64,000 bases of DNA, from contig NC_003279.8 of the NCBI RefSeq assembly GCF_000002985.6, positions 13,392,001 to 13,456,000 on the forward strand, written 5' to 3'. Position 1 is the first letter of the stretch, and every line of letters starts with the position of its first letter. A program made the translations under genes and the position numbers. Of this stretch, positions 1 through 64,000 are shown one piece after another. The stretch is from Caenorhabditis elegans (Eukaryota > Nematoda > Chromadorea > Rhabditida > Rhabditidae). The notes beneath the pieces are model-generated. The model did no database searches. It saw only the letters and a list, made by a program, of their open reading frames with translations, and was not told the DNA's origin.

Positions 1-138
1 TTTAGCAAAAATTTCAAAATCTTCTCCACGCGGAGTACACGAGCCGCGTAAATAATCGGCACACGGCCGTGTAAGAGGTTTCACGGTCATTTTTTCACAA
101 ACTGAAAATTATTTCAGAAAAATCGGAATTTTCCAAGG

Positions 139-1929
139 ATGAACATTTTCTCGAAGCCCGATCCAAAAGGTGAGTTTTTTTTTCGAAAAAATAATTTTTT
201 AATCAATTTTCCCACCTAAAACCCGTTTTTCTTCGATTTTCAAAAAAAAAAGCCCTTCAATTTGTTACAGAGCTCGAAAGAGCCAATAAACGAGAACTTC
301 GAAAAACGAATCGAGATCTTGAATCGGATCGTCGTCAAATGGATCGAAGAGAAAAAGAATTGGAACAAGAAATTAAGAAATTAGCTGCAAAAGGACATAA
401 TGATGCGGCAAGACATTTGGCCAAACAGCTTGTTCAGCTGAGAAATCAAAAGACTAAAAGTATTGGAATGAGTGCAAGAATTAGTGGAGTACAGGCACAA
501 AATTCGTACGTTTTTTTGATGGAAATTCTAGAAAAAAAGGAAAAAATATCAATTTGGAATAATTTCAATAAAACAACTTTTTTTTTAGAATAAATATAAA
601 TTTTAGAAACTTTTGAATCAGACAGCTTTTCGTATTTTCAGAAAAAATTTTAATTTTTGGAATCTAATATTTCGAGACATTTTTTTTATTCGAGTTAAAA
701 AATTAAAATTTTTTTTTCGTTTTTTCAACTTTTGGAATTTTCAGATACTTTTTAAAAAAATGTCAAAAATAAAAAATTTTTTTTAAAGGTTTCCGAATTT
801 TCAAAATTTTGTATTATTTTTCTCAGAAAATTTGCAAGTTTTTTTAAATTTAGAAATTTCCGAGATTTTCACATAATTTCAAGTTTCAATGCTGATGGAA
901 TTTTCAAGCCTTTGGAATTTGAATTTCTGTAATTTTCAGAAAGTTTTTGGTTTTTAGAATTCAGAATCTCTTTTCAAAAATTTGAATTTAAAAAAAAATT
1001 TTTTTTTTTTGAAACTCTTAATTTATTTCAAATATTCAAAAAAAACCAACAAAAAAATCTGAAATTTTCAAAAAATTTAACACTTAAAAATTCCAATTAT
1101 TCGTTTTAAATACTTTCTGAAGTACTTTTTTTAAAGATTTTTCAGAAATTTTCAAATAATTCTACAGTTTTAAAAATTCAGAACTTTCAGGCATTTTCAG
1201 ACTTTTCGAATTTCCGGCAAATTTGAATTTTTCAGCTATAAAAATTTTATTTTCGAAAAAATTTCCAAGTTTTTTTTTTTTTTGGAAATTTGTATGTTGC
1301 TTTTTTTAATTTACGAAAAAAATGAACTGAAAAATTCAAAATTTTGAAATTCAAAATTAAAATAAAAACATCAATCCTTTTGCAGACATATGCAAAGTAT
1401 GGCTAAAATGGGCTCTGCAATGGGAACAACTGTCAAAACAATGAAAGCAATGAATGCTCAAATGCCATTGGAAAAAGTTGCCGCAAATATGAGAGAATTC
1501 CAAATGGCTCAGGAAAAAATGGGACTTACTGAAGAGGTTTGTACCTAAGTTTTTAATTTTTTTTTGAAATTTTTTCTGTGAAAATCTGATTCTAAAAATT
1601 AATGTAGGTCTAGGCAGGCAGCTAGGCATTTTCGTGCCTACACAAAAATCTTGAATGTTTAATTTTCCAGATGATGAACGACACTCTTGACTCGATTCTC
1701 GACGCACCTGGAGACGCCGACGAACAAGACGCTATCGTGAATCAAGTTCTCGATGAAATTGGAATTGAGATGAATTCAAAGGTAGATATATCGATTTTTA
1801 ATGATTTTCCAATCACAAAATCTCAAATTTTAGCTTGCAAATGTCCCTGCTCTTCCCACAAAGGTTTCCAGCACTGCTCCGGCTGATTTCGATGATCTCG
1901 AAGCTCAATTGGCAAGACTCAGAAGTTGA
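139..1929 (+). CDS. CHMP2B-type ESCRT-III subunit (Snf7 family)
   Basis: Five exons, 139-169, 271-505, 1386-1536, 1671-1781 and 1834-1929, join in frame to 207 residues. The family forms the ESCRT-III polymer that, with Vps4, cuts membrane necks in multivesicular body formation, cytokinesis and membrane repair. Visible features are a basic coiled-coil N-terminal half, the stretch EEMMNDTLD followed by VNQVLDEIGIE, and an acidic tail ending DDLEAQLARLRS, which fits the C-terminal MIM1 helix that binds Vps4 MIT domains. The phrases AKQLVQLRNQKT and NQVLDEIGIE resemble human CHMP2B more than CHMP2A, and the length is close to CHMP2B (213). An acceptor ending at 117 lies 21 bases before the ATG, consistent with SL1 trans-splicing. 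A poly(A) signal AATAAA lies near 1983. Family assignment is firm; the worm gene symbol is not recalled. Confidence 0.93.
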
Positions 1930-4900
1930 TTTCTGTACATAATATTTCTTTTGTTTTGTAAATACCATGATTTTAATTGAAGAATAAATGCTTCCGATTG
2001 CATATTCTAGTGAAAATCATTAATTGAAAATTAGGAATTTGAAAAAAAAAATCAGAAATTTGGGGAGAAATGCAAAAAACTGGATGAAGCCGAGTTACCG
2101 TACTCCTCCTTAAAGGCACAGATGCATTTTTTACAGACAAATTGTTTTTTTTCCGTATTTTTTTAAAGTAAAATCAAAAATCATGAAATTGCAAAAAAAG
2201 CGTATTTTGAAGCCAAGGTGCAATCGCGCTCTACGGCTAAACAAGCTCCGCCCCCAACATCTGGGTCTCGTTAGGTATTAGAAGCAAATTCGGGAATTCA
2301 AACTTTTTCATTGGTTTTTAGTCTTTTTATGTTTCTTTTACAGTAAGATTTGGAAGATTTCAGTAAAAAAAATCAGATTTTCAGCCAATTTTTCACATTT
2401 TTCATTATAAAATATGCAAAAATCGAAATTTTTGCGGGATCGAATGTCTGGAAACTTGTTTTTAACATGCAAATTGACATTTTCCTGCCGAAATCTCCGA
2501 AAAAAAGTGGTTTTTAACGTATTTTTCTATAAGTTTTAACCATTTTTTTACACAAAAAAAAAACATTCCCCTGCTAAAATTCTTTTTTTTTAAACCAAAA
2601 ACTCAAATTTCCTGATCAAATTTGCCGTTTTCATCAATTTCAACAGAAAAATCAACAAAAACAACTGAAAGGATATCAAAACACACAAAAAATAAGTGAA
2701 AACATTTGAATTCGCGATTTTGCCGCCAAATACCTAACGAGACCCATCTTTTGACGGTGGAGCGCGCTTGCACTTCGATTTCAAATTGATAATTTTCCTG
2801 CGTTCCAATAATAATAATAATTTTTTACTAAAAAACCCCATTAATAAATAATTGGTAGAAAATTGCACAATTGCGATATTTAAGAATTCAAATCTACAGT
2901 ACTCTCAGGTACTGTAGATGCGCTGAAATTTTGATCGTGGCAAGACCCAATAGCATTTTTTCGATTTATTTTCTGCACAATATCCCAATTCTATATCGAA
3001 GAAACGTCTTTTTCGCGTTAAAATTATCGTGTGTAGTGTCCAATGCCTCCTAATTAAAGAATCTCCGCACCCATTTCTCTGTCCGTTTACAACCATTTTC
3101 TTACCGTTCAATTAACACTTTCCCTCCCTCTCTGTCTTTCCTTTAATGTTTCTTGTTTTCTTGAAATCCTTCTTCCTTCATCTTCATCTTCCTGTCAAAC
3201 CACCAATTTCGCTCTATTTTCAATCGGGAATACAAGGAATAAATGAGAGAGAGGTAGTGTGAGAGACGCAGACATCTAGACGACCTTGTTTTCCATTTCA
3301 ATCCAAGTATCGAGATGATTCTACGTGTCTTTTGGGGATTCTCTTTCTCTGTTATGTATGACTTTTTATTCTTCATTTTCAAAAATTTTGAATCTTGTTT
3401 TTTCAACATTTTCGAAAATGAGATATTTCTAAAAATATCGAATATTATCCAATTGTAAAAATCTAACTCTGAAGGTATAGGCCTTGGAGCGACTGAAACT
3501 TTTTCTGGTATTGACGATGTGCCTTTAAGAAGGGGGTATGGTGCTTTTAATTTTTTGTTGTAAAACCAAGTATCCCAAAAGTTAAAAAGATTTTGAACTC
3601 CGGTTTGTACTCCGTTTTAAACGCGCACCCTTTTTTTGAAGTACAAGCAATTTAAAATTTTTTTTTTTTATTATTAAAGAAAATAATTATTTTTTAGAAA
3701 ATGTGTCTAGTTTTTTAAACTAAAATGGCTGTGATTTTGCATAAAAAGCCTCCAAGTCAAATACTTTTAAAAAACGAATTAAAATTCTTACCACTTATAT
3801 ATAATTATGATAATGTATCAATGCATTTGAAACAAATTGAAAAAAACTGAAAAAAAACGTTCTGTTCAATCAAATCTCTCTAGTTATTTCTCTAATGTTT
3901 CGTATAATTTTTGCCAAAAAAAAAATTATAAAAATTTTTCCTCTTTAATTAAAATATTATTTCCCAATTTCAAACATCATATTTCTCCTCCCCATAAATC
4001 TGATCATTTGATGTCTAAACCTTCGCCTTGTTTATCTGAAAAGGTTCTTTTAAAAACCAACAAAAACCGGTTGTTAACCGAAAAAAACATATACGTCTTC
4101 CTATGAATAAGTTGGAAGAAATCTCTCTTTTATCGATTTTATTCAGAGAATAGTTAGGGCTTTGTTGCATTTGTGGGAAAACGAGTTGGATATAAGAGGA
4201 AAGAGATTAAAAGAAGGTTTCTGTATGTGTGTGACCAGTTGGTTTTTGTATACTTTTGCTAGAAACATTGTATAACTTTTCTCCATTTTGAAAGTGTCTC
4301 CAAAAAGTTTTAGTTTATGAAAAAAATATGAATAAAATCCTGCGATTTTACACATTTTTGGATATCAATTTCGTTGACAAGAAAACTATATTCCATTCAG
4401 ATTTTTCCATAGGTTTTTTTTCAATATTTTCCAATTAGTTATACACTCAAAAAGATAAGCTTGAGAATGTAGCAATGAACTGGAAAAGTGTACCTTGGCC
4501 TAAAATTTACAGTAATTAATCAGAAAGTTCATAAAGTTAAAGCGGAAAAAGTCAGAAAAGCCAAGATATGGGAGGGGTCTATATTTGAATATTTTTAGGG
4601 TGAAGTTTCTCTGACTTAAAATAAATTTCCGGGTTTATGCAAAATTTAAAAAAAAACAATTTAGCCACAAGTTTTAATCCTTTTCCTTGAAATATAACAA
4701 ATTAGATTTTTAAAACTACTGTTTTCCACTGAAAACACACAAAACTTACTGCGAATTTTTACATTTTTCGGTTAAAATTATAGATGTAATTTATTTATGG
4801 TACGAAAAATTCGAAAAAAAAATCTTAAAATTTGTCGCACTAGATTTTCAGGACATTTTCGAAAAATGTAAAATCAAAAATTCGGTCATAAATATGCTAG

Positions 4901-5269
4901 ATTATAAAATACAGAAAAAATGAACAGAGTCTCGTTATTTGAAGTACCAAAAGAGGAAATATTGAAAAATCGGAAGTTTCAAAATTCAAATTTCATTACA
5001 TTTTTCATTATAAATTTCATATTAAATTTTAAAAAAAAACGTGCTTCCATGTCTGCCCATCTCTGCCTGCCTACCCATACGCGCCTGCAACATGCCTTCT
5101 GATGCCTACGCGCCTGCCAGTTTGGCCAATCAATAATATATGTGTGAACTGTTCAAAAATCACTTTTATAATAAAACATATTCTCACATAAACCAATATT
5201 TTTCTCTTCTTTTTCTCCTCTTTATCAATTTTTACTCCTTATCATCTCAACAGTTTCCCCTATTTCCAG
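1930..5269. other. Intergenic region without supported gene
   Basis: About 3.3 kb of AT-rich spacer. It contains one inverted-repeat element (listed separately) and short ORFs on both strands without splice context, signal peptide or recognisable domain. The copies of the gagacgcagac-type motif near 3268 and in later spacers belong to a dispersed short motif of unknown role. The part just before 5270 is pyrimidine-rich and serves as leader and trans-splice acceptor region for the next gene. Confidence 0.6.
2208..2783. repeat. Inverted-repeat (MITE-like) element
   Basis: The left arm near 2208-2312 and right arm near 2705-2783 are imperfect reverse complements. Both contain gggtctcgttaggtatt and a gcgcgct-type block followed by gtgca, and homology runs on to a gaattcaaa block. 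The interior is AT-rich without an ORF. No clean target-site duplication was found, so the ends are approximate. Confidence 0.6.
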
Positions 5270-6480
5270 ATGTCCTCGTGGCGCTCAAAAATACCTACCG
5301 TAACCCAAGTACAACATTTTCTACGCGGGATTGTGTATGAGCAGGAAGTGGATTATTCGAGGTTTGAGACAAAGTGAGTCGTTTTTTAATTCATTTAATC
5401 AGGCAGCCTCTAGTTACCCTTCAGGCAAGTAGGTAGGTAGGTAGGTAGGCGCCTATACTGAATTTCTAGGTTGAATGTCCCCACCTGACCTTAACTTGCA
5501 GACTGGATGGATCAGAAGTGATAACCTTCCGTGAGAATGACAAAGCCTTCCGATTATTTGGGACAAACGTTCATGTGAAGGTAGGTGAGACAGAGTGCAG
5601 AGAAGCTAGACACTATGTCTGTCTGTGCCCTCTCTCTTTCTCTTGTACTCTCTAATATCATTTAATCTTCTAGGTCGGATCCTACATCGCGTGTGCCATC
5701 GGATTCGCCGTCACCATCGCATTCTGCGTCTCTTACTCTCTATTCCACTCTCGTGGACAGGGACGGAATCCGTTTATTGATCATTTGGAGATCAGTAAGT
5801 GTGCTCTATTGATAATTATTTTAAAAACAATTTTGATTTCCAGTTGATTTGATCTTCGCCTTCCTTGTGGGTCTACCATGCCATATTTTGCTATTTTACG
5901 GGCTTCAGAAGAGCAAAAAGGTCTTCTTTAGGTAAGTTGTGAGAGAGAGTGAGAAAGCGCAGAGAAGCGAGAGTGTCTGGTTTCTCTGCGCCCTCTCCCC
6001 TCTCCAACAGTTTCCATTATCAATTTACAGCCCGTTCCTTGTGTTTTACATGACAAACTTCATTTTGAACTGCATTTTCACAATTTTGACGCTTGGAGCA
6101 TTTGCCATGGATGTTCATCGACGAGTTTTCGGGAATATTCGATTTGATTTGGGATGGACTGCTTTTCAGGTAAAAAATGAGAGATTTTTTATTGAATTCC
6201 CGCGCGCAACCAAGGAGAGCGACCAATCAGCGATGTTGACCACGCCCCCTGCGCATCGCTGATTGGCCGGATCTTGTTTGTGCGCGAATCCAAGCGTTTC
6301 TCAGTTGAAACGTGCATATTTTACTGATTTTTAAAAAATTAATTTCAGATCTGCTTCACTGCCGCCCAGGGGCTTGCGATCTACGTTGTGATGCGTGGGC
6401 GTAAATACGTGGCTGCCAAGAGCTTCTGGATGAATAAGTATAATCAGAGAACGGGTCCTGATGATATCATTGATGCTTAA
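5270..6480 (+). CDS. Nematode four-span membrane protein, function unknown
   Basis: Six exons, 5270-5373, 5502-5580, 5674-5794, 5844-5931, 6031-6169 and 6349-6480, join in frame to 220 residues. The start ATG follows directly on TATTTCCAG, a strong SL1 trans-splice acceptor that fixes the start. Four hydrophobic segments are visible: VGSYIACAIGFAVTIAFCVS, IIDLIFAFLVGLPCHILLFY, SPFLVFYMTNFILNCIFTIL and, in the last exon, ICFTAAQGLAIYVVM. Both termini are polar, which suits N- and C-termini on the same side. I recognise no family; the topology is tetraspanin- or MARVEL-like in count only, without their cysteine motifs. A poly(A) signal follows near 6513. Existence as a gene is very likely; function is open. 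Confidence 0.85.
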
Positions 6481-7334
6481 TTTATATCGAATATGAAAAC
6501 TTATGAAAAAGAATAAAAATATGATTTTTAAAAAAATTTTGTTCTAATTTCAAAAAATAACTTGACAACATTTTGAAGTTCAATTTTTTTCAAAAACATT
6601 TAATTTTTAAAATAAATTTGTGTACGATTAATACATTAATACATTAATACTGCCAAAAATTATGGCGAGAAATTTTTAAAAAAATCTGAAAATAGGCGCC
6701 AAATTCAAATCTAATTTTTTCTAAACATTTTGGTCCTAAATTCGAATTAAATTTTTTTCAAATTTCCTACTTTTAAAACTACTTTTCAAAACTTCCAAGC
6801 TCAACATACATATCCAGAGACGGAAAGAAATCAGACACCCTAACTTCTCTGCGCTTCCACATTTTAGGCTATCTGCAAATTCTAACAAATTAGGGGCACT
6901 TTTGAGACATGGAAAACTTACGGATGGATTTTGAAATTTGAGCATAATCCCACGGAGGCGTTGACTAGAGAAAAAGGGGTGTCTGTGAGGGGAGAATGGG
7001 TGTTAATTAGCAGAAAGAGAAAAAGTACTCTTATTTCTTTTATTTTTCCGTTGGAATTGACGAGGAGGTTACCCGAAAGTTCAGTTTCAAAGCTTTAGGC
7101 CATTTATATATATTTGTTGTTTAAACTAGAGTTTAAGGGCTTTTAGAAATGCGGAAAAAAGCTTGAAATACAGATTCGGTTACTAGGTTTCTCTTAATTT
7201 TTTGTGAGTTTTAAAAAATATATACCAAAAGTGACTGTTCTGAAGCTACTTTTTTAAAAATTTATTATCATGTTTCAGGTATAAGCTTCGAATTTTTTTT
7301 CTCGGAGAAAACGACAGAAAATGATACAATTTTA

Positions 7335-7545
7335 GGTACTTATGGGTTTCGTTCCCCCCAAAATGATTTCCATATTTTCTAATTGAGACGTGAACTTTTT
7401 TCATTCTCAGGCTTAGGGAAATGATTTTCTAAGCCTATAAATGAAAACAGTAAATATTAAAATAAACTTCACGTGTGGATTAAAATTAAAAGGTAGCGTT
7501 AAATAATTAAAAATCATTTTGGGGGGAGCGAAACCCATAAGTACC
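7335..7545. mobile_element. 211-bp MITE with perfect 8-bp target duplication
   Basis: Terminal inverted repeats begin GGTACTTATGGGTTTCG and continue through a run of C's to AAAATGATTT. The 8 bases caatttta at 7327-7334 recur exactly at 7546-7553. A smaller palindrome built on aggctta sits in the middle. An 8-bp duplication suggests mobilisation by a hAT-type transposase; no ORF is present, so it is non-autonomous. Confidence 0.8.
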
Positions 7546-7689
7546 CAATTTTATTTATTGTTTGGCCTTAAACAGATTTATTTTATGAATTTTGTTCATA
7601 CATGTTCAGGTCATACCTTTTACGAAAAAAGAAATTCGAAAAAGTGAAGAGAGCACTCAGGAATTCAGATTTTTGAGCATTTTCAAGCA

Positions 7690-8020
7690 GGTCACTCACA
7701 GAGATAGGCAGGCATGCGGTAGGCACCAGACAGGCACGTAGAAAGGCGCGTAAGTACACAGAAGCATTAACGTAGGTACGAATGAAATAGGCACACAGGC
7801 AGGCATGCGGTAGACGCAAATGTATTCGGTTGGTCCGCAGCTAGACTTGGCGTAATCATAACGCAGAAACGTAGGCAGGCATCAAGTAGGCACGTGTTAA
7901 GCGAAAAGGTAGGTATTCGATAAAAAAGTAGGTAGATAGGAAGTAGGCATGTAGGTAAGCACCTAGGTAGGCTCGTAGTTAGGCAAGTAGGTAGGCATTA
8001 GGTAGGTTTATGTGAAGGAA
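7690..8020. repeat. Degenerate TAGGC/GTAGG low-complexity tract
   Basis: Irregular repetitions of gtaggcaggca, gtaggtaggc and taggcacgtagg with no fixed period. A shorter related run occurs in an intron at about 5426-5452. This looks like decayed simple repeat; a distant telomere-repeat origin (TTAGGC) is possible but not shown. Confidence 0.6.
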
Positions 8021-9757
8021 AGTATGAGGCAGACCACAGTAACCTTAAACCTAACCTAATGTTTTTTCAAACTTTTTTTGCAGTTTTTCTTATTTTTCTT
8101 TAGGCCTAAAATCCTAAAGAATGGAGGATTTCCCTTCTCCAGAAATGTGTGTTGTGAATTTTAATGAGTTCATTTTCTTTGTTTTTTTTCTGTCAGGGGT
8201 TCCATGTTCCAGGGAGTTAGGCAAATGTGTAGGAAAATGAATTATTTGTCATTATCTTTTTCTTTTGTTTTCCAGCTGTTTTCCAATTTTTTTTTGCGTT
8301 TTTTCTTAGGTGTGAATTTTGAGTTTTTTCAAATAGGCTTTCTGGTTGGGTAAAAAAATTCACATAAGAGCTGTAAAATTGCTCCAAAAGCGTTTTTTTG
8401 TGTTGCAGAACTTAGGAAAATACTTCGTAAGCATGCCGAAGTTTTAAGTTAAAAAAAATTGAAATTTTAAATAAACTCCTACCCAATAAAAGGTGCAGAA
8501 ATAATTGTTAGCAAACTAAAAATTAGATGGAAATAAACTGGAAATATACAGAACAAAATTTCAGGCGTATTTTTCCATTTAATTTGCTCCAAAAATATTT
8601 TTTGCAGTCTTCGGTGTTTTTTTTTTTAATTTTGTGGTGAAAAAAATCTGAAGTTTCTGAAAATAGAAAAAAATTGCGAAAAAAAATTATTTTCACAAAA
8701 AAGTTCACAAAACATACTCTTATAAAAATGCTTTTGAAGTAATTTTATTTTCTCTAGCCAAAGACAATAAATTTCAATTTTCGACCTTTGGAAAAAATGC
8801 GAAAAAAAATCGAAAAAATCAAGATAAAAATTGCAATAAATTTTCATTCCAAAAATCCAGCTTCTCATAGATATACAAATTTGCTCCCTTGCCCCTGCCG
8901 ATTTTCCATATCACTATATTCCATCTGAAATTCCCATGAGAACATTGTCTTCCTTCTTGCTTCTGCTATTTCTGCTGACGTATACAAAAAAAGTAGGCGG
9001 AGTTTGGAGCCGGGTGGCTCTTGGCTCATTAGCTCATTTTGAACAAGTTTTTGAAAAAAACTGGAGAAAAAAGTTATTGGTTTCAGGAAAGAAAGTGTTT
9101 TTACTTTTGAACTTCTTGAGTTTTGGTGCTTATTTTTCTACTATTTTTACTTTTTTTGGTGACTGCTGAAGCCAGCTGGAAATTTTTGGAACTTTTTCCT
9201 AAAAAAACTATCTTGTCCGCTTTTCTCATTTTGGTCCAGAAATTTATATAGCTTTTTTTACAATGTTTAAAATAACCTAGACCAGTGTACCTACCTAGTC
9301 GAAAGTTCCAAAATCATTTAAAATGGTTCTTATTAAAAAAAAATGTTCTGTGAGATTTTCGAGCTTTCTAGAATCCCCTATAACGAGAAATGTTCAAATT
9401 AGGCCAGAAACTGCATGATTTCGAGATGGTGTAATTCTATAACTAGAAAAGCTACCAAAATTGTCTCAACTAACAAAATATGTAAAAACTTATGGTTAAC
9501 ATTTTGTCAGTAAATTTTTTTGATTATGTGAATTCTTGGCAAGTTGGAGTCTTTTAAACATAACCTCAGTTTTTTCTCAATTTCTTTGTTTAACACTTGC
9601 ACCAAAACTATCGAAATACAATTTATGCGTCTAGTTTAGATTTTTTCATTTTTTTAAAAGATTTTTAAACGTAAAAAGTTACTGATGCAGACGATTTTTC
9701 AAAAAAAAAATGTTACTCACTCTGCAAATTTTCAGACCTATACTCACACATCTAAAA

Positions 9758-9884
9758 CAGGGGTGTGCGGCAAATTTGCCGAATTTGCCGTTTGCCGAGT
9801 TCGGCAATATTCAATAAAGTGGATTTGTCGAATTTGCCGAATTTGCTGTGCTCGGCAAATTTTAAGATTTGCCGCACATCCCTG
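9758..9884. mobile_element. Short hAT-like MITE, caggggtgtgcggcaaat family
   Basis: A 127-bp element starts caggggtgtgcggcaaat and ends with its near reverse complement (one mismatch, ccctg at the end). The flanking octamers atctaaaa and atgtaaaa match at 7 of 8 positions. The interior is tandem ttgccgaa/ttcggcaa. The same family has full copies at 31523 and, with ggcta in place of ggcaaat, at 33307. Confidence 0.75.
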
Positions 9885-10335
9885 ATGTAAAAATACTCTC
9901 AAAATCCCATCGAATCTAAATAATTCGTATTACTTCCCACATTCGTACCGATCGTTGTCTGAGGTTGCAGCGCGGGGGTTTAGCGGAGATTACGGACCGC
10001 CCGTTGTTGTTAATTTCAGAGTTCTAAGACACTTCCGGTGTTGTTGTGGAGTTTGAGCTCTACAAGGACTCATGACGTGTTGGCGATTGGGGAAAACATG
10101 AAAACTGGAACGAACCTGTAAAATTTGATGTTGTACATTTTTCCATTTTTTGTAGTTGGCAAATTTTTTCTGAGACAAGTAACTGTAGAGATACACGGAG
10201 TTAAAATTGAAAGAAATAGGTGGAGACGCAGATAACAAAACCAACTATTTGTCTGCATCTCTCAGCCAGACACTCTGCGCATCTGCGCCTCGCTGTGAGC
10301 CACACTACTTTTCTGCGTTTCGCAGCAGGCCACAT

Positions 10336-10336
<1 letters not shown>

Positions 10337-10373
<37 letters not shown>
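10337..10373. repeat. CT/GA dinucleotide microsatellite
   Basis: An uninterrupted (TC)n run of about 18 copies upstream of nlp-38. Confidence 0.9.
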
Positions 10374-10376
<3 letters not shown>

Positions 10377-10487
10377 CTAATTACTTCCCATGTACTTAAC
10401 ATTTCTCTTTTGACATCAGTTCTCACACCAAATTCCATTTTTTTCCAGGGTCTACAAAACAAAAGAAGGCGCAAAAAGAAAAGAAAT

Positions 10488-11778
10488 ATGCAGCTGATAC
10501 ACTTTATTGTTGGTAAGTGAATGTGCTCCATTGGGACCTTTGTTCCCCTTTTTGACACATTGTCGGCCACATGAAAAATGAAATGTGGGTGGAAACTTTT
10601 GTTACCAACTGGCCAGGGGAACCAGAAATAATTTTTTCTTGTGAAAACTATATTTAGACTTTTTCTTGTTTTTGATAAATTGTTTTTTGTTGGATGAATT
10701 TTGGAAATTTACGTTCAAATAAAAATTAAAGAAAAAGTTTAAAAAATATTCCCAGATAAAAATCTGATTATTTTGCCAGTATACAACTATTTTAAGAAGT
10801 TTAATCCGCTGTTAAAATACAATTGTCAGAAGTTTGTCAGAGACGCAGACAACGAGACAACCTGCGTCCTCTTGCCTCTCTGTTCTCACACTGTCTTTTT
10901 TAATCGATTGTATCTCTGTAACCGCTAGAGCTAACAAAACGGTTTAAACTGACAAAATACTGTACATTTTAAGCTGATAATTTTGTCAGTTGGAAGTTTT
11001 TATGTAACTCTTTCCACAGCAGAGATATGAGCGTTTAGTGTGGTGCGAGGAGGAGATGCAGACAACTAGTTATATTAGACAATAGAGTTATCAAAAAACT
11101 ACCAACCAACGAAATGCTTAAATTTCCATTTTCAATCGTTTGAGTTTATTGAACATTTCAAATCTGTTACTGCAACCCCAGAATTTGCAGGTTTGGCAAT
11201 GCTCATCTCATTGAGTTTGGCGGCTTCAGACGATCGTGTGTTGGGATGGAATAAGGCACACGGATTGTGGGGTAAACGGTCTGTTCAAGAAGCGTCGGTT
11301 AGTTCTCGGTAACATCTTGGCAACACACAACATATTTTCTTGCAGCAAGACAAGAGAACCCCTCAAAATTGGAACAAACTGAACAGTTTATGGGGAAAAC
11401 GGTCTGCTTCTTCGTTCGATGACGATTACACAACTGAAAACGGAGATGATGACGTGACGATGTTGTACAAAAGGTGAGCGGGAATTCAAATTTATTGTTA
11501 AAAAATGTACACAGATCTTTTTTTTTTTTACTCTGTGAATTTCAATAACCATTACAGGAGCAATTTGAGCCCTCGATTTCTGGGCAGGATGACGTTTGCG
11601 AGAATTCCAAAAATGTATTAATTACTGATTTTATTTTTCGAAAACTTTAAAATTTGCCACGCTTCTTTCAGTTTAAACTTTTGCTCCATTAGCCATTGAT
11701 TTGTTCTCGAAATTATTGATATTTTGTTCCAGATCACCAGCTCAATGGCAACGTGCCAATGGTCTTTGGGGAAGATAA
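10488..11778 (+). CDS. nlp-38: Neuropeptide precursor, MIP/allatostatin-B-like W(X6)W-amides
   Basis: Four exons, 10488-10512, 11191-11297, 11346-11473 and 11733-11778, give 101 residues. A signal peptide ([20 protein letters not shown]) is followed by three peptides cut at basic sites and amidated from a following Gly: [27 protein letters not shown] and [12 protein letters not shown]. Each has the spacing Trp-six residues-Trp at its C-terminus, the signature of myoinhibitory peptides/allatostatin B. Spacers are short or acidic ([14 protein letters not shown]). The last copy ends Gly-Arg-stop. An acceptor ending at 10448 precedes the ATG. The peptide set matches what I remember of C. elegans nlp-38. 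The precursor would be processed in dense-core vesicles and act through G-protein-coupled receptors. Confidence 0.94.
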
Positions 11779-12329
11779 CTTTAAAAAAGTTGAATTTCCC
11801 GCCAGCCCGCCAACACTTCCATGCCAAATTCCACCGCCATCACGATACTTCGAAGTTAAAATTTATTTTTCATCTCCTTTTTCCTACATTTTCCCTATTT
11901 TTGTGCTTTTTGTCCTAAATTATTGAGGTTTTTTGAAATTTTTTGAGATCGTCACTCTTCAGTTGAAAATTTTTGTTTATTAAAAAAACATTTTGTGTCT
12001 ACACCCTGCTTGTATTTCTTTTCTTCTTTTTCAAAATCAACATTATTTGTTCGCCGGATTTAAATATTTCACTTTTCCAACAAAAAATGAATATGTTTTT
12101 CGTGTTTTTAAACCAACAAAAAAAATAATTTGCACCAAAATCGGGTTCTGTAGTAGTACTGTAGGATTTATGTAGGGTTACTGTAACTTAGAAAAATTGA
12201 GTTTTTGCCCTTCGAAGAGATATCGGATTCGGAATTGTGGGGGACTAATCTATTTTTTCCTATGCCAATCTATTTTTTACGAAGAATAGATTAACATACC
12301 AAAAAATAGATTGGCATACGAAATATAAT
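11779..12329. other. Spacer between nlp-38 and the satellite
   Basis: Contains the 3' UTR of nlp-38 and a perfect 18-bp inverted repeat (TATGCCAATCTATTTTTT and its complement, about 12260-12317) just before the satellite begins. No gene is seen. Confidence 0.6.
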
Positions 12330-15300
12330 AATTTTAGGTGAATGGTTAGAGTCATAATTTTAGGTGAATGGTTAGAGTCATAATTTTAGGTGAATGGTTA
12401 GAGTCATAATTTTAGGTGAATGGTTAAAGTCATATTTTTAGGTGAATGGTTAGAGTCATATTTTTAGGTGAATGGTTAGAGTCATATTTTTAGGTGAATG
12501 GTTAGAGTCATAATTTTAGGTGAATGGTTAGAGTCATAATTTTAGGTGAATGGTTAGAGTCATAATTTTAGGTGAATGGTTAGAGTCATATTTTTAGGTG
12601 AATGGTTAGAGTCATAATTTTAGGTGAATGGTTAGAGTCATACTTTTAGGTGAATGGTTAGAGTCATAATTTTAGGTGAATGGTTAGAGTCATAATTTTA
12701 GGTGAATGGTTAGAGTCATATTTTTAGGTGAATGGTTAGAGTCATATTTTTAGGTGAATGGTTAGAGTCATATTTTTAGGTGAATGGTTAGAGTCATAAT
12801 TTTAGGTGAATGGTTAGAGTCATATTTTTAGGTGAATGGTTAGAGTCATAATTTTAGGTGAATGGTTAGAGTCATATTTTTAGGTGAATGGTTAGAGTCA
12901 TAATTTTAGGTGAATGGTTAGAGTCATAATTTTAGGTGAATGGTTAGAGTCATAATTTTAGGTGAATGGTTAGAGTCATAATTTTAGGTGAATGGTTAGA
13001 GTCATATTTTTAGGTGAATGGTTAGAGTCATAATTTTAGGTGAATGGTTAGAGTCATAATTTTAGGTGAATGGTTAGAGTCATATTTTTAGGTGAATGGT
13101 TAGAGTCATAATTTTAGGTGAATGGTTAGAGTCATATTTTTAGGTGAATGGTTAGAGTCATAATTTTAGGTGAATGGTTAGAGTCATATTTTTAGGTGAA
13201 TGGTTAGAGTCATAATTTTAGGTGAATGGTTAGAGTCATATTTTTAGGTGAATGGTTAGAGTCATAATTTTAGGTGAATGGTTAGAGTCATAATTTTAGG
13301 TGAATGGTTAGAGTCATATTTTTAGGTGAATGGTTAGAGTCATAATTTTAGGTGAATGGTTAGAGTCATAATTTTAGGTGAATGGTTAGAGTCATATTTT
13401 TAGGTGAATGGTTAGAGTCATAATTTTAGGTGAATGGTTAGAGTCATAATTTTAGGTGAATGGTTAGAGTCATAATTTTAGGTGAATGGTTAGAGTCATA
13501 TTTTTAGGTGAATGGTTAGAGTCATAATTTTAGGTGAATGGTTAGAGTCATAATTTTAGGTGAATGGTTAGAGTCATATTTTTAGGTGAATGGTTAGAGT
13601 CATATTTTTAGGTGAATGGTTAGAGTCATATTTTTAGGTGAATGGTTAGAGTCATATTTTTAGGTGAATGGTTAGAGTCATATTTTTAGGTGAATGGTTA
13701 GAGTCATAATTTTAGGTGAATGGTTAGAGTCATATTTTTAGGTGAATGGTTAGAGTCATAATTTTAGGTGAATGGTTAGAGTCATATTTTTAGGTGAATG
13801 GTTAGAGTCATAATTTTAGGTGAATGGTTAGAGTCATATTTTTAGGTGAATGGTTAGAGTCATAATTTTAGGTGAATGGTTAGAGTCATATTTTTAGGTG
13901 AATGGTTAGAGTCATAATTTTAGGTGAATGGTTAGAGTCATATTTTTAGGTGAATGGTTAGAGTCATAATTTTAGGTGAATGGTTAGAGTCATATTTTTA
14001 GGTGAATGGTTAGAGTCATATTTTTAGGTGAATGGTTAGAGTCATAATTTTAGGTGAATGGTTAGAGTCATATTTTTAGGTGAATGGTTAGAGTCATAAT
14101 TTTAGGTGAATGGTTAGAGTCATATTTTTAGGTGAATGGTTAGAGTCATAATTTTAGGTGAATGGTTAGAGTCATAATTTTAGGTGAATGGTTAGAGTCA
14201 TATTTTTAGGTGAATGGTTAGAGTCATATTTTTAGGTGAATGGTTAGAGTCATATTTTTAGGTGAATGGTTAGAGTCATAATTTTAGGTGAATGGTTAGA
14301 GTCATATTTTTAGGTGAATGGTTAGAGTCATAATTTTAGGTGAATGGTTAGAGTCATAATTTTAGGTGAATGGTTAGAGTCATATTTTTAGGTGAATGGT
14401 TAGAGTCATATTTTTAGGTGAATGGTTAGAGTCATATTTTTAGGTGAATGGTTAGAGTCATATTTTTAGGTGAATGGTTAGAGTCATATTTTTAGGTGAA
14501 TGGTTAGAGTCATATTTTTAGGTGAATGGTTAGAGTCATATTTTTAGGTGAATGGTTAGAGTCATAATTTTAGGTGAATGGTTAGAGTCATAATTTTAGG
14601 TGAATGGTTAGAGTCATATTTTTAGGTGAATGGTTAGAGTCATATTTTTAGGTGAATGGTTAGAGTCATATTTTTAGGTGAATGGTTAGAGTCATAATTT
14701 TAGGTGAATGGTTAGAGTCATATTTTTAGGTGAATGGTTAGAGTCATAATTTTAGGTGAATGGTTAGAGTCATAATTTTAGGTGAATGGTTAGAGTCATA
14801 TTTTTAGGTGAATGGTTAGAGTCATAATTTTAGGTGAATGGTTAGAGTCATATTTTTAGGTGAATGGTTAGAGTCATATTTTTAGGTGAATGGTTAGAGT
14901 CATAATTTTAGGTGAATGGTTAGAGTCATAATTTTAGGTGAATGGTTAGAGTCATAATTTTAGGTGAATGGTTAGAGTCATATTTTTAGGTGAATGGTTA
15001 GAGTCATATTTTTAGGTGAATGGTTAGAGTCATAATTTTAGGTGAATGGTTAGAGTCATAATTTTAGGTGAATGGTTAGAGTCATAATTTTAGGTGAATG
15101 GTTAGAGTCATATTTTTAGGTGAATGGTTAGAGTCATAATTTTAGGTGAATGGTTAGAGTCATATTTTTAGGTGAATGGTTAGAGTCATAATTTTAGGTG
15201 AATGGTTAGAGTCATATTTTTAGGTGAATGGTTAGAGTCATATTTTTAGGTGAATGGTTAGAGTCATATTTTTAGGTGAATGGTTAGAGTCATATTTTTA

Positions 15301-16484
15301 GGTGAATGGTTAGAGTCATAATTTTAGGTGAATGGTTAGAGTCATAATTTTAGGTGAATGGTTAGAGTCATATTTTTAGGTGAATGGTTAGAGTCATAAT
15401 TTTAGGTGAATGGTTAGAGTCATAATTTTAGGTGAATGGTTAGAGTCATAATTTTAGGTGAATGGTTAGAGTCATAATTTTAGGTGAATGGTTAGAGTCA
15501 TAATTTTAGGTGAATGGTTAGAGTCATAATTTTAGGTGAATGGTTAGAGTCATATTTTTAGGTGAATGGTTAGAGTCATAATTTTAGGTGAATGGTTAGA
15601 GTCATAATTTTAGGTGAATGGTTAGAGTCATAATTTTAGGTGAATGGTTAGAGTCATAATTTTAGGTGAATGGTTAGAGTCATATTTTTAGGTGAATGGT
15701 TAGAGTCATAATTTTAGGTGAATGGTTAGAGTCATATTTTTAGGTGAATGGTTAGAGTCATAATTTTAGGTGAATGGTTAGAGTCATATTTTTAGGTGAA
15801 TGGTTAGAGTCATAATTTTAGGTGAATGGTTAGAGTCATATTTTTAGGTGAATGGTTAGAGTCATAATTTTAGGTGAATGGTTAGAGTCATATTTTTAGG
15901 TGAATGGTTAGAGTCATAATTTTAGGTGAATGGTTAGAGTCATAATTTTAGGTGAATGGTTAGAGTCATATTTTTAGGTGAATGGTTAGAGTCATAATTT
16001 TAGGTGAATGGTTAGAGTCATATTTTTAGGTGAATGGTTAGAGTCATAATTTTAGGTGAATGGTTAGAGTCATATTTTTAGGTGAATGGTTAGAGTCATA
16101 TTTTTAGGTGAATGGTTAGAGTCATATTTTTAGGTGAATGGTTAGAGTCATATTTTTAGGTGAATGGTTAGAGTCATAATTTTAGGTGAATGGTTAGAGT
16201 CATATTTTTAGGTGAATGGTTAGAGTCATAATTTTAGGTGAATGGTTAGAGTCATATTTTTAGGTGAATGGTTAGAGTCATATTTTTAGGTGAATGGTTA
16301 GAGTCATATTTTTAGGTGAATGGTTAGAGTCATAATTTTAGGTGAATGGTTAGAGTCATATTTTTAGGTGAATGGTTAGAGTCATAATTTTAGGTGAATG
16401 GTTAGAGTCATAATTTTAGGTGAATGGTTAGAGTCATAATTTTAGGTGAATGGTTAGAGTCATACTTTTAGGTGAATGGTTAGA
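12330..16484. repeat. 26-bp satellite, about 160 tandem copies
   Basis: The unit reads a-N-ttttaggtgaatggttag followed by agtcat. 159 complete units plus a 21-base partial unit stay exactly in phase across 4155 bp: the unit start predicted at 16464 by stepping 26 from 12330 is where it is found. Nearly all differences fall on one position, the second base, which is A or T in roughly comparable numbers and C in two units (about 12645 and 16465). One G to A change (ggttaaag) occurs near 12427. No ORF of interest, no spacers, so this is not a CRISPR array. Confidence 0.98.
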
Positions 16485-16489
16485 AAGAT

Positions 16490-16555
16490 TATTTTTTAAA
16501 AATCAATAAAAAGAGACCGCCGTACACAAGGCAGTCAAAGAAAAGGGGGAAAGGT
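16490..16555 (-). pseudogene. Fragment of the thrice-repeated membrane-protein exon
   Basis: Read on the minus strand it encodes FFDCLVYGGLFLLIF and then KK-stop. The same coding segment occurs near 19030-19090 and 21110-21170. Here it is cut short right at the satellite boundary and has neither the later hydrophobic residues nor the splice donor. It is most simply a truncated copy, or a C-terminal exon if the reading frame is used. Confidence 0.5.
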
Positions 16556-16620
16556 TGAGGCTCTTAGCCTATATTAAAAAACATTACAATAAAATCAATT
16601 ATAATCTATTATTGCATTTC

Positions 16621-16665
16621 TTGGCTTTTGCTTAGAGGTATGAATCATCAAAGAGGTTTCATACA
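16621..16665. repeat. Left 45-bp direct repeat flanking the Gag-like cassette
   Basis: An exact 45-base copy (starting ttggcttttgcttagaggta) of the sequence at 18521-18565, same orientation, 1.9 kb apart. On the minus strand it lies downstream of the Gag stop. Confidence 0.9.
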
Positions 16666-16796
16666 CACCCCGCGCCGCACGATGAGTAGCCTCGGATTTT
16701 GTTTTGATCTCCTTGTTGAGCTTGAGTAGACTGCTTGGCTTGAGTAGATGATAAGATTTGATGAGTGTGTGATGAAGATGATCTTGGCAGCTTGTT

Positions 16797-17861
16797 TCAC
16801 TTTTGATCTTCGCTTTTTTGAATGGGAGCCTCGATACAGATGGAACAATGATGATTGATCCTTTTACAGTACGTACATGGCTTTGGAGTACATTGATGTC
16901 TTCCTTCTCGTTTTGCCAGGCACAAGTGGCAACGGTTGTCTTTGTAGAGAATTTTCTTTCTTTCGAAACTTCCTTTCGTGTGCCCGCATCGATTGGAATG
17001 ATGATGATAATGGCAGTACACACATCGCGGTGTCTTCTCCTCCTCATCCGTCGTGAAGTCCCTCATGGGAACTTTCTTATCGTTTTTGAACACTGAGTTC
17101 TTCGGTTTCCTTCGAGGAATACTCGGTCCTTTGTCGACCTTTCGTGGGATGTTTCCCTGAAATTCTTTGGGATCGCTTTTCAAGGGGAACTTGCATGGTT
17201 TTTCGGTTTCGGTCAAGATGACCGAAACCTTTTCGGTTCGCTCCTCTTGTTCTCTGATGGCTCTTAAGTCCATCTTGGCTTTCATTTGCTTGACAGCAAT
17301 AGAGCTATTATCGGTTTTCTTTTGCAGGTCGATGATGGTTTCATGAATCTTCTCGATCTTCTCGTTCGTTTTGTTGAGCATCACTTTCACGGTCTCGAGC
17401 TCGTCGGGTTGGATGGTTCCAATTTTCTTCTCGATTCTTTCTCCAAAAGTAGAGATTTTCTTGTCGATTTTCTTGTTGAGATTTTGTATGTCATTTCTCA
17501 GATGTTTCTCGATTCTATCTCCAAGAAAAGATATTTTCTTTTCCATCGCATGGTGGCCGCGATGGAGCTGCGCCCCGAAATGATTCATTTGTTCCCATGT
17601 TTCTTTCATCGTTTCTGATAACTCTCCAATGTTCAGAGTTATTTTTCCTTTCATGGATTTTTGATCCTGGAACATTTCTTCCAAATTGAACTTCATCTGT
17701 TCGAGGTAACCGACTCGAATTCCATTTCTTGCCAGTCCATAGTCCTCGAGTCGGTTTATCTCTCGCAGCACATTCGCTATCTCATCACACTCATTTGTGA
17801 AAACAATAAAGAGTGCAGTGAGCGTTGATCGAATCTCTTCCAGTTTTCGCCAGTTCTTCAT
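16797..17861 (-). CDS. BEL/Pao retrotransposon-like Gag protein with zinc knuckles
   Basis: The open frame extends from about 17891; the first ATG in frame is 17859-17861 (MKNWRKLEE), giving about 354 residues. The N-terminal two thirds is helical and charged, with repeated GDRIEKHL / GERIEKKI segments typical of coiled coil. The C-terminus has an array of Cys/His knuckles: CVYCHYHHHSNRC, then CHLCLAKREGRHQC, then CTYCKRINHHCSIC. This order and spacing is that of the zinc-binding tail of BEL/Pao Gag proteins. No protease, reverse transcriptase, RNase H or integrase and no long LTRs are seen. It is bounded by 45-bp direct repeats. It may be a remnant or a domesticated Gag. An upstream exon could supply another start. 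Confidence 0.7.
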   Translation of the reverse strand: MKNWRKLEEIRSTLTALFIVFTNECDEIANVLREINRLEDYGLARNGIRVGYLEQMKFNLEEMFQDQKSMKGKITLNIGELSETMKETWEQMNHFGAQLHRGHHAMEKKISFLGDRIEKHLRNDIQNLNKKIDKKISTFGERIEKKIGTIQPDELETVKVMLNKTNEKIEKIHETIIDLQKKTDNSSIAVKQMKAKMDLRAIREQEERTEKVSVILTETEKPCKFPLKSDPKEFQGNIPRKVDKGPSIPRRKPKNSVFKNDKKVPMRDFTTDEEEKTPRCVYCHYHHHSNRCGHTKGSFERKKILYKDNRCHLCLAKREGRHQCTPKPCTYCKRINHHCSICIEAPIQKSEDQK

Positions 17862-18156
17862 TTTTTCGGAAGATGTCTGTGCTGGAGGCAATTCAGTGGA
17901 TTGTGTGGTTGATGTTTATTGAATAATATAAAGAAAAGAAAATACAAGATAATTGGGAAAAGAGTTGAGGGTGTTCAGTCTGTGCAAGGGTCACTCGCAC
18001 TCGTTATTGGAATGGTTGGATTAGAAGGTTGGACATCTGCTGCCTCGGGGTCAGGGGGCGGAGTTGGTGATGGCGGGAAGGAGAGAGATTATAATATAAA
18101 CAATCAAGTGGATGGGGGTGTGTAATACAATAATGTGGCTTACTGTAGTAAAACCA

Positions 18157-18507
18157 TTACAAAGATAATAATAATTTAAGAATCAAGAGAGTACAGAGAG
18201 TTCTGTACAATGTCGTGATTTCCGGCAATCCTTCATATATTGAATTTTTGTTTATGAATTGTTCCTTGATGAGCTTTACTGTTTCTTGTGACCATTGGTC
18301 TAGAGTAATGATTTTCCAGACTCTGTCCTTGACCAGTTTTTCCATTGGAGTTTCCACTGTCTTTTCTTTTGTCGGCTCTTCTTTCAGAAGCTCGTCTTCT
18401 TCAGCTTTTGTTATGTCTTCTGTTGGATCTCCGTCCATTGACTCTTCATAATCCAATAAGATTGGAGATTCGTCCGTGCCGTTAGGTTCGTATGTCGGTG
18501 AAGACAT
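18157..18507 (-). CDS. Acidic protein (exon) upstream of the Gag-like gene, unknown
   Basis: An open frame of 116 codons starting ATG at 18507, rich in Asp/Glu (DESPILLDYEESMDGDPTED, KAEEDELLKEEPTKEK). The 3' part after about codon 100 turns low-complexity leucine-rich and is probably intron. A further minus-strand frame near 17990-18090 encodes a Pro/Ser/Asp-rich stretch ending at a TGA and may be its last exon. The 45-bp direct repeat lies 14 bases upstream of the ATG. It may be the N-terminal part of the Gag-like gene or a separate small gene. Function unknown. Confidence 0.4.
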   Translation of the reverse strand: MSSPTYEPNGTDESPILLDYEESMDGDPTEDITKAEEDELLKEEPTKEKTVETPMEKLVKDRVWKIITLDQWSQETVKLIKEQFINKNSIYEGLPEITTLYRTLCTLLILKLLLSL

Positions 18508-18520
18508 TTCTGTAATTTCC

Positions 18521-18565
18521 TTGGCTTTTGCTTAGAGGTATGAATCATCAAAGAGGTTTCATACA
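18521..18565. repeat. Right 45-bp direct repeat flanking the Gag-like cassette
   Basis: Exact copy of 16621-16665. On the minus strand it is the leader of the acidic ORF, so transcripts of the cassette could start and end in the same sequence, as LTR-element transcripts do. Confidence 0.9.
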
Positions 18566-18594
18566 TTCTTTGAATTTTGCCGATGTGGACCGTC

Positions 18595-19245
18595 TTATAC
18601 GGTTTTTATTTCGGATTTGTACCGATTTTTTCCACACCGGCGTACAAGCTTTTTGTTGGTAGTCATATTATGAAGATTGTCATTTTGACCGTTTTTCGGA
18701 AACCTAGCAGCATGAATGAAGCTACTATCGTTCCAGTTTCTGCAAAAACGGCTAATGTAATGATTATTGTGAACATTAGTCTTTCTTACAAACAATAAAG
18801 GTTGCTTCCTGATCAATAAAACCTTTTTTATGGAAATTAATTTGACTAATCGGTTCAAAAAATAGCATTCATTTGTACATGTTCAATTAGAAAGTATCAT
18901 TTTTGTTTAAAATTTCAGTTCAAAACCCCCACTAGAAATGGCTATCAAAATGAAGTATGTGAAATTGTTCTCTTGATTTTTTTTTTTGAAGAACTCACCA
19001 TTTTCATAACAAATAATAAAGTATAAAATAGGAATTTGGAGAAAAATCAATAAAAAAAGACCGCCGTACAAAAGGCAGTCAAAGGAGACGAATGAGTAGG
19101 GGTGTATGTAGAGTGGGGACCCCTTTTTCTTTGCAACCTCTCGGGGGGAGACAGTAACTTGTGTCGGACGACTTAAGAGTAAGCAAACTGACCCTTGAAA
19201 TTTGACCCTATTCTTTAAAAATTGTCGAAAGAATTTTTTCATCAT
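18595..19245 (-). CDS. Predicted small single-pass membrane protein
   Basis: A three-exon model, 18999-19245, 18790-18808 and 18595-18739, closes in frame. The first exon ends with a strong hydrophobic segment (FDCLLYGGLFLLIF, then IPILYFIICYEN) and a GTGAGT donor. The last exon is hydrophilic and basic (NKKLVRRCGKNRYKSEIKTV-stop). The 19-nt middle exon is unusually small, so the joining is tentative. The hydrophobic exon has homologues at about 21.1 kb and 16.5 kb, which argues that it is coding. An alternative reading of the 3' exon gives a second hydrophobic stretch broken by a stop. Function unknown. Confidence 0.35.
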
Positions 19246-19796
19246 TTTTCTAAGACACGAGGATATTAGAGTTCATATTGTATACATTTATTTAACCAAT
19301 AAGAAGAATAAAAATAAATTCATTTATTACAGTGATGATCATGTCATCTATGTAACAAAATAGATTCATAACCCGTTGGAATGTAAGTAGTGGTAGGTCC
19401 AAGATTGCAGATAGGAACAGAGTCGAAAAAGGGGGAGACATGTGTTTGTATGAAAACATAAGGGGGACCACCCAAGAACGGTATGAATTTTGAAATAGAG
19501 AGACGCAGACATAAGAGACAGATAAATGAGACACAATGCATGACTGAGAGATTTTCCAAATAAGAGAGACGCAGTTGCATTGTGAGTAACTATACATAGA
19601 GGAGAGGGCCCCAGGGGTAAAAAGGTTGCAATCCGCAAACACACTGACACTCCATTGCGTACCCATTCTTATTATTTCACAATACGTTTTCATGAGCAAA
19701 TTGTTTTATTGATAATTTGTTAATACAATTGATTAATACGAAAAAAAATGCATTTGCTGGTTCAGCCAAGGAGTAAGTCGTATTAGTTCTGAAAAA

Positions 19797-20600
19797 TTAA
19801 TGTGTTTCTGATTGAAAAAAAGAGCAGGAACAATTAATGTTCTCGTCATAAATGTGATGGAGAATGACTGCATCCATGCAAGCATAGTGGATTTGGTCGA
19901 TGCGAAGTACTTCCCTGACCCAATCGCTGAGGGATTCCTCCTTATTGAGGATAATACCGGTAACCTCCAGAGCCAATTGTTTCAGCGAAGGCATTGATCT
20001 TGGTTGCAGGTTCAGGACTCGATCGGGTGGAAGAAGAGTCTCCATTCCAAAGACGGCAAATGTTCTTGTTTGCCCAAGCTGAGCAATGAAATGGTGGATT
20101 CTTCGAAGTTCTGGTTCGTTTGTCTTGTGGATACGCCAAAGCACAATTGTCTGGGTATCAATGTCGCAGAACGTCAACAGAGCCAACCTATCCCTATGAC
20201 GAACGGGAAAATGTGCGGATTCCGTGTCGAAGAAGATTGGTAGAGTGCGTTGACGATTGAATGGTGCCAAGAATCTGTTCGCTTCGAAGAAGTTTTCCGT
20301 GATTCGAATTGTGAAGTTTGCGAGTTGTGGATATTGAATTGTGTTGTCTCTTGCCAATCCCAAAGATTCAATACCGTGAATGGATGTATAATGAGCACGG
20401 GCTCCATTGATGACAACATCCTCGAGTGCTCTCCAAGCATTATCTGGTCTTGAGCTTGCAACATCTGTAATCCTTTCCAGAAGCCAAAATGGATCCACTC
20501 TGTGAAATCCTCCATTTTTGTGCACAATGCGGATGAGATCCAAAATTGCACCAATAGACGGAAAATAGTTTAAATAATCTTCTTAATACTTTTTGATTAT
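19797..20600 (-). CDS. DEDDy 3'-5' exonuclease domain protein (RNase D/MUT-7-like), 5' end unclear
   Basis: A 248-codon open stretch runs from about 20543 to the stop at 19797 and extends upstream in frame to a TAA near 20585. The region matches the RNase D/WRN/EXD2/MUT-7 exonuclease fold: PIFFDTES supplies the ExoI Asp-x-Glu; LKQLALEVTGIILNKEESLS then DW matches the family's conserved helix; IHYACMDAVILHHIY supplies the ExoIII Tyr-x3-Asp. The ExoII Asp is not obvious (FAVFGMETLLPPD). No ATG opens the frame before the domain, and an in-frame stop separates it from the preceding coding-like sequence (MDDIIKKY). It is either an internal exon of a gene whose 5' exon I missed or a decaying copy. 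Enzymes of this type trim RNA or DNA 3' ends. Confidence 0.6.
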
Positions 20601-20700
20601 GTCATCCATAATATGGATTCCATATAGCAGAACGCGTGCATTTCCCTTTGGAAAGCTCCCGGATTGACCTTTACTCCCATTGAGGTAGAAAATGTTTTCC

Positions 20701-20918
20701 TTATTCCAATTGAAATCCAACGTGGTATAGATAGGATATATCAGAAATATTATAATAGTTTCCAGATGTTTGAACATATCGATTGTACTGGTGTCGTGAT
20801 GTTGTTGGTGGCACAATAATAATTTCCGAAAGAAGATAGCTCTGAAAATATGTTTTTGGAAGAAATACTGAATTCTCATCATGGTTTTGTTTTTCAATAA
20901 ATGTGTACACTAGATTGG
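20701..20918 (-). CDS. Putative 3' exon of a second copy of the membrane-protein family
   Basis: An acceptor (gatttttcag) ends at 20919, and the open frame then runs to a stop at 20701 (ends YLYHVGFQLE-stop). Its phase fits the donor of the hydrophobic exon copy near 21060-21170 in the ICYEN frame. In that upstream copy, however, a one-base deletion shifts the YGGLFLLIF part out of this frame, so the gene may be broken. Confidence 0.3.
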
Positions 20919-21059
20919 CTGAAAAATCTTATAAGTTGGACGAATTTCTAAATTGGTACATTTCCAATTAGAAAGTATCATTTTTGGTCAACATTTTAGT
21001 GTAAAACCTCAAAAACTATGAGAAATCGGTAACAATTCTAATTCTAACCTTTATACCTT

Positions 21060-21170
21060 TTTTTTTTGAAGAACTCACCATTTTCATAACAAATAACAAA
21101 GCACAATAAAAGAATTTGGAAAAAATCAATAAAAAGAGACCGCCGTACACAAGGCAGTCAAGGAAGACGA
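21060..21170 (-). pseudogene. Third copy of the YGGLFLLIF membrane exon, frameshifted
   Basis: On the minus strand it encodes LDCLVYGGLFLLIF, then continues in another frame relative to the 19-kb copy because one base is missing in the TTTTTCTCC stretch. The GTGAGTTC donor is kept. Flanking sequence on both sides also matches the 19-kb copy, so the duplication is larger than the exon. Confidence 0.5.
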
Positions 21171-21465
21171 ATGAGTAGGGCAGTAGGGTGAGAACCCCCT
21201 TTTTCTCTGGGACCTCTCGGGAGATTTGGGATGTTGAGAAAAATGTTGGCTGAAAATTTTCGGGAAAAAAATTTAAATACTTGGCTCAGAAAACTCACTT
21301 CCAAATTCACAGCAAAATCGTCGTTTTGGTGGTTCAGCGGATAGAGAATGCCAACGGAAATGACCAGAAAATTTCAATAATTTATCTGGAATTTATTTTT
21401 CTTAAAATGTCCATAAAACGTACTAAAATCACGAAGAATTGATTTTTTGTGAAAAATGACCTGAC

Positions 21466-22099
21466 AAGGGAAGGCTCTGAACTCGTTATCGGACTTTGTT
21501 ACGCCACTATATACATTCGATAGAGAATAGTTACAGATGATCACTCCAAAAAATTTAGCTGCTTCAGAGCAGGTTCGACCAAGTTACGAAATTTGGAAAG
21601 TGCCAAAATACCCCTTTTTAAAAATTCCAAAAAATTCAAAAATTGTTTTTTTCTAAAAGTTGATATAAAATGTTTTCAAATAGTTGAAAATGATGGAAAA
21701 TCATACCATACAAGTTTCAGTTCATAATTCTCAAAACAACCCTTGAATTGATCTACATGAACATCTACTTTTTGGAATTTTTCTCAAGATATGTAGATTA
21801 ATTTAAGGGTTTTTTTGAGAGTGATGGGCTAAAACTTGTATAATATATGTTTTTTACTATTTTAAATCGATTACAACTATTTTTAACAACTTTCAGGAAT
21901 AAAAATTTTTCAGTGAAAACTTTCGATTTTTTTCAAAGGGGGTGCATCAATGATTTTTGGCATCTTCAAAGTGTCGTAACTTGGTCGAACCTGCTCTTCA
22001 GAGCAGCAAAATTTTTTGGAGTGATCATCTGTAACCATTCTCTATCGAATGTATATAGTGGCGTAACAAAGTCCGATAACGAGTTCAGAGCCTTCCCTT
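21466..22099. mobile_element. Foldback element, about 634 bp
   Basis: The outer arms starting aagggaaggctctgaactcg and ending with its complement stay complementary for at least 130 bases and include tatatacattcgatagagaa. Weaker complementarity continues towards the centre at about 21783. No ORF with coding character and no clean target duplication. Confidence 0.75.
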
Positions 22100-22273
22100 A
22101 TGAGAGCAATTTCAGATCAACTTTTTTCTGTTTCAAAGTGCCCGTATGCAGCCAAATTTTTTGTAATGACCTATATTCAAGGTGTTCTCTCAAATAAAAT
22201 AGGTTTCAACTCAGATTCCAGGAATAAGTTGAAATACTCTCCTTTGTGAGCCTCACCCAATCGTAATTTTCAG

Positions 22274-22428
22274 GCGTCAATCAAATCGAAACTCGGAATA
22301 ATGTCATCCTACCATATCTATGGATGTGCCTCCTTCGCCGGAGAAGGCCATCTTCCAGAAGAACTTGACCCGACAGGATGTGCCACTTTTACGTCGGAAA
22401 ATCTGGAAGTGAAGATGTGTTTCAATGT
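22274..22428 (+). pseudogene. Captured copy of exon 6 of the cysteine-rich membrane gene
   Basis: It reproduces the acceptor and exon at 29433-29585: the shared peptide segments are EELDPTGCATFTSENLEVK and CASF. It begins with the same intron tail (aattttcag) but lacks a proper donor after the Cys codon. Its 3' portion is the outer edge of the large palindrome, so a piece of it is also present inverted at 24725-24779. Confidence 0.85.
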
Positions 22429-24779
22429 ATATTTTGACAACGGATCAAGTTGTAGATTGATGGCCTGCGGCGCAAAATCGTTAGGGCGCCTACAGTTTGC
22501 AGACATGCCTGCGGCGCTAGCTTCGTTGAGGCTTCGACTACAAACTACAAACTACAAACTACAACTTAAATATGGAATCTAGTTGAAGATAAGTGACTAC
22601 AAACTACAATTGATGTAAAAGTTTGCCATGGATATGTACGTATTTTTTAAAAATTATTAGTCTGTATAGGATAACTGGTGGCCCTTTGGTTGAGGCTACA
22701 AACCCAGGCTACAAACTACAAAACTCTAGAATTTCGATTCAGCTAGATGAAACTACAAACTACAAAAGTCAGTACAAATTTTTATCGTCACTTCTCATCT
22801 TCAAATTTTGATGCACCATAAGATTAGTAACTTCAAGATTTGATGTATAATGCAAATTTGTTTGACTGCTAGATTGGTTGAGGCTTAGAGACTACAAACT
22901 ACAAAACAGGCTAAGCCTCATCCAACTAGTCTGATATTTCAAGTCTCTTGAGAATTTTTCTTTGACCACTAGATTGTAATTCCAGACATGGTTATTTACT
23001 TTAGTCATAATCTGTTTTCCTCGGGGAATTCGAGATTTCGCTGACGAATTTTTTTTTGGTTGAGGCTAAGAGATTTGTAGTTTGTAGTTTGTAGTCCATA
23101 ACCTCAACCAACCAAAAAATCCAAAAGTTTCGCAAAAAACCGATTAGCGGCGTCCGGACACCCTCCCGCCAGCACATAAATTTGCTTAAATGAATAATTT
23201 TATTTTGCTTTTTCAGATTCGTCATCTTTATAATAGCACTCACCCGTGAAATATGAGCTCTCGAACCTTAGATATTCATCTTTTTTTTGTTTTTTTTTCT
23301 TTTTTCCGCAATAACATGTCAAAAGTAATGGAAAGCAAATACTAGAGTTGGAAAACAAGTTTTGGTTGAGGCTATCAATATTTTGTAGTTTGTAGTTTAC
23401 AGTTTTAGCCTCAATCAAGGTAACCGATTCATAACGATATTGATGATATTGATGATTGAATTGGGCAAGTAAAGGGAAGTGCTTTTTTTAAAAGTTTGTT
23501 ACATTTGTAGTTTACAGTTTATAGTTTTGTAGTTTGTAGTTTGTAGTTCGTAGTTTTTAGGTTCTATTTGTAGTTTGTAGTTCCCGCCTCAACCGAATAA
23601 AGTGGTTATATTACAGTCCGGCCTATTACTCGAAAGTATTAATAGGTATTGAATGAACAAAACAACAATCGATGCTGGCATGTTGTAGTTTGTAGTTTGC
23701 AGTTTATAGTTTGTAGTTTGTAGTTTCTACCCTGCACTTTGTAGTCTCCCAACCTCACTCGATCCCAAGAAACCCATCTCCACCAAAAATCATTTAAAAT
23801 GTGTGAAAATTGCGGTGGCTCTAGTGCAATTTTGAAGAGGGTATTGCCTTGAAACCAGGAAGCCAGGCTTTTTCTGAAATTGGAATTTTTTTTGGTTTCA
23901 AACACCAAAAATCCGTTGAAAATGACGAAAAAAATAGGAAAAGCGCAAAATAAAATTATTCATTTAAGCAAATTTATGTGCTGGCGGGAGGGTGTCCGGA
24001 GACGCCACTAATCGGTTTTTGCGAAACTTTTGGATTTTTTGGTTGGTTGAGGCTATGGACTACAAACTACAAACTACAAATCTCTTAGTCTCAACCAAAA
24101 AAAATTCGTCAGCAAAATCTCGAATTCCCCGAGGAAAACAGATTATGACTAAAGTAAATAACCATGTCTGGAATTACAATCTAGTGGTCAAAGAAAAATT
24201 CTCAAGAGACTTGAAATATCAGACTAGTTGGATGAGGCTTAGCCTGTTTTGTAGTTTGTAGTCTCTAAGCCTCAACCAATCTAGCAGTCAAACAAATTTG
24301 CATTATACATCAAATCTTGAAGTTACTAATCTTATGGTGCATCAAAATTTGAAGATGAGAAGTGACGATAAAAATTTGTACTGACTTTTGTAGTTTGTAG
24401 TTTCATCTAGCTGAATCGAAATTCTAGAGTTTTGTAGTTTGTAGCCTGGGTTTGTAGCCTCAACCAAAGGGCCACCAGTTATCCTATACAGACTAATAAT
24501 TTTTAAAAAATACGTACATATCCATGGCAAACTTTTACATCAATTGTAGTTTGTAGTCACTTATCTTCAACTAGATTCCATATTTAAGTTGTAGTTTGTA
24601 GTTTGTAGTTTGTAGTCGAAGCCTCAACGAAGCTAGCGCCGCAGGCATGTCTGCAAACTGTAGGCGCCCTAACGATTTTGCGCCGCAGGCCATCAATCTA
24701 CAACTTGATCCGTTGTCAAAATATACATTGAAACACATCTTCACTTCCAGATTTTCCGACGTAAAAGTGGCACATCCTG
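22374..24779. repeat. Large palindrome, 843-bp arms with 720-bp spacer
   Basis: Arms 22374-23216 and 23937-24779 are reverse complements with few differences. Positions pair to a constant sum of 47153, and an ORF of 62 codons at 22623-22811 recurs identically on the minus strand at 24342-24530. The arms contain several GGTTGAGGCT and TTGTAGTTTGTAGT motifs and a caggcatg/gcgccgcaggc repeat. Confidence 0.95.
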
Positions 24780-26478
24780 ATCCGTTGTCAAAATATGCTA
24801 TAAATTTGTAAGATTGTAGTTTGTAGTCAATATGTAGTTTGTAGTCTTGCTTAAGTCAATCTTGCGCCTCAGGGATGTATGCAAACTCGCGCCGTAGGCG
24901 CCCTAACAATTTGGCGCCGCAGGCCACCGATCTCCAACTTGATCCTTTGTCATAATATGCTCTTAATTTGTGAAGTTGTAGTTTGTAGTGTCAGTTTCAA
25001 TCAATCTAGTGCCGTAGACGCCCTAACAATTTGGCGCCGCAGGCCACAATTTGTAGTTTGTAGTTATATATATATATATATACATATATATTTAACCTTT
25101 GCCGTATTCAAGGTTGTAGCTTGTAGTCAATCTATAGTTGTAGTTTATAGTTTATCCTCAACCAACTTGGCGCCGCAGGCATGTCTGCAAACTTGCGCCG
25201 TAGGCGCCCTAACAATTTGGCGCCGCAGGCCACCTCTTGCAGTTTGTAGCCCATTTCAACGAAAATCCCCAAGGTGACATACAAACAATGATTTCATCGT
25301 GAGCTTCTCCCCACGAAAAGCTGATGAAACCCTATAGTCTCTCTTCCCCCGTGAGCCCATGCAATTTTCTCGTTTTTCCATAATCGTCGTTGGGGGAGGG
25401 GGGAGCAGGAAAAGTATAGAAGTGAGAGACAGAGTTGCTCGGCGGTGCACCACTTGCGCCATCTTTTTTTTCTCCTTCTCTTCTACTGAGCTTCTTCCTC
25501 CCTCTTCTTCTCTACATCTTCTTCTCCCTACAGAATCGATGGCCCCCCCCCCCCGACGCCTTCTTTTTCTTCTTCTGCCTCCTCACCCCTCCCGAGACAT
25601 TGCTTTTTGCCCCCCCTTTTTCTATACACGTCTTCTTATGTGTGTGCATAGAAGATGACGGGAGTAGTATTGGCTTTTTGGTTGAAGCTCCCAGGCTACA
25701 AACTACAATTTCGATATCTTTAATTTATGATGTCATTCACCTTTTACTACAAACTACAAATGGTGGCCTGCGGCGCAAATTTGTTAGGGCGCCTTTGGCG
25801 CAAGCTAGAAGTCATGCCTGCGGCGCCAGAATGGTTGAGGCTTAGAGACTACAAACTACAACCTTCCAAATCAATTTCAATGAGTTTCAACCCGTATTTC
25901 TCCGAATTATTGAGACTTTCAAACTACAACATATATCATTATTTTTCATGTCTCCTGGGGGATTTTTGGAGGATTTTTCACCGCTTAACACTTTAGTCAT
26001 AATCCATTTTCCACGGGGATTTTAAGTCGAGGTCGAAGATTTTTTTTTAATGAGTACAAATTCAAATTGTAATGCTGTTCAAATGGGTTGGCTAGGTTTG
26101 TAGTTTGTAGTCTCTTTATTTTTTTCGGAGTTAAATCTAATTTATCATAACGTCGTAATACAAAATTTTGTTGAGGCTGTGGTTTTGTAATTTGTAGTCA
26201 CTTTGATATTTTTCGGTTATGTCATTTTATGTATATCATGTATTATAGCCCTAGATAAGCCCAGAATAATTTTTTCCCAAAAATTTTGTAGTTTGTAGTC
26301 TAAACATTCTATTTCAAAGCCTATTAACAAATGACATCATTTTTGCAGATGCTAAGAATTTCATTTTTCACCTGATTTATGTTATTCCGCTCTGATACCT
26401 TTTTAATCACAATTTTCCTTTCTTAAAATCTTATTTTTCTTACATTTTCATTTTCAGAACGACCAAAAAACCAGCAAA
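24780..26478. repeat. Repeat-rich spacer with gcgccgcaggc and ctacaaactac motifs
   Basis: Several imperfect copies of a block containing gcgccctaacaatttggcgc followed by cgcaggcca, separated by TTGTAGTTTGTAGT, a TA microsatellite near 25065-25091, and a pyrimidine-rich stretch (about 25440-25640). ORFs on both strands here are low-complexity artefacts. The final part is the leader of the next gene. Confidence 0.6.
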
Positions 26479-29400
26479 ATGCCAAAAACAAAGTGGCGAT
26501 TAAACCAATCCATCATTCTATTTTTTATTGCACAGGTGAGGCATTTTTTAAACTTGAATTTGAAAAAATTGAAAAAAAAACCGCTTTTTCACCCAAAAAT
26601 TCAAAATTTTCGACTTTGAGTCACTACTTTTCCAGGGGGAAATAGTTTTCGTAGAACTTAAAACATGGAAAAGTGGGCGGGGCTTGTTGGAGTTTCACGA
26701 ATTTTTCAATCGTTTTTGGCTGCAAAAATATATTTTCAGCAAGTTTTTTCTTAGTAAAATCGTAATCATTTGGTCTTAAAATACCGATTTCTGTGAAGCC
26801 TAGCCTATTTTTTCCAGGTTTTCAAATCCACGAAAACAAACTTCCCAATTTTTGAGAGGTCTCATCAGAAATATTTGAATTTTTCAGAAAAAACTCGAAG
26901 ATTTTCACTATTTTTCACTATTTTCATAAATTTTTTTAATTTTAGAACTAAAACTTAAAAAAAAAAAGGAATTTTTCCGATAGTTCAGAAACCAAAAAAT
27001 CACAGTTTTTTTGTCCAATTTATCGATTTTTGCAGTTCTCCGTCTCGGCAGCCGTAAAATGTTTCGATTGTGTCGGTATGGATTGTATGGGAAGTTTCTG
27101 TGAAGGCGAGTACTGTATGATATCACAATATGCACCACGATGGGGTACAGCGAGATGGGGAGAGCCGGAGATTGTTAAGGTAAGTGACTACAAACTACAT
27201 AAACTACAGAAACTACAAACTATGAAATACAAACTACAATGTAGTAATAAGTTTCATTGTTTTATTCATCAATTAGAGTCACTAAGCAAAACACAGAAAT
27301 GTTCACTTTTCGCAAATATGACGAATATAGTTACTATAGACTAAGAATTACAAACTACAAACTACAAACTACAAATTATGAATTACAAACTACAAACTAC
27401 AAACTGCAAACTATAAACTACAAACAACAAACTACAAGCTACAAGCTATAAACTACAAACTGCATACCCGTTGGTAGCGTTTCAAAAACCCCCGAGATGG
27501 GTTTTTAAAACAGTATCAAGGAACATTTGTTTGAAATTTTGAACGAAAAACTACAAACTACGGACTATAAACTACTCACTACACACTACAAACAACAATT
27601 TCAGGGATGTGCAAAAGGATCAATGCTGGGAAAAGATGTTCGAAGTCACTGTGAATATGCAGAAGACACTGACGAACCATTCACATGCTTCTGTAATGGA
27701 AAAGATCTTTGTAATTCGAGAAAATCCAGCCGAAAACTTGAACGGGAAGATGTGGAATTGGTTAGTATCGATTTTTAATTGAAGAAAAGTTTGGTTTAAA
27801 AATTTTTCAAAAAAAAAAATTTTTTTGAAAATTTTTTTTGGAAAAAAAATTGCAAAAAAAATTTTCAAAACTTTTCAGATCCAATGTGTGTGCAGTGGAG
27901 CGCATTGTAAAAACGACAAAACATGTGTCGGAGAACTGTGCACATTTGTGGAAAACCATGTAACGGAGCAAGTTGAGCAGGGATGCACCAACGCGTCAGT
28001 GCCGCTTATCGAGCGAAGAGCCATCGGAAGTTGTATGGCACCGCCCATCACTGGAGCCATGCACCATACTGTTGCTAAAGTGGGTTTATTGGATAGGTTA
28101 TTGATTTTTGAGCATTTCTGTAGTTTGCAACTTTTTTATAGGTATCCTGGTTTTTGAGATATGAGGGTTTTAAGACGAGAGGTAATAATATTTGAACTTG
28201 TTTTCTTAAAACCTTTGTATCTTTTGAACTATGATAGTTGTAAAAAAATGTAAACTAAGAAAATATTAAGCTAAAATTTTTTTATATTTTGATAGTTGAT
28301 AACTTTTTTCTAGCTATCTTAGTTTTTGAGATATAAAGGTTTTAAGAACAAACAAGAAAAACTTATTTATCTCTTGAAGCATGATAGTTACAAAAAACAA
28401 TTAACATGTAAAATGTTAAGCGTAAAATTCTATATATTTTATTTGTTGTGAATTTTTCAAAATCTTGTTTCTCTAAAAAGTTATGACAATTTTAATTTTT
28501 TGACCCTAATTTTTTTTTAATTTTTTAACTTTTTAACTTTTTTAAAACTTTTTCTTTAAATTCAACCCATTTCAGGACGCCCACTCCCTTCTTGGCGTGG
28601 AATCGTGTATTTGCGGCACGGATTACTGTAACAGTGAAAAACCAAAACCTACAGCACCTGAAAACGAAAAGTGTACCGCGTATGTAGAGGTGACCACAAT
28701 GGGAACAACTACCCGATCCAAGAATATCAGTTGCACTGGAGAATATTGTTATACGGTATGTAAAAATTTGTGAAAAAATCAATAAAATTGAAAAAAAAAA
28801 ACACTAATTTTGACTCAGAAATTCAAATTTTTCGACCACGAGTCACCACTATTTTTTCTGGGCGGGGTTTTGCGAATACAACTACTGAATTTTAGAGTAC
28901 TAATTTTCAATTTACAATATTGGAATCGTATCAGCCAAACTAACATCTAGCTAAGCTCCGCCTCTTTTTTTCAGGTTTCAAGTTCCAGGGAATATATATT
29001 CCCAAATCCCTATTTTTTGTGAGGTCTCAAAGATATTTTTCAAATTTTTCAGAAAAAAGGAATTTTCATGATATAGAGTCACCACTATTTTCTGGAAATT
29101 TTATCCCGTGGAATGTGAAACTCGGGAAAAATGGGCGGAGTTTAAGCAACTTTCCCTACAATACTTCGCTGTAAAATATTTCAATTATAAACATCCAACT
29201 GATCTAGCTTATTCCAGCTATTTACAGCTAAGCTCCGCCTCTTTTCTCCGGGTTTCTGGTTCCACGGAAACAAAATTCCCATTTTCCGTGGGGTCTCGTT
29301 GTAAATATTTGAATTTTTTAGATGCAATTTTTTTGTGACTAATATATCAATTTTCAAATTTCAATTAAAAAAAATCAATTTTTCCAAATTGTAGTTTGTA

Positions 29401-31149
29401 GTCTGTGAGCCTCACCCAAGCCTAATTTTCAGGCGTCAATCAAATCGAAACTCGGAATAATGTCATCCTACCGTACCTTAGGATGTGCCTCTTTTACAGG
29501 AGAAGATCCACTTCCAGAAGAACTTGACCCGACAGGATGTGCTACTTTTACGTCGGAAAATCTGGAAGTGAAGACGTGTTTTAAGGTACAAAAACTACAA
29601 ACTACAGTGTAGTCTGAGCCTAAAAAATTTGCAGACAAAGGACAAAGCTGCCGTTGGACGGGCACTCGCGTCGAAACAGATTCCAGAATCAAGGCAGTCA
29701 AAGCCGTCAAAAGGAAATAAACAGTGAGTGACTACAAACTACAAAGACTACAAAAACTACAAACTATAATAACTGCAAACTACAAACTACATAGACCACA
29801 AACTAGAATGTGCAACAACAAAAAAATCAAAATTGGGTGAGGCTGAGACTACATACTACAATTTTTGTGAGCCTCACCCAAAAACTTTATTTTTTTTTCG
29901 TTGTAGGTTAATTTTTCACGCTGAATTCAAATTTTATATTTTTAACACTCAAAAACCACTATTTTTCTAGAAAATCCCAAAAATCAAAGTCAAAGCCAGT
30001 AATGGAGGTGGAGTACGATAACGAGGAGGATGAAGAGGAATCTGAGGAAAAAGAGGAAAAAGTTAAGGGAAAATCAAACCAGAAAACAGTAAAAGAACGA
30101 ATTCGAGCAGAAGAAGCACGAAAAACTGTAGAAAAAGAGGAAGAAGAGGCCGAGGAAGAGGCCGTGGAAGAGGAAAAGGAGGAGAAGGCCGCGGCCGCCG
30201 TCGAGTCTAGTTCAAAGAAATCATTTATCTTCCAAAAACCAACACAACCACCAATTCCTGATGATTCTAATACTACTATGGTGAGGTTGAGACTACAAAC
30301 TACAACATTTCAGCGAAAAAAAATTTTTTGAAATTTTTTTTTTTTTTGATTTTTTTTTTGAAAATCTCAACTCTACCTTATTCCAAAGTATTTTCTAATC
30401 AAGACTAGATCACAAACTACAAAATGCGCAAATTTTTTCTCAGAAATTCAAATTTACGACTTTGAGTCTCACCACAAAAATTTGGAATTTTCTATTTCGC
30501 GGAAACAAAAACACTTGAAAAGTGGGCGGGGCTTAATGTGTATGTACTCAAATTGGAATTTCAATTACGAAATTATAATTGCCAGTGTGTGGACAAAAAC
30601 GCGAAGTTTTAAATTTGCTAAATCCGTGAAGCTCCGCCCACTTTTTCCGTGTTTTCGGATCCACAAAACTCCTCTTTTTGTGAAACCTGATCGGAAAAAT
30701 GTGACTTTTTTGTAATTTTTGTAGGGAATAATTTTTTTCAGTGATAATTATTATTAAATTCAAAAAACTAAAAAAACTATTTTCTCAGGAAACTTAATTC
30801 CGTAGAACTGGGAACTCGGGGAAATTGGGCGGAGTTTAGCTTAAAATTGAGACACATTTGACATTTTCAATTTAAATTTATGAGATTTTATCAATGTGCA
30901 CTACCTAGTTAAGCTCCGCCCTTTTTATCCAGGTTTCTGGTTCCACGGGAAAAAGATTCCTGGTTTTTGTGAGGTCTCTTCGAAAAAATTTGAATTTTTC
31001 TCGATTTTCGCAAGAAATAATGATTTTTCATTCAGATAACCGTATTCGTGCTCATAATTTTGTGCATTCTTGGCTCCGGAATCGTCTGGAAATTCGAATT
31101 GCACAAAAAACTGAAGAGAAGCAACTATGACTCGGTGGCCGGTGGATAA
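26479..31149 (+). CDS. Type I membrane protein with repeated cysteine-rich (ET-module/Ly6-like) ectodomain
   Basis: Nine exons (26479-26535, 27036-27179, 27605-27760, 27879-28079, 28576-28755, 29433-29585, 29635-29723, 29971-30280, 31036-31149) close in frame to 467 residues. A signal peptide (NQSIILFFIAQFSVSAAV) is followed by three cysteine-rich modules of the pattern CFDCVGMDCMGSFCEGEYC ... CFCNGKDLCN, CVCSGAHCKNDKTCVGELC ... CICGTDYCN, and CTGEYCYT ... CATF. These look like the nematode ET module or a Ly6/uPAR-like fold. Next comes a Glu/Lys-rich stretch (about residues 320-400), then one membrane span (ITVFVLIILCILGSGIVW) and a short basic tail ending SVAGG. An acceptor ending at 26457 suggests trans-splicing. 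The role is probably cell-surface recognition; ligand unknown. Five inverted-repeat elements sit in its introns. Confidence 0.82.
26600..26890. mobile_element. Intronic inverted-repeat element, gggcggggctt family (copy 1)
   Basis: Starts near aattcaaaattttcgacttt and ends near its complement (atatttgaattttt). It carries gtgggcggggctt early and a ggttttcaaatccacg block late. Four further copies lie in later introns of the same gene. Confidence 0.6.
28812..29050. mobile_element. Intronic inverted-repeat element (copy 2)
   Basis: gagtcaccactattttttct and ggcggggtttt in the left part; aagctccgcctc, ggtttcaagttcca and gtgaggtctc in the right part. Arms are mutually complementary. Confidence 0.65.
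29066..29330. mobile_element. Intronic inverted-repeat element (copy 3)
   Basis: Same order of blocks: gagtcaccactattttct, tgggcggagttt, then aagctccgcctc, ggtttctggttccacgg and ggggtctcg. Confidence 0.65.
30440..30705. mobile_element. Intronic inverted-repeat element (copy 4)
   Basis: gagtctcaccac, gtgggcggggctta on the left; gaagctccgcccac and gttttcggatccac on the right. It is in the last intron of the cysteine-rich gene. Confidence 0.65.
30775..31005. mobile_element. Intronic inverted-repeat element (copy 5)
   Basis: tgggcggagttta on the left; aagctccgccc, ggtttctggttccacggg and gtgaggtctc on the right. It follows copy 4 in the same intron. Confidence 0.65.
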
Positions 31150-31504
31150 TTTTTAGGGAAAATTGGATTTTTCGTAAAATTTTGAATTTTTTTTGATATA
31201 ATTTGAGACCTAGAACTATAACTATTATTTTTCACTTACCTAATTTATTTATTTTTCTTTTTTTTAAATATTTTCAAAATTTTTAATAATTCCATTAATA
31301 TGAGTAGATGATCGCTATAAATCCCCCCGATTTCGCAATAATTTCGAGATTTTTTTCCCAATAAATTTTCTGATTTTTGGCACGAACATTTTTTTTTTCG
31401 AAACACTTTTTTATCAATGAAAATGGATAACAAGAACAACGGAAAATGTATGAAAATCAACAAAAAAAAATTATTTGCCATCACTTGGTCACTTGTGTAG
31501 TATC
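31126..31504. repeat. Left copy of 0.37-kb direct duplication flanking the F-box segment
   Basis: About 379 bp matching 34197-34557 (about 361 bp) with small indels, same orientation. It holds the last codons (SVAGG-stop) and 3' UTR of the cysteine-rich gene and also, on the minus strand, a copy of the stop end of the CCDC86-like gene. Confidence 0.9.
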
Positions 31505-31522
31505 GAAAATCAATTTTTGAAG

Positions 31523-31963
31523 CAGGGGTGTGCGGCAAATCTCAAAATTTGCCGAGCTCGGCAAATTCGGCAAATCTCTTTTTTCAATATTTGCCGAGCA
31601 CGGCAAATTCGGCAAATTCGGCAAATTTGCCGTGCTTAACAAACTCGGAAAAATTTGATATTTTTTAATGTTTTTTGGAGCACCAAAACTACTGAATTCT
31701 TAACACACATCTGGTTTCTGAATAAGTTCCGCGTAGTATGTCTGTTTAAGCATCAAAATAGCTCAATTTTGTATCATTTTACTAAATTTTTGGCTAAAAA
31801 ATCAATAGTTTTAGTCAAAATTGTACTGTCAAATTTTTGACGTGTGCGGCAAATTTCGAAATTTGCCGAGCTCGGCAAATTCGGCAAATCTACTTTTTTG
31901 AAATTTGCCGAGCTCGGCAAACGGCAAATTCGGCAAATTCGGCAAATTTGCCGCACACCCCTG
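31523..31963. mobile_element. hAT-like MITE with perfect 8-bp target duplication
   Basis: 441 bp starting caggggtgtgcggcaaat and ending with the exact complement. The octamer ttttgaag is present on both sides (31515-31522 and 31964-31971). Interior tracts of ttcggcaaa/tttgccga make it strongly self-complementary. CAGGG termini and an 8-bp duplication are hAT features. No transposase. Confidence 0.9.
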
Positions 31964-32030
31964 TTTTGAAGGCTACAGCACATATACAGTTACAAGATAA
32001 AAATTCATTTGGTTTAGCAATTCAAGAATA

Positions 32031-33122
32031 TTACACAATCAATGACATTTGAAACAAAACTTCAGACTCTGTGGGAGTCTCGAATAATTTCACATTCACC
32101 ATTGCTTTTTTCTCATAGCCACATCTTATAACAATTCCAGTGGTTTGTTTCAGTATGTGCTCATTAAAACACAAGTTATTATGCGTATACAAATTGATAG
32201 GGTCAAATGTTTTTACACTATCGATGGGTTCCGTTTGATAATGAATCCCTTTCAAAACCTCTTCGATATACGTGGATTCTTCAGAAAAAGGAGCTTCTGC
32301 TTCAATAGATATACGTATACACTCAAGCCTCGGATTTGAGCCATTCGTCCAGTGTCTCAGAAACATATTGATTGATTTAATTGGAACAGGAGTGGAGCAC
32401 TTGAATTGGGTACCATTTGAAGCCAATACATTTGGAAGATGCCAATCGGAAGAATCCACGAAGCGTATGCTCCGACAAAGAATTACACGAGTCACCAACC
32501 GTAAACAATGAATTTGAAAATCGACTTCTCTGGTGTAATTTGAAAAGAGAATTAAAAAGTAATCGAAAGTACGAATCCAAAATTCAATTTTCTCGAAGTC
32601 GAGAGTTTTAATTATTTCTAGCATTTGATCACAAATATAAACATTCTCATGATAGAGCTGACTGATCTTCGGCTTGTGGAAAATAGTTTGAAAATGAGCA
32701 ATGACCTGAGCTAATCCTATTGTTGGAACTTTGATAGTATCAGCGTGGCTTGAGTCATAACTTCCGTCTTCATAGTATGTACCTAACACTGGATACATCA
32801 CTTCAGAGCAATCAGCACAACTTTCAGTGGAGATTTCGAAGCCTACAGTATTTCCATCTTTGAATACGGCTTCAATCCATGCACATTCTTCACCATTCTT
32901 TAATACAATTGTAAGACGAGATGCTTTGAGATTTAGATCAACTGTATGTGCTTTGCAGGTTTTTGAAACAAATGAAAAGTAGATTCTGTAAGATTAAAAT
33001 TAAAATGAATAATTAATAATTAAAAATTACAAAAAAAACACTTACAATTCCAACGGCTGCATGATTCGTAGTACATTTTGAAGAGATTTTTGTGGCAAGA
33101 GAAGAATCGGGAAGGTAGACAT
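32031..33122 (-). CDS. F-box protein with FBA_2-type associated domain
   Basis: Two exons, 33046-33122 and 32031-32985, join in frame to 343 residues. The N-terminus matches worm F-box domains: MSTFPILLLPQKSLQNVLRI, then MQPLELIYFSFVSKTCK. The C-terminal half has the F-box-associated signature of the large worm fbxb/sdz-33 group: SINMFLRHWTNGSNPRLECI, with WHLPNVLA before it. Such proteins are substrate adaptors of SCF ubiquitin ligases, binding SKR proteins through the F-box. The family is rapidly evolving in Caenorhabditis, often located in chromosome arms. This copy lies inside an inserted segment flanked by direct duplications, and a partial inverted copy of its 3' end lies at 33803-33996. 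The specific symbol is unknown. Confidence 0.85.
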
Positions 33123-33306
33123 CGCTGTGCAATGTATTGTGAATGAATGGGCACAGGTTATCTGACGCGCGAGCTGAATACACGTGTGACGTCATATGAC
33201 CTTAGATAGAGACTGCACAATAGAGGCTCATGCTTTGCTCTGCGCTGAATGTTGAATGTCTGTTAATCTGCTACTCTGAGCTCTAATAAAATTACCATAT
33301 CGACAA

Positions 33307-33794
33307 CAGGGGTGTGCGGATAACCGATTTTTTCGGCTAACGGATAAATCGGCTAATGCCGATTTTTTGAGAACCGGCTAACGGCTAATTCGGCTAATCG
33401 CAGTCATTCAAATCGGCTAATTTTCGGCTAATTCGGCTAATTCGGAAAATATTCATTTGGTTAAGCTATTTTTGTCCATTCTGTTAATTCAGGTTTTGGG
33501 TTAATTTTTTCACTGTTATTGAGCAAATTCAGGGATGAACGACTGTTCAAATAGGAAAAAATCATACAAATTCACCACATTTTGTTTTCCAAAAAAATAT
33601 GTTAGTTGAATTAGCCGAAATAGCCGATCGGCGAATTCGGCTAACATCGGCCAAAATCGGCAAACGGATAACTACGTATTAGCCGAACTGCCAAAAAGTC
33701 GGCTAACGGATAATTCGGCTAATATTAGCCGAGTTAGCCGAATTAGCCGATCGGCGAAAATACGGCTAAATCGGCTATTATCCGCACACCCCTG
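33307..33794. mobile_element. hAT-like MITE, cggctaa variant, with perfect 8-bp target duplication
   Basis: 488 bp with termini caggggtgtgcggataa and its complement. The octamer atcgacaa flanks both ends (33299-33306 and 33795-33802). The interior is cggctaattcggctaa and complement, parallel to the ggcaaat-type interior of the copy at 31523. Confidence 0.9.
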
Positions 33795-33802
33795 ATCGAC
33801 AA

Positions 33803-33996
33803 TACAACACAGTGTAAAAACATTTGGCCGTATAAATTTGTATACGTATAACTTGTGTTTCAATGAGTACATACTGAAACAAAATACTGGAATTGTTATA
33901 AGATGTGGCTATGAGAAGAAAGCAATGGTGAATGTGAAACTATTCGGTCCCCACACAGAAATTAAAGTTCTGTTCCAAGTGTCATTGATTGTGTAA
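33803..33996 (+). pseudogene. Inverted fragment of the F-box gene 3' end
   Basis: It encodes about 60 residues equivalent to the C-terminus of the F-box protein (TGIVIRCGYEKKAMVNVKLF, then VSLIV-stop) but on the opposite strand, with a few substitutions (FGPHTEIKVLFQ in place of FETPTESEVLFQ). No F-box end is attached. The hAT-like element sits immediately upstream. Confidence 0.88.
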
Positions 33997-34196
33997 TATT
34001 CTTGAACTGTCAAATAAAATATATTTTCACATATTTTTGTATAATGAATAATTTATTCATAATTTATCCTGTTGAGGCTCGCCGAGCAGTTCACGATTCC
34101 GAGGAGCTACTGTGTGCATTTTTCACTGGAAAATTCGATTCTGAAAGCTGTTATTCCGTGAAACAATGTTTAAAACGTCCTAGAGTCCATTTATAT

Positions 34197-34557
34197 GTAT
34201 GATTCGGTGGCCGGTGGATAATTTTTTGGGGAAAATTGAACTTTTCGTAAAATTTTGAATTTTTTTTGACATAATTTGAGGCCTAGAACCATAGCTATTT
34301 TTTTTCCGATTTTTTTCCAAAGTTATTTTCAAAATTATAAATAATTTCATTAATATGAGTAGATGATCGCTATAAATCCCCCCGATTTCGCAATAATTTC
34401 GAGATTTTTTATCCAATAAATTTTCTGATTTTTGGCACGAACATTTTTTTTTTCGAAACACTTTTTTATTAATGAAAATGGACAACAAGAACAACGGAAA
34501 ATGAATGAAAATCAACAAAAAAATTATTTGGAATCACTTGGTCACTTGTGTAGTATC
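34197..34557. repeat. Right copy of the direct duplication flanking the F-box segment
   Basis: Matches 31126-31504. This copy carries the functional last codons of the CCDC86-like gene (minus strand) and a fragment of the cysteine-rich gene's 3' end (gattcggtggccggtggata). Confidence 0.9.
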
Positions 34558-36464
34558 ACGCATTTGAATGGAGCGGAGCTGGCGTTTCTTCGTCTTTTTC
34601 AGCTTGTGGATTTTCGTGATTTTCTGAAAGAATAATGTAGTTTGTAGTTGATATAAATGTTTTTTATCAAGAACTTTCTTATACTTTCCGAAGAAAAAGC
34701 AGCTCCTGAACGTTTTTTAACCGCTAAAATGGTTGGTTGAGGCTCAGCTGACTTTGTAGTTTGTAGTCTCAGCCTCAACCAAGTCTTTTGTCGGTTTTTA
34801 TTTGCAAAATTTTGATAATTTATTCAGAGAAACTCCTTAATTCAAGCTAAATATTCAATTTACAAGGAATTTCACGGAAAAAAAACTCGAAAAATCATGA
34901 TTTTTCAGTGTTTTCAAGCCAGAAAAGTTTGGTTGAGGCTTAGTCAACTTTGTAGTTTATAGCCTAAGCCTCACCCTCTCTTTTTTGCGGTTTTTTTGTA
35001 AAATTTTGATAATTTTTACCGAGAAATTCCTTAATTCAAGCTAAATATCTAATTTCCAACGGAACTCACGAGAAAAACTCGAAAAATCATGATTTTTCAG
35101 CGTTTTCCGATGCTTTTTACGCCATGGAAAGGTTGGTTGAGGCTAACTTATTTTGTAGTTTGTAGTCTAAGCCTCAACCACAAATTATAGACAGTTTGAG
35201 CAGGTTTTCCATGAATTTTTGCAGGAAAAATCTTCAAATTGTGCGTTATAGTAATAAATTTTTGATTTATTGTTGGTTTTTCCAGAATAAAAACTCGAAA
35301 AATCATGATTTTTCAGTGTTTTCAAGCCAGAAAAGTTTGGTTGAGGCTTAGTCAACTTTGTAGTTTATAGCCTAAGCCTCACCCTCTCTTTTTTGCGGTT
35401 TTTTTGTAAAATTTTGATAATTTTTACCGAGAAATTCCTTAATTCAAGCTAAATATCTAATTTCCAACGGAACTCACGAGAAAAACTCGAAAAATCATGA
35501 TTTTTCAGCGTTTTCCGATGCTTTTTACGCCATGGAAAGGTTGGTTGAGGCTAACTTATTTTGTAGTTTGTAGTCTAAGCCTCAACCAAAAATTATAGAC
35601 AATTTGAGCAGGTTTTCAATGAATTTTTGCAGGAAAAAACTTCAAATTATGCGTTGTAATAATACTATTTTGATTTATAATTGGTTTTTCAAAAAAAAAA
35701 CGCAAAAAATCATGATTTTTCAGTGTTTTCAAGCCAAAAAAGTTTGGTTGAGGCTCAGCCAGCCTTGTAGTTTGTAGTCTGAGCTTCAACTAAGACTAGA
35801 TCGGTTTTTCATGTATTTTTTGGTAGTTTTTATAGAACAATCCTTCAAAATATTCAATTTTCAAGGAATTTCACGAAAAAAAACACAAAAAATCATGATT
35901 TTTCAGCGTTATCCGATGATTTTTAGGTCATTGAAGGTTGGTTGAGGATCGGCCGGTTTTGTAGTTTGTAGTCTGAGCCTCAACCAATCCGGCAAGCTTT
36001 TTTAACGAATTTTTAGGATTTATAGGATTTAACAAGCGATTTAAGCTTCGTAAATTGGCATTTTCGAATAGAAACGAATTGGTTGAGGCTCAGAAATTCG
36101 TGTAGTTTGTAGCCTACTATTCCAGCTACGAACCTGCACAATTTCAGCCTTTCTCTCGTTTTCCAGCCGTCGCTTCTCCTGTTCCACTTTTCTTTCCTTC
36201 TTTTCTTGTCGTTCTTGTACTTGTTTCTCTCGAATATTGTCCTGAACCCTTTTGACCATATCTTTTTTCGCTTTCAACTCCATTTTCTTGTCCCACGTGG
36301 ATTTTAGGGTCTTCACCTTTTTGATTTCAGAGTGCCTGCAAATTTTTTGGAGTTTTCAGGGGGATTATTCAATAAAAAACGAACTTTTTCTCCTGTTTCG
36401 TCTTCCACCAACGATTTGACTTGCATGTGTCGTTCATGACGAGAAGATTTGCGCCAGTTGACAT
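34534..36464 (-). CDS. CCDC86/Cgr1-like nucleolar coiled-coil protein
   Basis: Three exons, 36385-36464, 36134-36335 and 34534-34623, join in frame to 123 residues. The protein is strongly basic and coiled-coil throughout. LKSTWDKK, QEKRRLENERKAEIVQ and LKKTKKRQLRSIQMRDT align with human CCDC86 (RRLENERKAEVVQ, KKKQLRSIEKRDT), and CCDC86/yeast Cgr1 is linked to large-subunit rRNA processing in the nucleolus. An acceptor (gattttccag) ends 7 bases before the ATG, suggesting trans-splicing. It is transcribed away from the SLC25A46 orthologue, with 455 bp between the two starts. The 1.5-kb second intron holds a tandem 408-bp duplication and several pairing-center-type hairpins. From memory this is Y40B1B.7. 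Confidence 0.85.
34640..36120. repeat. Hairpin-motif cluster and 408-bp tandem duplication in intron
   Basis: Each hairpin has TTGGTTGAGGCT, then TTGTAGTTTGTAGT, then AGCCTCAACCAA; for example 34733-34744 pairs with 34771-34782. A block starting ctcgaaaaatcatgattttt at 34886 repeats at 35294 (period 408). A third, more diverged block follows near 35700. Confidence 0.9.
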
Positions 36465-36919
36465 TTTTTACCTGGAAAATCAATATTTAAAATGTTTTAA
36501 AGGGCCAAAAATGCAATTTCAGCCAGGAATATCACGAAAAAATGCGAAATTTGGACAAAAAACAATGCGTTTTCACTTTTTGACGTTTTCTACTTTTTCA
36601 GACCCAAATTGTCATTATTTTCGGGGGTTTTAGGGTTTAAAATACGCAGAATTTTAATTTTTAATTTTTTTAAAGTGAAAAATAACTAAAAACGATCTAA
36701 AAATCAAGTTAAAGATGAAAAATTAAAGAAAAAAGTATTGAATTTCGTTGAGAAATGTCTTTGGCCAGTGGGGCGCGTTTGCATTATTTTTGGGCGCTCA
36801 ATTTTTTTTTTGTTTTTTAATCCAATTTTCTTGATTTTCAGCGTTTTTCCGGGTATTTTAACTCATTTTTTGCCGAAAATTCAGATTTTTGTTTTAAAAT
36901 TTCACATTTCAGGCCCAAA
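36465..36919. promoter_or_regulatory. Divergent promoter region
   Basis: The only space between the start codons of the CCDC86-like gene (-) and the SLC25A46 orthologue (+). Each ATG is preceded within about 10 bases by a trans-splice acceptor (36472 side on minus, 36913 side on plus). It contains A/T runs and a ggggcgcgtttgca motif, no hairpin repeats. Confidence 0.6.
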
Positions 36920-39900
36920 ATGCCTACACAATTCATTAGGAACCGGTCTGCGTTCCCACAAGGAACTAACAATGATATTGATGACTTCCAGTATCAAAAT
37001 GGTGAGTTTTTGGATTTTAAATCGTTAAAATACTTCATTCGGGTTATAAAAATCTAGAAAAATACAAAAAGCCGAATTTTTCAGATTTTTCATCATCTTC
37101 CCACCAGCTTCCTTCAACAGCGTCAGGGTATTCCGAGCACAGTTCACACCAAAATTTCCAGAATCATTCGCCACCACCGGGAAAAGCGACAACTGATCCG
37201 CTGGCCGGAGCACTCCTTGGGCTCTCCGAGTAAGGATTACACTACAAACTACACAGCCTCAACCAAAAAAAAAGAAAAAAATTATCAAATTATTGATGAA
37301 AACTGTCAAAAAATGTGTTTTAAAAACTAGTTTTTTTGTCGAAATTGCAAAAAAATATGCTTTTTCGATATAATTCCCTCATTCTCGGATTTGGTTGAGG
37401 CTCAGACTACAAACTACAACATTTCTAGCCTCAACCATTTTGAAAATGCTCGAAATTTCGCCAAAATAACTGAGAAATTTGAATTTTCAACTTAATATTG
37501 CTGGTTTTAGTTGTTTTAGCGAAAAAATGTGGAAATTATTTTTAAAGAATCAATGATTTTTATGTTAAATTTGTAGTTTCTTGGGAAAAACTCAAATAAA
37601 TCGCCGTTTTTATCGAATTTTAGTACAAATTTCATGAAAATTATAATTTTTCAGCTGAAAATCGACTAAAATTGAGAATTTTCGAAGAAATGGTCTATTT
37701 TTGGTTAAAAATGGCTGAAAAATTCGTTGAGGCTCACACTAAAAACTACACTTCTCGCTGAGCCTCACCCAATCTTCAAATCGAGATTTCAATAAATTTT
37801 TACGAATTTAAGTTTTTACAAATGCAGTTTTCAATTAAAAATTCAGATTTTATGTGGTCAATTTCGTATTTTCTCCCTTTAAATCACACAAGCTCCCCAA
37901 AAAAACCGAAAAATCTGATTTGGTTGAGGCTCAGACTACAAACTACAACATTTCTAGCCTCAACCATTTTGAAAATGCTCGAAATTTCGCCAAAATAACT
38001 GAGAAATTTGAATTTTCAATTTAATATTGCTGGTTTTAGTTGTTTTATATATAATATTAAGGTTATGGAAATTTTAATGATTTTTTATTTGAAATTTGTT
38101 GAAATTTGGTGTTTCTGGGCAAAAACCTTTTAAAAAATCGCCATTCTAAGCGAATTATAGCGCGAAGTTGTGATTTTCCAGCTGAAAATCGACGAAAATC
38201 GCTAATTTTTAAAGAAAAATGTATATTTTTGGCTTAAAAATGGCTGCAAAATCCGTTAAAGCTCATACTACAAACTACACTTCTCGCTGAGCCTCACCCA
38301 ATCTCGAAATCGAGATTTCAATCAATTTTACGAATTTAAATTTAAAGAAACGCAGTTTTCAATTAAAAATTTTGATTTTATGCTGTCATTTTCGTATTTT
38401 CTCCCTTTAAATTGCGTATTTTTTGGCAAAAAATGGCTGAAAAGTTCGTTGAGGTCACACTACAAACTACAACTTTCGCTGAGCCTCACCCAATCTCAAA
38501 ATCGCCATTTTTATCGAATTTTAGTACAAATTTCGTGAAAATTGTAATTTTTCGGCTAAAAATCGACTAAAATTGAGAATTTTCGAGGAAAAAAAAAGGC
38601 GAAAATTGACTATTTTTGGCTTAAAAATGGCTGCAAAATCCGTTGAGGCTCACACTACAAACTACACTTCTCGCTGAGCCTCACCCAAATGAAAAAAACG
38701 AGTTTAAATGTTTTTTGCGCTTAAATTAATCGATTTTAAAGGATTTTGTTTTCAATTTTCCGCCTAAAATACCACTACAAACTACACAATTTTCAGCGTC
38801 ATCACAAAATCGCTAATTTCCCATCCATGCGGTGTGCTCCGCCGTCAATGTCAAGTTCATCAGTTCGCTGGATCTCTCCACCTGACACCAGTCACACTGA
38901 TTCCTGTAATCTGTAATTCTGTCGCTAAACAAGGAATTCAGACATTCTGGAAAGGAGCAATCGGCTCAAGTGTGCTCTGGGGCCTCACGAATGTTACGGA
39001 AATTGTGCTCGGCGATCTTATGGGGTTGCCACGTACTTTTGTGGTTAATGGAAGTGCTGAAAAGTATTGGAAACATATTGTTCTGAAGGGGTAACGGAAT
39101 TAAGACGAAAAAAAAAATTAAAAATTGATAATTTTCAGAGTAACATTTGTAACAATGACTCCATTCTACATCTCATCATTCATTGAAACTGTTCGAGTAG
39201 GCTACAAACTACAAACTACAAAAGCTCTCAGCCTCAACAATCCAATTTTCAGAGCGAATCCGGAATTGGTGGTGAAGACAATAAAATTCTGGATGTTCTT
39301 GTGAAGGGTGTGGATCGAATGCGATATTTTTTGACTTCGGGACGAGATCCGTCCAGGAGATTCTCGATTATTCATTTGGCTATTCCAACTGCGGGATTTC
39401 AGTGAGTTTTTGCTGGAAAATCACGAAAAATGACCAAATTTAGTGAAAAAATACGCGAAAATCAGGTCAGAATATGAAAAATTGGTTGAGGCTCAGACTA
39501 CAAACTACAATTTTTGTTTAGCCTCAACCAAGGAAAAATATGTGAAAATTACTGATTTTTCCTGGTTTTTAGTGTTTTTTAGTGAAAACTCATCGATTTC
39601 AGTGGGAAAATTTTAAAAAATGTCTTCATGTTTCCCGGATTCTCCAACGAAAAATTGGAAATTTAAGGAAATTTAACTTGGTGAGGCTGAGAACGAAGTG
39701 TAGTTTGTAGTCTCTGGGCCTCAACTAAATTTCGAACAGTTTTTTAAAGATAAAAAGCCGGAAAACACATTTTTGTTCAAAAAAACTAGTTTTTCAAAGA
39801 AAAATTCGTTCGAAAAAGTTGAAAAACGGCTGAAAACTCGCAAAAATCGAAGATAATTTGTTGAGGCTCCAAAATTTGTAGTTTGTAGTCTCTGAGCCTT

Positions 39901-42378
39901 AACCAATTCATGAATTGTGCATCGAAAAATCGAATAAATCCCAGTTTTCAACAACAAAAATTGAAAAAATTTTTTTTTTTTAGAGTTGGTCACTACATGC
40001 TCCAAACGGCCCTTTACCATCAATTCTTCCGAATGGCGAAACGATATGTAAACCGAAAATCGCCGGCGGAAAAGACGACTTATCACGATTTCCTGCCCCA
40101 AATGTTCGCTCAAACATCATCAATGGTGTTAACTGATTTGATACTTTATCCATTTGAAACAATTGTTCATCGAATGTATATTCAAGGAACACGAACACTT
40201 ATTGATAATATGGATACAGGATTATCAGCAGTTTCGATGACTGTCAAATATTCCGGTTATTTTGATTGTGTTCGACAAGTTCTTGAAACGGAAGGTTTTT
40301 GGGCACTTTATGCGGTACATTTTTCAGGATTTCTTTTGAGAAATGTGGCAAAAAATAAGGAAAAATCAATGAAATTTACGAATTTTTCCTTGAGTGAGGC
40401 TCAGCAAGAATTGTAGTTTGTAGTCTGATGCTCAACCATTATTCTAGTGGGATTTTACGGAAAATTTTTTTTTTCAGGACTTCTTTATAAAAATGTGGAA
40501 TTTATTGAGAAAATACACATATTGAGTTGATTTTCATCATAAAAACCTTAAAAATAACTTTTTTTTTATCAAAAAAAATTGGTTGAGGCTGTGGAAAAGT
40601 TGTAGTTTGTAGTGTGAGCCTCTACCAAAATAAAAATGTTTTGAGAGATTTTACAACAAAAAAAAACGATTAAAAATTACGATTTTTCAGAGAATTGTAT
40701 TACTTTTACGCACAGGTAAATTGGTGAGGCTCAGCCAACTTTGTAGTTTGTAGTCTCCGAGCCTCAACCACGATTATTGCCAACTTATACGATTTTAAAT
40801 AATTTTTCTATCAATTTTTACAGATAAATCGTATAATTTAAGATGAATTAATAGTTGAAAATAATCGATTTCTGTGTGATTTCACTGAAAAAACGCCAAA
40901 AATAATGATTTTTCAGCGTTTCCCATTGGTTGAGGCTCAGCGAATTTTGTAGTTTGTAGTGTGAGCCTCAACCAATCAAAAGAATCGAGATTTTGATGTT
41001 ATGAATGTTGATTTTTCTTTAGAATTTTTTTTTCATTTTTAGCATTTTAAAACATTCCAAAATTAAACATTTTGGCAAAAATGTAAATTTTATTCATTTT
41101 CGGTTGAGCCTATAAAAAGTCGTAGTTTGTAGTGTGAGCCTCAACCATTTTTTCCGAAAAATTGGCAGAAAAAAAAAAAGATTTTTGTCTGGAAATTGAT
41201 AAAGTTAGAAGATAATCGTAAAAATAACCGAGACTTCTCGCGAAACTGTAGTTTGTAGTCGCGGCTGAACAAATTGGTTGAGGCTCAGCCGACTTTGTAG
41301 TTTGTAGTCTCCGAGCCTCAACCACGATTATTGCTAATTTATACGATTTTTTCTATAATTTTTTACAGATTTAAGTTAAATTAATAGTTTAAAATAATCT
41401 ATTTCTGTTTGATTTCACTGAAAAAACGCCAAAAATAATGATTTTTCAGCGTTTCCCATTGGTTGAGGCTCAGCGAATTTTGTAGTTTGTAGTGTGAGCC
41501 TCACCCAAACCAGAAATTGAAGAATTTATGCTATCTATTTAGATTTTTCTTCACTTTTTTAAGAAATCTAGACGAAAATTTAGAAAATTTAATTTTTTTC
41601 CAGTTTTGGAATTAAAAATTTTTAAAAAATCGATTCAGATTTGGTTGAGGCCATAAAAAATTGTAGTTTGTAGTCTCTGAGCCTCAACCATTTTTTTAAA
41701 TTGATAAATTTAGTGAACAATTTCGCAAAACTTTTCTTTTTTTCTGATTTTTCAATGATTTTCATTAATTTTTCAGTCTATTTTTTCTCAATTTCCAGGG
41801 TGTCGGCGCAGTTCTTCTCGAATATTCCCTTCACCAAGGCCTCCAACAACTGGTTCGAGCGTGTTTCGATCGCGGATCCGAGCTTCTTCGTAAAGCGACA
41901 CAAGGTCATCCAGTAGTACAATCCTCCCAGATTACACCACCAATTTCCGCAAAATCCAGCTTCAACGGGCCAATTTCCAATAGTTTCCCGTCGGCTGGAG
42001 CCGCTCTTTTATCGCCAATGAGCACACCGAGAAAGTTTGTCAAAAAATCGGAAAATTTTCATTAAAAATTGATTTTTTTTTCAGACATTCAACACCGCCA
42101 AAGGACCCCACAGAATTCCCGACTTTCGGGGAAACTGTGAGCCAAATTGGGTCACCTTATCAGATGCCTGATAGGCCTAATGTTTTCGGAAGCCCGCCGA
42201 ATAGGTAGGCAATGAAATTTTGAATAAAAAAATGTTTTTTGCCCGAAAAATCGATAAATTCTAAGAAAATCCAATTTCAATCATTTCCAGAACTCGTGCC
42301 ACACATGATTCGACCCAAAGCCTGCCGCCGCTCCAACTGAACATTCGCCCGTCGTCTGGAGACCCATTTTCGGGTTGA
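36920..42378 (+). CDS. slc-25A46: SLC25A46 orthologue, outer mitochondrial membrane carrier-like protein
   Basis: Nine exons (36920-37001, 37085-37229, 38797-39090, 39139-39196, 39253-39401, 39984-40314, 41799-42034, 42085-42204, 42291-42378) give 500 residues. The core aligns with human SLC25A46: SHPCGVLRRQCQVH, HLTPVTLIPVI, FWKGAIGS, TPFYISSFIETV, LILYPFETIVHRMYIQGTRT and GVGAVLLEYSLHQGLQQL. SLC25A46 is a degenerate mitochondrial carrier of the outer membrane acting in fission/fusion and lipid contact (Ugo1-like), not a metabolite carrier. The N-terminal about 65 residues are polar, as in the family. A Ser/Pro-rich C-terminal tail of about 110 residues goes beyond the human protein. A trans-splice acceptor ends 7 bases before the ATG. 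Introns 2 and 6 are packed with pairing-center-type motifs. The symbol is by orthology. Confidence 0.92.
37230..38790. repeat. Motif cluster in SLC25A46 intron 2
   Basis: A block from gatttggttgaggctcagac at about 37390 recurs at about 37917, and a ctacaaactac / gctgagcctcaccca block occurs four times. All copies carry GTTGAGGCT-type and ACTACAAACTACA motifs. Confidence 0.85.
39480..41690. repeat. Hairpin-motif cluster in SLC25A46 introns 5 and 6
   Basis: Repeated TTGGTTGAGGCT...TTGTAGTTTGTAGT...AGCCTCAACCAA hairpins, for example 40926-40937 with 40964-40975. A block of about 250 bp with two hairpins at 40719-40975 is repeated at 41271-41510. Confidence 0.9.
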
Positions 42379-43504
42379 AAATTTCAATTTCATAATTTAA
42401 ATATTCCTCTTGATTGATTTTCGCCTAATTTTCCGAGTTTTTTTTAGTTTATTTTACATTTATTTTCCTATTTAAATAGGAATATTTCTGTGTGTTTATG
42501 CCGCCCGATTTCCCCCAGCTAGTCTACGGTAAGCGATTGTACGCAAACACCGAGCGCGGTGTTTGCGTACTCTGCCATTTATTTTTTCGATGAAATTTTT
42601 GCATTTTGAAACTCGTTTTTCGGGTGATTTTAATTGATTTTTAGCTCGTTTTTCTTCGTATTTTAGTTTATATTTTCTTTTTCAAGTGTTAAGGAACCTT
42701 TTAACCATGCGTGACACCTATTTTTCCCGAGAAAATGTGAATTTAAGGCATTTTTAGGTCTAGATGTTCCACGTCACTTTATTTCTAGATTCAGCTAATT
42801 ATTTCGCAATATTTAACGAATTTCCTCAAAGATATCCAATAAAAACCAAGCGGAAGCTTTGAAAATCGAAAAATTCACTGAAGAAAACTATTTTTGTGAC
42901 TTTTTGCCCAATTTTCTCGGATTCTGGGGCTTTTAACGTTTTAAAACGTCGGAAATTTGGCAAATTTCCAAAACCCCGGGTTTTTTGTTGTAATTTTTGG
43001 AAAATATTAAAATAATTCAGCGAAAAGCCTGAAAATGCATTAAAATCCGATAGTTTTGGTGAAAAATTGCATTTTCTCTGATTTTTTTTCGAATTTTATC
43101 GTAATTATCGAGAAAAAACCATGTTTAAACGAAAAAAATGCTCGAAAAATTAGTTTTTTCTCTGTAATTTTAATTTTTTTTGAAGGTTGAGGCTCTGGCT
43201 ACAAACTACAAAACTATTTGAGCCTCACTCAATGCCTAAAAGCCTGATTTTGATAGAAAAAATTGAATTTTTTGTGGTTTTTCTCGAATTTTTTAGTGAA
43301 AAACTCACTTTTCACGACGAAAATGCTCAAAAACTATCATTTCCCATGATTTTGCGGGATTGGTTGAGGCTTCGGCTACAAACTACATTACTATTTGAGC
43401 CTCAACCAACCAATTTTTAACAGTTTTCTTCAATTTTTCATGTTTTTTCTCGCATTTCCCGCAATTAACTCAACATAATATATTACAGAAAACTCTAGGA
43501 AACA
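42379..43504. other. Spacer between SLC25A46 and eif-3.J
   Basis: Holds the 3' UTR of the upstream gene (AATAAA-type signal near 42838), the hairpin at 42539, two hairpin-type motifs (43180-43220, 43362-43410) and an acceptor attacag at 43484-43490 preceding eif-3.J. The 1.1-kb distance is long for an operon gap, so eif-3.J probably has its own promoter. Confidence 0.55.
42539..42570. repeat. Perfect 14-bp-stem hairpin after SLC25A46
   Basis: gtacgcaaacaccg, loop agcg, then the exact complement. It is in the 3' flank of the SLC25A46 gene. The half-site cggtgtttgcgtac also occurs at 60359-60372. Confidence 0.85.
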
Positions 43505-45709
43505 ATGTCCGACTGGGAAGACGACGATTTCGAGCCCGAGGTGTCGACGTTCAAGCGTGCGGAGCCAGCTCCAGAGCCCGTGAAAATCGTCGACGCACCA
43601 CCGCCACCACAGAAAGCCGCTCCCGCAGCTCCGAAAACTCTGAAAGCCGCTCCAACATTCGCCATGGAATCACTTGGACGAGAACTGACGTCGGCTGAAA
43701 AAGAAGCGATACAGAAGAAAAATGATCTCGCGTTGGCTCGTGATTTGTTCGGAGATGATGATTCTGCTGAAGCCACTGACGAAGCGAAGACCTATGCGAA
43801 TATCATGTCGAAAGCCGATTTCGAGTACTGGGGAGAGCGTGTCGGTGGATTTTTGGCTTCACGGAGTAAAGCATCCTGTTATGGAGATATGATTGGAAAA
43901 CTTCTCACTTCCGTCACTGATGAGAGTTCGTAATTCGATTTTTTAGACGAAAATTTGGGAAAAACCGATTTTTTATTTTTTACTCCTAAAACCTCGAAAA
44001 ATCCAAAAAAAATATCGAAAACTGTAAATTTTGGTGCCGAAAATCTTTGGCTGAGGCTCTCGCTACAAACTACACATTTTCGTCAGCCTCACCCATTTTC
44101 AAGATTTTTCGACTATTTTACCGGATTTGAGAGAAAAAAAAACAGTTTTCTATTGAAAATTGTGATTTTAGGTGGCAAAAATCGATGTTTCTTTAAATTG
44201 CACAATTTCCACTCTCACACACTTCAAACTACACCATTTCTAGCCTCTAAATGAGAAAAATCGTCAATTTTGCACCTGAAAACCACGAAAAACACCAAAA
44301 ATTGATTGCAATCACAAAAAATTAATGAAAAATCCGATTTTCATTTTGAGTGAGGCTCAGACACTACAAACTACAACATTTCCAGCCTCAACCATTGCTT
44401 TGGTTGAGGCTGAAACGTTTGTAGTTTGTAGTCTGCGAGCCTCAACCAAAGTTGATTGCCCAATTTTCTTTTGAAAATACAAATTTTCCGTAATTCCTCA
44501 TGGATTTAATTGAGAAAATCGAAAAAAAAAAAATTTTTTAAACGAAAAATCACGTTTTCAAGAAATTTGGTTGAGGCTCTATGGCTACAAACTACAAAGT
44601 TGCCTGAGCCTCAACCAATTTTCCATGGTCTAAAAAGCATCGGAAAATGATGAAAAATCATGATTTTTTGAGATTTGTTTCGTGGAATCCTCTGGAAATT
44701 GAATATTTTAAGCCTGTATAGGAATTCTCCTCAAAAACGATGAATTTTTCAGTGACACCCGCCGAAATCCTGAAAATGGTCACCTTCCTTCAACAGATCA
44801 GCGCCGCCAAGAAGACTGCCGAGAAGACGAAAGCGGTAAGTGTGTAAAAGGCTACAAACTACAATTTTTCAGGCGAAAATTCCGAAAAATTGAGCGAAAA
44901 TGGAGCAAATAATGATTAATTTGGAAGAAAATACTCTTGTTTGAGGCTGAGGACTCTGTAGTTTGTAGTCATAGCCTCAATCAAGTTTAATGTTAGATTT
45001 TTTTCAGAAACCACTCAAATTTGTTGGATTTTCGCCAATTTTTTGGTATTTTTTACCGCCAAGCATGTCAAAAAAATGATCAATTACAATTGAAAATTGA
45101 AAATATTCAAATTTTTTCATTTTTCTTTGAAAAGTCACGATTTTTTTAAAAATATTCTCCATATTTTCTGCTAAAATAGCCAAAAAAATTCACTTCTCAG
45201 CGAATTTCGCAAAATTTCGAACATTCTCAAAAAATGGTTGAGGCTAGAAATATTGTAGTTTGTAGCCAGAGCCTCAACCAAATTTAAATTTAGATTTTTT
45301 CAAAATCCACGCACATTTTTTGGATTTTTGCCAATTTTTTTGGTATTTTTTACTACCAAACAGGGAAAAATGGTCAATTTTAAATAAAAATTGTCAAAAA
45401 TTTCAAAATTCACGAGTTTTCATTCAAAAAATCACAATTCTTTCTCAGTTATCTAATTTCTGGTTTTTTCACCCAAATTTTTTGGGTTTTTGTTGATTTT
45501 TTTGCGAATTTTCGCAAAAAATATTCAAATTTCCTCCAAAATTCTCCAATTTTTACCAAATTTTCCCATTCCAGAAGGCCACCACCGCCGCAAAACCAGC
45601 TGCAGCTGCCAACAAAAAGAACGCGAAGGCAACGCTGAAAGTGACGAAGGGAAATGACAGCATGTACGACGATTACGGAGACGACCAAGACGATTATGAT
45701 GATTATTGA
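43505..45709 (+). CDS. eif-3.J: Translation initiation factor eIF3 subunit J
   Basis: Three exons, 43505-43925, 44753-44835 and 45575-45709, join in frame to 212 residues. The N-terminus MSDWEDDDFEPE is the diagnostic acidic start of eIF3j. The middle has a proline/alanine-rich linker, a helical core (DFEYWGERVGGFLASRSKA), and the C-terminus is a lysine/alanine stretch followed by DDYGDDQDDYDDY. eIF3j is a loosely attached eIF3 subunit that binds the 40S decoding site and modulates mRNA entry and recycling. The first donor (agttcg) is weak but keeps frame. A trans-splice acceptor lies 14 bases before the ATG. It heads a likely two-gene operon with spr-5, 358 bp downstream. From memory Y40B1B.5. 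Confidence 0.93.
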
Positions 45710-46067
45710 TTGATTTTTGTTATTTTTGTTAGTCCCCTCCCTGCGTCCCAAAATTTTTCCTGATCATTTTTGCGTCAAAAAGCACACAACATTTCTGTCT
45801 TGAACTACGGTGAACTATCTTTTTTCAATTTTTTTTTTTGGAATTTTTTTTTTTGCTCCTTGGGTTTCCGTTTTGGTTCTTTTTTTGTTCTTGTTTTTCC
45901 GCCCTCGCTTTTTCTGAATTGTACCCCCTGTTCCGTTTCTGGCAGAATGAAGAGTTCTATGTGTTAGCCAGCTCTTCGTTAGCTCTTTCCCCCCAGTTTT
46001 GTCTGAAAATTTAATACTTTTACCTCGAATTTTTGCAGATTTTTAGGGATTTTTTAGCGTTTCAGAT
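45710..46067 (+). promoter_or_regulatory. Operon intercistronic region with SL2-type acceptor
   Basis: 358 bp between the eif-3.J stop and the spr-5 ATG. It has T-rich tracts (about 45822-45856) like the U-rich element used for SL2 trans-splicing, and gcgtttcag ending at 46065, two bases before the ATG. No separate promoter is evident. Confidence 0.65.
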
Positions 46068-49000
46068 ATGTCGTCTGACACGGGTTCCGAGTATTTGGAC
46101 GAAGAGATACGTGGCGATGAATTGGGGCCGTCTATAGATGATAATGGTGAGGAAATCCTGGAAAAAGTGCAGAAAATTGGATAAAAATGGCGGTGGTAGA
46201 GGCTCGAGTGTAGTTTGTAGTGTGAGCCTCAACCAAGTTTTCAGCGAAAATTCACGATTTTCAGCAGAAAAATCACAGTTTTGCGCTATAATAACACCAA
46301 ATATAAGAAAAAACCATTGAGTTTTCCATATTTTTCTGCTAAAAAAGCTTTAAAATTCAACTTTCAAATTGGTTGAGGCTAGAAATGTTGTAGTTTGTAG
46401 TGTGTGAGCCTCAACCAGTTTTTCATCCATTTTTAAGGCAAAAATAGGCAATTTTACATTAAAAATTCACGATTTTCAGTAGAAAAATCGCATCTTTCGC
46501 TATTAATCGTTAAAAACAAAAAAAATTTTCTAAAGTTTTCGCACAGAAACACCAAATTTAAAATGAAAATCAATACTTGGTTGAGGCTAGAAATGTTGTA
46601 GTTTGTAGTGTGTGAGCCTCAACCAATAAGTTGTGCGATTTACATTGAGAAAATCTGAAAAGCACAGTCAAAAATGAGAATTTTTGGTAGAAAACAGCAT
46701 TTTTTCCATTTAAATTCGGAAAAATCTCGAAAATGACCTTGGGTGAGGCTGAGAGAAGTGTAGTTTGTAGTCTCTGAGCCTCAACCAATTTCTTTTTTTT
46801 TTCTTCGAATTTAATATAATTTTCCCTGTAATTTTTTAAATTAAAGTGTCAAAAATTCCAGGAAAAAGGTGTAGTTTGTAGTCTAATTTCCCCATTTTTT
46901 TTTCAGCTCTCGCCGCTGCCGCCAGCGCCGCCCGTCTTCCATTCGACCGCCCGACTGATCACGAGTTGGCATTCTTCCCCGAGCTCTGGGAGCACAAGAC
47001 AGCCGTCGAGGTGTTCCTGCTGCTCAGAAATTCGACGCTCGCCACGTGGCAATACAATCCACTGAAAGAGTGCACAGCGTTGGATGTCAGAAATAACGTT
47101 TTTCCGCCGTTCAACTCAGATTTAGACTTGATTCAGGTGTGGAAATTAGGAAAATCGTCGATTTTGCACCTAAAACTTTAAAAAAATCGAGAAAATAGAT
47201 GAAAAACTGCAGTTTTTTGTCGAAACATCCGATTTTTGTCTTGGGTGAGGCTCAGACACTACAAACTACAACATTTATAGCCTCAACCTTTGGTTGAGGC
47301 TGAAACGTTTGTAGTTTTTAGTCTGCGAGCCTCAACCAAAGTTGATTGTCTGATTTTTCAGATATTTCATGGATTTTTCCCGAAAAATACAAATTTTTAA
47401 GCAAAAATTAGAATGGAAATTCCCAAAAATCGGTTAAAAACGCCAATATTCATAGAGTTCAGACTACAAACTACAAAACAATTAAATTTTATTGAAAAAT
47501 GAAAAATTTAAAATGAAATTTCAAAATTAAAAGGCGAAATTATATCAAAATAACCAAAAACATTTTTGAATTTTCAACAAAAACCTGGTTTTTTGAAGAA
47601 TTTCAATTTTTTTCACCGAAAAATCTAATTAAAAACTACAAAATGAAAAAAAATTTGTTTTTTTTGTTCGTGAAAAATTATATTCTATAAATTTTAAAAT
47701 TATAAGTATTAAAAAAATAACGTTTTTCCGCCGTTCAACTCGGATTTGGACTTGATTCAGGTGTGAAAATTAGGATTTTCACTGATTTTGCATCTAAAAA
47801 TCATGAAAAACTCCAGAAAATCGATTAAAAAACCGCAGTTTTCAGCGAAAAATGGGTGAAAAATCCGATTTTTGTCTTGGGTGAGGCTCAGACACTACAA
47901 ACTACAATTTGCGCTGAGCCTCAACCAATCAATTTTTGCTTTTTTTTAGAATGAAAATTGGATTTTATATTTTATTATTCTGATTTGAGATTTAAAAATA
48001 AAAATTTAAGAATTTTGAATTTTTTTAAACAGAAAATCGGAATTAAATGATCAAATTTTTTGAAATTTTCGGGCGAAAAGTGATTGAGTGCTGGAAAATA
48101 GTTAAACTTTTATCAAAATAACTGAAAAATTTGAATTTTCAATCATGAAAATGGCAAATTCAGGGATTTTGATGAAATTTTTATCGAAAAAATCGAATTT
48201 TCACCTGAAAATTTATTGAAAATGCTTATTTTTTTGCGAATTTTGACAAAAAAAAACCGAAAAAAATTCCTTTCCGAATATTTTTTTACAGAAAATCGGA
48301 ATGAAATTTTCAAAATTTTGAAATTTTCGGGCGAAAAGTGATTGAGTGCTGGAAAGTAGTTGAAAATTATATTTTTTGGCTATTTTTATAGAAATTTAAA
48401 AAAAAGGATTATTGAAAAAATCGAATTTTCTCCTGAAAATTTATTGAAAATGCTTATTTTTTTGCGAATTTTGACAAAAAAAAACCGAAAAAAATTCCTT
48501 TCCGAATATTTTTTTACAGAAAATCGGAATGAAAGTTTGAGAAAATTGCGAAATAACTAACAAAAAAAATTGAATTTTCAAAAAAAAACTGGTTTTTTTT
48601 TTTTGAAGAATTTCAAATTTTTTCACTGAAAAATCAAATAAAATGTTTTTTGGGAAAATTGCAAAATTTCATTTTAAAAAAATCGAATTTTCAACTGAAA
48701 GTTTATTGAAAATCCTATTTTTTTGCAAAAAATGAGGTTTTTTCAAGAATTTTTGATAAATTACTTTCCAAATTTTGTAGTTTGTAGTTTCAATTTTCAG
48801 AACATTGTGCACTATCTATCCCGTCATGGACTAATCAATTTCGGTCGTTACGTGAGATCCACCAAAATCAGTCGTTTTCTAGTCCGTGATCGGCGTTCAG
48901 TGATTGTAATTGGCGCTGGAGCAGCTGGAATTTCAGCAGCCACCCAACTGGAATCATTCGGATTCGATGTAATCGTTTTGGAGGCAAGGAATTGTATTGG

Positions 49001-52000
49001 TGGACGTATTCACAGTTTTAAATCGAAAAGTGGAGAGATTATGGAGACTGGAGGTGATACGCTGCGAAAAATCGAGGATTCACCGATGGCCACGTTGTTG
49101 CATCAGGTTTGTGCGGAAAATCGGTGGAAATTGCGGAAAAGTCGAGGAAAATTGATTAAAAATTGGAGATTTTATCAAAAATCCGATTTTTGTATCAAAA
49201 ACTTGTGAAAAACCTATGAAAAACTGCAGATTTCGGCGAAAAATACCTGAAAAACGGCAAATTTGTAGTAGAAATATCATTTTTTGTTTAAAAAAATTGT
49301 GAACATCGATCAAAAACGGCATATTTCAGCGAAAAATACCGGAAAAACGACGGAATTTAATCAATTTCGTTTTTTGGTTGAGGCTCACACTACAAACTAC
49401 AATCGTTCTTAGCCTCAAGCATTGTTCTGGTTGAGGCTGAAACGTTCGTAGTATGTAGTCTGGGCCTCAACCAAAGTGGATTGACCAATTTTTCAGAAAT
49501 TTCAATAAAAAGGAAAACATTTTCCGTAATGTTTATCGAATTTTATTGAGAAAATTGATTAAAAAACTGCAGATTTTAGCAAAAATACTCGAAAAATGTA
49601 TTTCTCCAAAACATCTATGAAAAAATGCAATTTATTAGCGAAAAAACTCGAAAAACGACAAATTTTTTGGCAAAAATTCAATTTTTGCTGAAAAAAATTT
49701 AGAAAATTGATTGAAAAACTGCAGATTTCACCGAAAAAATCCCGAAAAACGACGAAATTTAATCAAAATGACGATTTTCGTTTTGGTGGAGGCTCACACT
49801 ACAAACTACAATCGTTCTTAGCCTCAACCATTGTTCTGGTTGAGGCTGAAGCGTTTGTAGTTTGTAGTCTGAGCCTCAACCAAAGTTGATCAACGTATTT
49901 TCCAGAAATTTCATGGAATTTTCTTGAAAAAGACAAATTTTCCGTAACTTTATTGAAAAAATCGAAAAAAAAACGATTTTTGAACGAAAAATCATGTTTT
50001 CAAAAAAAATTGGTTGAGGCTCAGGCTACAAACTACACTTTTTAATCCTCAACCAGTATAAAAGTAGGTTAAACATTGTAGTTTGTAGTCTGAGTTGGAA
50101 AATTTGCAAATTTTACTCAACTCTAAAAACTACAGTACCTGTAACTTTGTAGTTTGTAGTCAGAAATTTACCACTCCGCGTGATATATCTTTCATTACAA
50201 ACTACAAATCTAAAGTATTTGTGGTTTGTAGTGAGAGCTCACACTACAAACTACACAAAACATTCAATTTTTTGATATCGAAAACGAAAAAGTGAAACAT
50301 TTTTTATTAAATAAGTGTTAAATTTGACAAAATTAATTTTTTTTTTCCGACTTTTTTTTTGGATTTTTCAATAAAACAAAAATTTCAGGTAAACTTCGAA
50401 GAGCACGGAGTATTCGATTTCACCTCAGTATTCGTCGAGGGTCGTCCATTAAACGAAGAAAAGATTCATTTATTCCTAGATCACTATAAATCTGCTCACG
50501 GAGCCCTAAACTATCAAGCCCATCAATGTGAGCATCGTGATGATCAGGGATCATTTATTTCCCGACAACAAGCCTATGAGAATCTATTAAGTATGTGTGA
50601 ACGTGGAACACTTATCAAATATTATAACTTTTGTAAATCACTGGAAACCGTCGCCCGAGCCCGTGAGCATCATTTCAATCAAATGAAACAGTTGAGAATG
50701 ACAGCATTGATGGCTGAAAATCAGCTGAAAAAAATGGAAGAAGAAGGAAATTTGGAGCAGGATCCGGTGCTCAGAAGATCATTAAAACGGGATATTGCAA
50801 CATCACTCGAGAAATTTGAAGAAGTCGCTGACGCTTTTGAGACGGCTGATAATCATTGGCAACGGCTTAATGAGCATCCACAGGCGAAACAATATATGCA
50901 TCCGGGATCTGAATTCGCGACTTTTAATTTTATGTTGGGATTTGAGGAGTATTTGGTTGGAGCACAATTGGAAAAAGTGCAATTCTCGTGTGATTCGATG
51001 CAAAATAAGGAGAATGGAGTGGCGGCGAGATGTTAGTGATTTGAAAAGAGCAAAATTTGATGGAAAATTTGGAATTTTTTCGTTGAAGAATTTGAAAGTT
51101 TAAGGAAAATGGGAAAATTTAAATTTTGGACTTTTTTTTGACAAAAAATTGGCAAAATTTTATAAAAGTGCGAAAAAATCGAAAATTTTCGATTTTTCGA
51201 AAAATCGAACGAGAAGAAAATTCAATGGAAAACATTTGAAATTTCATGAAGAAACCTGAAAATTGTGACGAATTTTCGATTTTTAGGCAAAAAAAATGAT
51301 TTCCTATTTTTTTTCACTTTCGAAAAAAAAACTGAAATTTTGTCAAACAAACTTAATTCAATTTTTTTAAAGAATTTTTCTGCCAAAAATTGGATTCTCT
51401 ATTTATTTTCGTGTTAACGCATTTGAAATTCGAGAAAAAATTGGAAATTTTCAATTTTGGAATTTTTTGGCGAAAAAAAATTCCGCAAAAATTGATAAAA
51501 TTGCAGAAAAAACGGAAATTTTTAGCGAAAAATAGCTTTTCCTGAAAATTGAAAAATTCACGTGTATTTTTTGATTTTTTGAATTTTTTTCCTAATAAAG
51601 TCGTAAAAATCTGTGAAAATTCACGAAAATCTTTCAAATTTTCGGATAATTCAGTTCAAAACGCTCGAAAATTTGAATAATAATCCAAAATCCACGTGGA
51701 TTTATTGATTTTTTGAATGATTTTTGGATTTTGGATAGAAAATGTCAAAAATCGTCAAAATACTAACTAGAACAGTGATAATTGAAATTTTTAGACTATA
51801 CAGGCTTAATCCAATGAAATATAATCATCAATAAAATTACAGTAACCGAAGGAATTGCCGAACTGCTAACACAATTATCGGAAAAACGAAAATTGGATAT
51901 TCGTCTGAAGCATCGTGTTTTGGATATTGATTATAGCGGATTTGAGCATGTTTTACTGAAAGTTCAGCGAGAAAATGGAGATATTGAAGAAATGAAAGCC

Positions 52001-55000
52001 GCTTTTGTAGTATCTACACTTCCAATTGGTGTACTTAAAAAGTACGTGCCATTTTTCGAGAAAAAAATTGATTCGAAAAAAAAACGAATTTAGCGTAGTC
52101 GTTTTAGAAGCACTGTTAAAAAAATTGCAGAAAAAAATTGAAAAATAACCGAAAATCGCGGGGTTTTTTGCCGAAAACGCTGAATTTTTCAGGAAAAAAA
52201 CGAAATTTTAAAAAATAAGTTTATGCCGAAAAATCAGTAAAAAATTGAATTTTTAACTTAAATTAACGCCAAAAACTAAAAAAAAAACCACATTTTTCCA
52301 AGAAAATTGCGAAATTTTCACTGAAAAAACTCAAAACTAGAGGAATTCATTCAATTAGGTGATTAAAATAGATATTTGCCTACAACATTCTGAAAATTCG
52401 AATTTTTATCGCTGAAAAATGGGGAAATGCGGATTTTTCCAAAAAAAAACGAAATTTTCAGAGTAAAAACTAGCTATTTGGCTTTAAAATTTGAAAAATT
52501 GAGTTTTTGTTTTTTTTCCTTCAAAAAATTGAGCTGAAAATGAAAAAAACACATTTTTCCAGAAAAAAGTAGCAAAATTTTCATTGAAAAAACTCAAAAA
52601 CTAGAGAAATTCTGTACATTTTTCAGATTAAAATCGATATTTGGCTACAAAATTCTAAAAAAAAAATTGAATTTTTATCACAAAAAGTACAGGAAAATGT
52701 TTAAAACTAAGAGAACTTGAATTTTATTGTTTTTTTCATCTTTTTAATCAATAAAATGCAAGTTCTCTTAAGTTTTATACATTTTCGTGTATTTTTTGTG
52801 ATAAAAATTCAATTTTTTTTTTTAGAATTTTGTAGCCAAATATCGATTTTAATCTGAAAAATGTACAGAATTTCTCTATTTTTGATTTTTTTCAATGAAA
52901 ATTTTGCTCGTTTCGACTCAATTTAACTCAAATTTTCAAATTTTCCAAATAGCTATTTTAAGTCTAAAAATTCGAAAATCTCCGTTTTTCACCGGAAAAA
53001 TCCGAAAAAATATGCATTTTTAAGATCAAAGATCAATTTTTTAGTAGTAAAAAATTCGACTACACCACCTTTAAATAAAAAATAACACATTTTCCAGAAC
53101 AATTATCGCCGACGAGCGTGCTCCGACGTTCACTCCCTCACTACCCGATAAAAAAGTGGAAGCAATTCGAAATATTGGCTGTGGAAGTGTGAATAAGTGT
53201 ATTCTCGAATTTGATCGAGTTTTTTGGACGGCAAATGGTGGAAGAAATCAATTTGTGACGGTTTCACCGAATATGTGAGCGGTTTTTTCGGACTACAAAC
53301 TATAAAACGTACTGGTTGAGGCTCAAAGACTACAAACTACAAATTTCTGAGGCTCACCAAGTTTTCTGTCGTTTTTTAAGTTTTTCCGAACGAATTTTTC
53401 CCTGAAAAACTAGGTTTTTGAACAAAATTTCTGTTGTTTTTTTCGGGTTTCTATTCGATTTTTAAACCAAATCTTGTCAGTTCAAATTTGATTGAGGCGT
53501 AGACTACAAACTACACTTTTTCTGTTAGCCTCAACCATTTTTCGCAGAATTTTGCAGTATTTTTTTTTTTTTGAAAAATCCTAATTTTCGTTTAAAAAAT
53601 CAAGATCTTGGCCCGAAAATAGCGAAAAAAACGTCAAATTTGTATTTTAAAAGAACATAAATTTTGGTTGAGGCTCAGAGACTACAAACTACAATTCATC
53701 CTCAGCCTCAACCAATTACTAGTGTTGAAAATGTCACATTTTTAGTTACAACGTTGGGTTTTGACCGTTTTCTCCTATTTTTCGATGACAAAATTTAAGA
53801 TTTAGCAAGAAAAATCTTTAAGGAAACTGAAATTCGCTCGAAAATAGCAAAAAAATTTCAAATTTTCGAAGAAAAGCTTTTCACTATTTTGGTTGAGGCT
53901 CATAGACTACAAACTACAATTTTTGTTAGCCTCAACCATAGCGAAATTATTGGAATTAAAAAAAAATATTTCGTTAAAAAATTTGTTTTTTTAAAGAGTG
54001 ACGAATCACACTACAAACTACACAATTCTAGGAAAAACCGAATTTTTTTCCGATAAAAAATTTTTTGAAATCAGGTTTTTGACTACAAACTACAAAAAAA
54101 AAAAGTTATTTTTGGCTAAAAAATCTGAAAAAACACTTTTTTTGGTAATAAAATTTTATATTTTCGGTAGTTTGTAGTGTGTACATTTCCTAAAATTTTC
54201 GATAAAAATCAATTTTTTTTTGAAAAAAATTTTGGAGCTCCCACAAAACTACAAACTACAAAATGTTAAAATTTAATTTTTGAAAAAAAAATTGTCTGAT
54301 TTTTAGATTTGTAGTTTGTAGCCTTTTGAAAATGAAATTTCCTACGAATTTCTCATTAATAACGTTTATTCTAAGAAGCTCCGACTACAAACTACAATAT
54401 TTTATTTTTAAAACAATTGGTTGAGGCTCAGAGACTACAAACTACACAAATCTATCAGCCTCACCCATAATTTTAAATTTTCATTATATTTGGATGAGGC
54501 TCAGAGACTACAAACTACAAACTACACAAAATTCCATTTTTTCTATGAAGAAATCAATTTTTAATAGTTTTGAAATACAAAATTGAAAAAAAAAAATTTT
54601 AATTAGGCTCCCACAAAACTACAAACTACAAAAAGTCACATTATTAGATTTGTAGTTTGCAGTCTCTCATTAATAACATTTATTCCTTTAAAAAAAAACA
54701 AGAATTGTGACTGAAAAATAAGCTCCGACTACAAACTACAATATGACTATTTGGTTGAGTTGCGCAGACTACAAACTACAAACTACACAAAATTAAATTT
54801 TTTTTTCCAGAAAAACACGTGGCTCCATGAATATCTGGTCATCAGTGCCTGGCTCAAAAGTACTGTGTACCTACATTGTAGGCGAAGAGGCAATGCTCGA
54901 GCTACCCGATGACGTCATAATTCAAAATGCGATGATAAATCTTCAAAAAGCATTTGGAAATAATTGTCCACGTGCTCCAATCAGTGCACATATTACACGT

Positions 55001-57930
55001 TGGCATGATGATGAGTTGGCATTTGGATCCGGTGCATTTATGAGCTTAAGGACTGAAACTACAAGCTTTGATGACGTCATGGAACCCCTCAAAACCTCCG
55101 ATGGAATGTCACGGGTCTATTTTGCTGGAGAACACACGTGTTCCAGCTATACATCGACGATTCAAGGAGCATGGATGTCTGGGGCGAGGTACAGACACTA
55201 CAAACTACAAACTACACTTTTTTTTTTGCTGGCTACAAACTACATAATTGTGGTGGAAGCTTGTAGTTGTGAGGCCCAGCGTGACTACAAACTACACTTT
55301 TTGACTGGCGAAAATTGCAATTTCTTACTAGGGAATATTGTTAATAGGGGAATTGCTAGGAAGACACAACAAACTTTAAACGACAGATGAGGTCTTTGGC
55401 TACAAAAATCATTTTTTGGAATCTGCTAAACTCTGCCCCAAAGCTGAAATTTTCGGCCTTAAAAAGTAGTCCTCTTTTTGCTCAAAATGCCGTTTTTCGT
55501 GTGTAGAAGTGGCTACATAAAAGTTTGGCACTGCAGCCGCCGTTCGAATGGCCGATTGGTGAACTCTCGTGCTCATTAATCTAAAGGTCACGGGTTCGTT
55601 CCCCACTAGGTATTAATTTTTTTTTTTGAATTTTTCCTCTAGCATGAAAAATGCACAAAAACACAACAAATTGTCAGTTGAATCTACTCTGCTAAATTTT
55701 ATGGGTAGAGAGATATGGGCATTAGTAATTAAGTATGTTAAAGCTTCACTTCGATTATTTATTGGTACTTTTGAAACAACTTTGCAGTTGACAACTTTTT
55801 TTTATTTTACCCGTCAACGGAGCTGGAAGTCTTTGAAAGTAGGTCCTTTTCGTGAAAAACTCTAGAGAAAACAACAGTGGTTTTCTCCTAAAAATGACAT
55901 TTGATCCTCCAAAATCGTAGAAATATCCAAACTAATGCTGTTCTTTCAAACCAAACACTTTTTGAAAAAATTTTGAAAAATTATTTTTGAAGAAAAATAT
56001 GTGCATATCAGGTGGGAGAAAAGTGAAAATTTATCAAAAAAAGAAAACTTCCAAAAAGTTTCCAAATTACTTTTATGATTACCAGGAACCAAAAAATTTA
56101 TTCCGAAGTTACCAAAAAACGGAAGAAACCGTGTTTTTGTGCATTTTTCATGCTAGAGGAAAAATTCAAAAAAAAAATTAATACCTAGTGGGGAACGAAC
56201 CCGTGACCTTTAGATTAATGAGCACGAGAGTTCACCAATCGGCCATTCGAACGGCGGCTGCAGTGCCAAACTTTTATGTAGCCACTTCTACACACGAAAA
56301 ACGGCATTTTGAGCAAAAAGAGGACTACTTTTTAAGGCCGAAAATTTCAGCTTTGGGGCAGAGTTTAGCAGATTCCAAAAAATGATTTTTGTAGCCAAAG
56401 ACCTCATCTGTCGTTTAAAGTTTGTTGTGTCTTCCTAGCAATTCCCCTATTAACAATATTCCCTAGTTAGCACAAATCCAATTTATATTCCAACAAAAAA
56501 AATTGAGAAAATCGATGAAAACCTGCAGATTTCAGCGAAAAGCATCGGAAAACGACAAAATTTAATCGAAAATCCAATTTTTGTTTTAAGTGAGGCTCAC
56601 ACTACAAACTACAACATTTTTAGCCTCAACCATTGTTGTTTGGTTGAGGCTGAAAATTTGTAGTTTGTAGTCCGGGCCTCAACCAATGTTGATTGTCCAA
56701 TTTTCCAGAAATTTCATGGAATTTTCTTGAAAAAGACAAATTTTCTGTAACTTTATTGAAAAAATCGAAAAAAAAAACGATTTTTGAACGAAAAATCACG
56801 TTTTCAAAAAAAATTTGGTTGAGGCTCACACTACAAACTACAACATTTTTAGCCTCAACCATTGTTGTTTGATTGAGGCTGAAACGTTTGTAGTTTGTAG
56901 TCTATTGTGAAAATACCTGTTTTCTGAAATAAAAACGGTGCTAAAAAGACACGTGGATTTATTTTAAAAAATCGCAGTTTTCTGTAGTTTGTAGTGTAAT
57001 TAAGTCTCACACTACAAACTACAATGTTTTATAAAAATTCGGAAAAAAAGTTATTAAAAAATTTGAAAATTGCCTTTTTTATTGAAATAAAAATTTTTTA
57101 CAAAATTTCCAACAAAAAATGATTTTCTGTGAAAAAATTGTTCACTACAAACTACAAAATTTCGAGAAATCTTGTAAAAATTTGAAAAATGTGATAAAAT
57201 TCTCATATTTTGCTTTAAAGTTTTTTTTTCTTACAAATAACTTTTTTTGGAAAAAAATTTGAAGGTTTTCATCTTTTTTGTAGTTTGTAGTGTAATTAGT
57301 TATACTACAAACTACAATAATTTGTAACGAATTCCAAAAATTTCGAAGAAACATTTTTTTGTTGTAGTTTGTAGTGTAAATTCGATAATTTTTACAATAT
57401 TTCCGAAGAAAAAGCTCTAAAAATTGAGGACACACTACAAACTACAAGATAAATAAAGTTGTAGTTTGTAGTCTGAGACCCTTTTGAAAATATTTATAAA
57501 AAATACAGAAAGTCACCATTTTTTAACCCAAAATTGAAAAATCTGCTATCTTAAATTTGTTCCAAAAAATATTGTAGTTTGTAGTCTACCTAAAAAAAAC
57601 TACAAACTACATTTTCTTCTATTTTTCAGAGCCGCCGCCGACATTTCCAACGATCATATTGGCATCGGCTTTGTGGATATAAGTGGAACACGTGGTCAAC
57701 GCGGTGATGAAGAAGAAGAGCTTCTCATTGAAGTGGATATTGATGGAAAAATTCCGGAGAAGGATGAAAATGAGGCTGTAGCTGATATTCCAAATGCTCC
57801 AAATGCTCCAAATGCTCAAAAACCCGAAGAAATCCCGAAAATCGCCGAAGAAATTGAACTCGTGGCTGAAGCTGAAAAGGCTGAAAAAGCTGAAGTCCAG
57901 CTGGAGCCACTAGTGCCAACAGTTGAATAG
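46068..57930 (+). CDS. spr-5: SPR-5, LSD1/KDM1-family histone H3K4 demethylase
   Basis: Eight exons (46068-46146, 46907-47136, 48801-49106, 50389-51031, 51843-52041, 53098-53274, 54811-55188, 57630-57930) give 770 residues. In order: an acidic N-terminus; a SWIRM domain (exons 2-3, from LAFFPELWEHKTAVEVFLLL to HYLSRHGLINFGRY); the FAD-binding motif VIVIGAGAAGISAATQL; an amine-oxidase fold interrupted by a long helical Tower insertion (exon 4, KSLETVARAREHHFNQMKQL onward) that in LSD1 binds CoREST; VNKCILEFDRVFW with the Lys equivalent to LSD1 K661; YFAGEHTCSSYTSTIQGAW at the FAD site; and an acidic, Ala-rich tail. It removes H3K4 mono/dimethyl marks using FAD; in C. elegans SPR-5 works with the CoREST protein SPR-1 and resets germline chromatin between generations. 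It is downstream of eif-3.J in a probable operon. Introns are very long and repeat-rich. Confidence 0.96.
46190..47930. repeat. Hairpin-motif cluster in spr-5 introns 1 and 2
   Basis: At least seven GGTTGAGGCT/AGCCTCAACC units around TTGTAGTTTGTAGT. A unit reading gaggctgaaacgtttgtagt near 47294-47313 recurs near 44406, 49434 (with cgttcg), 49842 and 56876. Confidence 0.85.
47715..47775 (+). pseudogene. Duplicated 3' end of spr-5 exon 2 inside intron 2
   Basis: About 60 bases reproduce the end of exon 2 and its donor (aacgtttttccgccgttcaa, then ttggacttgattcaggtgtg), matching 47090-47150 with one or two changes. It has a donor but no acceptor, so it should not be spliced in. The duplication extends into the following intron sequence. 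Confidence 0.85.
48225..48535. repeat. Tandem duplication in spr-5 intron 2
   Basis: A block including ttgaaaatgcttatttttttg and gaaaaaaattcctttccgaa at about 48215-48305 is repeated at about 48440-48530. Confidence 0.8.
49370..50250. repeat. Hairpin-motif cluster in spr-5 intron 3
   Basis: Paired GGTTGAGGCT units with both orientations of ACTACAAACTACA. The stretch 49372-49480 is repeated at 49780-49890 (ctacaatcgttcttagcctc in both). Confidence 0.85.
52602..52879. repeat. Foldback hairpin in spr-5 intron 5
   Basis: Arms of about 120-130 bases (agagaaattctgtacatttt ... and its complement ending at 52879) surround a short loop near 52740. The arms match almost completely, differing by small A/T-run indels. 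Confidence 0.85.
53290..54800. repeat. Dense motif cluster in spr-5 intron 6
   Basis: More than fifteen ACTACAAACTACA or complement copies in 1.5 kb, several bounded by GGTTGAGGCT/AGCCTCAACC (for example near 53313, 53664, 53890, 54419). Confidence 0.85.
55535..55612 (+). other. tRNA-derived sequence inside left inverted repeat
   Basis: A-box-like TGGCCGATTGGT (consensus TGGCNNAGTGG) and B-box-like GGTTCGTTCCC (consensus GGTTCGANNCC) lie about 40 bases apart, with an anticodon-arm-like stretch between. The acceptor stem does not close well, so it is unlikely to be a working tRNA. An inverted copy lies at 56182-56259. Confidence 0.6.
56182..56259 (-). other. tRNA-derived sequence inside right inverted repeat
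   Basis: Reverse complement of 55535-55612, with identical A- and B-box-like motifs read on the minus strand. Confidence 0.6.
56580..57610. repeat. Motif cluster in spr-5 intron 7
   Basis: GGTTGAGGCT hairpins at about 56640-56690 and 56817-56862, then a series of bare TTGTAGTTTGTAGT and complement copies to the last spr-5 acceptor. Confidence 0.85.
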
Positions 57931-58380
57931 ACTACAAACTACAAAACTAAAAATTCGATTAATTAATTTATTTATTTTCACATTTATCTCATTTGTCGGA
58001 TCTTATGTACACATTAATTTTTTTTTTGAAATTTTTTTTTTGAAGTAAGCCCCTCTGGTGTCTGAAAATTTTAAATTCCCCCCAACAAAATGTTTTTTGC
58101 ACACAATTTGCCATTCCCTGCTGCATTCTTATTTTTTTAAATGGTACTTTTGATCTTCTTCTCCCCCTCTTATGTATCACTTTTTTAAAAAATTATATGA
58201 AGCTGTCTGAAAAATCAACCCGTTTTTGTAGTTTGTAGTCTCCTTTTTCTTTAGATTTTTCCAGAGTTTCAAATTGCTTAGGTTTGAAAATTGAACAGAA
58301 CTTTTCAATTAGACCTAGCCGCTTTAATAATATTACGTACTTCCATGATTATAAAGAAAAATAACAATTTTCTGTGCGGG

Positions 58381-58500
58381 TTTAGGCTTAGCTTATCCCT
58401 AAGCTTTAGCTTTGGCTTAAGCTTAGGCTTAGTTTTAGGCTGAGGCTCAGGCTTAGGCCCAGGCTTCAGCTTAGGCTTAGGATTTGGTTTAGGCTTAGTC
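58381..58500 (+). repeat. Degenerate interstitial telomere repeat (TTAGGC)n
   Basis: ggcttaggctta-type hexamers in the TTAGGC register, interspersed with variants (ggctgaggctcagg, tttaggcttag). TTAGGC is the nematode telomere unit. Confidence 0.75.
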
Positions 58501-58517
58501 TTTCTTTTTTTTTTAAG

Positions 58518-59280
58518 ACTGTCCTTTTTTGGGCAAAAAAAAATGTTTTCTGAAAACGTACAAAACCATTAGAAATTGAAAAAGGGGAATTTTCAGGGTT
58601 TGTAGATCAATTTTGAGTCCTCTAACTTTGAAAATAACCATTTCAGAAAAGTTTAAAAATTGTGATTTTTGCCACTTTCTAATGTTTTTTGACGGGTTAA
58701 ACCTAGTTTTTCTGAATTCTGCATATATGAATTACCCGTTTTCAACAAATTTAGACAACTTTTTATTTTTGCCTATTTTGATTTTTCAGCCATCTAATGA
58801 CTGTCCTTTTTTTAATTTGGGAAAATTTTTTTTTTCGGAAATTGTACAAAACTACTATAATTTAAAAAAAGGGCAATTTTTTAGTGTTTGTAGATCAATT
58901 TTGAGTTCTCTAACTACAAAATTGCCCATTTTAGAGGAGTTTCAAAATTGTCAATTTTTGCACTTTCTAATGTTTTTTGACGGGTTAAACCTAGATTTTC
59001 TGAATTCTCCATATATGAATTACCCGTTTTCAACAAATTTAGACAACTTTTTATTTTTGCCTATTTTCATTTTTTAGCCATCTTTTTTAGCCAATGACTG
59101 TCCTTTTTTTAATTTGGGCAAAAAAATAATTTTTCTTCAAAGTATCAAATTCTGAAAAAGGACAATTTTTTAGTGTTTAAAGATCAATTTAGAGTCCTCT
59201 AACTTCAAAATGAACCATTTTAGAGGAGTTTCAAAATATTGGATTTTTGGCACTTTTTATTGGCGCCAAATTTTTTTTCG
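58518..59280 (+). repeat. Three imperfect tandem repeats
   Basis: Each block contains actgtccttttttt, a gatcaattt block, then (in the first two) gacgggttaaaccta, a catatatgaattacccgttt block and cagccatc/tagccatc. An inverted copy lies at about 59810-60130. Confidence 0.85.
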
Positions 59281-59553
59281 GTAAAATGCATTTTAAGGTT
59301 AAATTTAAAAACGTGATCCCTGATGTCTTAGTTCTCCAAAAAAAAAACACTTTTTTTTTTCGAAAACCTTTTAGAAATTGATCACTTCAGTGGTGTGTCC
59401 CCCCTTTTGTTTGTCAGTTTTTTTTAAGGAAAAATCAATCAAAAAAGGGTACAATAAATGTTAAATGAGACATGTGTGTACCTATATAAATACGAAATCG
59501 AGGTTTGTGAAAAATTTCAAATTTTCCGAGAAAAAGTTTTTTCCCAAAAAAAA

Positions 59554-60719
59554 ATGTTGAAAAATTTTCTAATTTTACTCGTAACTTTCGCTATCGTATT
59601 TTCGGCACCGGTTGCTGATGGAACTGAACCGCCCGTTTTGAGGAAAAAGAGCTCTATGGATATGTTGGCTCCGCCGTTGGAGGTATGTACTTTTTTGAAA
59701 ATTTTTTGAAAATTTTTCATTCCAAAAATTCCAAAACAAATTTTTTTTTCAAAATCCGAAAATTTTTTGAATTTTTCATTTCTGAATTCGAATTCTAACT
59801 AAAAAATTGTCCTTTTTTAGAATATAGTAGTTTGGAGCATTTTTAGAAATTTTTTTTTGCCCAAAAAAAAAGGCTAAAAAAAAAAAAAAAGGCTAAAAAA
59901 TCAAAATGGGCAAAAATAAAAAGTTGTCTAAATTTGTTGAAAACGGGTAATTCATATATGCAGAATTCAGAAAAACTAGGTTTAACCCGTCAAAAAACAT
60001 TAGAAAGTGGCAAAAATGGCAAAAATGGGTAATTTATGGCAAAAATCCAATATTTTGAAACTCCTCTAAAATGGGCAATTTTGTAGTTAGAGAACTCAAA
60101 ATTGATCTTTAAACACTAAAAAATTGGCCTATTTCAGAATATATAGGTTGAGTACGTTTTTTGAAAAAAAAATTTCTCCAAAAAAAGGACAAGTTTTCCA
60201 AAAAAAAATTTTTTTTCAAATTTTTCTCAAAATCCGAAAGTTTTTCAAATTTTTTGTACCAAAATTCAAATTCATCACATCACATTTTACCCCAAAACCA
60301 ACTTTTTTCCATTTCTAACAGCTTTCTGCATTTTTATGTAGATCATGGTGCATCGATCGGTGTTTGCGTACTTTTGAAGCTACAGTACTCCAAAAATTTC
60401 AAAATTTGTGTTAAGTTGCCGAGAAACAAATGATATGAATGAAAAAAGAATAAATTAATTGAATTTCATAAAATTTCAAAATTTCAAAAAAAAATATCCA
60501 AAATTTTTTTTTTCGAAATTTTCAAAAACTCCAAAATTGTACATTTTTTACAAAAATTATATTTTTTCCCAGCTGGACGCATCGTGCCACGTCATCAGTT
60601 GTTACCGTAACATGTTAAACATGTCGAATAGTTGTGAAAAGGGCGAATTTCTACACAGTTTCAAGAAATGCGACAAGAAATTCTTCCGAGAGGACACGTG
60701 TTGCAAGAAGAAAAATTGA
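59554..60719 (+). CDS. Small secreted cysteine-rich protein, unknown
   Basis: Two exons, 59554-59682 and 60573-60719, join in frame to 91 residues. A signal peptide (MLKNFLILLVTFAIVFSAP) is followed by a short pro-like region and a C-terminal module with six cysteines: CHVISCYRN, SCEKGEFL, KKCDKK and TCCKKKN. The even number of cysteines and the CC pair suggest a disulfide-bonded secreted peptide. The spacing does not match the insulin A-chain or ShK patterns I know. A possible upstream ATG at 59458 is out of the leader context. The intron contains an inverted copy of the upstream tandem repeat. Confidence 0.7.
59810..60130 (-). repeat. Inverted copy of the 58.5-59.3 kb repeat in an intron
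   Basis: Complement of the blocks at 58518-59280, including taggtttaacccgtcaaaaa and aaaatgggcaattttgtagt. Confidence 0.85.
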
Positions 60720-61029
60720 ATTTTTTTGTGAAAATCTATGATTTTGTAATAGCTTAAGAGACTTTAAATTTTTTATTCGATTTGCCAAAATATTGCTAAA
60801 ATTTTTTTTTTAATTTTTTTTTTTTAATAAAATTTTTCCACAATTTTTTTTTTGATTCGTTATTTTTTTCCTCCGAAAATGTATCAGATTTGTAGTTTGT
60901 AGTGTGGGCGTTAACACTACAAACTACAAATTTCAATAGACAAAGGTTAAGACTACAAACTACAAGTCCGGCTCTAGCCTCAACCAAAATCGAAAAAAAT
61001 TCGAAATTTTCAATTGAATCCGTTTATAG

Positions 61030-61270
61030 TTTGTAGCAGGGGCGAATCGGCAAAACGGCAAATTTTCGAAAATGAAAATTTCCGGCAAATCGGCAAATTG
61101 TCGGAATTGAAAATTTCCGGCAAAACGGCAAATTTTCGAAAATGAAAATTTCCGGCAAATCGGCAAATTGTCGGAATTGAAAATTTCCGGCAAAACGGCA
61201 AATTTTCGAAAATGAAAATTTCCGGCAAATCGGCAAACTGCCGGAATTGAAAATTTCCGGCAAAAAAATC
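61030..61270. repeat. 70-bp tandem repeat, about 3 copies
   Basis: Each 70-bp unit is two 35-bp halves: one with cggcaaaacggcaaattttc, the other with cggcaaatcggcaaattgtc. It begins caggggcgaatcggcaaa, resembling the terminus of the hAT-like family at 9758 and 31523, so it may be an expanded remnant. Confidence 0.85.
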
Positions 61271-61524
61271 GATTTTGCGATGCATATAAGAAATGACCGC
61301 AACGAAATTATCTATCTTTAATTGTGATGAATTTTCGACTAGCAAATCGGAGATTTGCTAGGCTTCGCAGTTTGGTTCGGCGTAGAGTAACTCAAGAATA
61401 ATTCGCTTTATTAAAGTTTAGTCAAGTGTTGAGTAAATGCCAAGTAAATGTGCTGAAGTTTGTCAAGACCGGCCAAATTTAGTTTAATATTAATTTTAGA
61501 AATAAAAATTGCCACTTTTCAAAT

Positions 61525-61820
61525 TTTTTTGCTTAAAATAGGCTCAACAGTTGTCCAACGCTTCTATGTGTATTCGGGCGTGCGGCCCTCAACATGAATT
61601 ATTGGGCTCAGAATAGGCCTAAAAGTTGTCCAACGCTTCTGCGTCTATTTGGGCTTGCGACACTCGAACTGAATTATTATGCTAAGAATAGGCTTGACGG
61701 ATCTCCAACACTTCTTCGTGTATTCGGGCCTGCGGCCCCCAACTCGAGTTTTTGGGCTCAGTATAGGCTTAACGGCTGTCCAATACTTTTGTGTATTCGG
61801 GCCTCCGGCCCTCAATCCGG
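61525..61820. repeat. About 78-bp tandem repeat, nearly 4 copies
   Basis: Units contain aataggc, gttgtccaacgcttct, gtgtattcgggc and tgcggccctcaa with 10-20 percent divergence. Confidence 0.85.
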
Positions 61821-62922
61821 TTAACTGACCTAGGTGACCTTTTTCATTACCTTTCCAAAAACATACGTAGTTATAGAAACATACCTCTCAGAGAAGGCCT
61901 CCAGCCTGCTCTGCTGGGAGTAGGGATAGAAAAGGCCTAAAGTTTCAAAGAGTAAGAAGGCGGCCCTAATCCTTGATTTTTGGGTATGACTGAAAAACAA
62001 TAGCATTGCAGGCCTCCAGCCTGTCCTGCTGGAAGTCAGGTTAAAAGTAGCCAACATGTTCAAAAAGTGCGGCCCTCAATTAGATTAGGGAAACAGTAAA
62101 AATCTCGAAAAGTCTTCAAAATTGAGTTTTCCTCACGTTATTAAAAATAAGAAATGAAAATTATCGAATTCATCACCAAAAATAGAGAAAGAGAGAGAGT
62201 GGTAGAAAAGTTTTTCACGTTTAATTAATCTTTTTGATTTTGCAAAAATTGAATGATGGTCTACATTTTGGAAAGTGGGCCAATTTTTTTCAAAATAGTT
62301 TCAAAAAATTGGAAATACGAAGTTCTCTCTTGCGCACAAATTGGAACCAAATGTCAGAAAAACTGAAGATTTGGGGCTGAAAAAACATGAAATTCGTCAG
62401 TACAAAGAATACATCCATTTCGACCATACTCCAGAATCCCGCTCAAATCAGTGTTTTAGCCTTCCCAAAAGCGCCCCCCACAATGATGACGATGGAAGGC
62501 GCTTTTTTATTTTGTAAGCTATTGAAACAAATTGCTCAAAAACCGCCAATCCTAAGCCAAGATATAAGCTCTCAAAGTGCAGTCACATTTCTCGGGACAC
62601 CCCATGTCGAAAACGTGCCCTTATTTTTTATTTCTGTCAAGAATGCAATTTCAGGATTTAATATAGGAAGAGGCAGATTTTGTACTTCCTGGCCAAGTTA
62701 TGCACGTTTGTTCGGTGGAGCGCGTTTGCACCCATCTAGCAACTGAACCACCGTGAATAACTCTCTAGTAGAAGCTGGCGAATTGGGCGCACCTGTGTCC
62801 GGTTTGAATGTTATAATTTTGTTTATCCAAACAGTACAATATTATTCAATGTGAAAAACAAAAAAACTCTCATAATAATTAAAGAAACGTTTACTTGAAT
62901 GCTTCAAATTCCACCGTTTTAG

Positions 62923-62929
62923 TATAAAA
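62923..62929 (+). promoter_or_regulatory. TATA box of the 63-kb peptide gene
   Basis: tataaaa lies 36 bases before the ATG at 62965, leaving only a very short leader with no trans-splice acceptor. Confidence 0.65.
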
Positions 62930-62964
62930 ATGCTGTAAAACCTCCAAGTAACCTCCATTCAACA

Positions 62965-63159
62965 ATGTTACTCAAAACCTTATTCTTCATCCTATTATGC
63001 CTTCTAACTGTTTCCTGTATCAGAAGAGCCACATATTGCAACGTGGCCTGTTCCGAGAGAAATGGAATTTTACACTGTGCTGGAAAAAAGACTGCGGCCG
63101 CGTGTTCTATTGAGCCATCCTGTTTGAAGTGTTTGGCTTATTACTCGAAAAATGTTTAA
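62965..63159 (+). CDS. Small secreted cysteine-rich peptide, unknown
   Basis: A single-exon gene of 64 codons with a clear signal peptide (MLLKTLFFILLCLLTVSC) and a mature part holding six or so cysteines (YCNVACSERNGILHCAG, AACSIEPSCLKCLAY). A TATA box is placed close upstream and AATAAA follows at about 63187, so promoter, coding and end signals agree. Short secreted cysteine-rich proteins of this sort are often antimicrobial, venom-like-fold or reproductive-tract peptides in nematodes. No specific family is recognised. Confidence 0.75.
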   Translation: MLLKTLFFILLCLLTVSCIRRATYCNVACSERNGILHCAGKKTAAACSIEPSCLKCLAYYSKNV

Positions 63160-63515
63160 TTTTGAAGTTTTTGAAAATTGTTCTCAAATAAACTTTTTTT
63201 TACAAAATTCGGTGAAAATTTGAAAATTATTCGTTTCAGAATCAAAAATTGTGCGAAAAAAAGTTGTAGTTTTTGTGGTTCTGAATAATTTAAATTAAGT
63301 AGGGAAAACAGATTTTCAGCGACAACAATCGACACAATGTCTTAATTGTAAGCCTCTAAATTGTAAGATTTAATTGTAGGCAAAAATCCGAAAAATAAAA
63401 TAAATTACAACAAAGGAGAAATCAAATGTTAAAAAACCCGCGAAAATTGAAAAAAAAAACCATAAAAACTCAAATTTTTCTGAAAATTCAAAAATTTCGC
63501 AAAAAAAAAACGAAT

Positions 63516-63644
63516 TCAAACATGTAGTCCAAAATAGATGGAAGAGAGTGCAGTGAGGAATTTGGTAGTTCTTCGATTGATTTCTTGTGTTGCAAGTACC
63601 TGAGGTACATTCTTGTTCGCCGATAGGGAATTCGCTCCGGTATA
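63516..63644 (-). CDS. 3' exon of a further minus-strand gene (partial)
   Basis: An acceptor (ttttttgcag on the minus strand) ends at 63645, and the frame then encodes 42 residues (YTGANSLSANKNVPQVLATQ ... SSIYFGLHV) to a TGA at 63516. No preceding exon was identified before the window edge, although it may lie beyond 64000. Product unknown. Confidence 0.45.
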   Translation of the reverse strand, partial: YTGANSLSANKNVPQVLATQEINRRTTKFLTALSSIYFGLHV

Positions 63645-64000
63645 CTGCAAAAAAACATGGATTTTTAGATTGAAACACGCTTTAATTAGTATTGGTATAG
63701 ATTTTAAGCTACAAACTATAAAAGGTATATCTGTGTAGATTATAGTTTGTAGTCTGTTTGTAGTCAAAACTACAAACTACAACCTATTCTCAGTTTCGCA
63801 CAAACATTATAGTTTATAGCGAATTTATGTAATCTCTAAGCTTCACTCAATTCTTTTCACTGTTAAAAATGATAAACTGTCCATCAAACACTACAAAAAC
63901 TATAAACTACACACTTTTATGTATAAATTTACATTTATAATTGTATACGTTAAATAAAAAACTTGAAATAAATACAGTGTGGGAAAGTTCTATAGGACCC
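63645..64000. other. Edge region with ctacaaactac motifs
   Basis: Several copies of the ACTACAAACTACA motif and degenerate forms (63700-63920). No gene seen; probably intron of the partial minus-strand gene. Confidence 0.5.

Follow-up and report, generated by a model that had tools for sequence, protein, structure and literature searches.

Meiotic pairing centers of Caenorhabditis elegans are the closest described systems to the DNA analysed here. The pathway that runs from ZIM-3 through CHK-2 and PLK-2 to SUN-1/ZYG-12 is known. Within the cited parts of PMC9071541, the ZIM-3-class centers are those at the right end of chromosome I and the left end of chromosome IV, the latter being a place of ZIM-3 binding, and integrated arrays of binding motifs act as artificial pairing centers, although the passage is silent on any core accompanying the motifs. 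The cited part of PMC11098084 gives as unexplained how chromosomes using a common ZIM avoid one another, and spacing barcodes are proposed there as a solution. Tandem satellites of a published source are also related, being linked there to terminal repeats akin to meiotic pairing centers, but differ from the present elements in being tandem satellites.

The window, i.e., the whole 64-kb stretch analysed (C. elegans chromosome I, 13,392,001-13,456,000), contained 52 exact copies of the 12-mer TTGGTTGAGGCT against a shuffle expectation of 0.01; these spanned positions 22,686-60,987, with none across 1-22,685. Similarly, GGTTGAGGCT occurred 74 times versus 0.05 in shuffles, with a single copy before 22.5 kb, at 16,553. 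Dense 12-mer clustering of the kind seen in ZIM-3-class pairing centers is therefore present, and the preliminary description of this DNA was right to place its onset at about 22.5 kb, with near-absence from 0-16 kb. It set the end of the array too far right, at 63,920, since the last exact 12-mer ends at 60,987 and bare heptads alone reach 63.9 kb. The 12-mer is probably the published ZIM-3 motif. A genome-wide count, proposed earlier as a check, gave 1002 exact copies versus 8 for the pattern read backwards. Among 102 copies sampled as two letter-defined, and letter-biased, subsets of the 1002, 87 were on chromosome I, all right of 10.96 Mb, 12 were on chromosome IV (11 at the left end), and C2, C3, and C5 had one each, i.e., 98 of 102 lay in the expected ends and 4 elsewhere. 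Equal density on other chromosomes had been named as the outcome contrary to a pairing center; instead, 99 of the 102 copies in these letter-biased subsets fell on I or IV. This distribution supports the earlier proposal of a ZIM-3-type center on chromosome I. Judged from its sequence, the window is well supported as pairing-center DNA, and it resembles the ZIM-3 class of PMC9071541, as far as the cited parts describe it, in having a 12-base motif of about 1000 copies that clusters chiefly at one end of each of the two chromosomes, I and IV.

Most of the 12-mers belonged to a larger element. On chromosome I this element is ~50 bp long and consists of a 12-mer, 3 or 5 nt, ACTACAA heptads (nearly always two), mostly 7-9 nt, and an inverted 12-mer. 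We scored an element as full when both arms were present at ≤3 mismatches each and as half when the core was accompanied by one 12-mer at ≤3 mismatches, and assigned strand by the orientation of the ACTACAA core. The window held 53 full elements, 19 half elements, and 71 bare heptad runs; 45 of its 52 exact 12-mers sat inside the full elements, 10 of which were exact on both arms. The facing pairs reported previously at 34733-34744/34771-34782 and 40926-40937/40964-40975 were both exactly as stated, and their reported length of ~50 bp agrees with the 44-57 bp (median 50) of full elements. The "fixed core" said to lie between them, left unnamed at the time, exists as the conserved ACTACAAACTACAA, which comprises two ACTACAA heptads.

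Five full elements (22874-22925, 23056-23111, 23362-23418, 24043-24098, and 24228-24279) form a first cluster within 22374-24779; since an inverted duplication (22374-23056/24097-24779, with arms of 683 nt that are 100% identical) contains or adjoins them, these five of the 53 are not independent. A lone element on the plus strand follows at 29833-29881. On the minus strand are 34733-34782, exact in both 12-mers and one of the two earlier examples, and a group at 35133-35181, 35541-35589 (both arms exact), 35744-35793, and 35938-35987, within a 408-bp tandem repeat. The plus strand carries 37391-37438, 37723-37772, 37920-37967, 38445-38493, and 38639-38688, and an element with both 12-mers exact at 39482-39531. 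A run of ten then occupies the minus strand: 39677-39728, 39857-39906, 40390-40439, 40579-40628, 40720-40771, 40926-40975 (both arms exact; the other earlier example), 41100-41148, 41274-41325, 41459-41508, and 41641-41691. Further groups comprise 43183-43232, 43360-43409 (exact), 44047-44096, 44346-44395, 44400-44449 (exact), 44567-44618 (exact), 44937-44984, and 45234-45281; 46193-46236, 46369-46418, 46577-46626 (exact), 46739-46788, 47241-47290, 47290-47339 (exact), and 47877-47928; 49374-49422, 49783-49831, 49836-49883, and 50010-50056; 53488-53538, 53664-53715 (exact), 53889-53939, and 54417-54468, all on the plus strand; and 56586-56633, 56640-56686, and 56815-56862. The 19 half elements and the 71 bare runs (at least two ACTACAA heptads each) are spread over 22537-63912. 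Adjacent elements are often ~177 bp apart, which is nucleosome scale; a nucleosome repeat length for C. elegans was not found among the literature matches listed.

Identity of the arms and core was 0.88, 0.95, and 0.87 versus 0.47 for the right linker; the mismatch limits used in collecting elements inflate the values for arms and core, while flanks and linkers are free of this effect. A flank filter left 74 of 284 elements, and many elements are therefore related by duplication. The outer boundaries of the elements were sharp, flanks were near background identity in this thinned set, and arms and core are conserved in copies whose flanks are unrelated. Two heptads were present in 258 of 260 full elements, 118 of 127 half elements, and 222 of 286 bare runs (Fisher p 3e-17 for full elements against the variable bare runs, a value inflated by related copies). 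Half elements accounted for 127 of 673 core runs; since an arm at ≤3 mismatches also adjoined 78 of 4000 random places, some of them are due to chance. The distance between arms was confined to 36-40 bp in 257 of 284 elements, although linker lengths varied and did not compensate one another (r = -0.04, n = 267; r = -0.22 in the thinned set, n = 65). We therefore rejected rigid dimer spacing; the linkers give no indication that ZIM-3 binds as a rigid dimer.

Comparison with other pairing-center-type arrays revealed a visible difference in architecture. Exact facing pairs numbered 143 genome-wide, and the 121 placed among the matches listed were all on chromosome I; direct pairs numbered 122, with 100 placed among the matches listed. 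Some facing pairs are tandem copies, e.g., at 13.884 Mb. The core was found at ≤2 mismatches in 268 of 269 facing pairs versus 1 of 239 shuffled spacers, and this enclosed two-heptad core sets chromosome I apart from the ZIM-3 class as described. Across 282 kb of chromosome I, 315 of 323 exact 12-mers were core-adjacent, 264 had a facing partner, and none had a direct neighbour at 15-29 bp, whereas at two chromosome IV loci (L021 and L022; 3 edge sites dropped) all 81 had such a neighbour and none had a core or facing partner. Five chromosome IV loci together held 252 sites in direct arrays, on the same strand but for 1 of the 252, with neither a facing pair nor an exact core among them. Locus choice was not random: L028-L030 (chromosome IV) came from the direct-pair list, L021 and L022 from single-12-mer places, L034 (chromosome I) from facing-pair lists, and those on chromosomes V and X from places where sites cluster. 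Chromosome I thus carries a site-core-mirror-site element, in contrast to the head-to-tail arrays at the chromosome IV loci read. The facing geometry proposed earlier holds for chromosome I but not as a general property of the 12-mer, because the chromosome IV loci read use direct arrays.

Arrays on chromosomes IV, V, and X share the motif grammar TTGG-N5-GCW with chromosome I. Unlike chromosome I, the loci read (five on IV, five on V, and two on X) had no facing pairs, and apart from the single exception on IV all their sites ran on one strand. The core was present in three of the five chromosome V loci, following 59 of 164 ZIM-2-type 12-mers at a gap of 3 (54) or 2 (5), whereas no exact copy of it occurred in the five chromosome IV or two X loci. 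Among the first 100 of 867 generic direct-repeat places (control 7), no ZIM-1 motif for II and III was recognised. In literature text searches, the 12-mer letters occurred only in papers unrelated by title, other motif letters gave none on pairing centers by title among the matches listed, and occurrences of heptad words were likewise judged by title only. No prior description of a two-heptad core within facing pairs was found, in a search that did not extend to the Phillips 2009 motif paper or to Sanford and Perry 2001. The parts of PMC8455136 and PMC3158051 consulted yielded nothing on motif geometry, and "palindrom" and "inverted repeats" appeared in PMC9071541 in other contexts only.

Several explanations of the facing arrangement were weighed. 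That it serves as a cruciform or an RNA hairpin, with base pairing of the arms selected and not two protein sites, is very improbable: single strands of four of four tested elements fold (z -4.5 to -7.2), as would any 12-bp inverted repeat, but same-position matched changes between arms numbered 13 versus a shuffled mean of 21.4 in all 284 elements and 6 versus 7.0 in the thinned 74, bases directly flanking the arms, on the inner or the outer side, pair at roughly the chance rate, and the 12-mer is conserved at chromosome IV loci with no inverted partner. The cruciforms suggested earlier are thus not supported as a selected feature, showing no excess of compensatory change. Sharp outer boundaries, 12-bp terminal inverted repeats as in MITE or foldback elements, hundreds of copies, and near-background flanks in the thinned set would suit a small foldback transposon that multiplied on chromosome I and either brings ZIM-3 sites with it or was afterwards co-opted as such sites. 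We consider this improbable as well and rejected it, since target-site duplications showed no excess in the 284 elements (33 versus 38.4 expected at k = 2, 15 versus 16.7 at k = 3, and 1 versus 6.0 at k = 4, with 0-1 copies each at k = 5-9); moreover, linkers vary in length while arms and core are kept, placed facing pairs are confined to one chromosome, and half elements exist.

Two further readings are compatible with pairing-center identity. Repeat drift, in which the ZIM-3 12-mer became linked to heptad arrays already present on chromosome I and was multiplied by duplication, with neither orientation nor core having a function of its own, is a serious possibility at less than even odds. 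Bare heptad arrays lacking 12-mers are present on the chromosome I left arm and C2, and local tandem duplications are plain; against it are the two-heptad constancy of full elements beside variable bare runs (tempered by the fact that most half elements also have two), the conservation of arms and core amid unrelated flanks, and a similar close arrangement on chromosome V with a different 12-mer. It is unlikely, in our view, that core and orientation keep the ZIM-3-sharing chromosomes I and IV from pairing together. The I/IV difference at the loci read and in genome-wide pair scans, and the shared-ZIM problem itself, would favour such a role, but specificity may come from later steps, e.g., synapsis checking, and the X can pair via a ZIM-2-recruiting array (PMC9071541, cited part), so matching kinds of array are not a requirement. 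Equally speculative is a second pairing-center module, the two-heptad core ACTACAAACTACAA at 3 or 5 nt (I) or 3 nt (V) from the ZIM site, common to I (ZIM-3) and V (ZIM-2) and absent from the chromosome IV (ZIM-3) and X loci read, which together with orientation might act as a code specific to each chromosome; a second DNA-binding factor, or nucleosome placement, would read this code and so tell ZIM-sharing chromosomes apart.

The best explanation, to which we assign a probability of roughly 0.85 from sequence evidence, places the window in the chromosome I pairing center, close to the left edge of its distal block. In this explanation each ~50-bp element carries two inward-facing sites at which a C2H2 pairing-center protein would bind, most probably ZIM-3; the two-heptad core between them probably does not serve as a ZIM-3 site. 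Chromosome distribution points to ZIM-3 as the probable binder of the 12-mer. Two ZIM-3 molecules may sit head to head on an element, and the core may be a separate protein-binding or chromatin module beside a ZIM-3-type (I) or ZIM-2-type (V) site. The known pathway would then predict that, in early meiotic prophase, ZIM-3 loads on the 12-mers, undergoes phosphorylation by CHK-2, recruits PLK-2, and links the chromosome end to SUN-1/ZYG-12. Since chromosome IV arrays lack the core, core and facing geometry appear not to be essential to pairing-center activity as such. Two chromosomes said to share ZIM-3 differ in the DNA architecture into which the 12-mer common to both is built, and the core of one also adjoins another ZIM's sites on chromosome V; the contrast offers concrete testable constructs, with the same sites, with or without the core, facing or direct. 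In favour of the best explanation, chromosomes I and IV tolerate the same substitutions at position 4 (G to A) and position 5 (T to G), with GAGGC nearly fixed. Position 1 T to A (78/659 on chromosome I versus 1/127 at two chromosome IV loci) and position 3 G to T (51 versus 0) are common on chromosome I but rare or absent at those loci, and count against the best explanation.

The window occupies positions 13,392,001-13,456,000 of chromosome I. Exact copies of the 12-mer, which we take to be the ZIM-3 motif, number 52 in the window and span 22,686-60,987, where shuffling predicts 0.01. Since no exact copy precedes 22,686, the preliminary description, which had 12-mers dense from ~22.5 kb and essentially absent from 0-16 kb, is borne out. 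Of the 10-mer core word there are 74 copies, just one of which (16,553) lies upstream of 22.5 kb. The genome-wide count proposed in that description as a check gave 1002 exact copies vs. 8 for the reversed control. Chromosomal placement was read from two subsets (12-mers with set letters after or before them), each listable whole; among these 102 copies, 87 lay on chromosome I, all right of 10.96 Mb, 12 on chromosome IV (11 at the left end, one at 8.04 Mb) and three elsewhere. Among the 100 of 1002 genome matches listed, the chromosome I places were also right of 10.96 Mb, except one at 6.77 Mb. ZIM-3 binds at the right end of chromosome I and the left end of IV (PMC9071541). From this distribution and the motif, we infer that the window array is ZIM-3 pairing-center DNA.

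To describe the arrangement of these sites, 284 facing elements were collected from 282 kb of chromosome I (the window plus loci L001-L020, L023, and L024). Each reads 12-mer, linker of 3 or 5 nt, ACTACAAACTACAA, second linker, inverted 12-mer; the first linker is 3 nt in 131 elements, 5 nt in 132 and 4 nt in 12, the second is 7-9 nt in 253, and the arms lie 36-40 bp apart in 257. When facing pairs were collected without requiring the core (two ACTACAA heptads), it was present at ≤2 mismatches inside 268 of 269, as against 1 of 239 shuffled spacers. A contiguous 264-kb stretch held 673 core runs, comprising 260 full elements, 127 half elements with one 12-mer and 286 bare runs, where an arm was allowed ≤3 mismatches and such an arm arises by chance at 78 of 4000 random places. 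Exactly two heptads were found in 258/260 full elements, 118/127 half elements, and 222/286 bare runs (full vs. bare, p = 3e-17, a significance inflated by kinship among copies). Across 342 comparisons within a flank-filtered set of 74 elements, identity was 0.88 and 0.87 in the arms and 0.95 in the core, values that are partly a product of the selection criteria, vs. 0.71 and 0.47 in the linkers and 0.33 and 0.32 in the flanks.

Chromosome IV is arranged differently. A genome scan for facing pairs (20-34-bp spacer) returned 143 (control, 0), of which the 121 placed from three listings were all on chromosome I, whereas direct pairs (4-14-bp spacer) numbered 122 (control, 0) and, among the 100 listed in contig order, 98 were on IV, two on III, and none on I. 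Of 323 exact 12-mers in the chromosome I stretches, 315 had the core downstream and 264 a facing partner, and not one had a direct neighbour at a distance of 15-29 bp. At chromosome IV loci L021 and L022, all 81 exact sites had such a neighbour (three edge sites dropped) and no site had a core or a facing partner. Five chromosome IV loci held 252 sites at ≤2 mismatches, 251 on their own array's strand; between adjacent sites 239 steps were direct, mostly of 18-23 bp, and none facing, and exact cores were absent, while 234 sites in four chromosome I loci gave 88 facing, nine back-to-back, and seven direct steps. As three of the five chromosome IV loci were chosen from the direct-pair list, the fairer evidence is the two genome-wide scans plus loci L021 and L022. 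A single bare core with one mismatch was seen in L022. Direct ZIM-3-type 12-mers arrayed as on chromosome IV also form a small cluster in the interior of chromosome III (9.85-9.87 Mb).

The preliminary description had raised the possibility of cruciforms. Matched changes in both arms were, however, rarer than in shuffled pairings (13 vs. 21.4; 6 vs. 7.0 in the thinned set), and bases next to the arms paired at about chance level, which speaks against it. Target-site duplications were not in excess either, and on sequence grounds the facing element appears to be neither a selected hairpin nor a typical transposon. Instead, each arm behaves in its variation as an independent binding site would, with GAGGC nearly fixed. 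T5->G and G4->A are tolerated alike on chromosome I and in two chromosome IV loci, which argues for one reader, but T1->A (78/659 on I vs. 1/127 on IV) and G3->T (51/659 vs. 0/127) speak against one.

Chromosomes X and V carry what are presumably HIM-8-type and ZIM-2-type 12-mers, respectively. Two X loci showed direct copies mostly 21 bp apart, and the V loci likewise direct copies, with none facing in either case. At three of five V loci, the two-heptad core of the chromosome I elements follows the ZIM-2-type 12-mer (n = 164; gap of 3 in 54 and 2 in five, no core in 105). Therefore, the core is not tied to a single ZIM's 12-mer, and the chromosome IV arrays show that a ZIM-3-type site need not be accompanied by it. 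In loci L031 and L035 on V, 12-mer and core alternate, with a period of mostly 32 bp in L031. Direct HIM-8-type arrays also occur off X, on chromosomes II (2.11 Mb), III (67.8 kb and 1.24-1.27 Mb), and V (18.2 Mb), and ACTACAA arrays lacking an adjoining ZIM-3-type 12-mer at L025-L027 (chromosome I left arm) and L039 and L040 (chromosome II).

Pairing-center proteins are known substrates of CHK-2 that recruit PLK-2 and associate with SUN-1/ZYG-12 complexes at the nuclear envelope (PMC9908027). Two ZIM-3 molecules could face each other across the core, which would either bind another factor or fix nucleosome placement. Among 88 consecutive-element pairs (≤700 bp apart, flank likeness ≤ 95th percentile of random places), 54 were spaced at 120-260 bp, nine at 60-80 bp, and one at 80-120 bp; the median of 177 bp (quartiles, 168 and 201) is of nucleosome scale, and the spacing may also derive from very old tandem duplication. 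Bare heptad clusters at L025-L027 gave weak autocorrelation peaks between ~150 and 210 bp. A published account notes that sharing ZIM-3 between I and IV leaves pairing specificity unexplained and proposes spacing barcodes (PMC11098084); to this the sequences would add that I and IV differ in site orientation and composition. Since artificial motif arrays function as pairing centers, in a passage silent on other array contents (PMC9071541), and chromosome IV lacks the facing-plus-core architecture, the latter is probably not essential. A literature search that covered listings and passages of some papers, outside of which lie the primary papers likeliest to contain a description, found none of the facing element or of the heptad at pairing centers, so that any novelty is provisional.

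Left of the first element cluster lies a 26-bp satellite (12328-16484; ~160 copies at 97%). An inverted duplication (22374-23056 and 24097-24779; perfect 683-nt arms, 1040 nt between) holds part of that cluster. A degenerate interstitial TTAGGC (telomere-type) array occupies 58382-58502, with satellites at 61048-61265 (35/70-bp) and 61537-61815 (75-bp). A flavin amine oxidase gene lies in pieces at 48699-55390 (+), of which the first and the last match Pfam PF01593 and the middle one does not, and tripartite elements are located between its open pieces.
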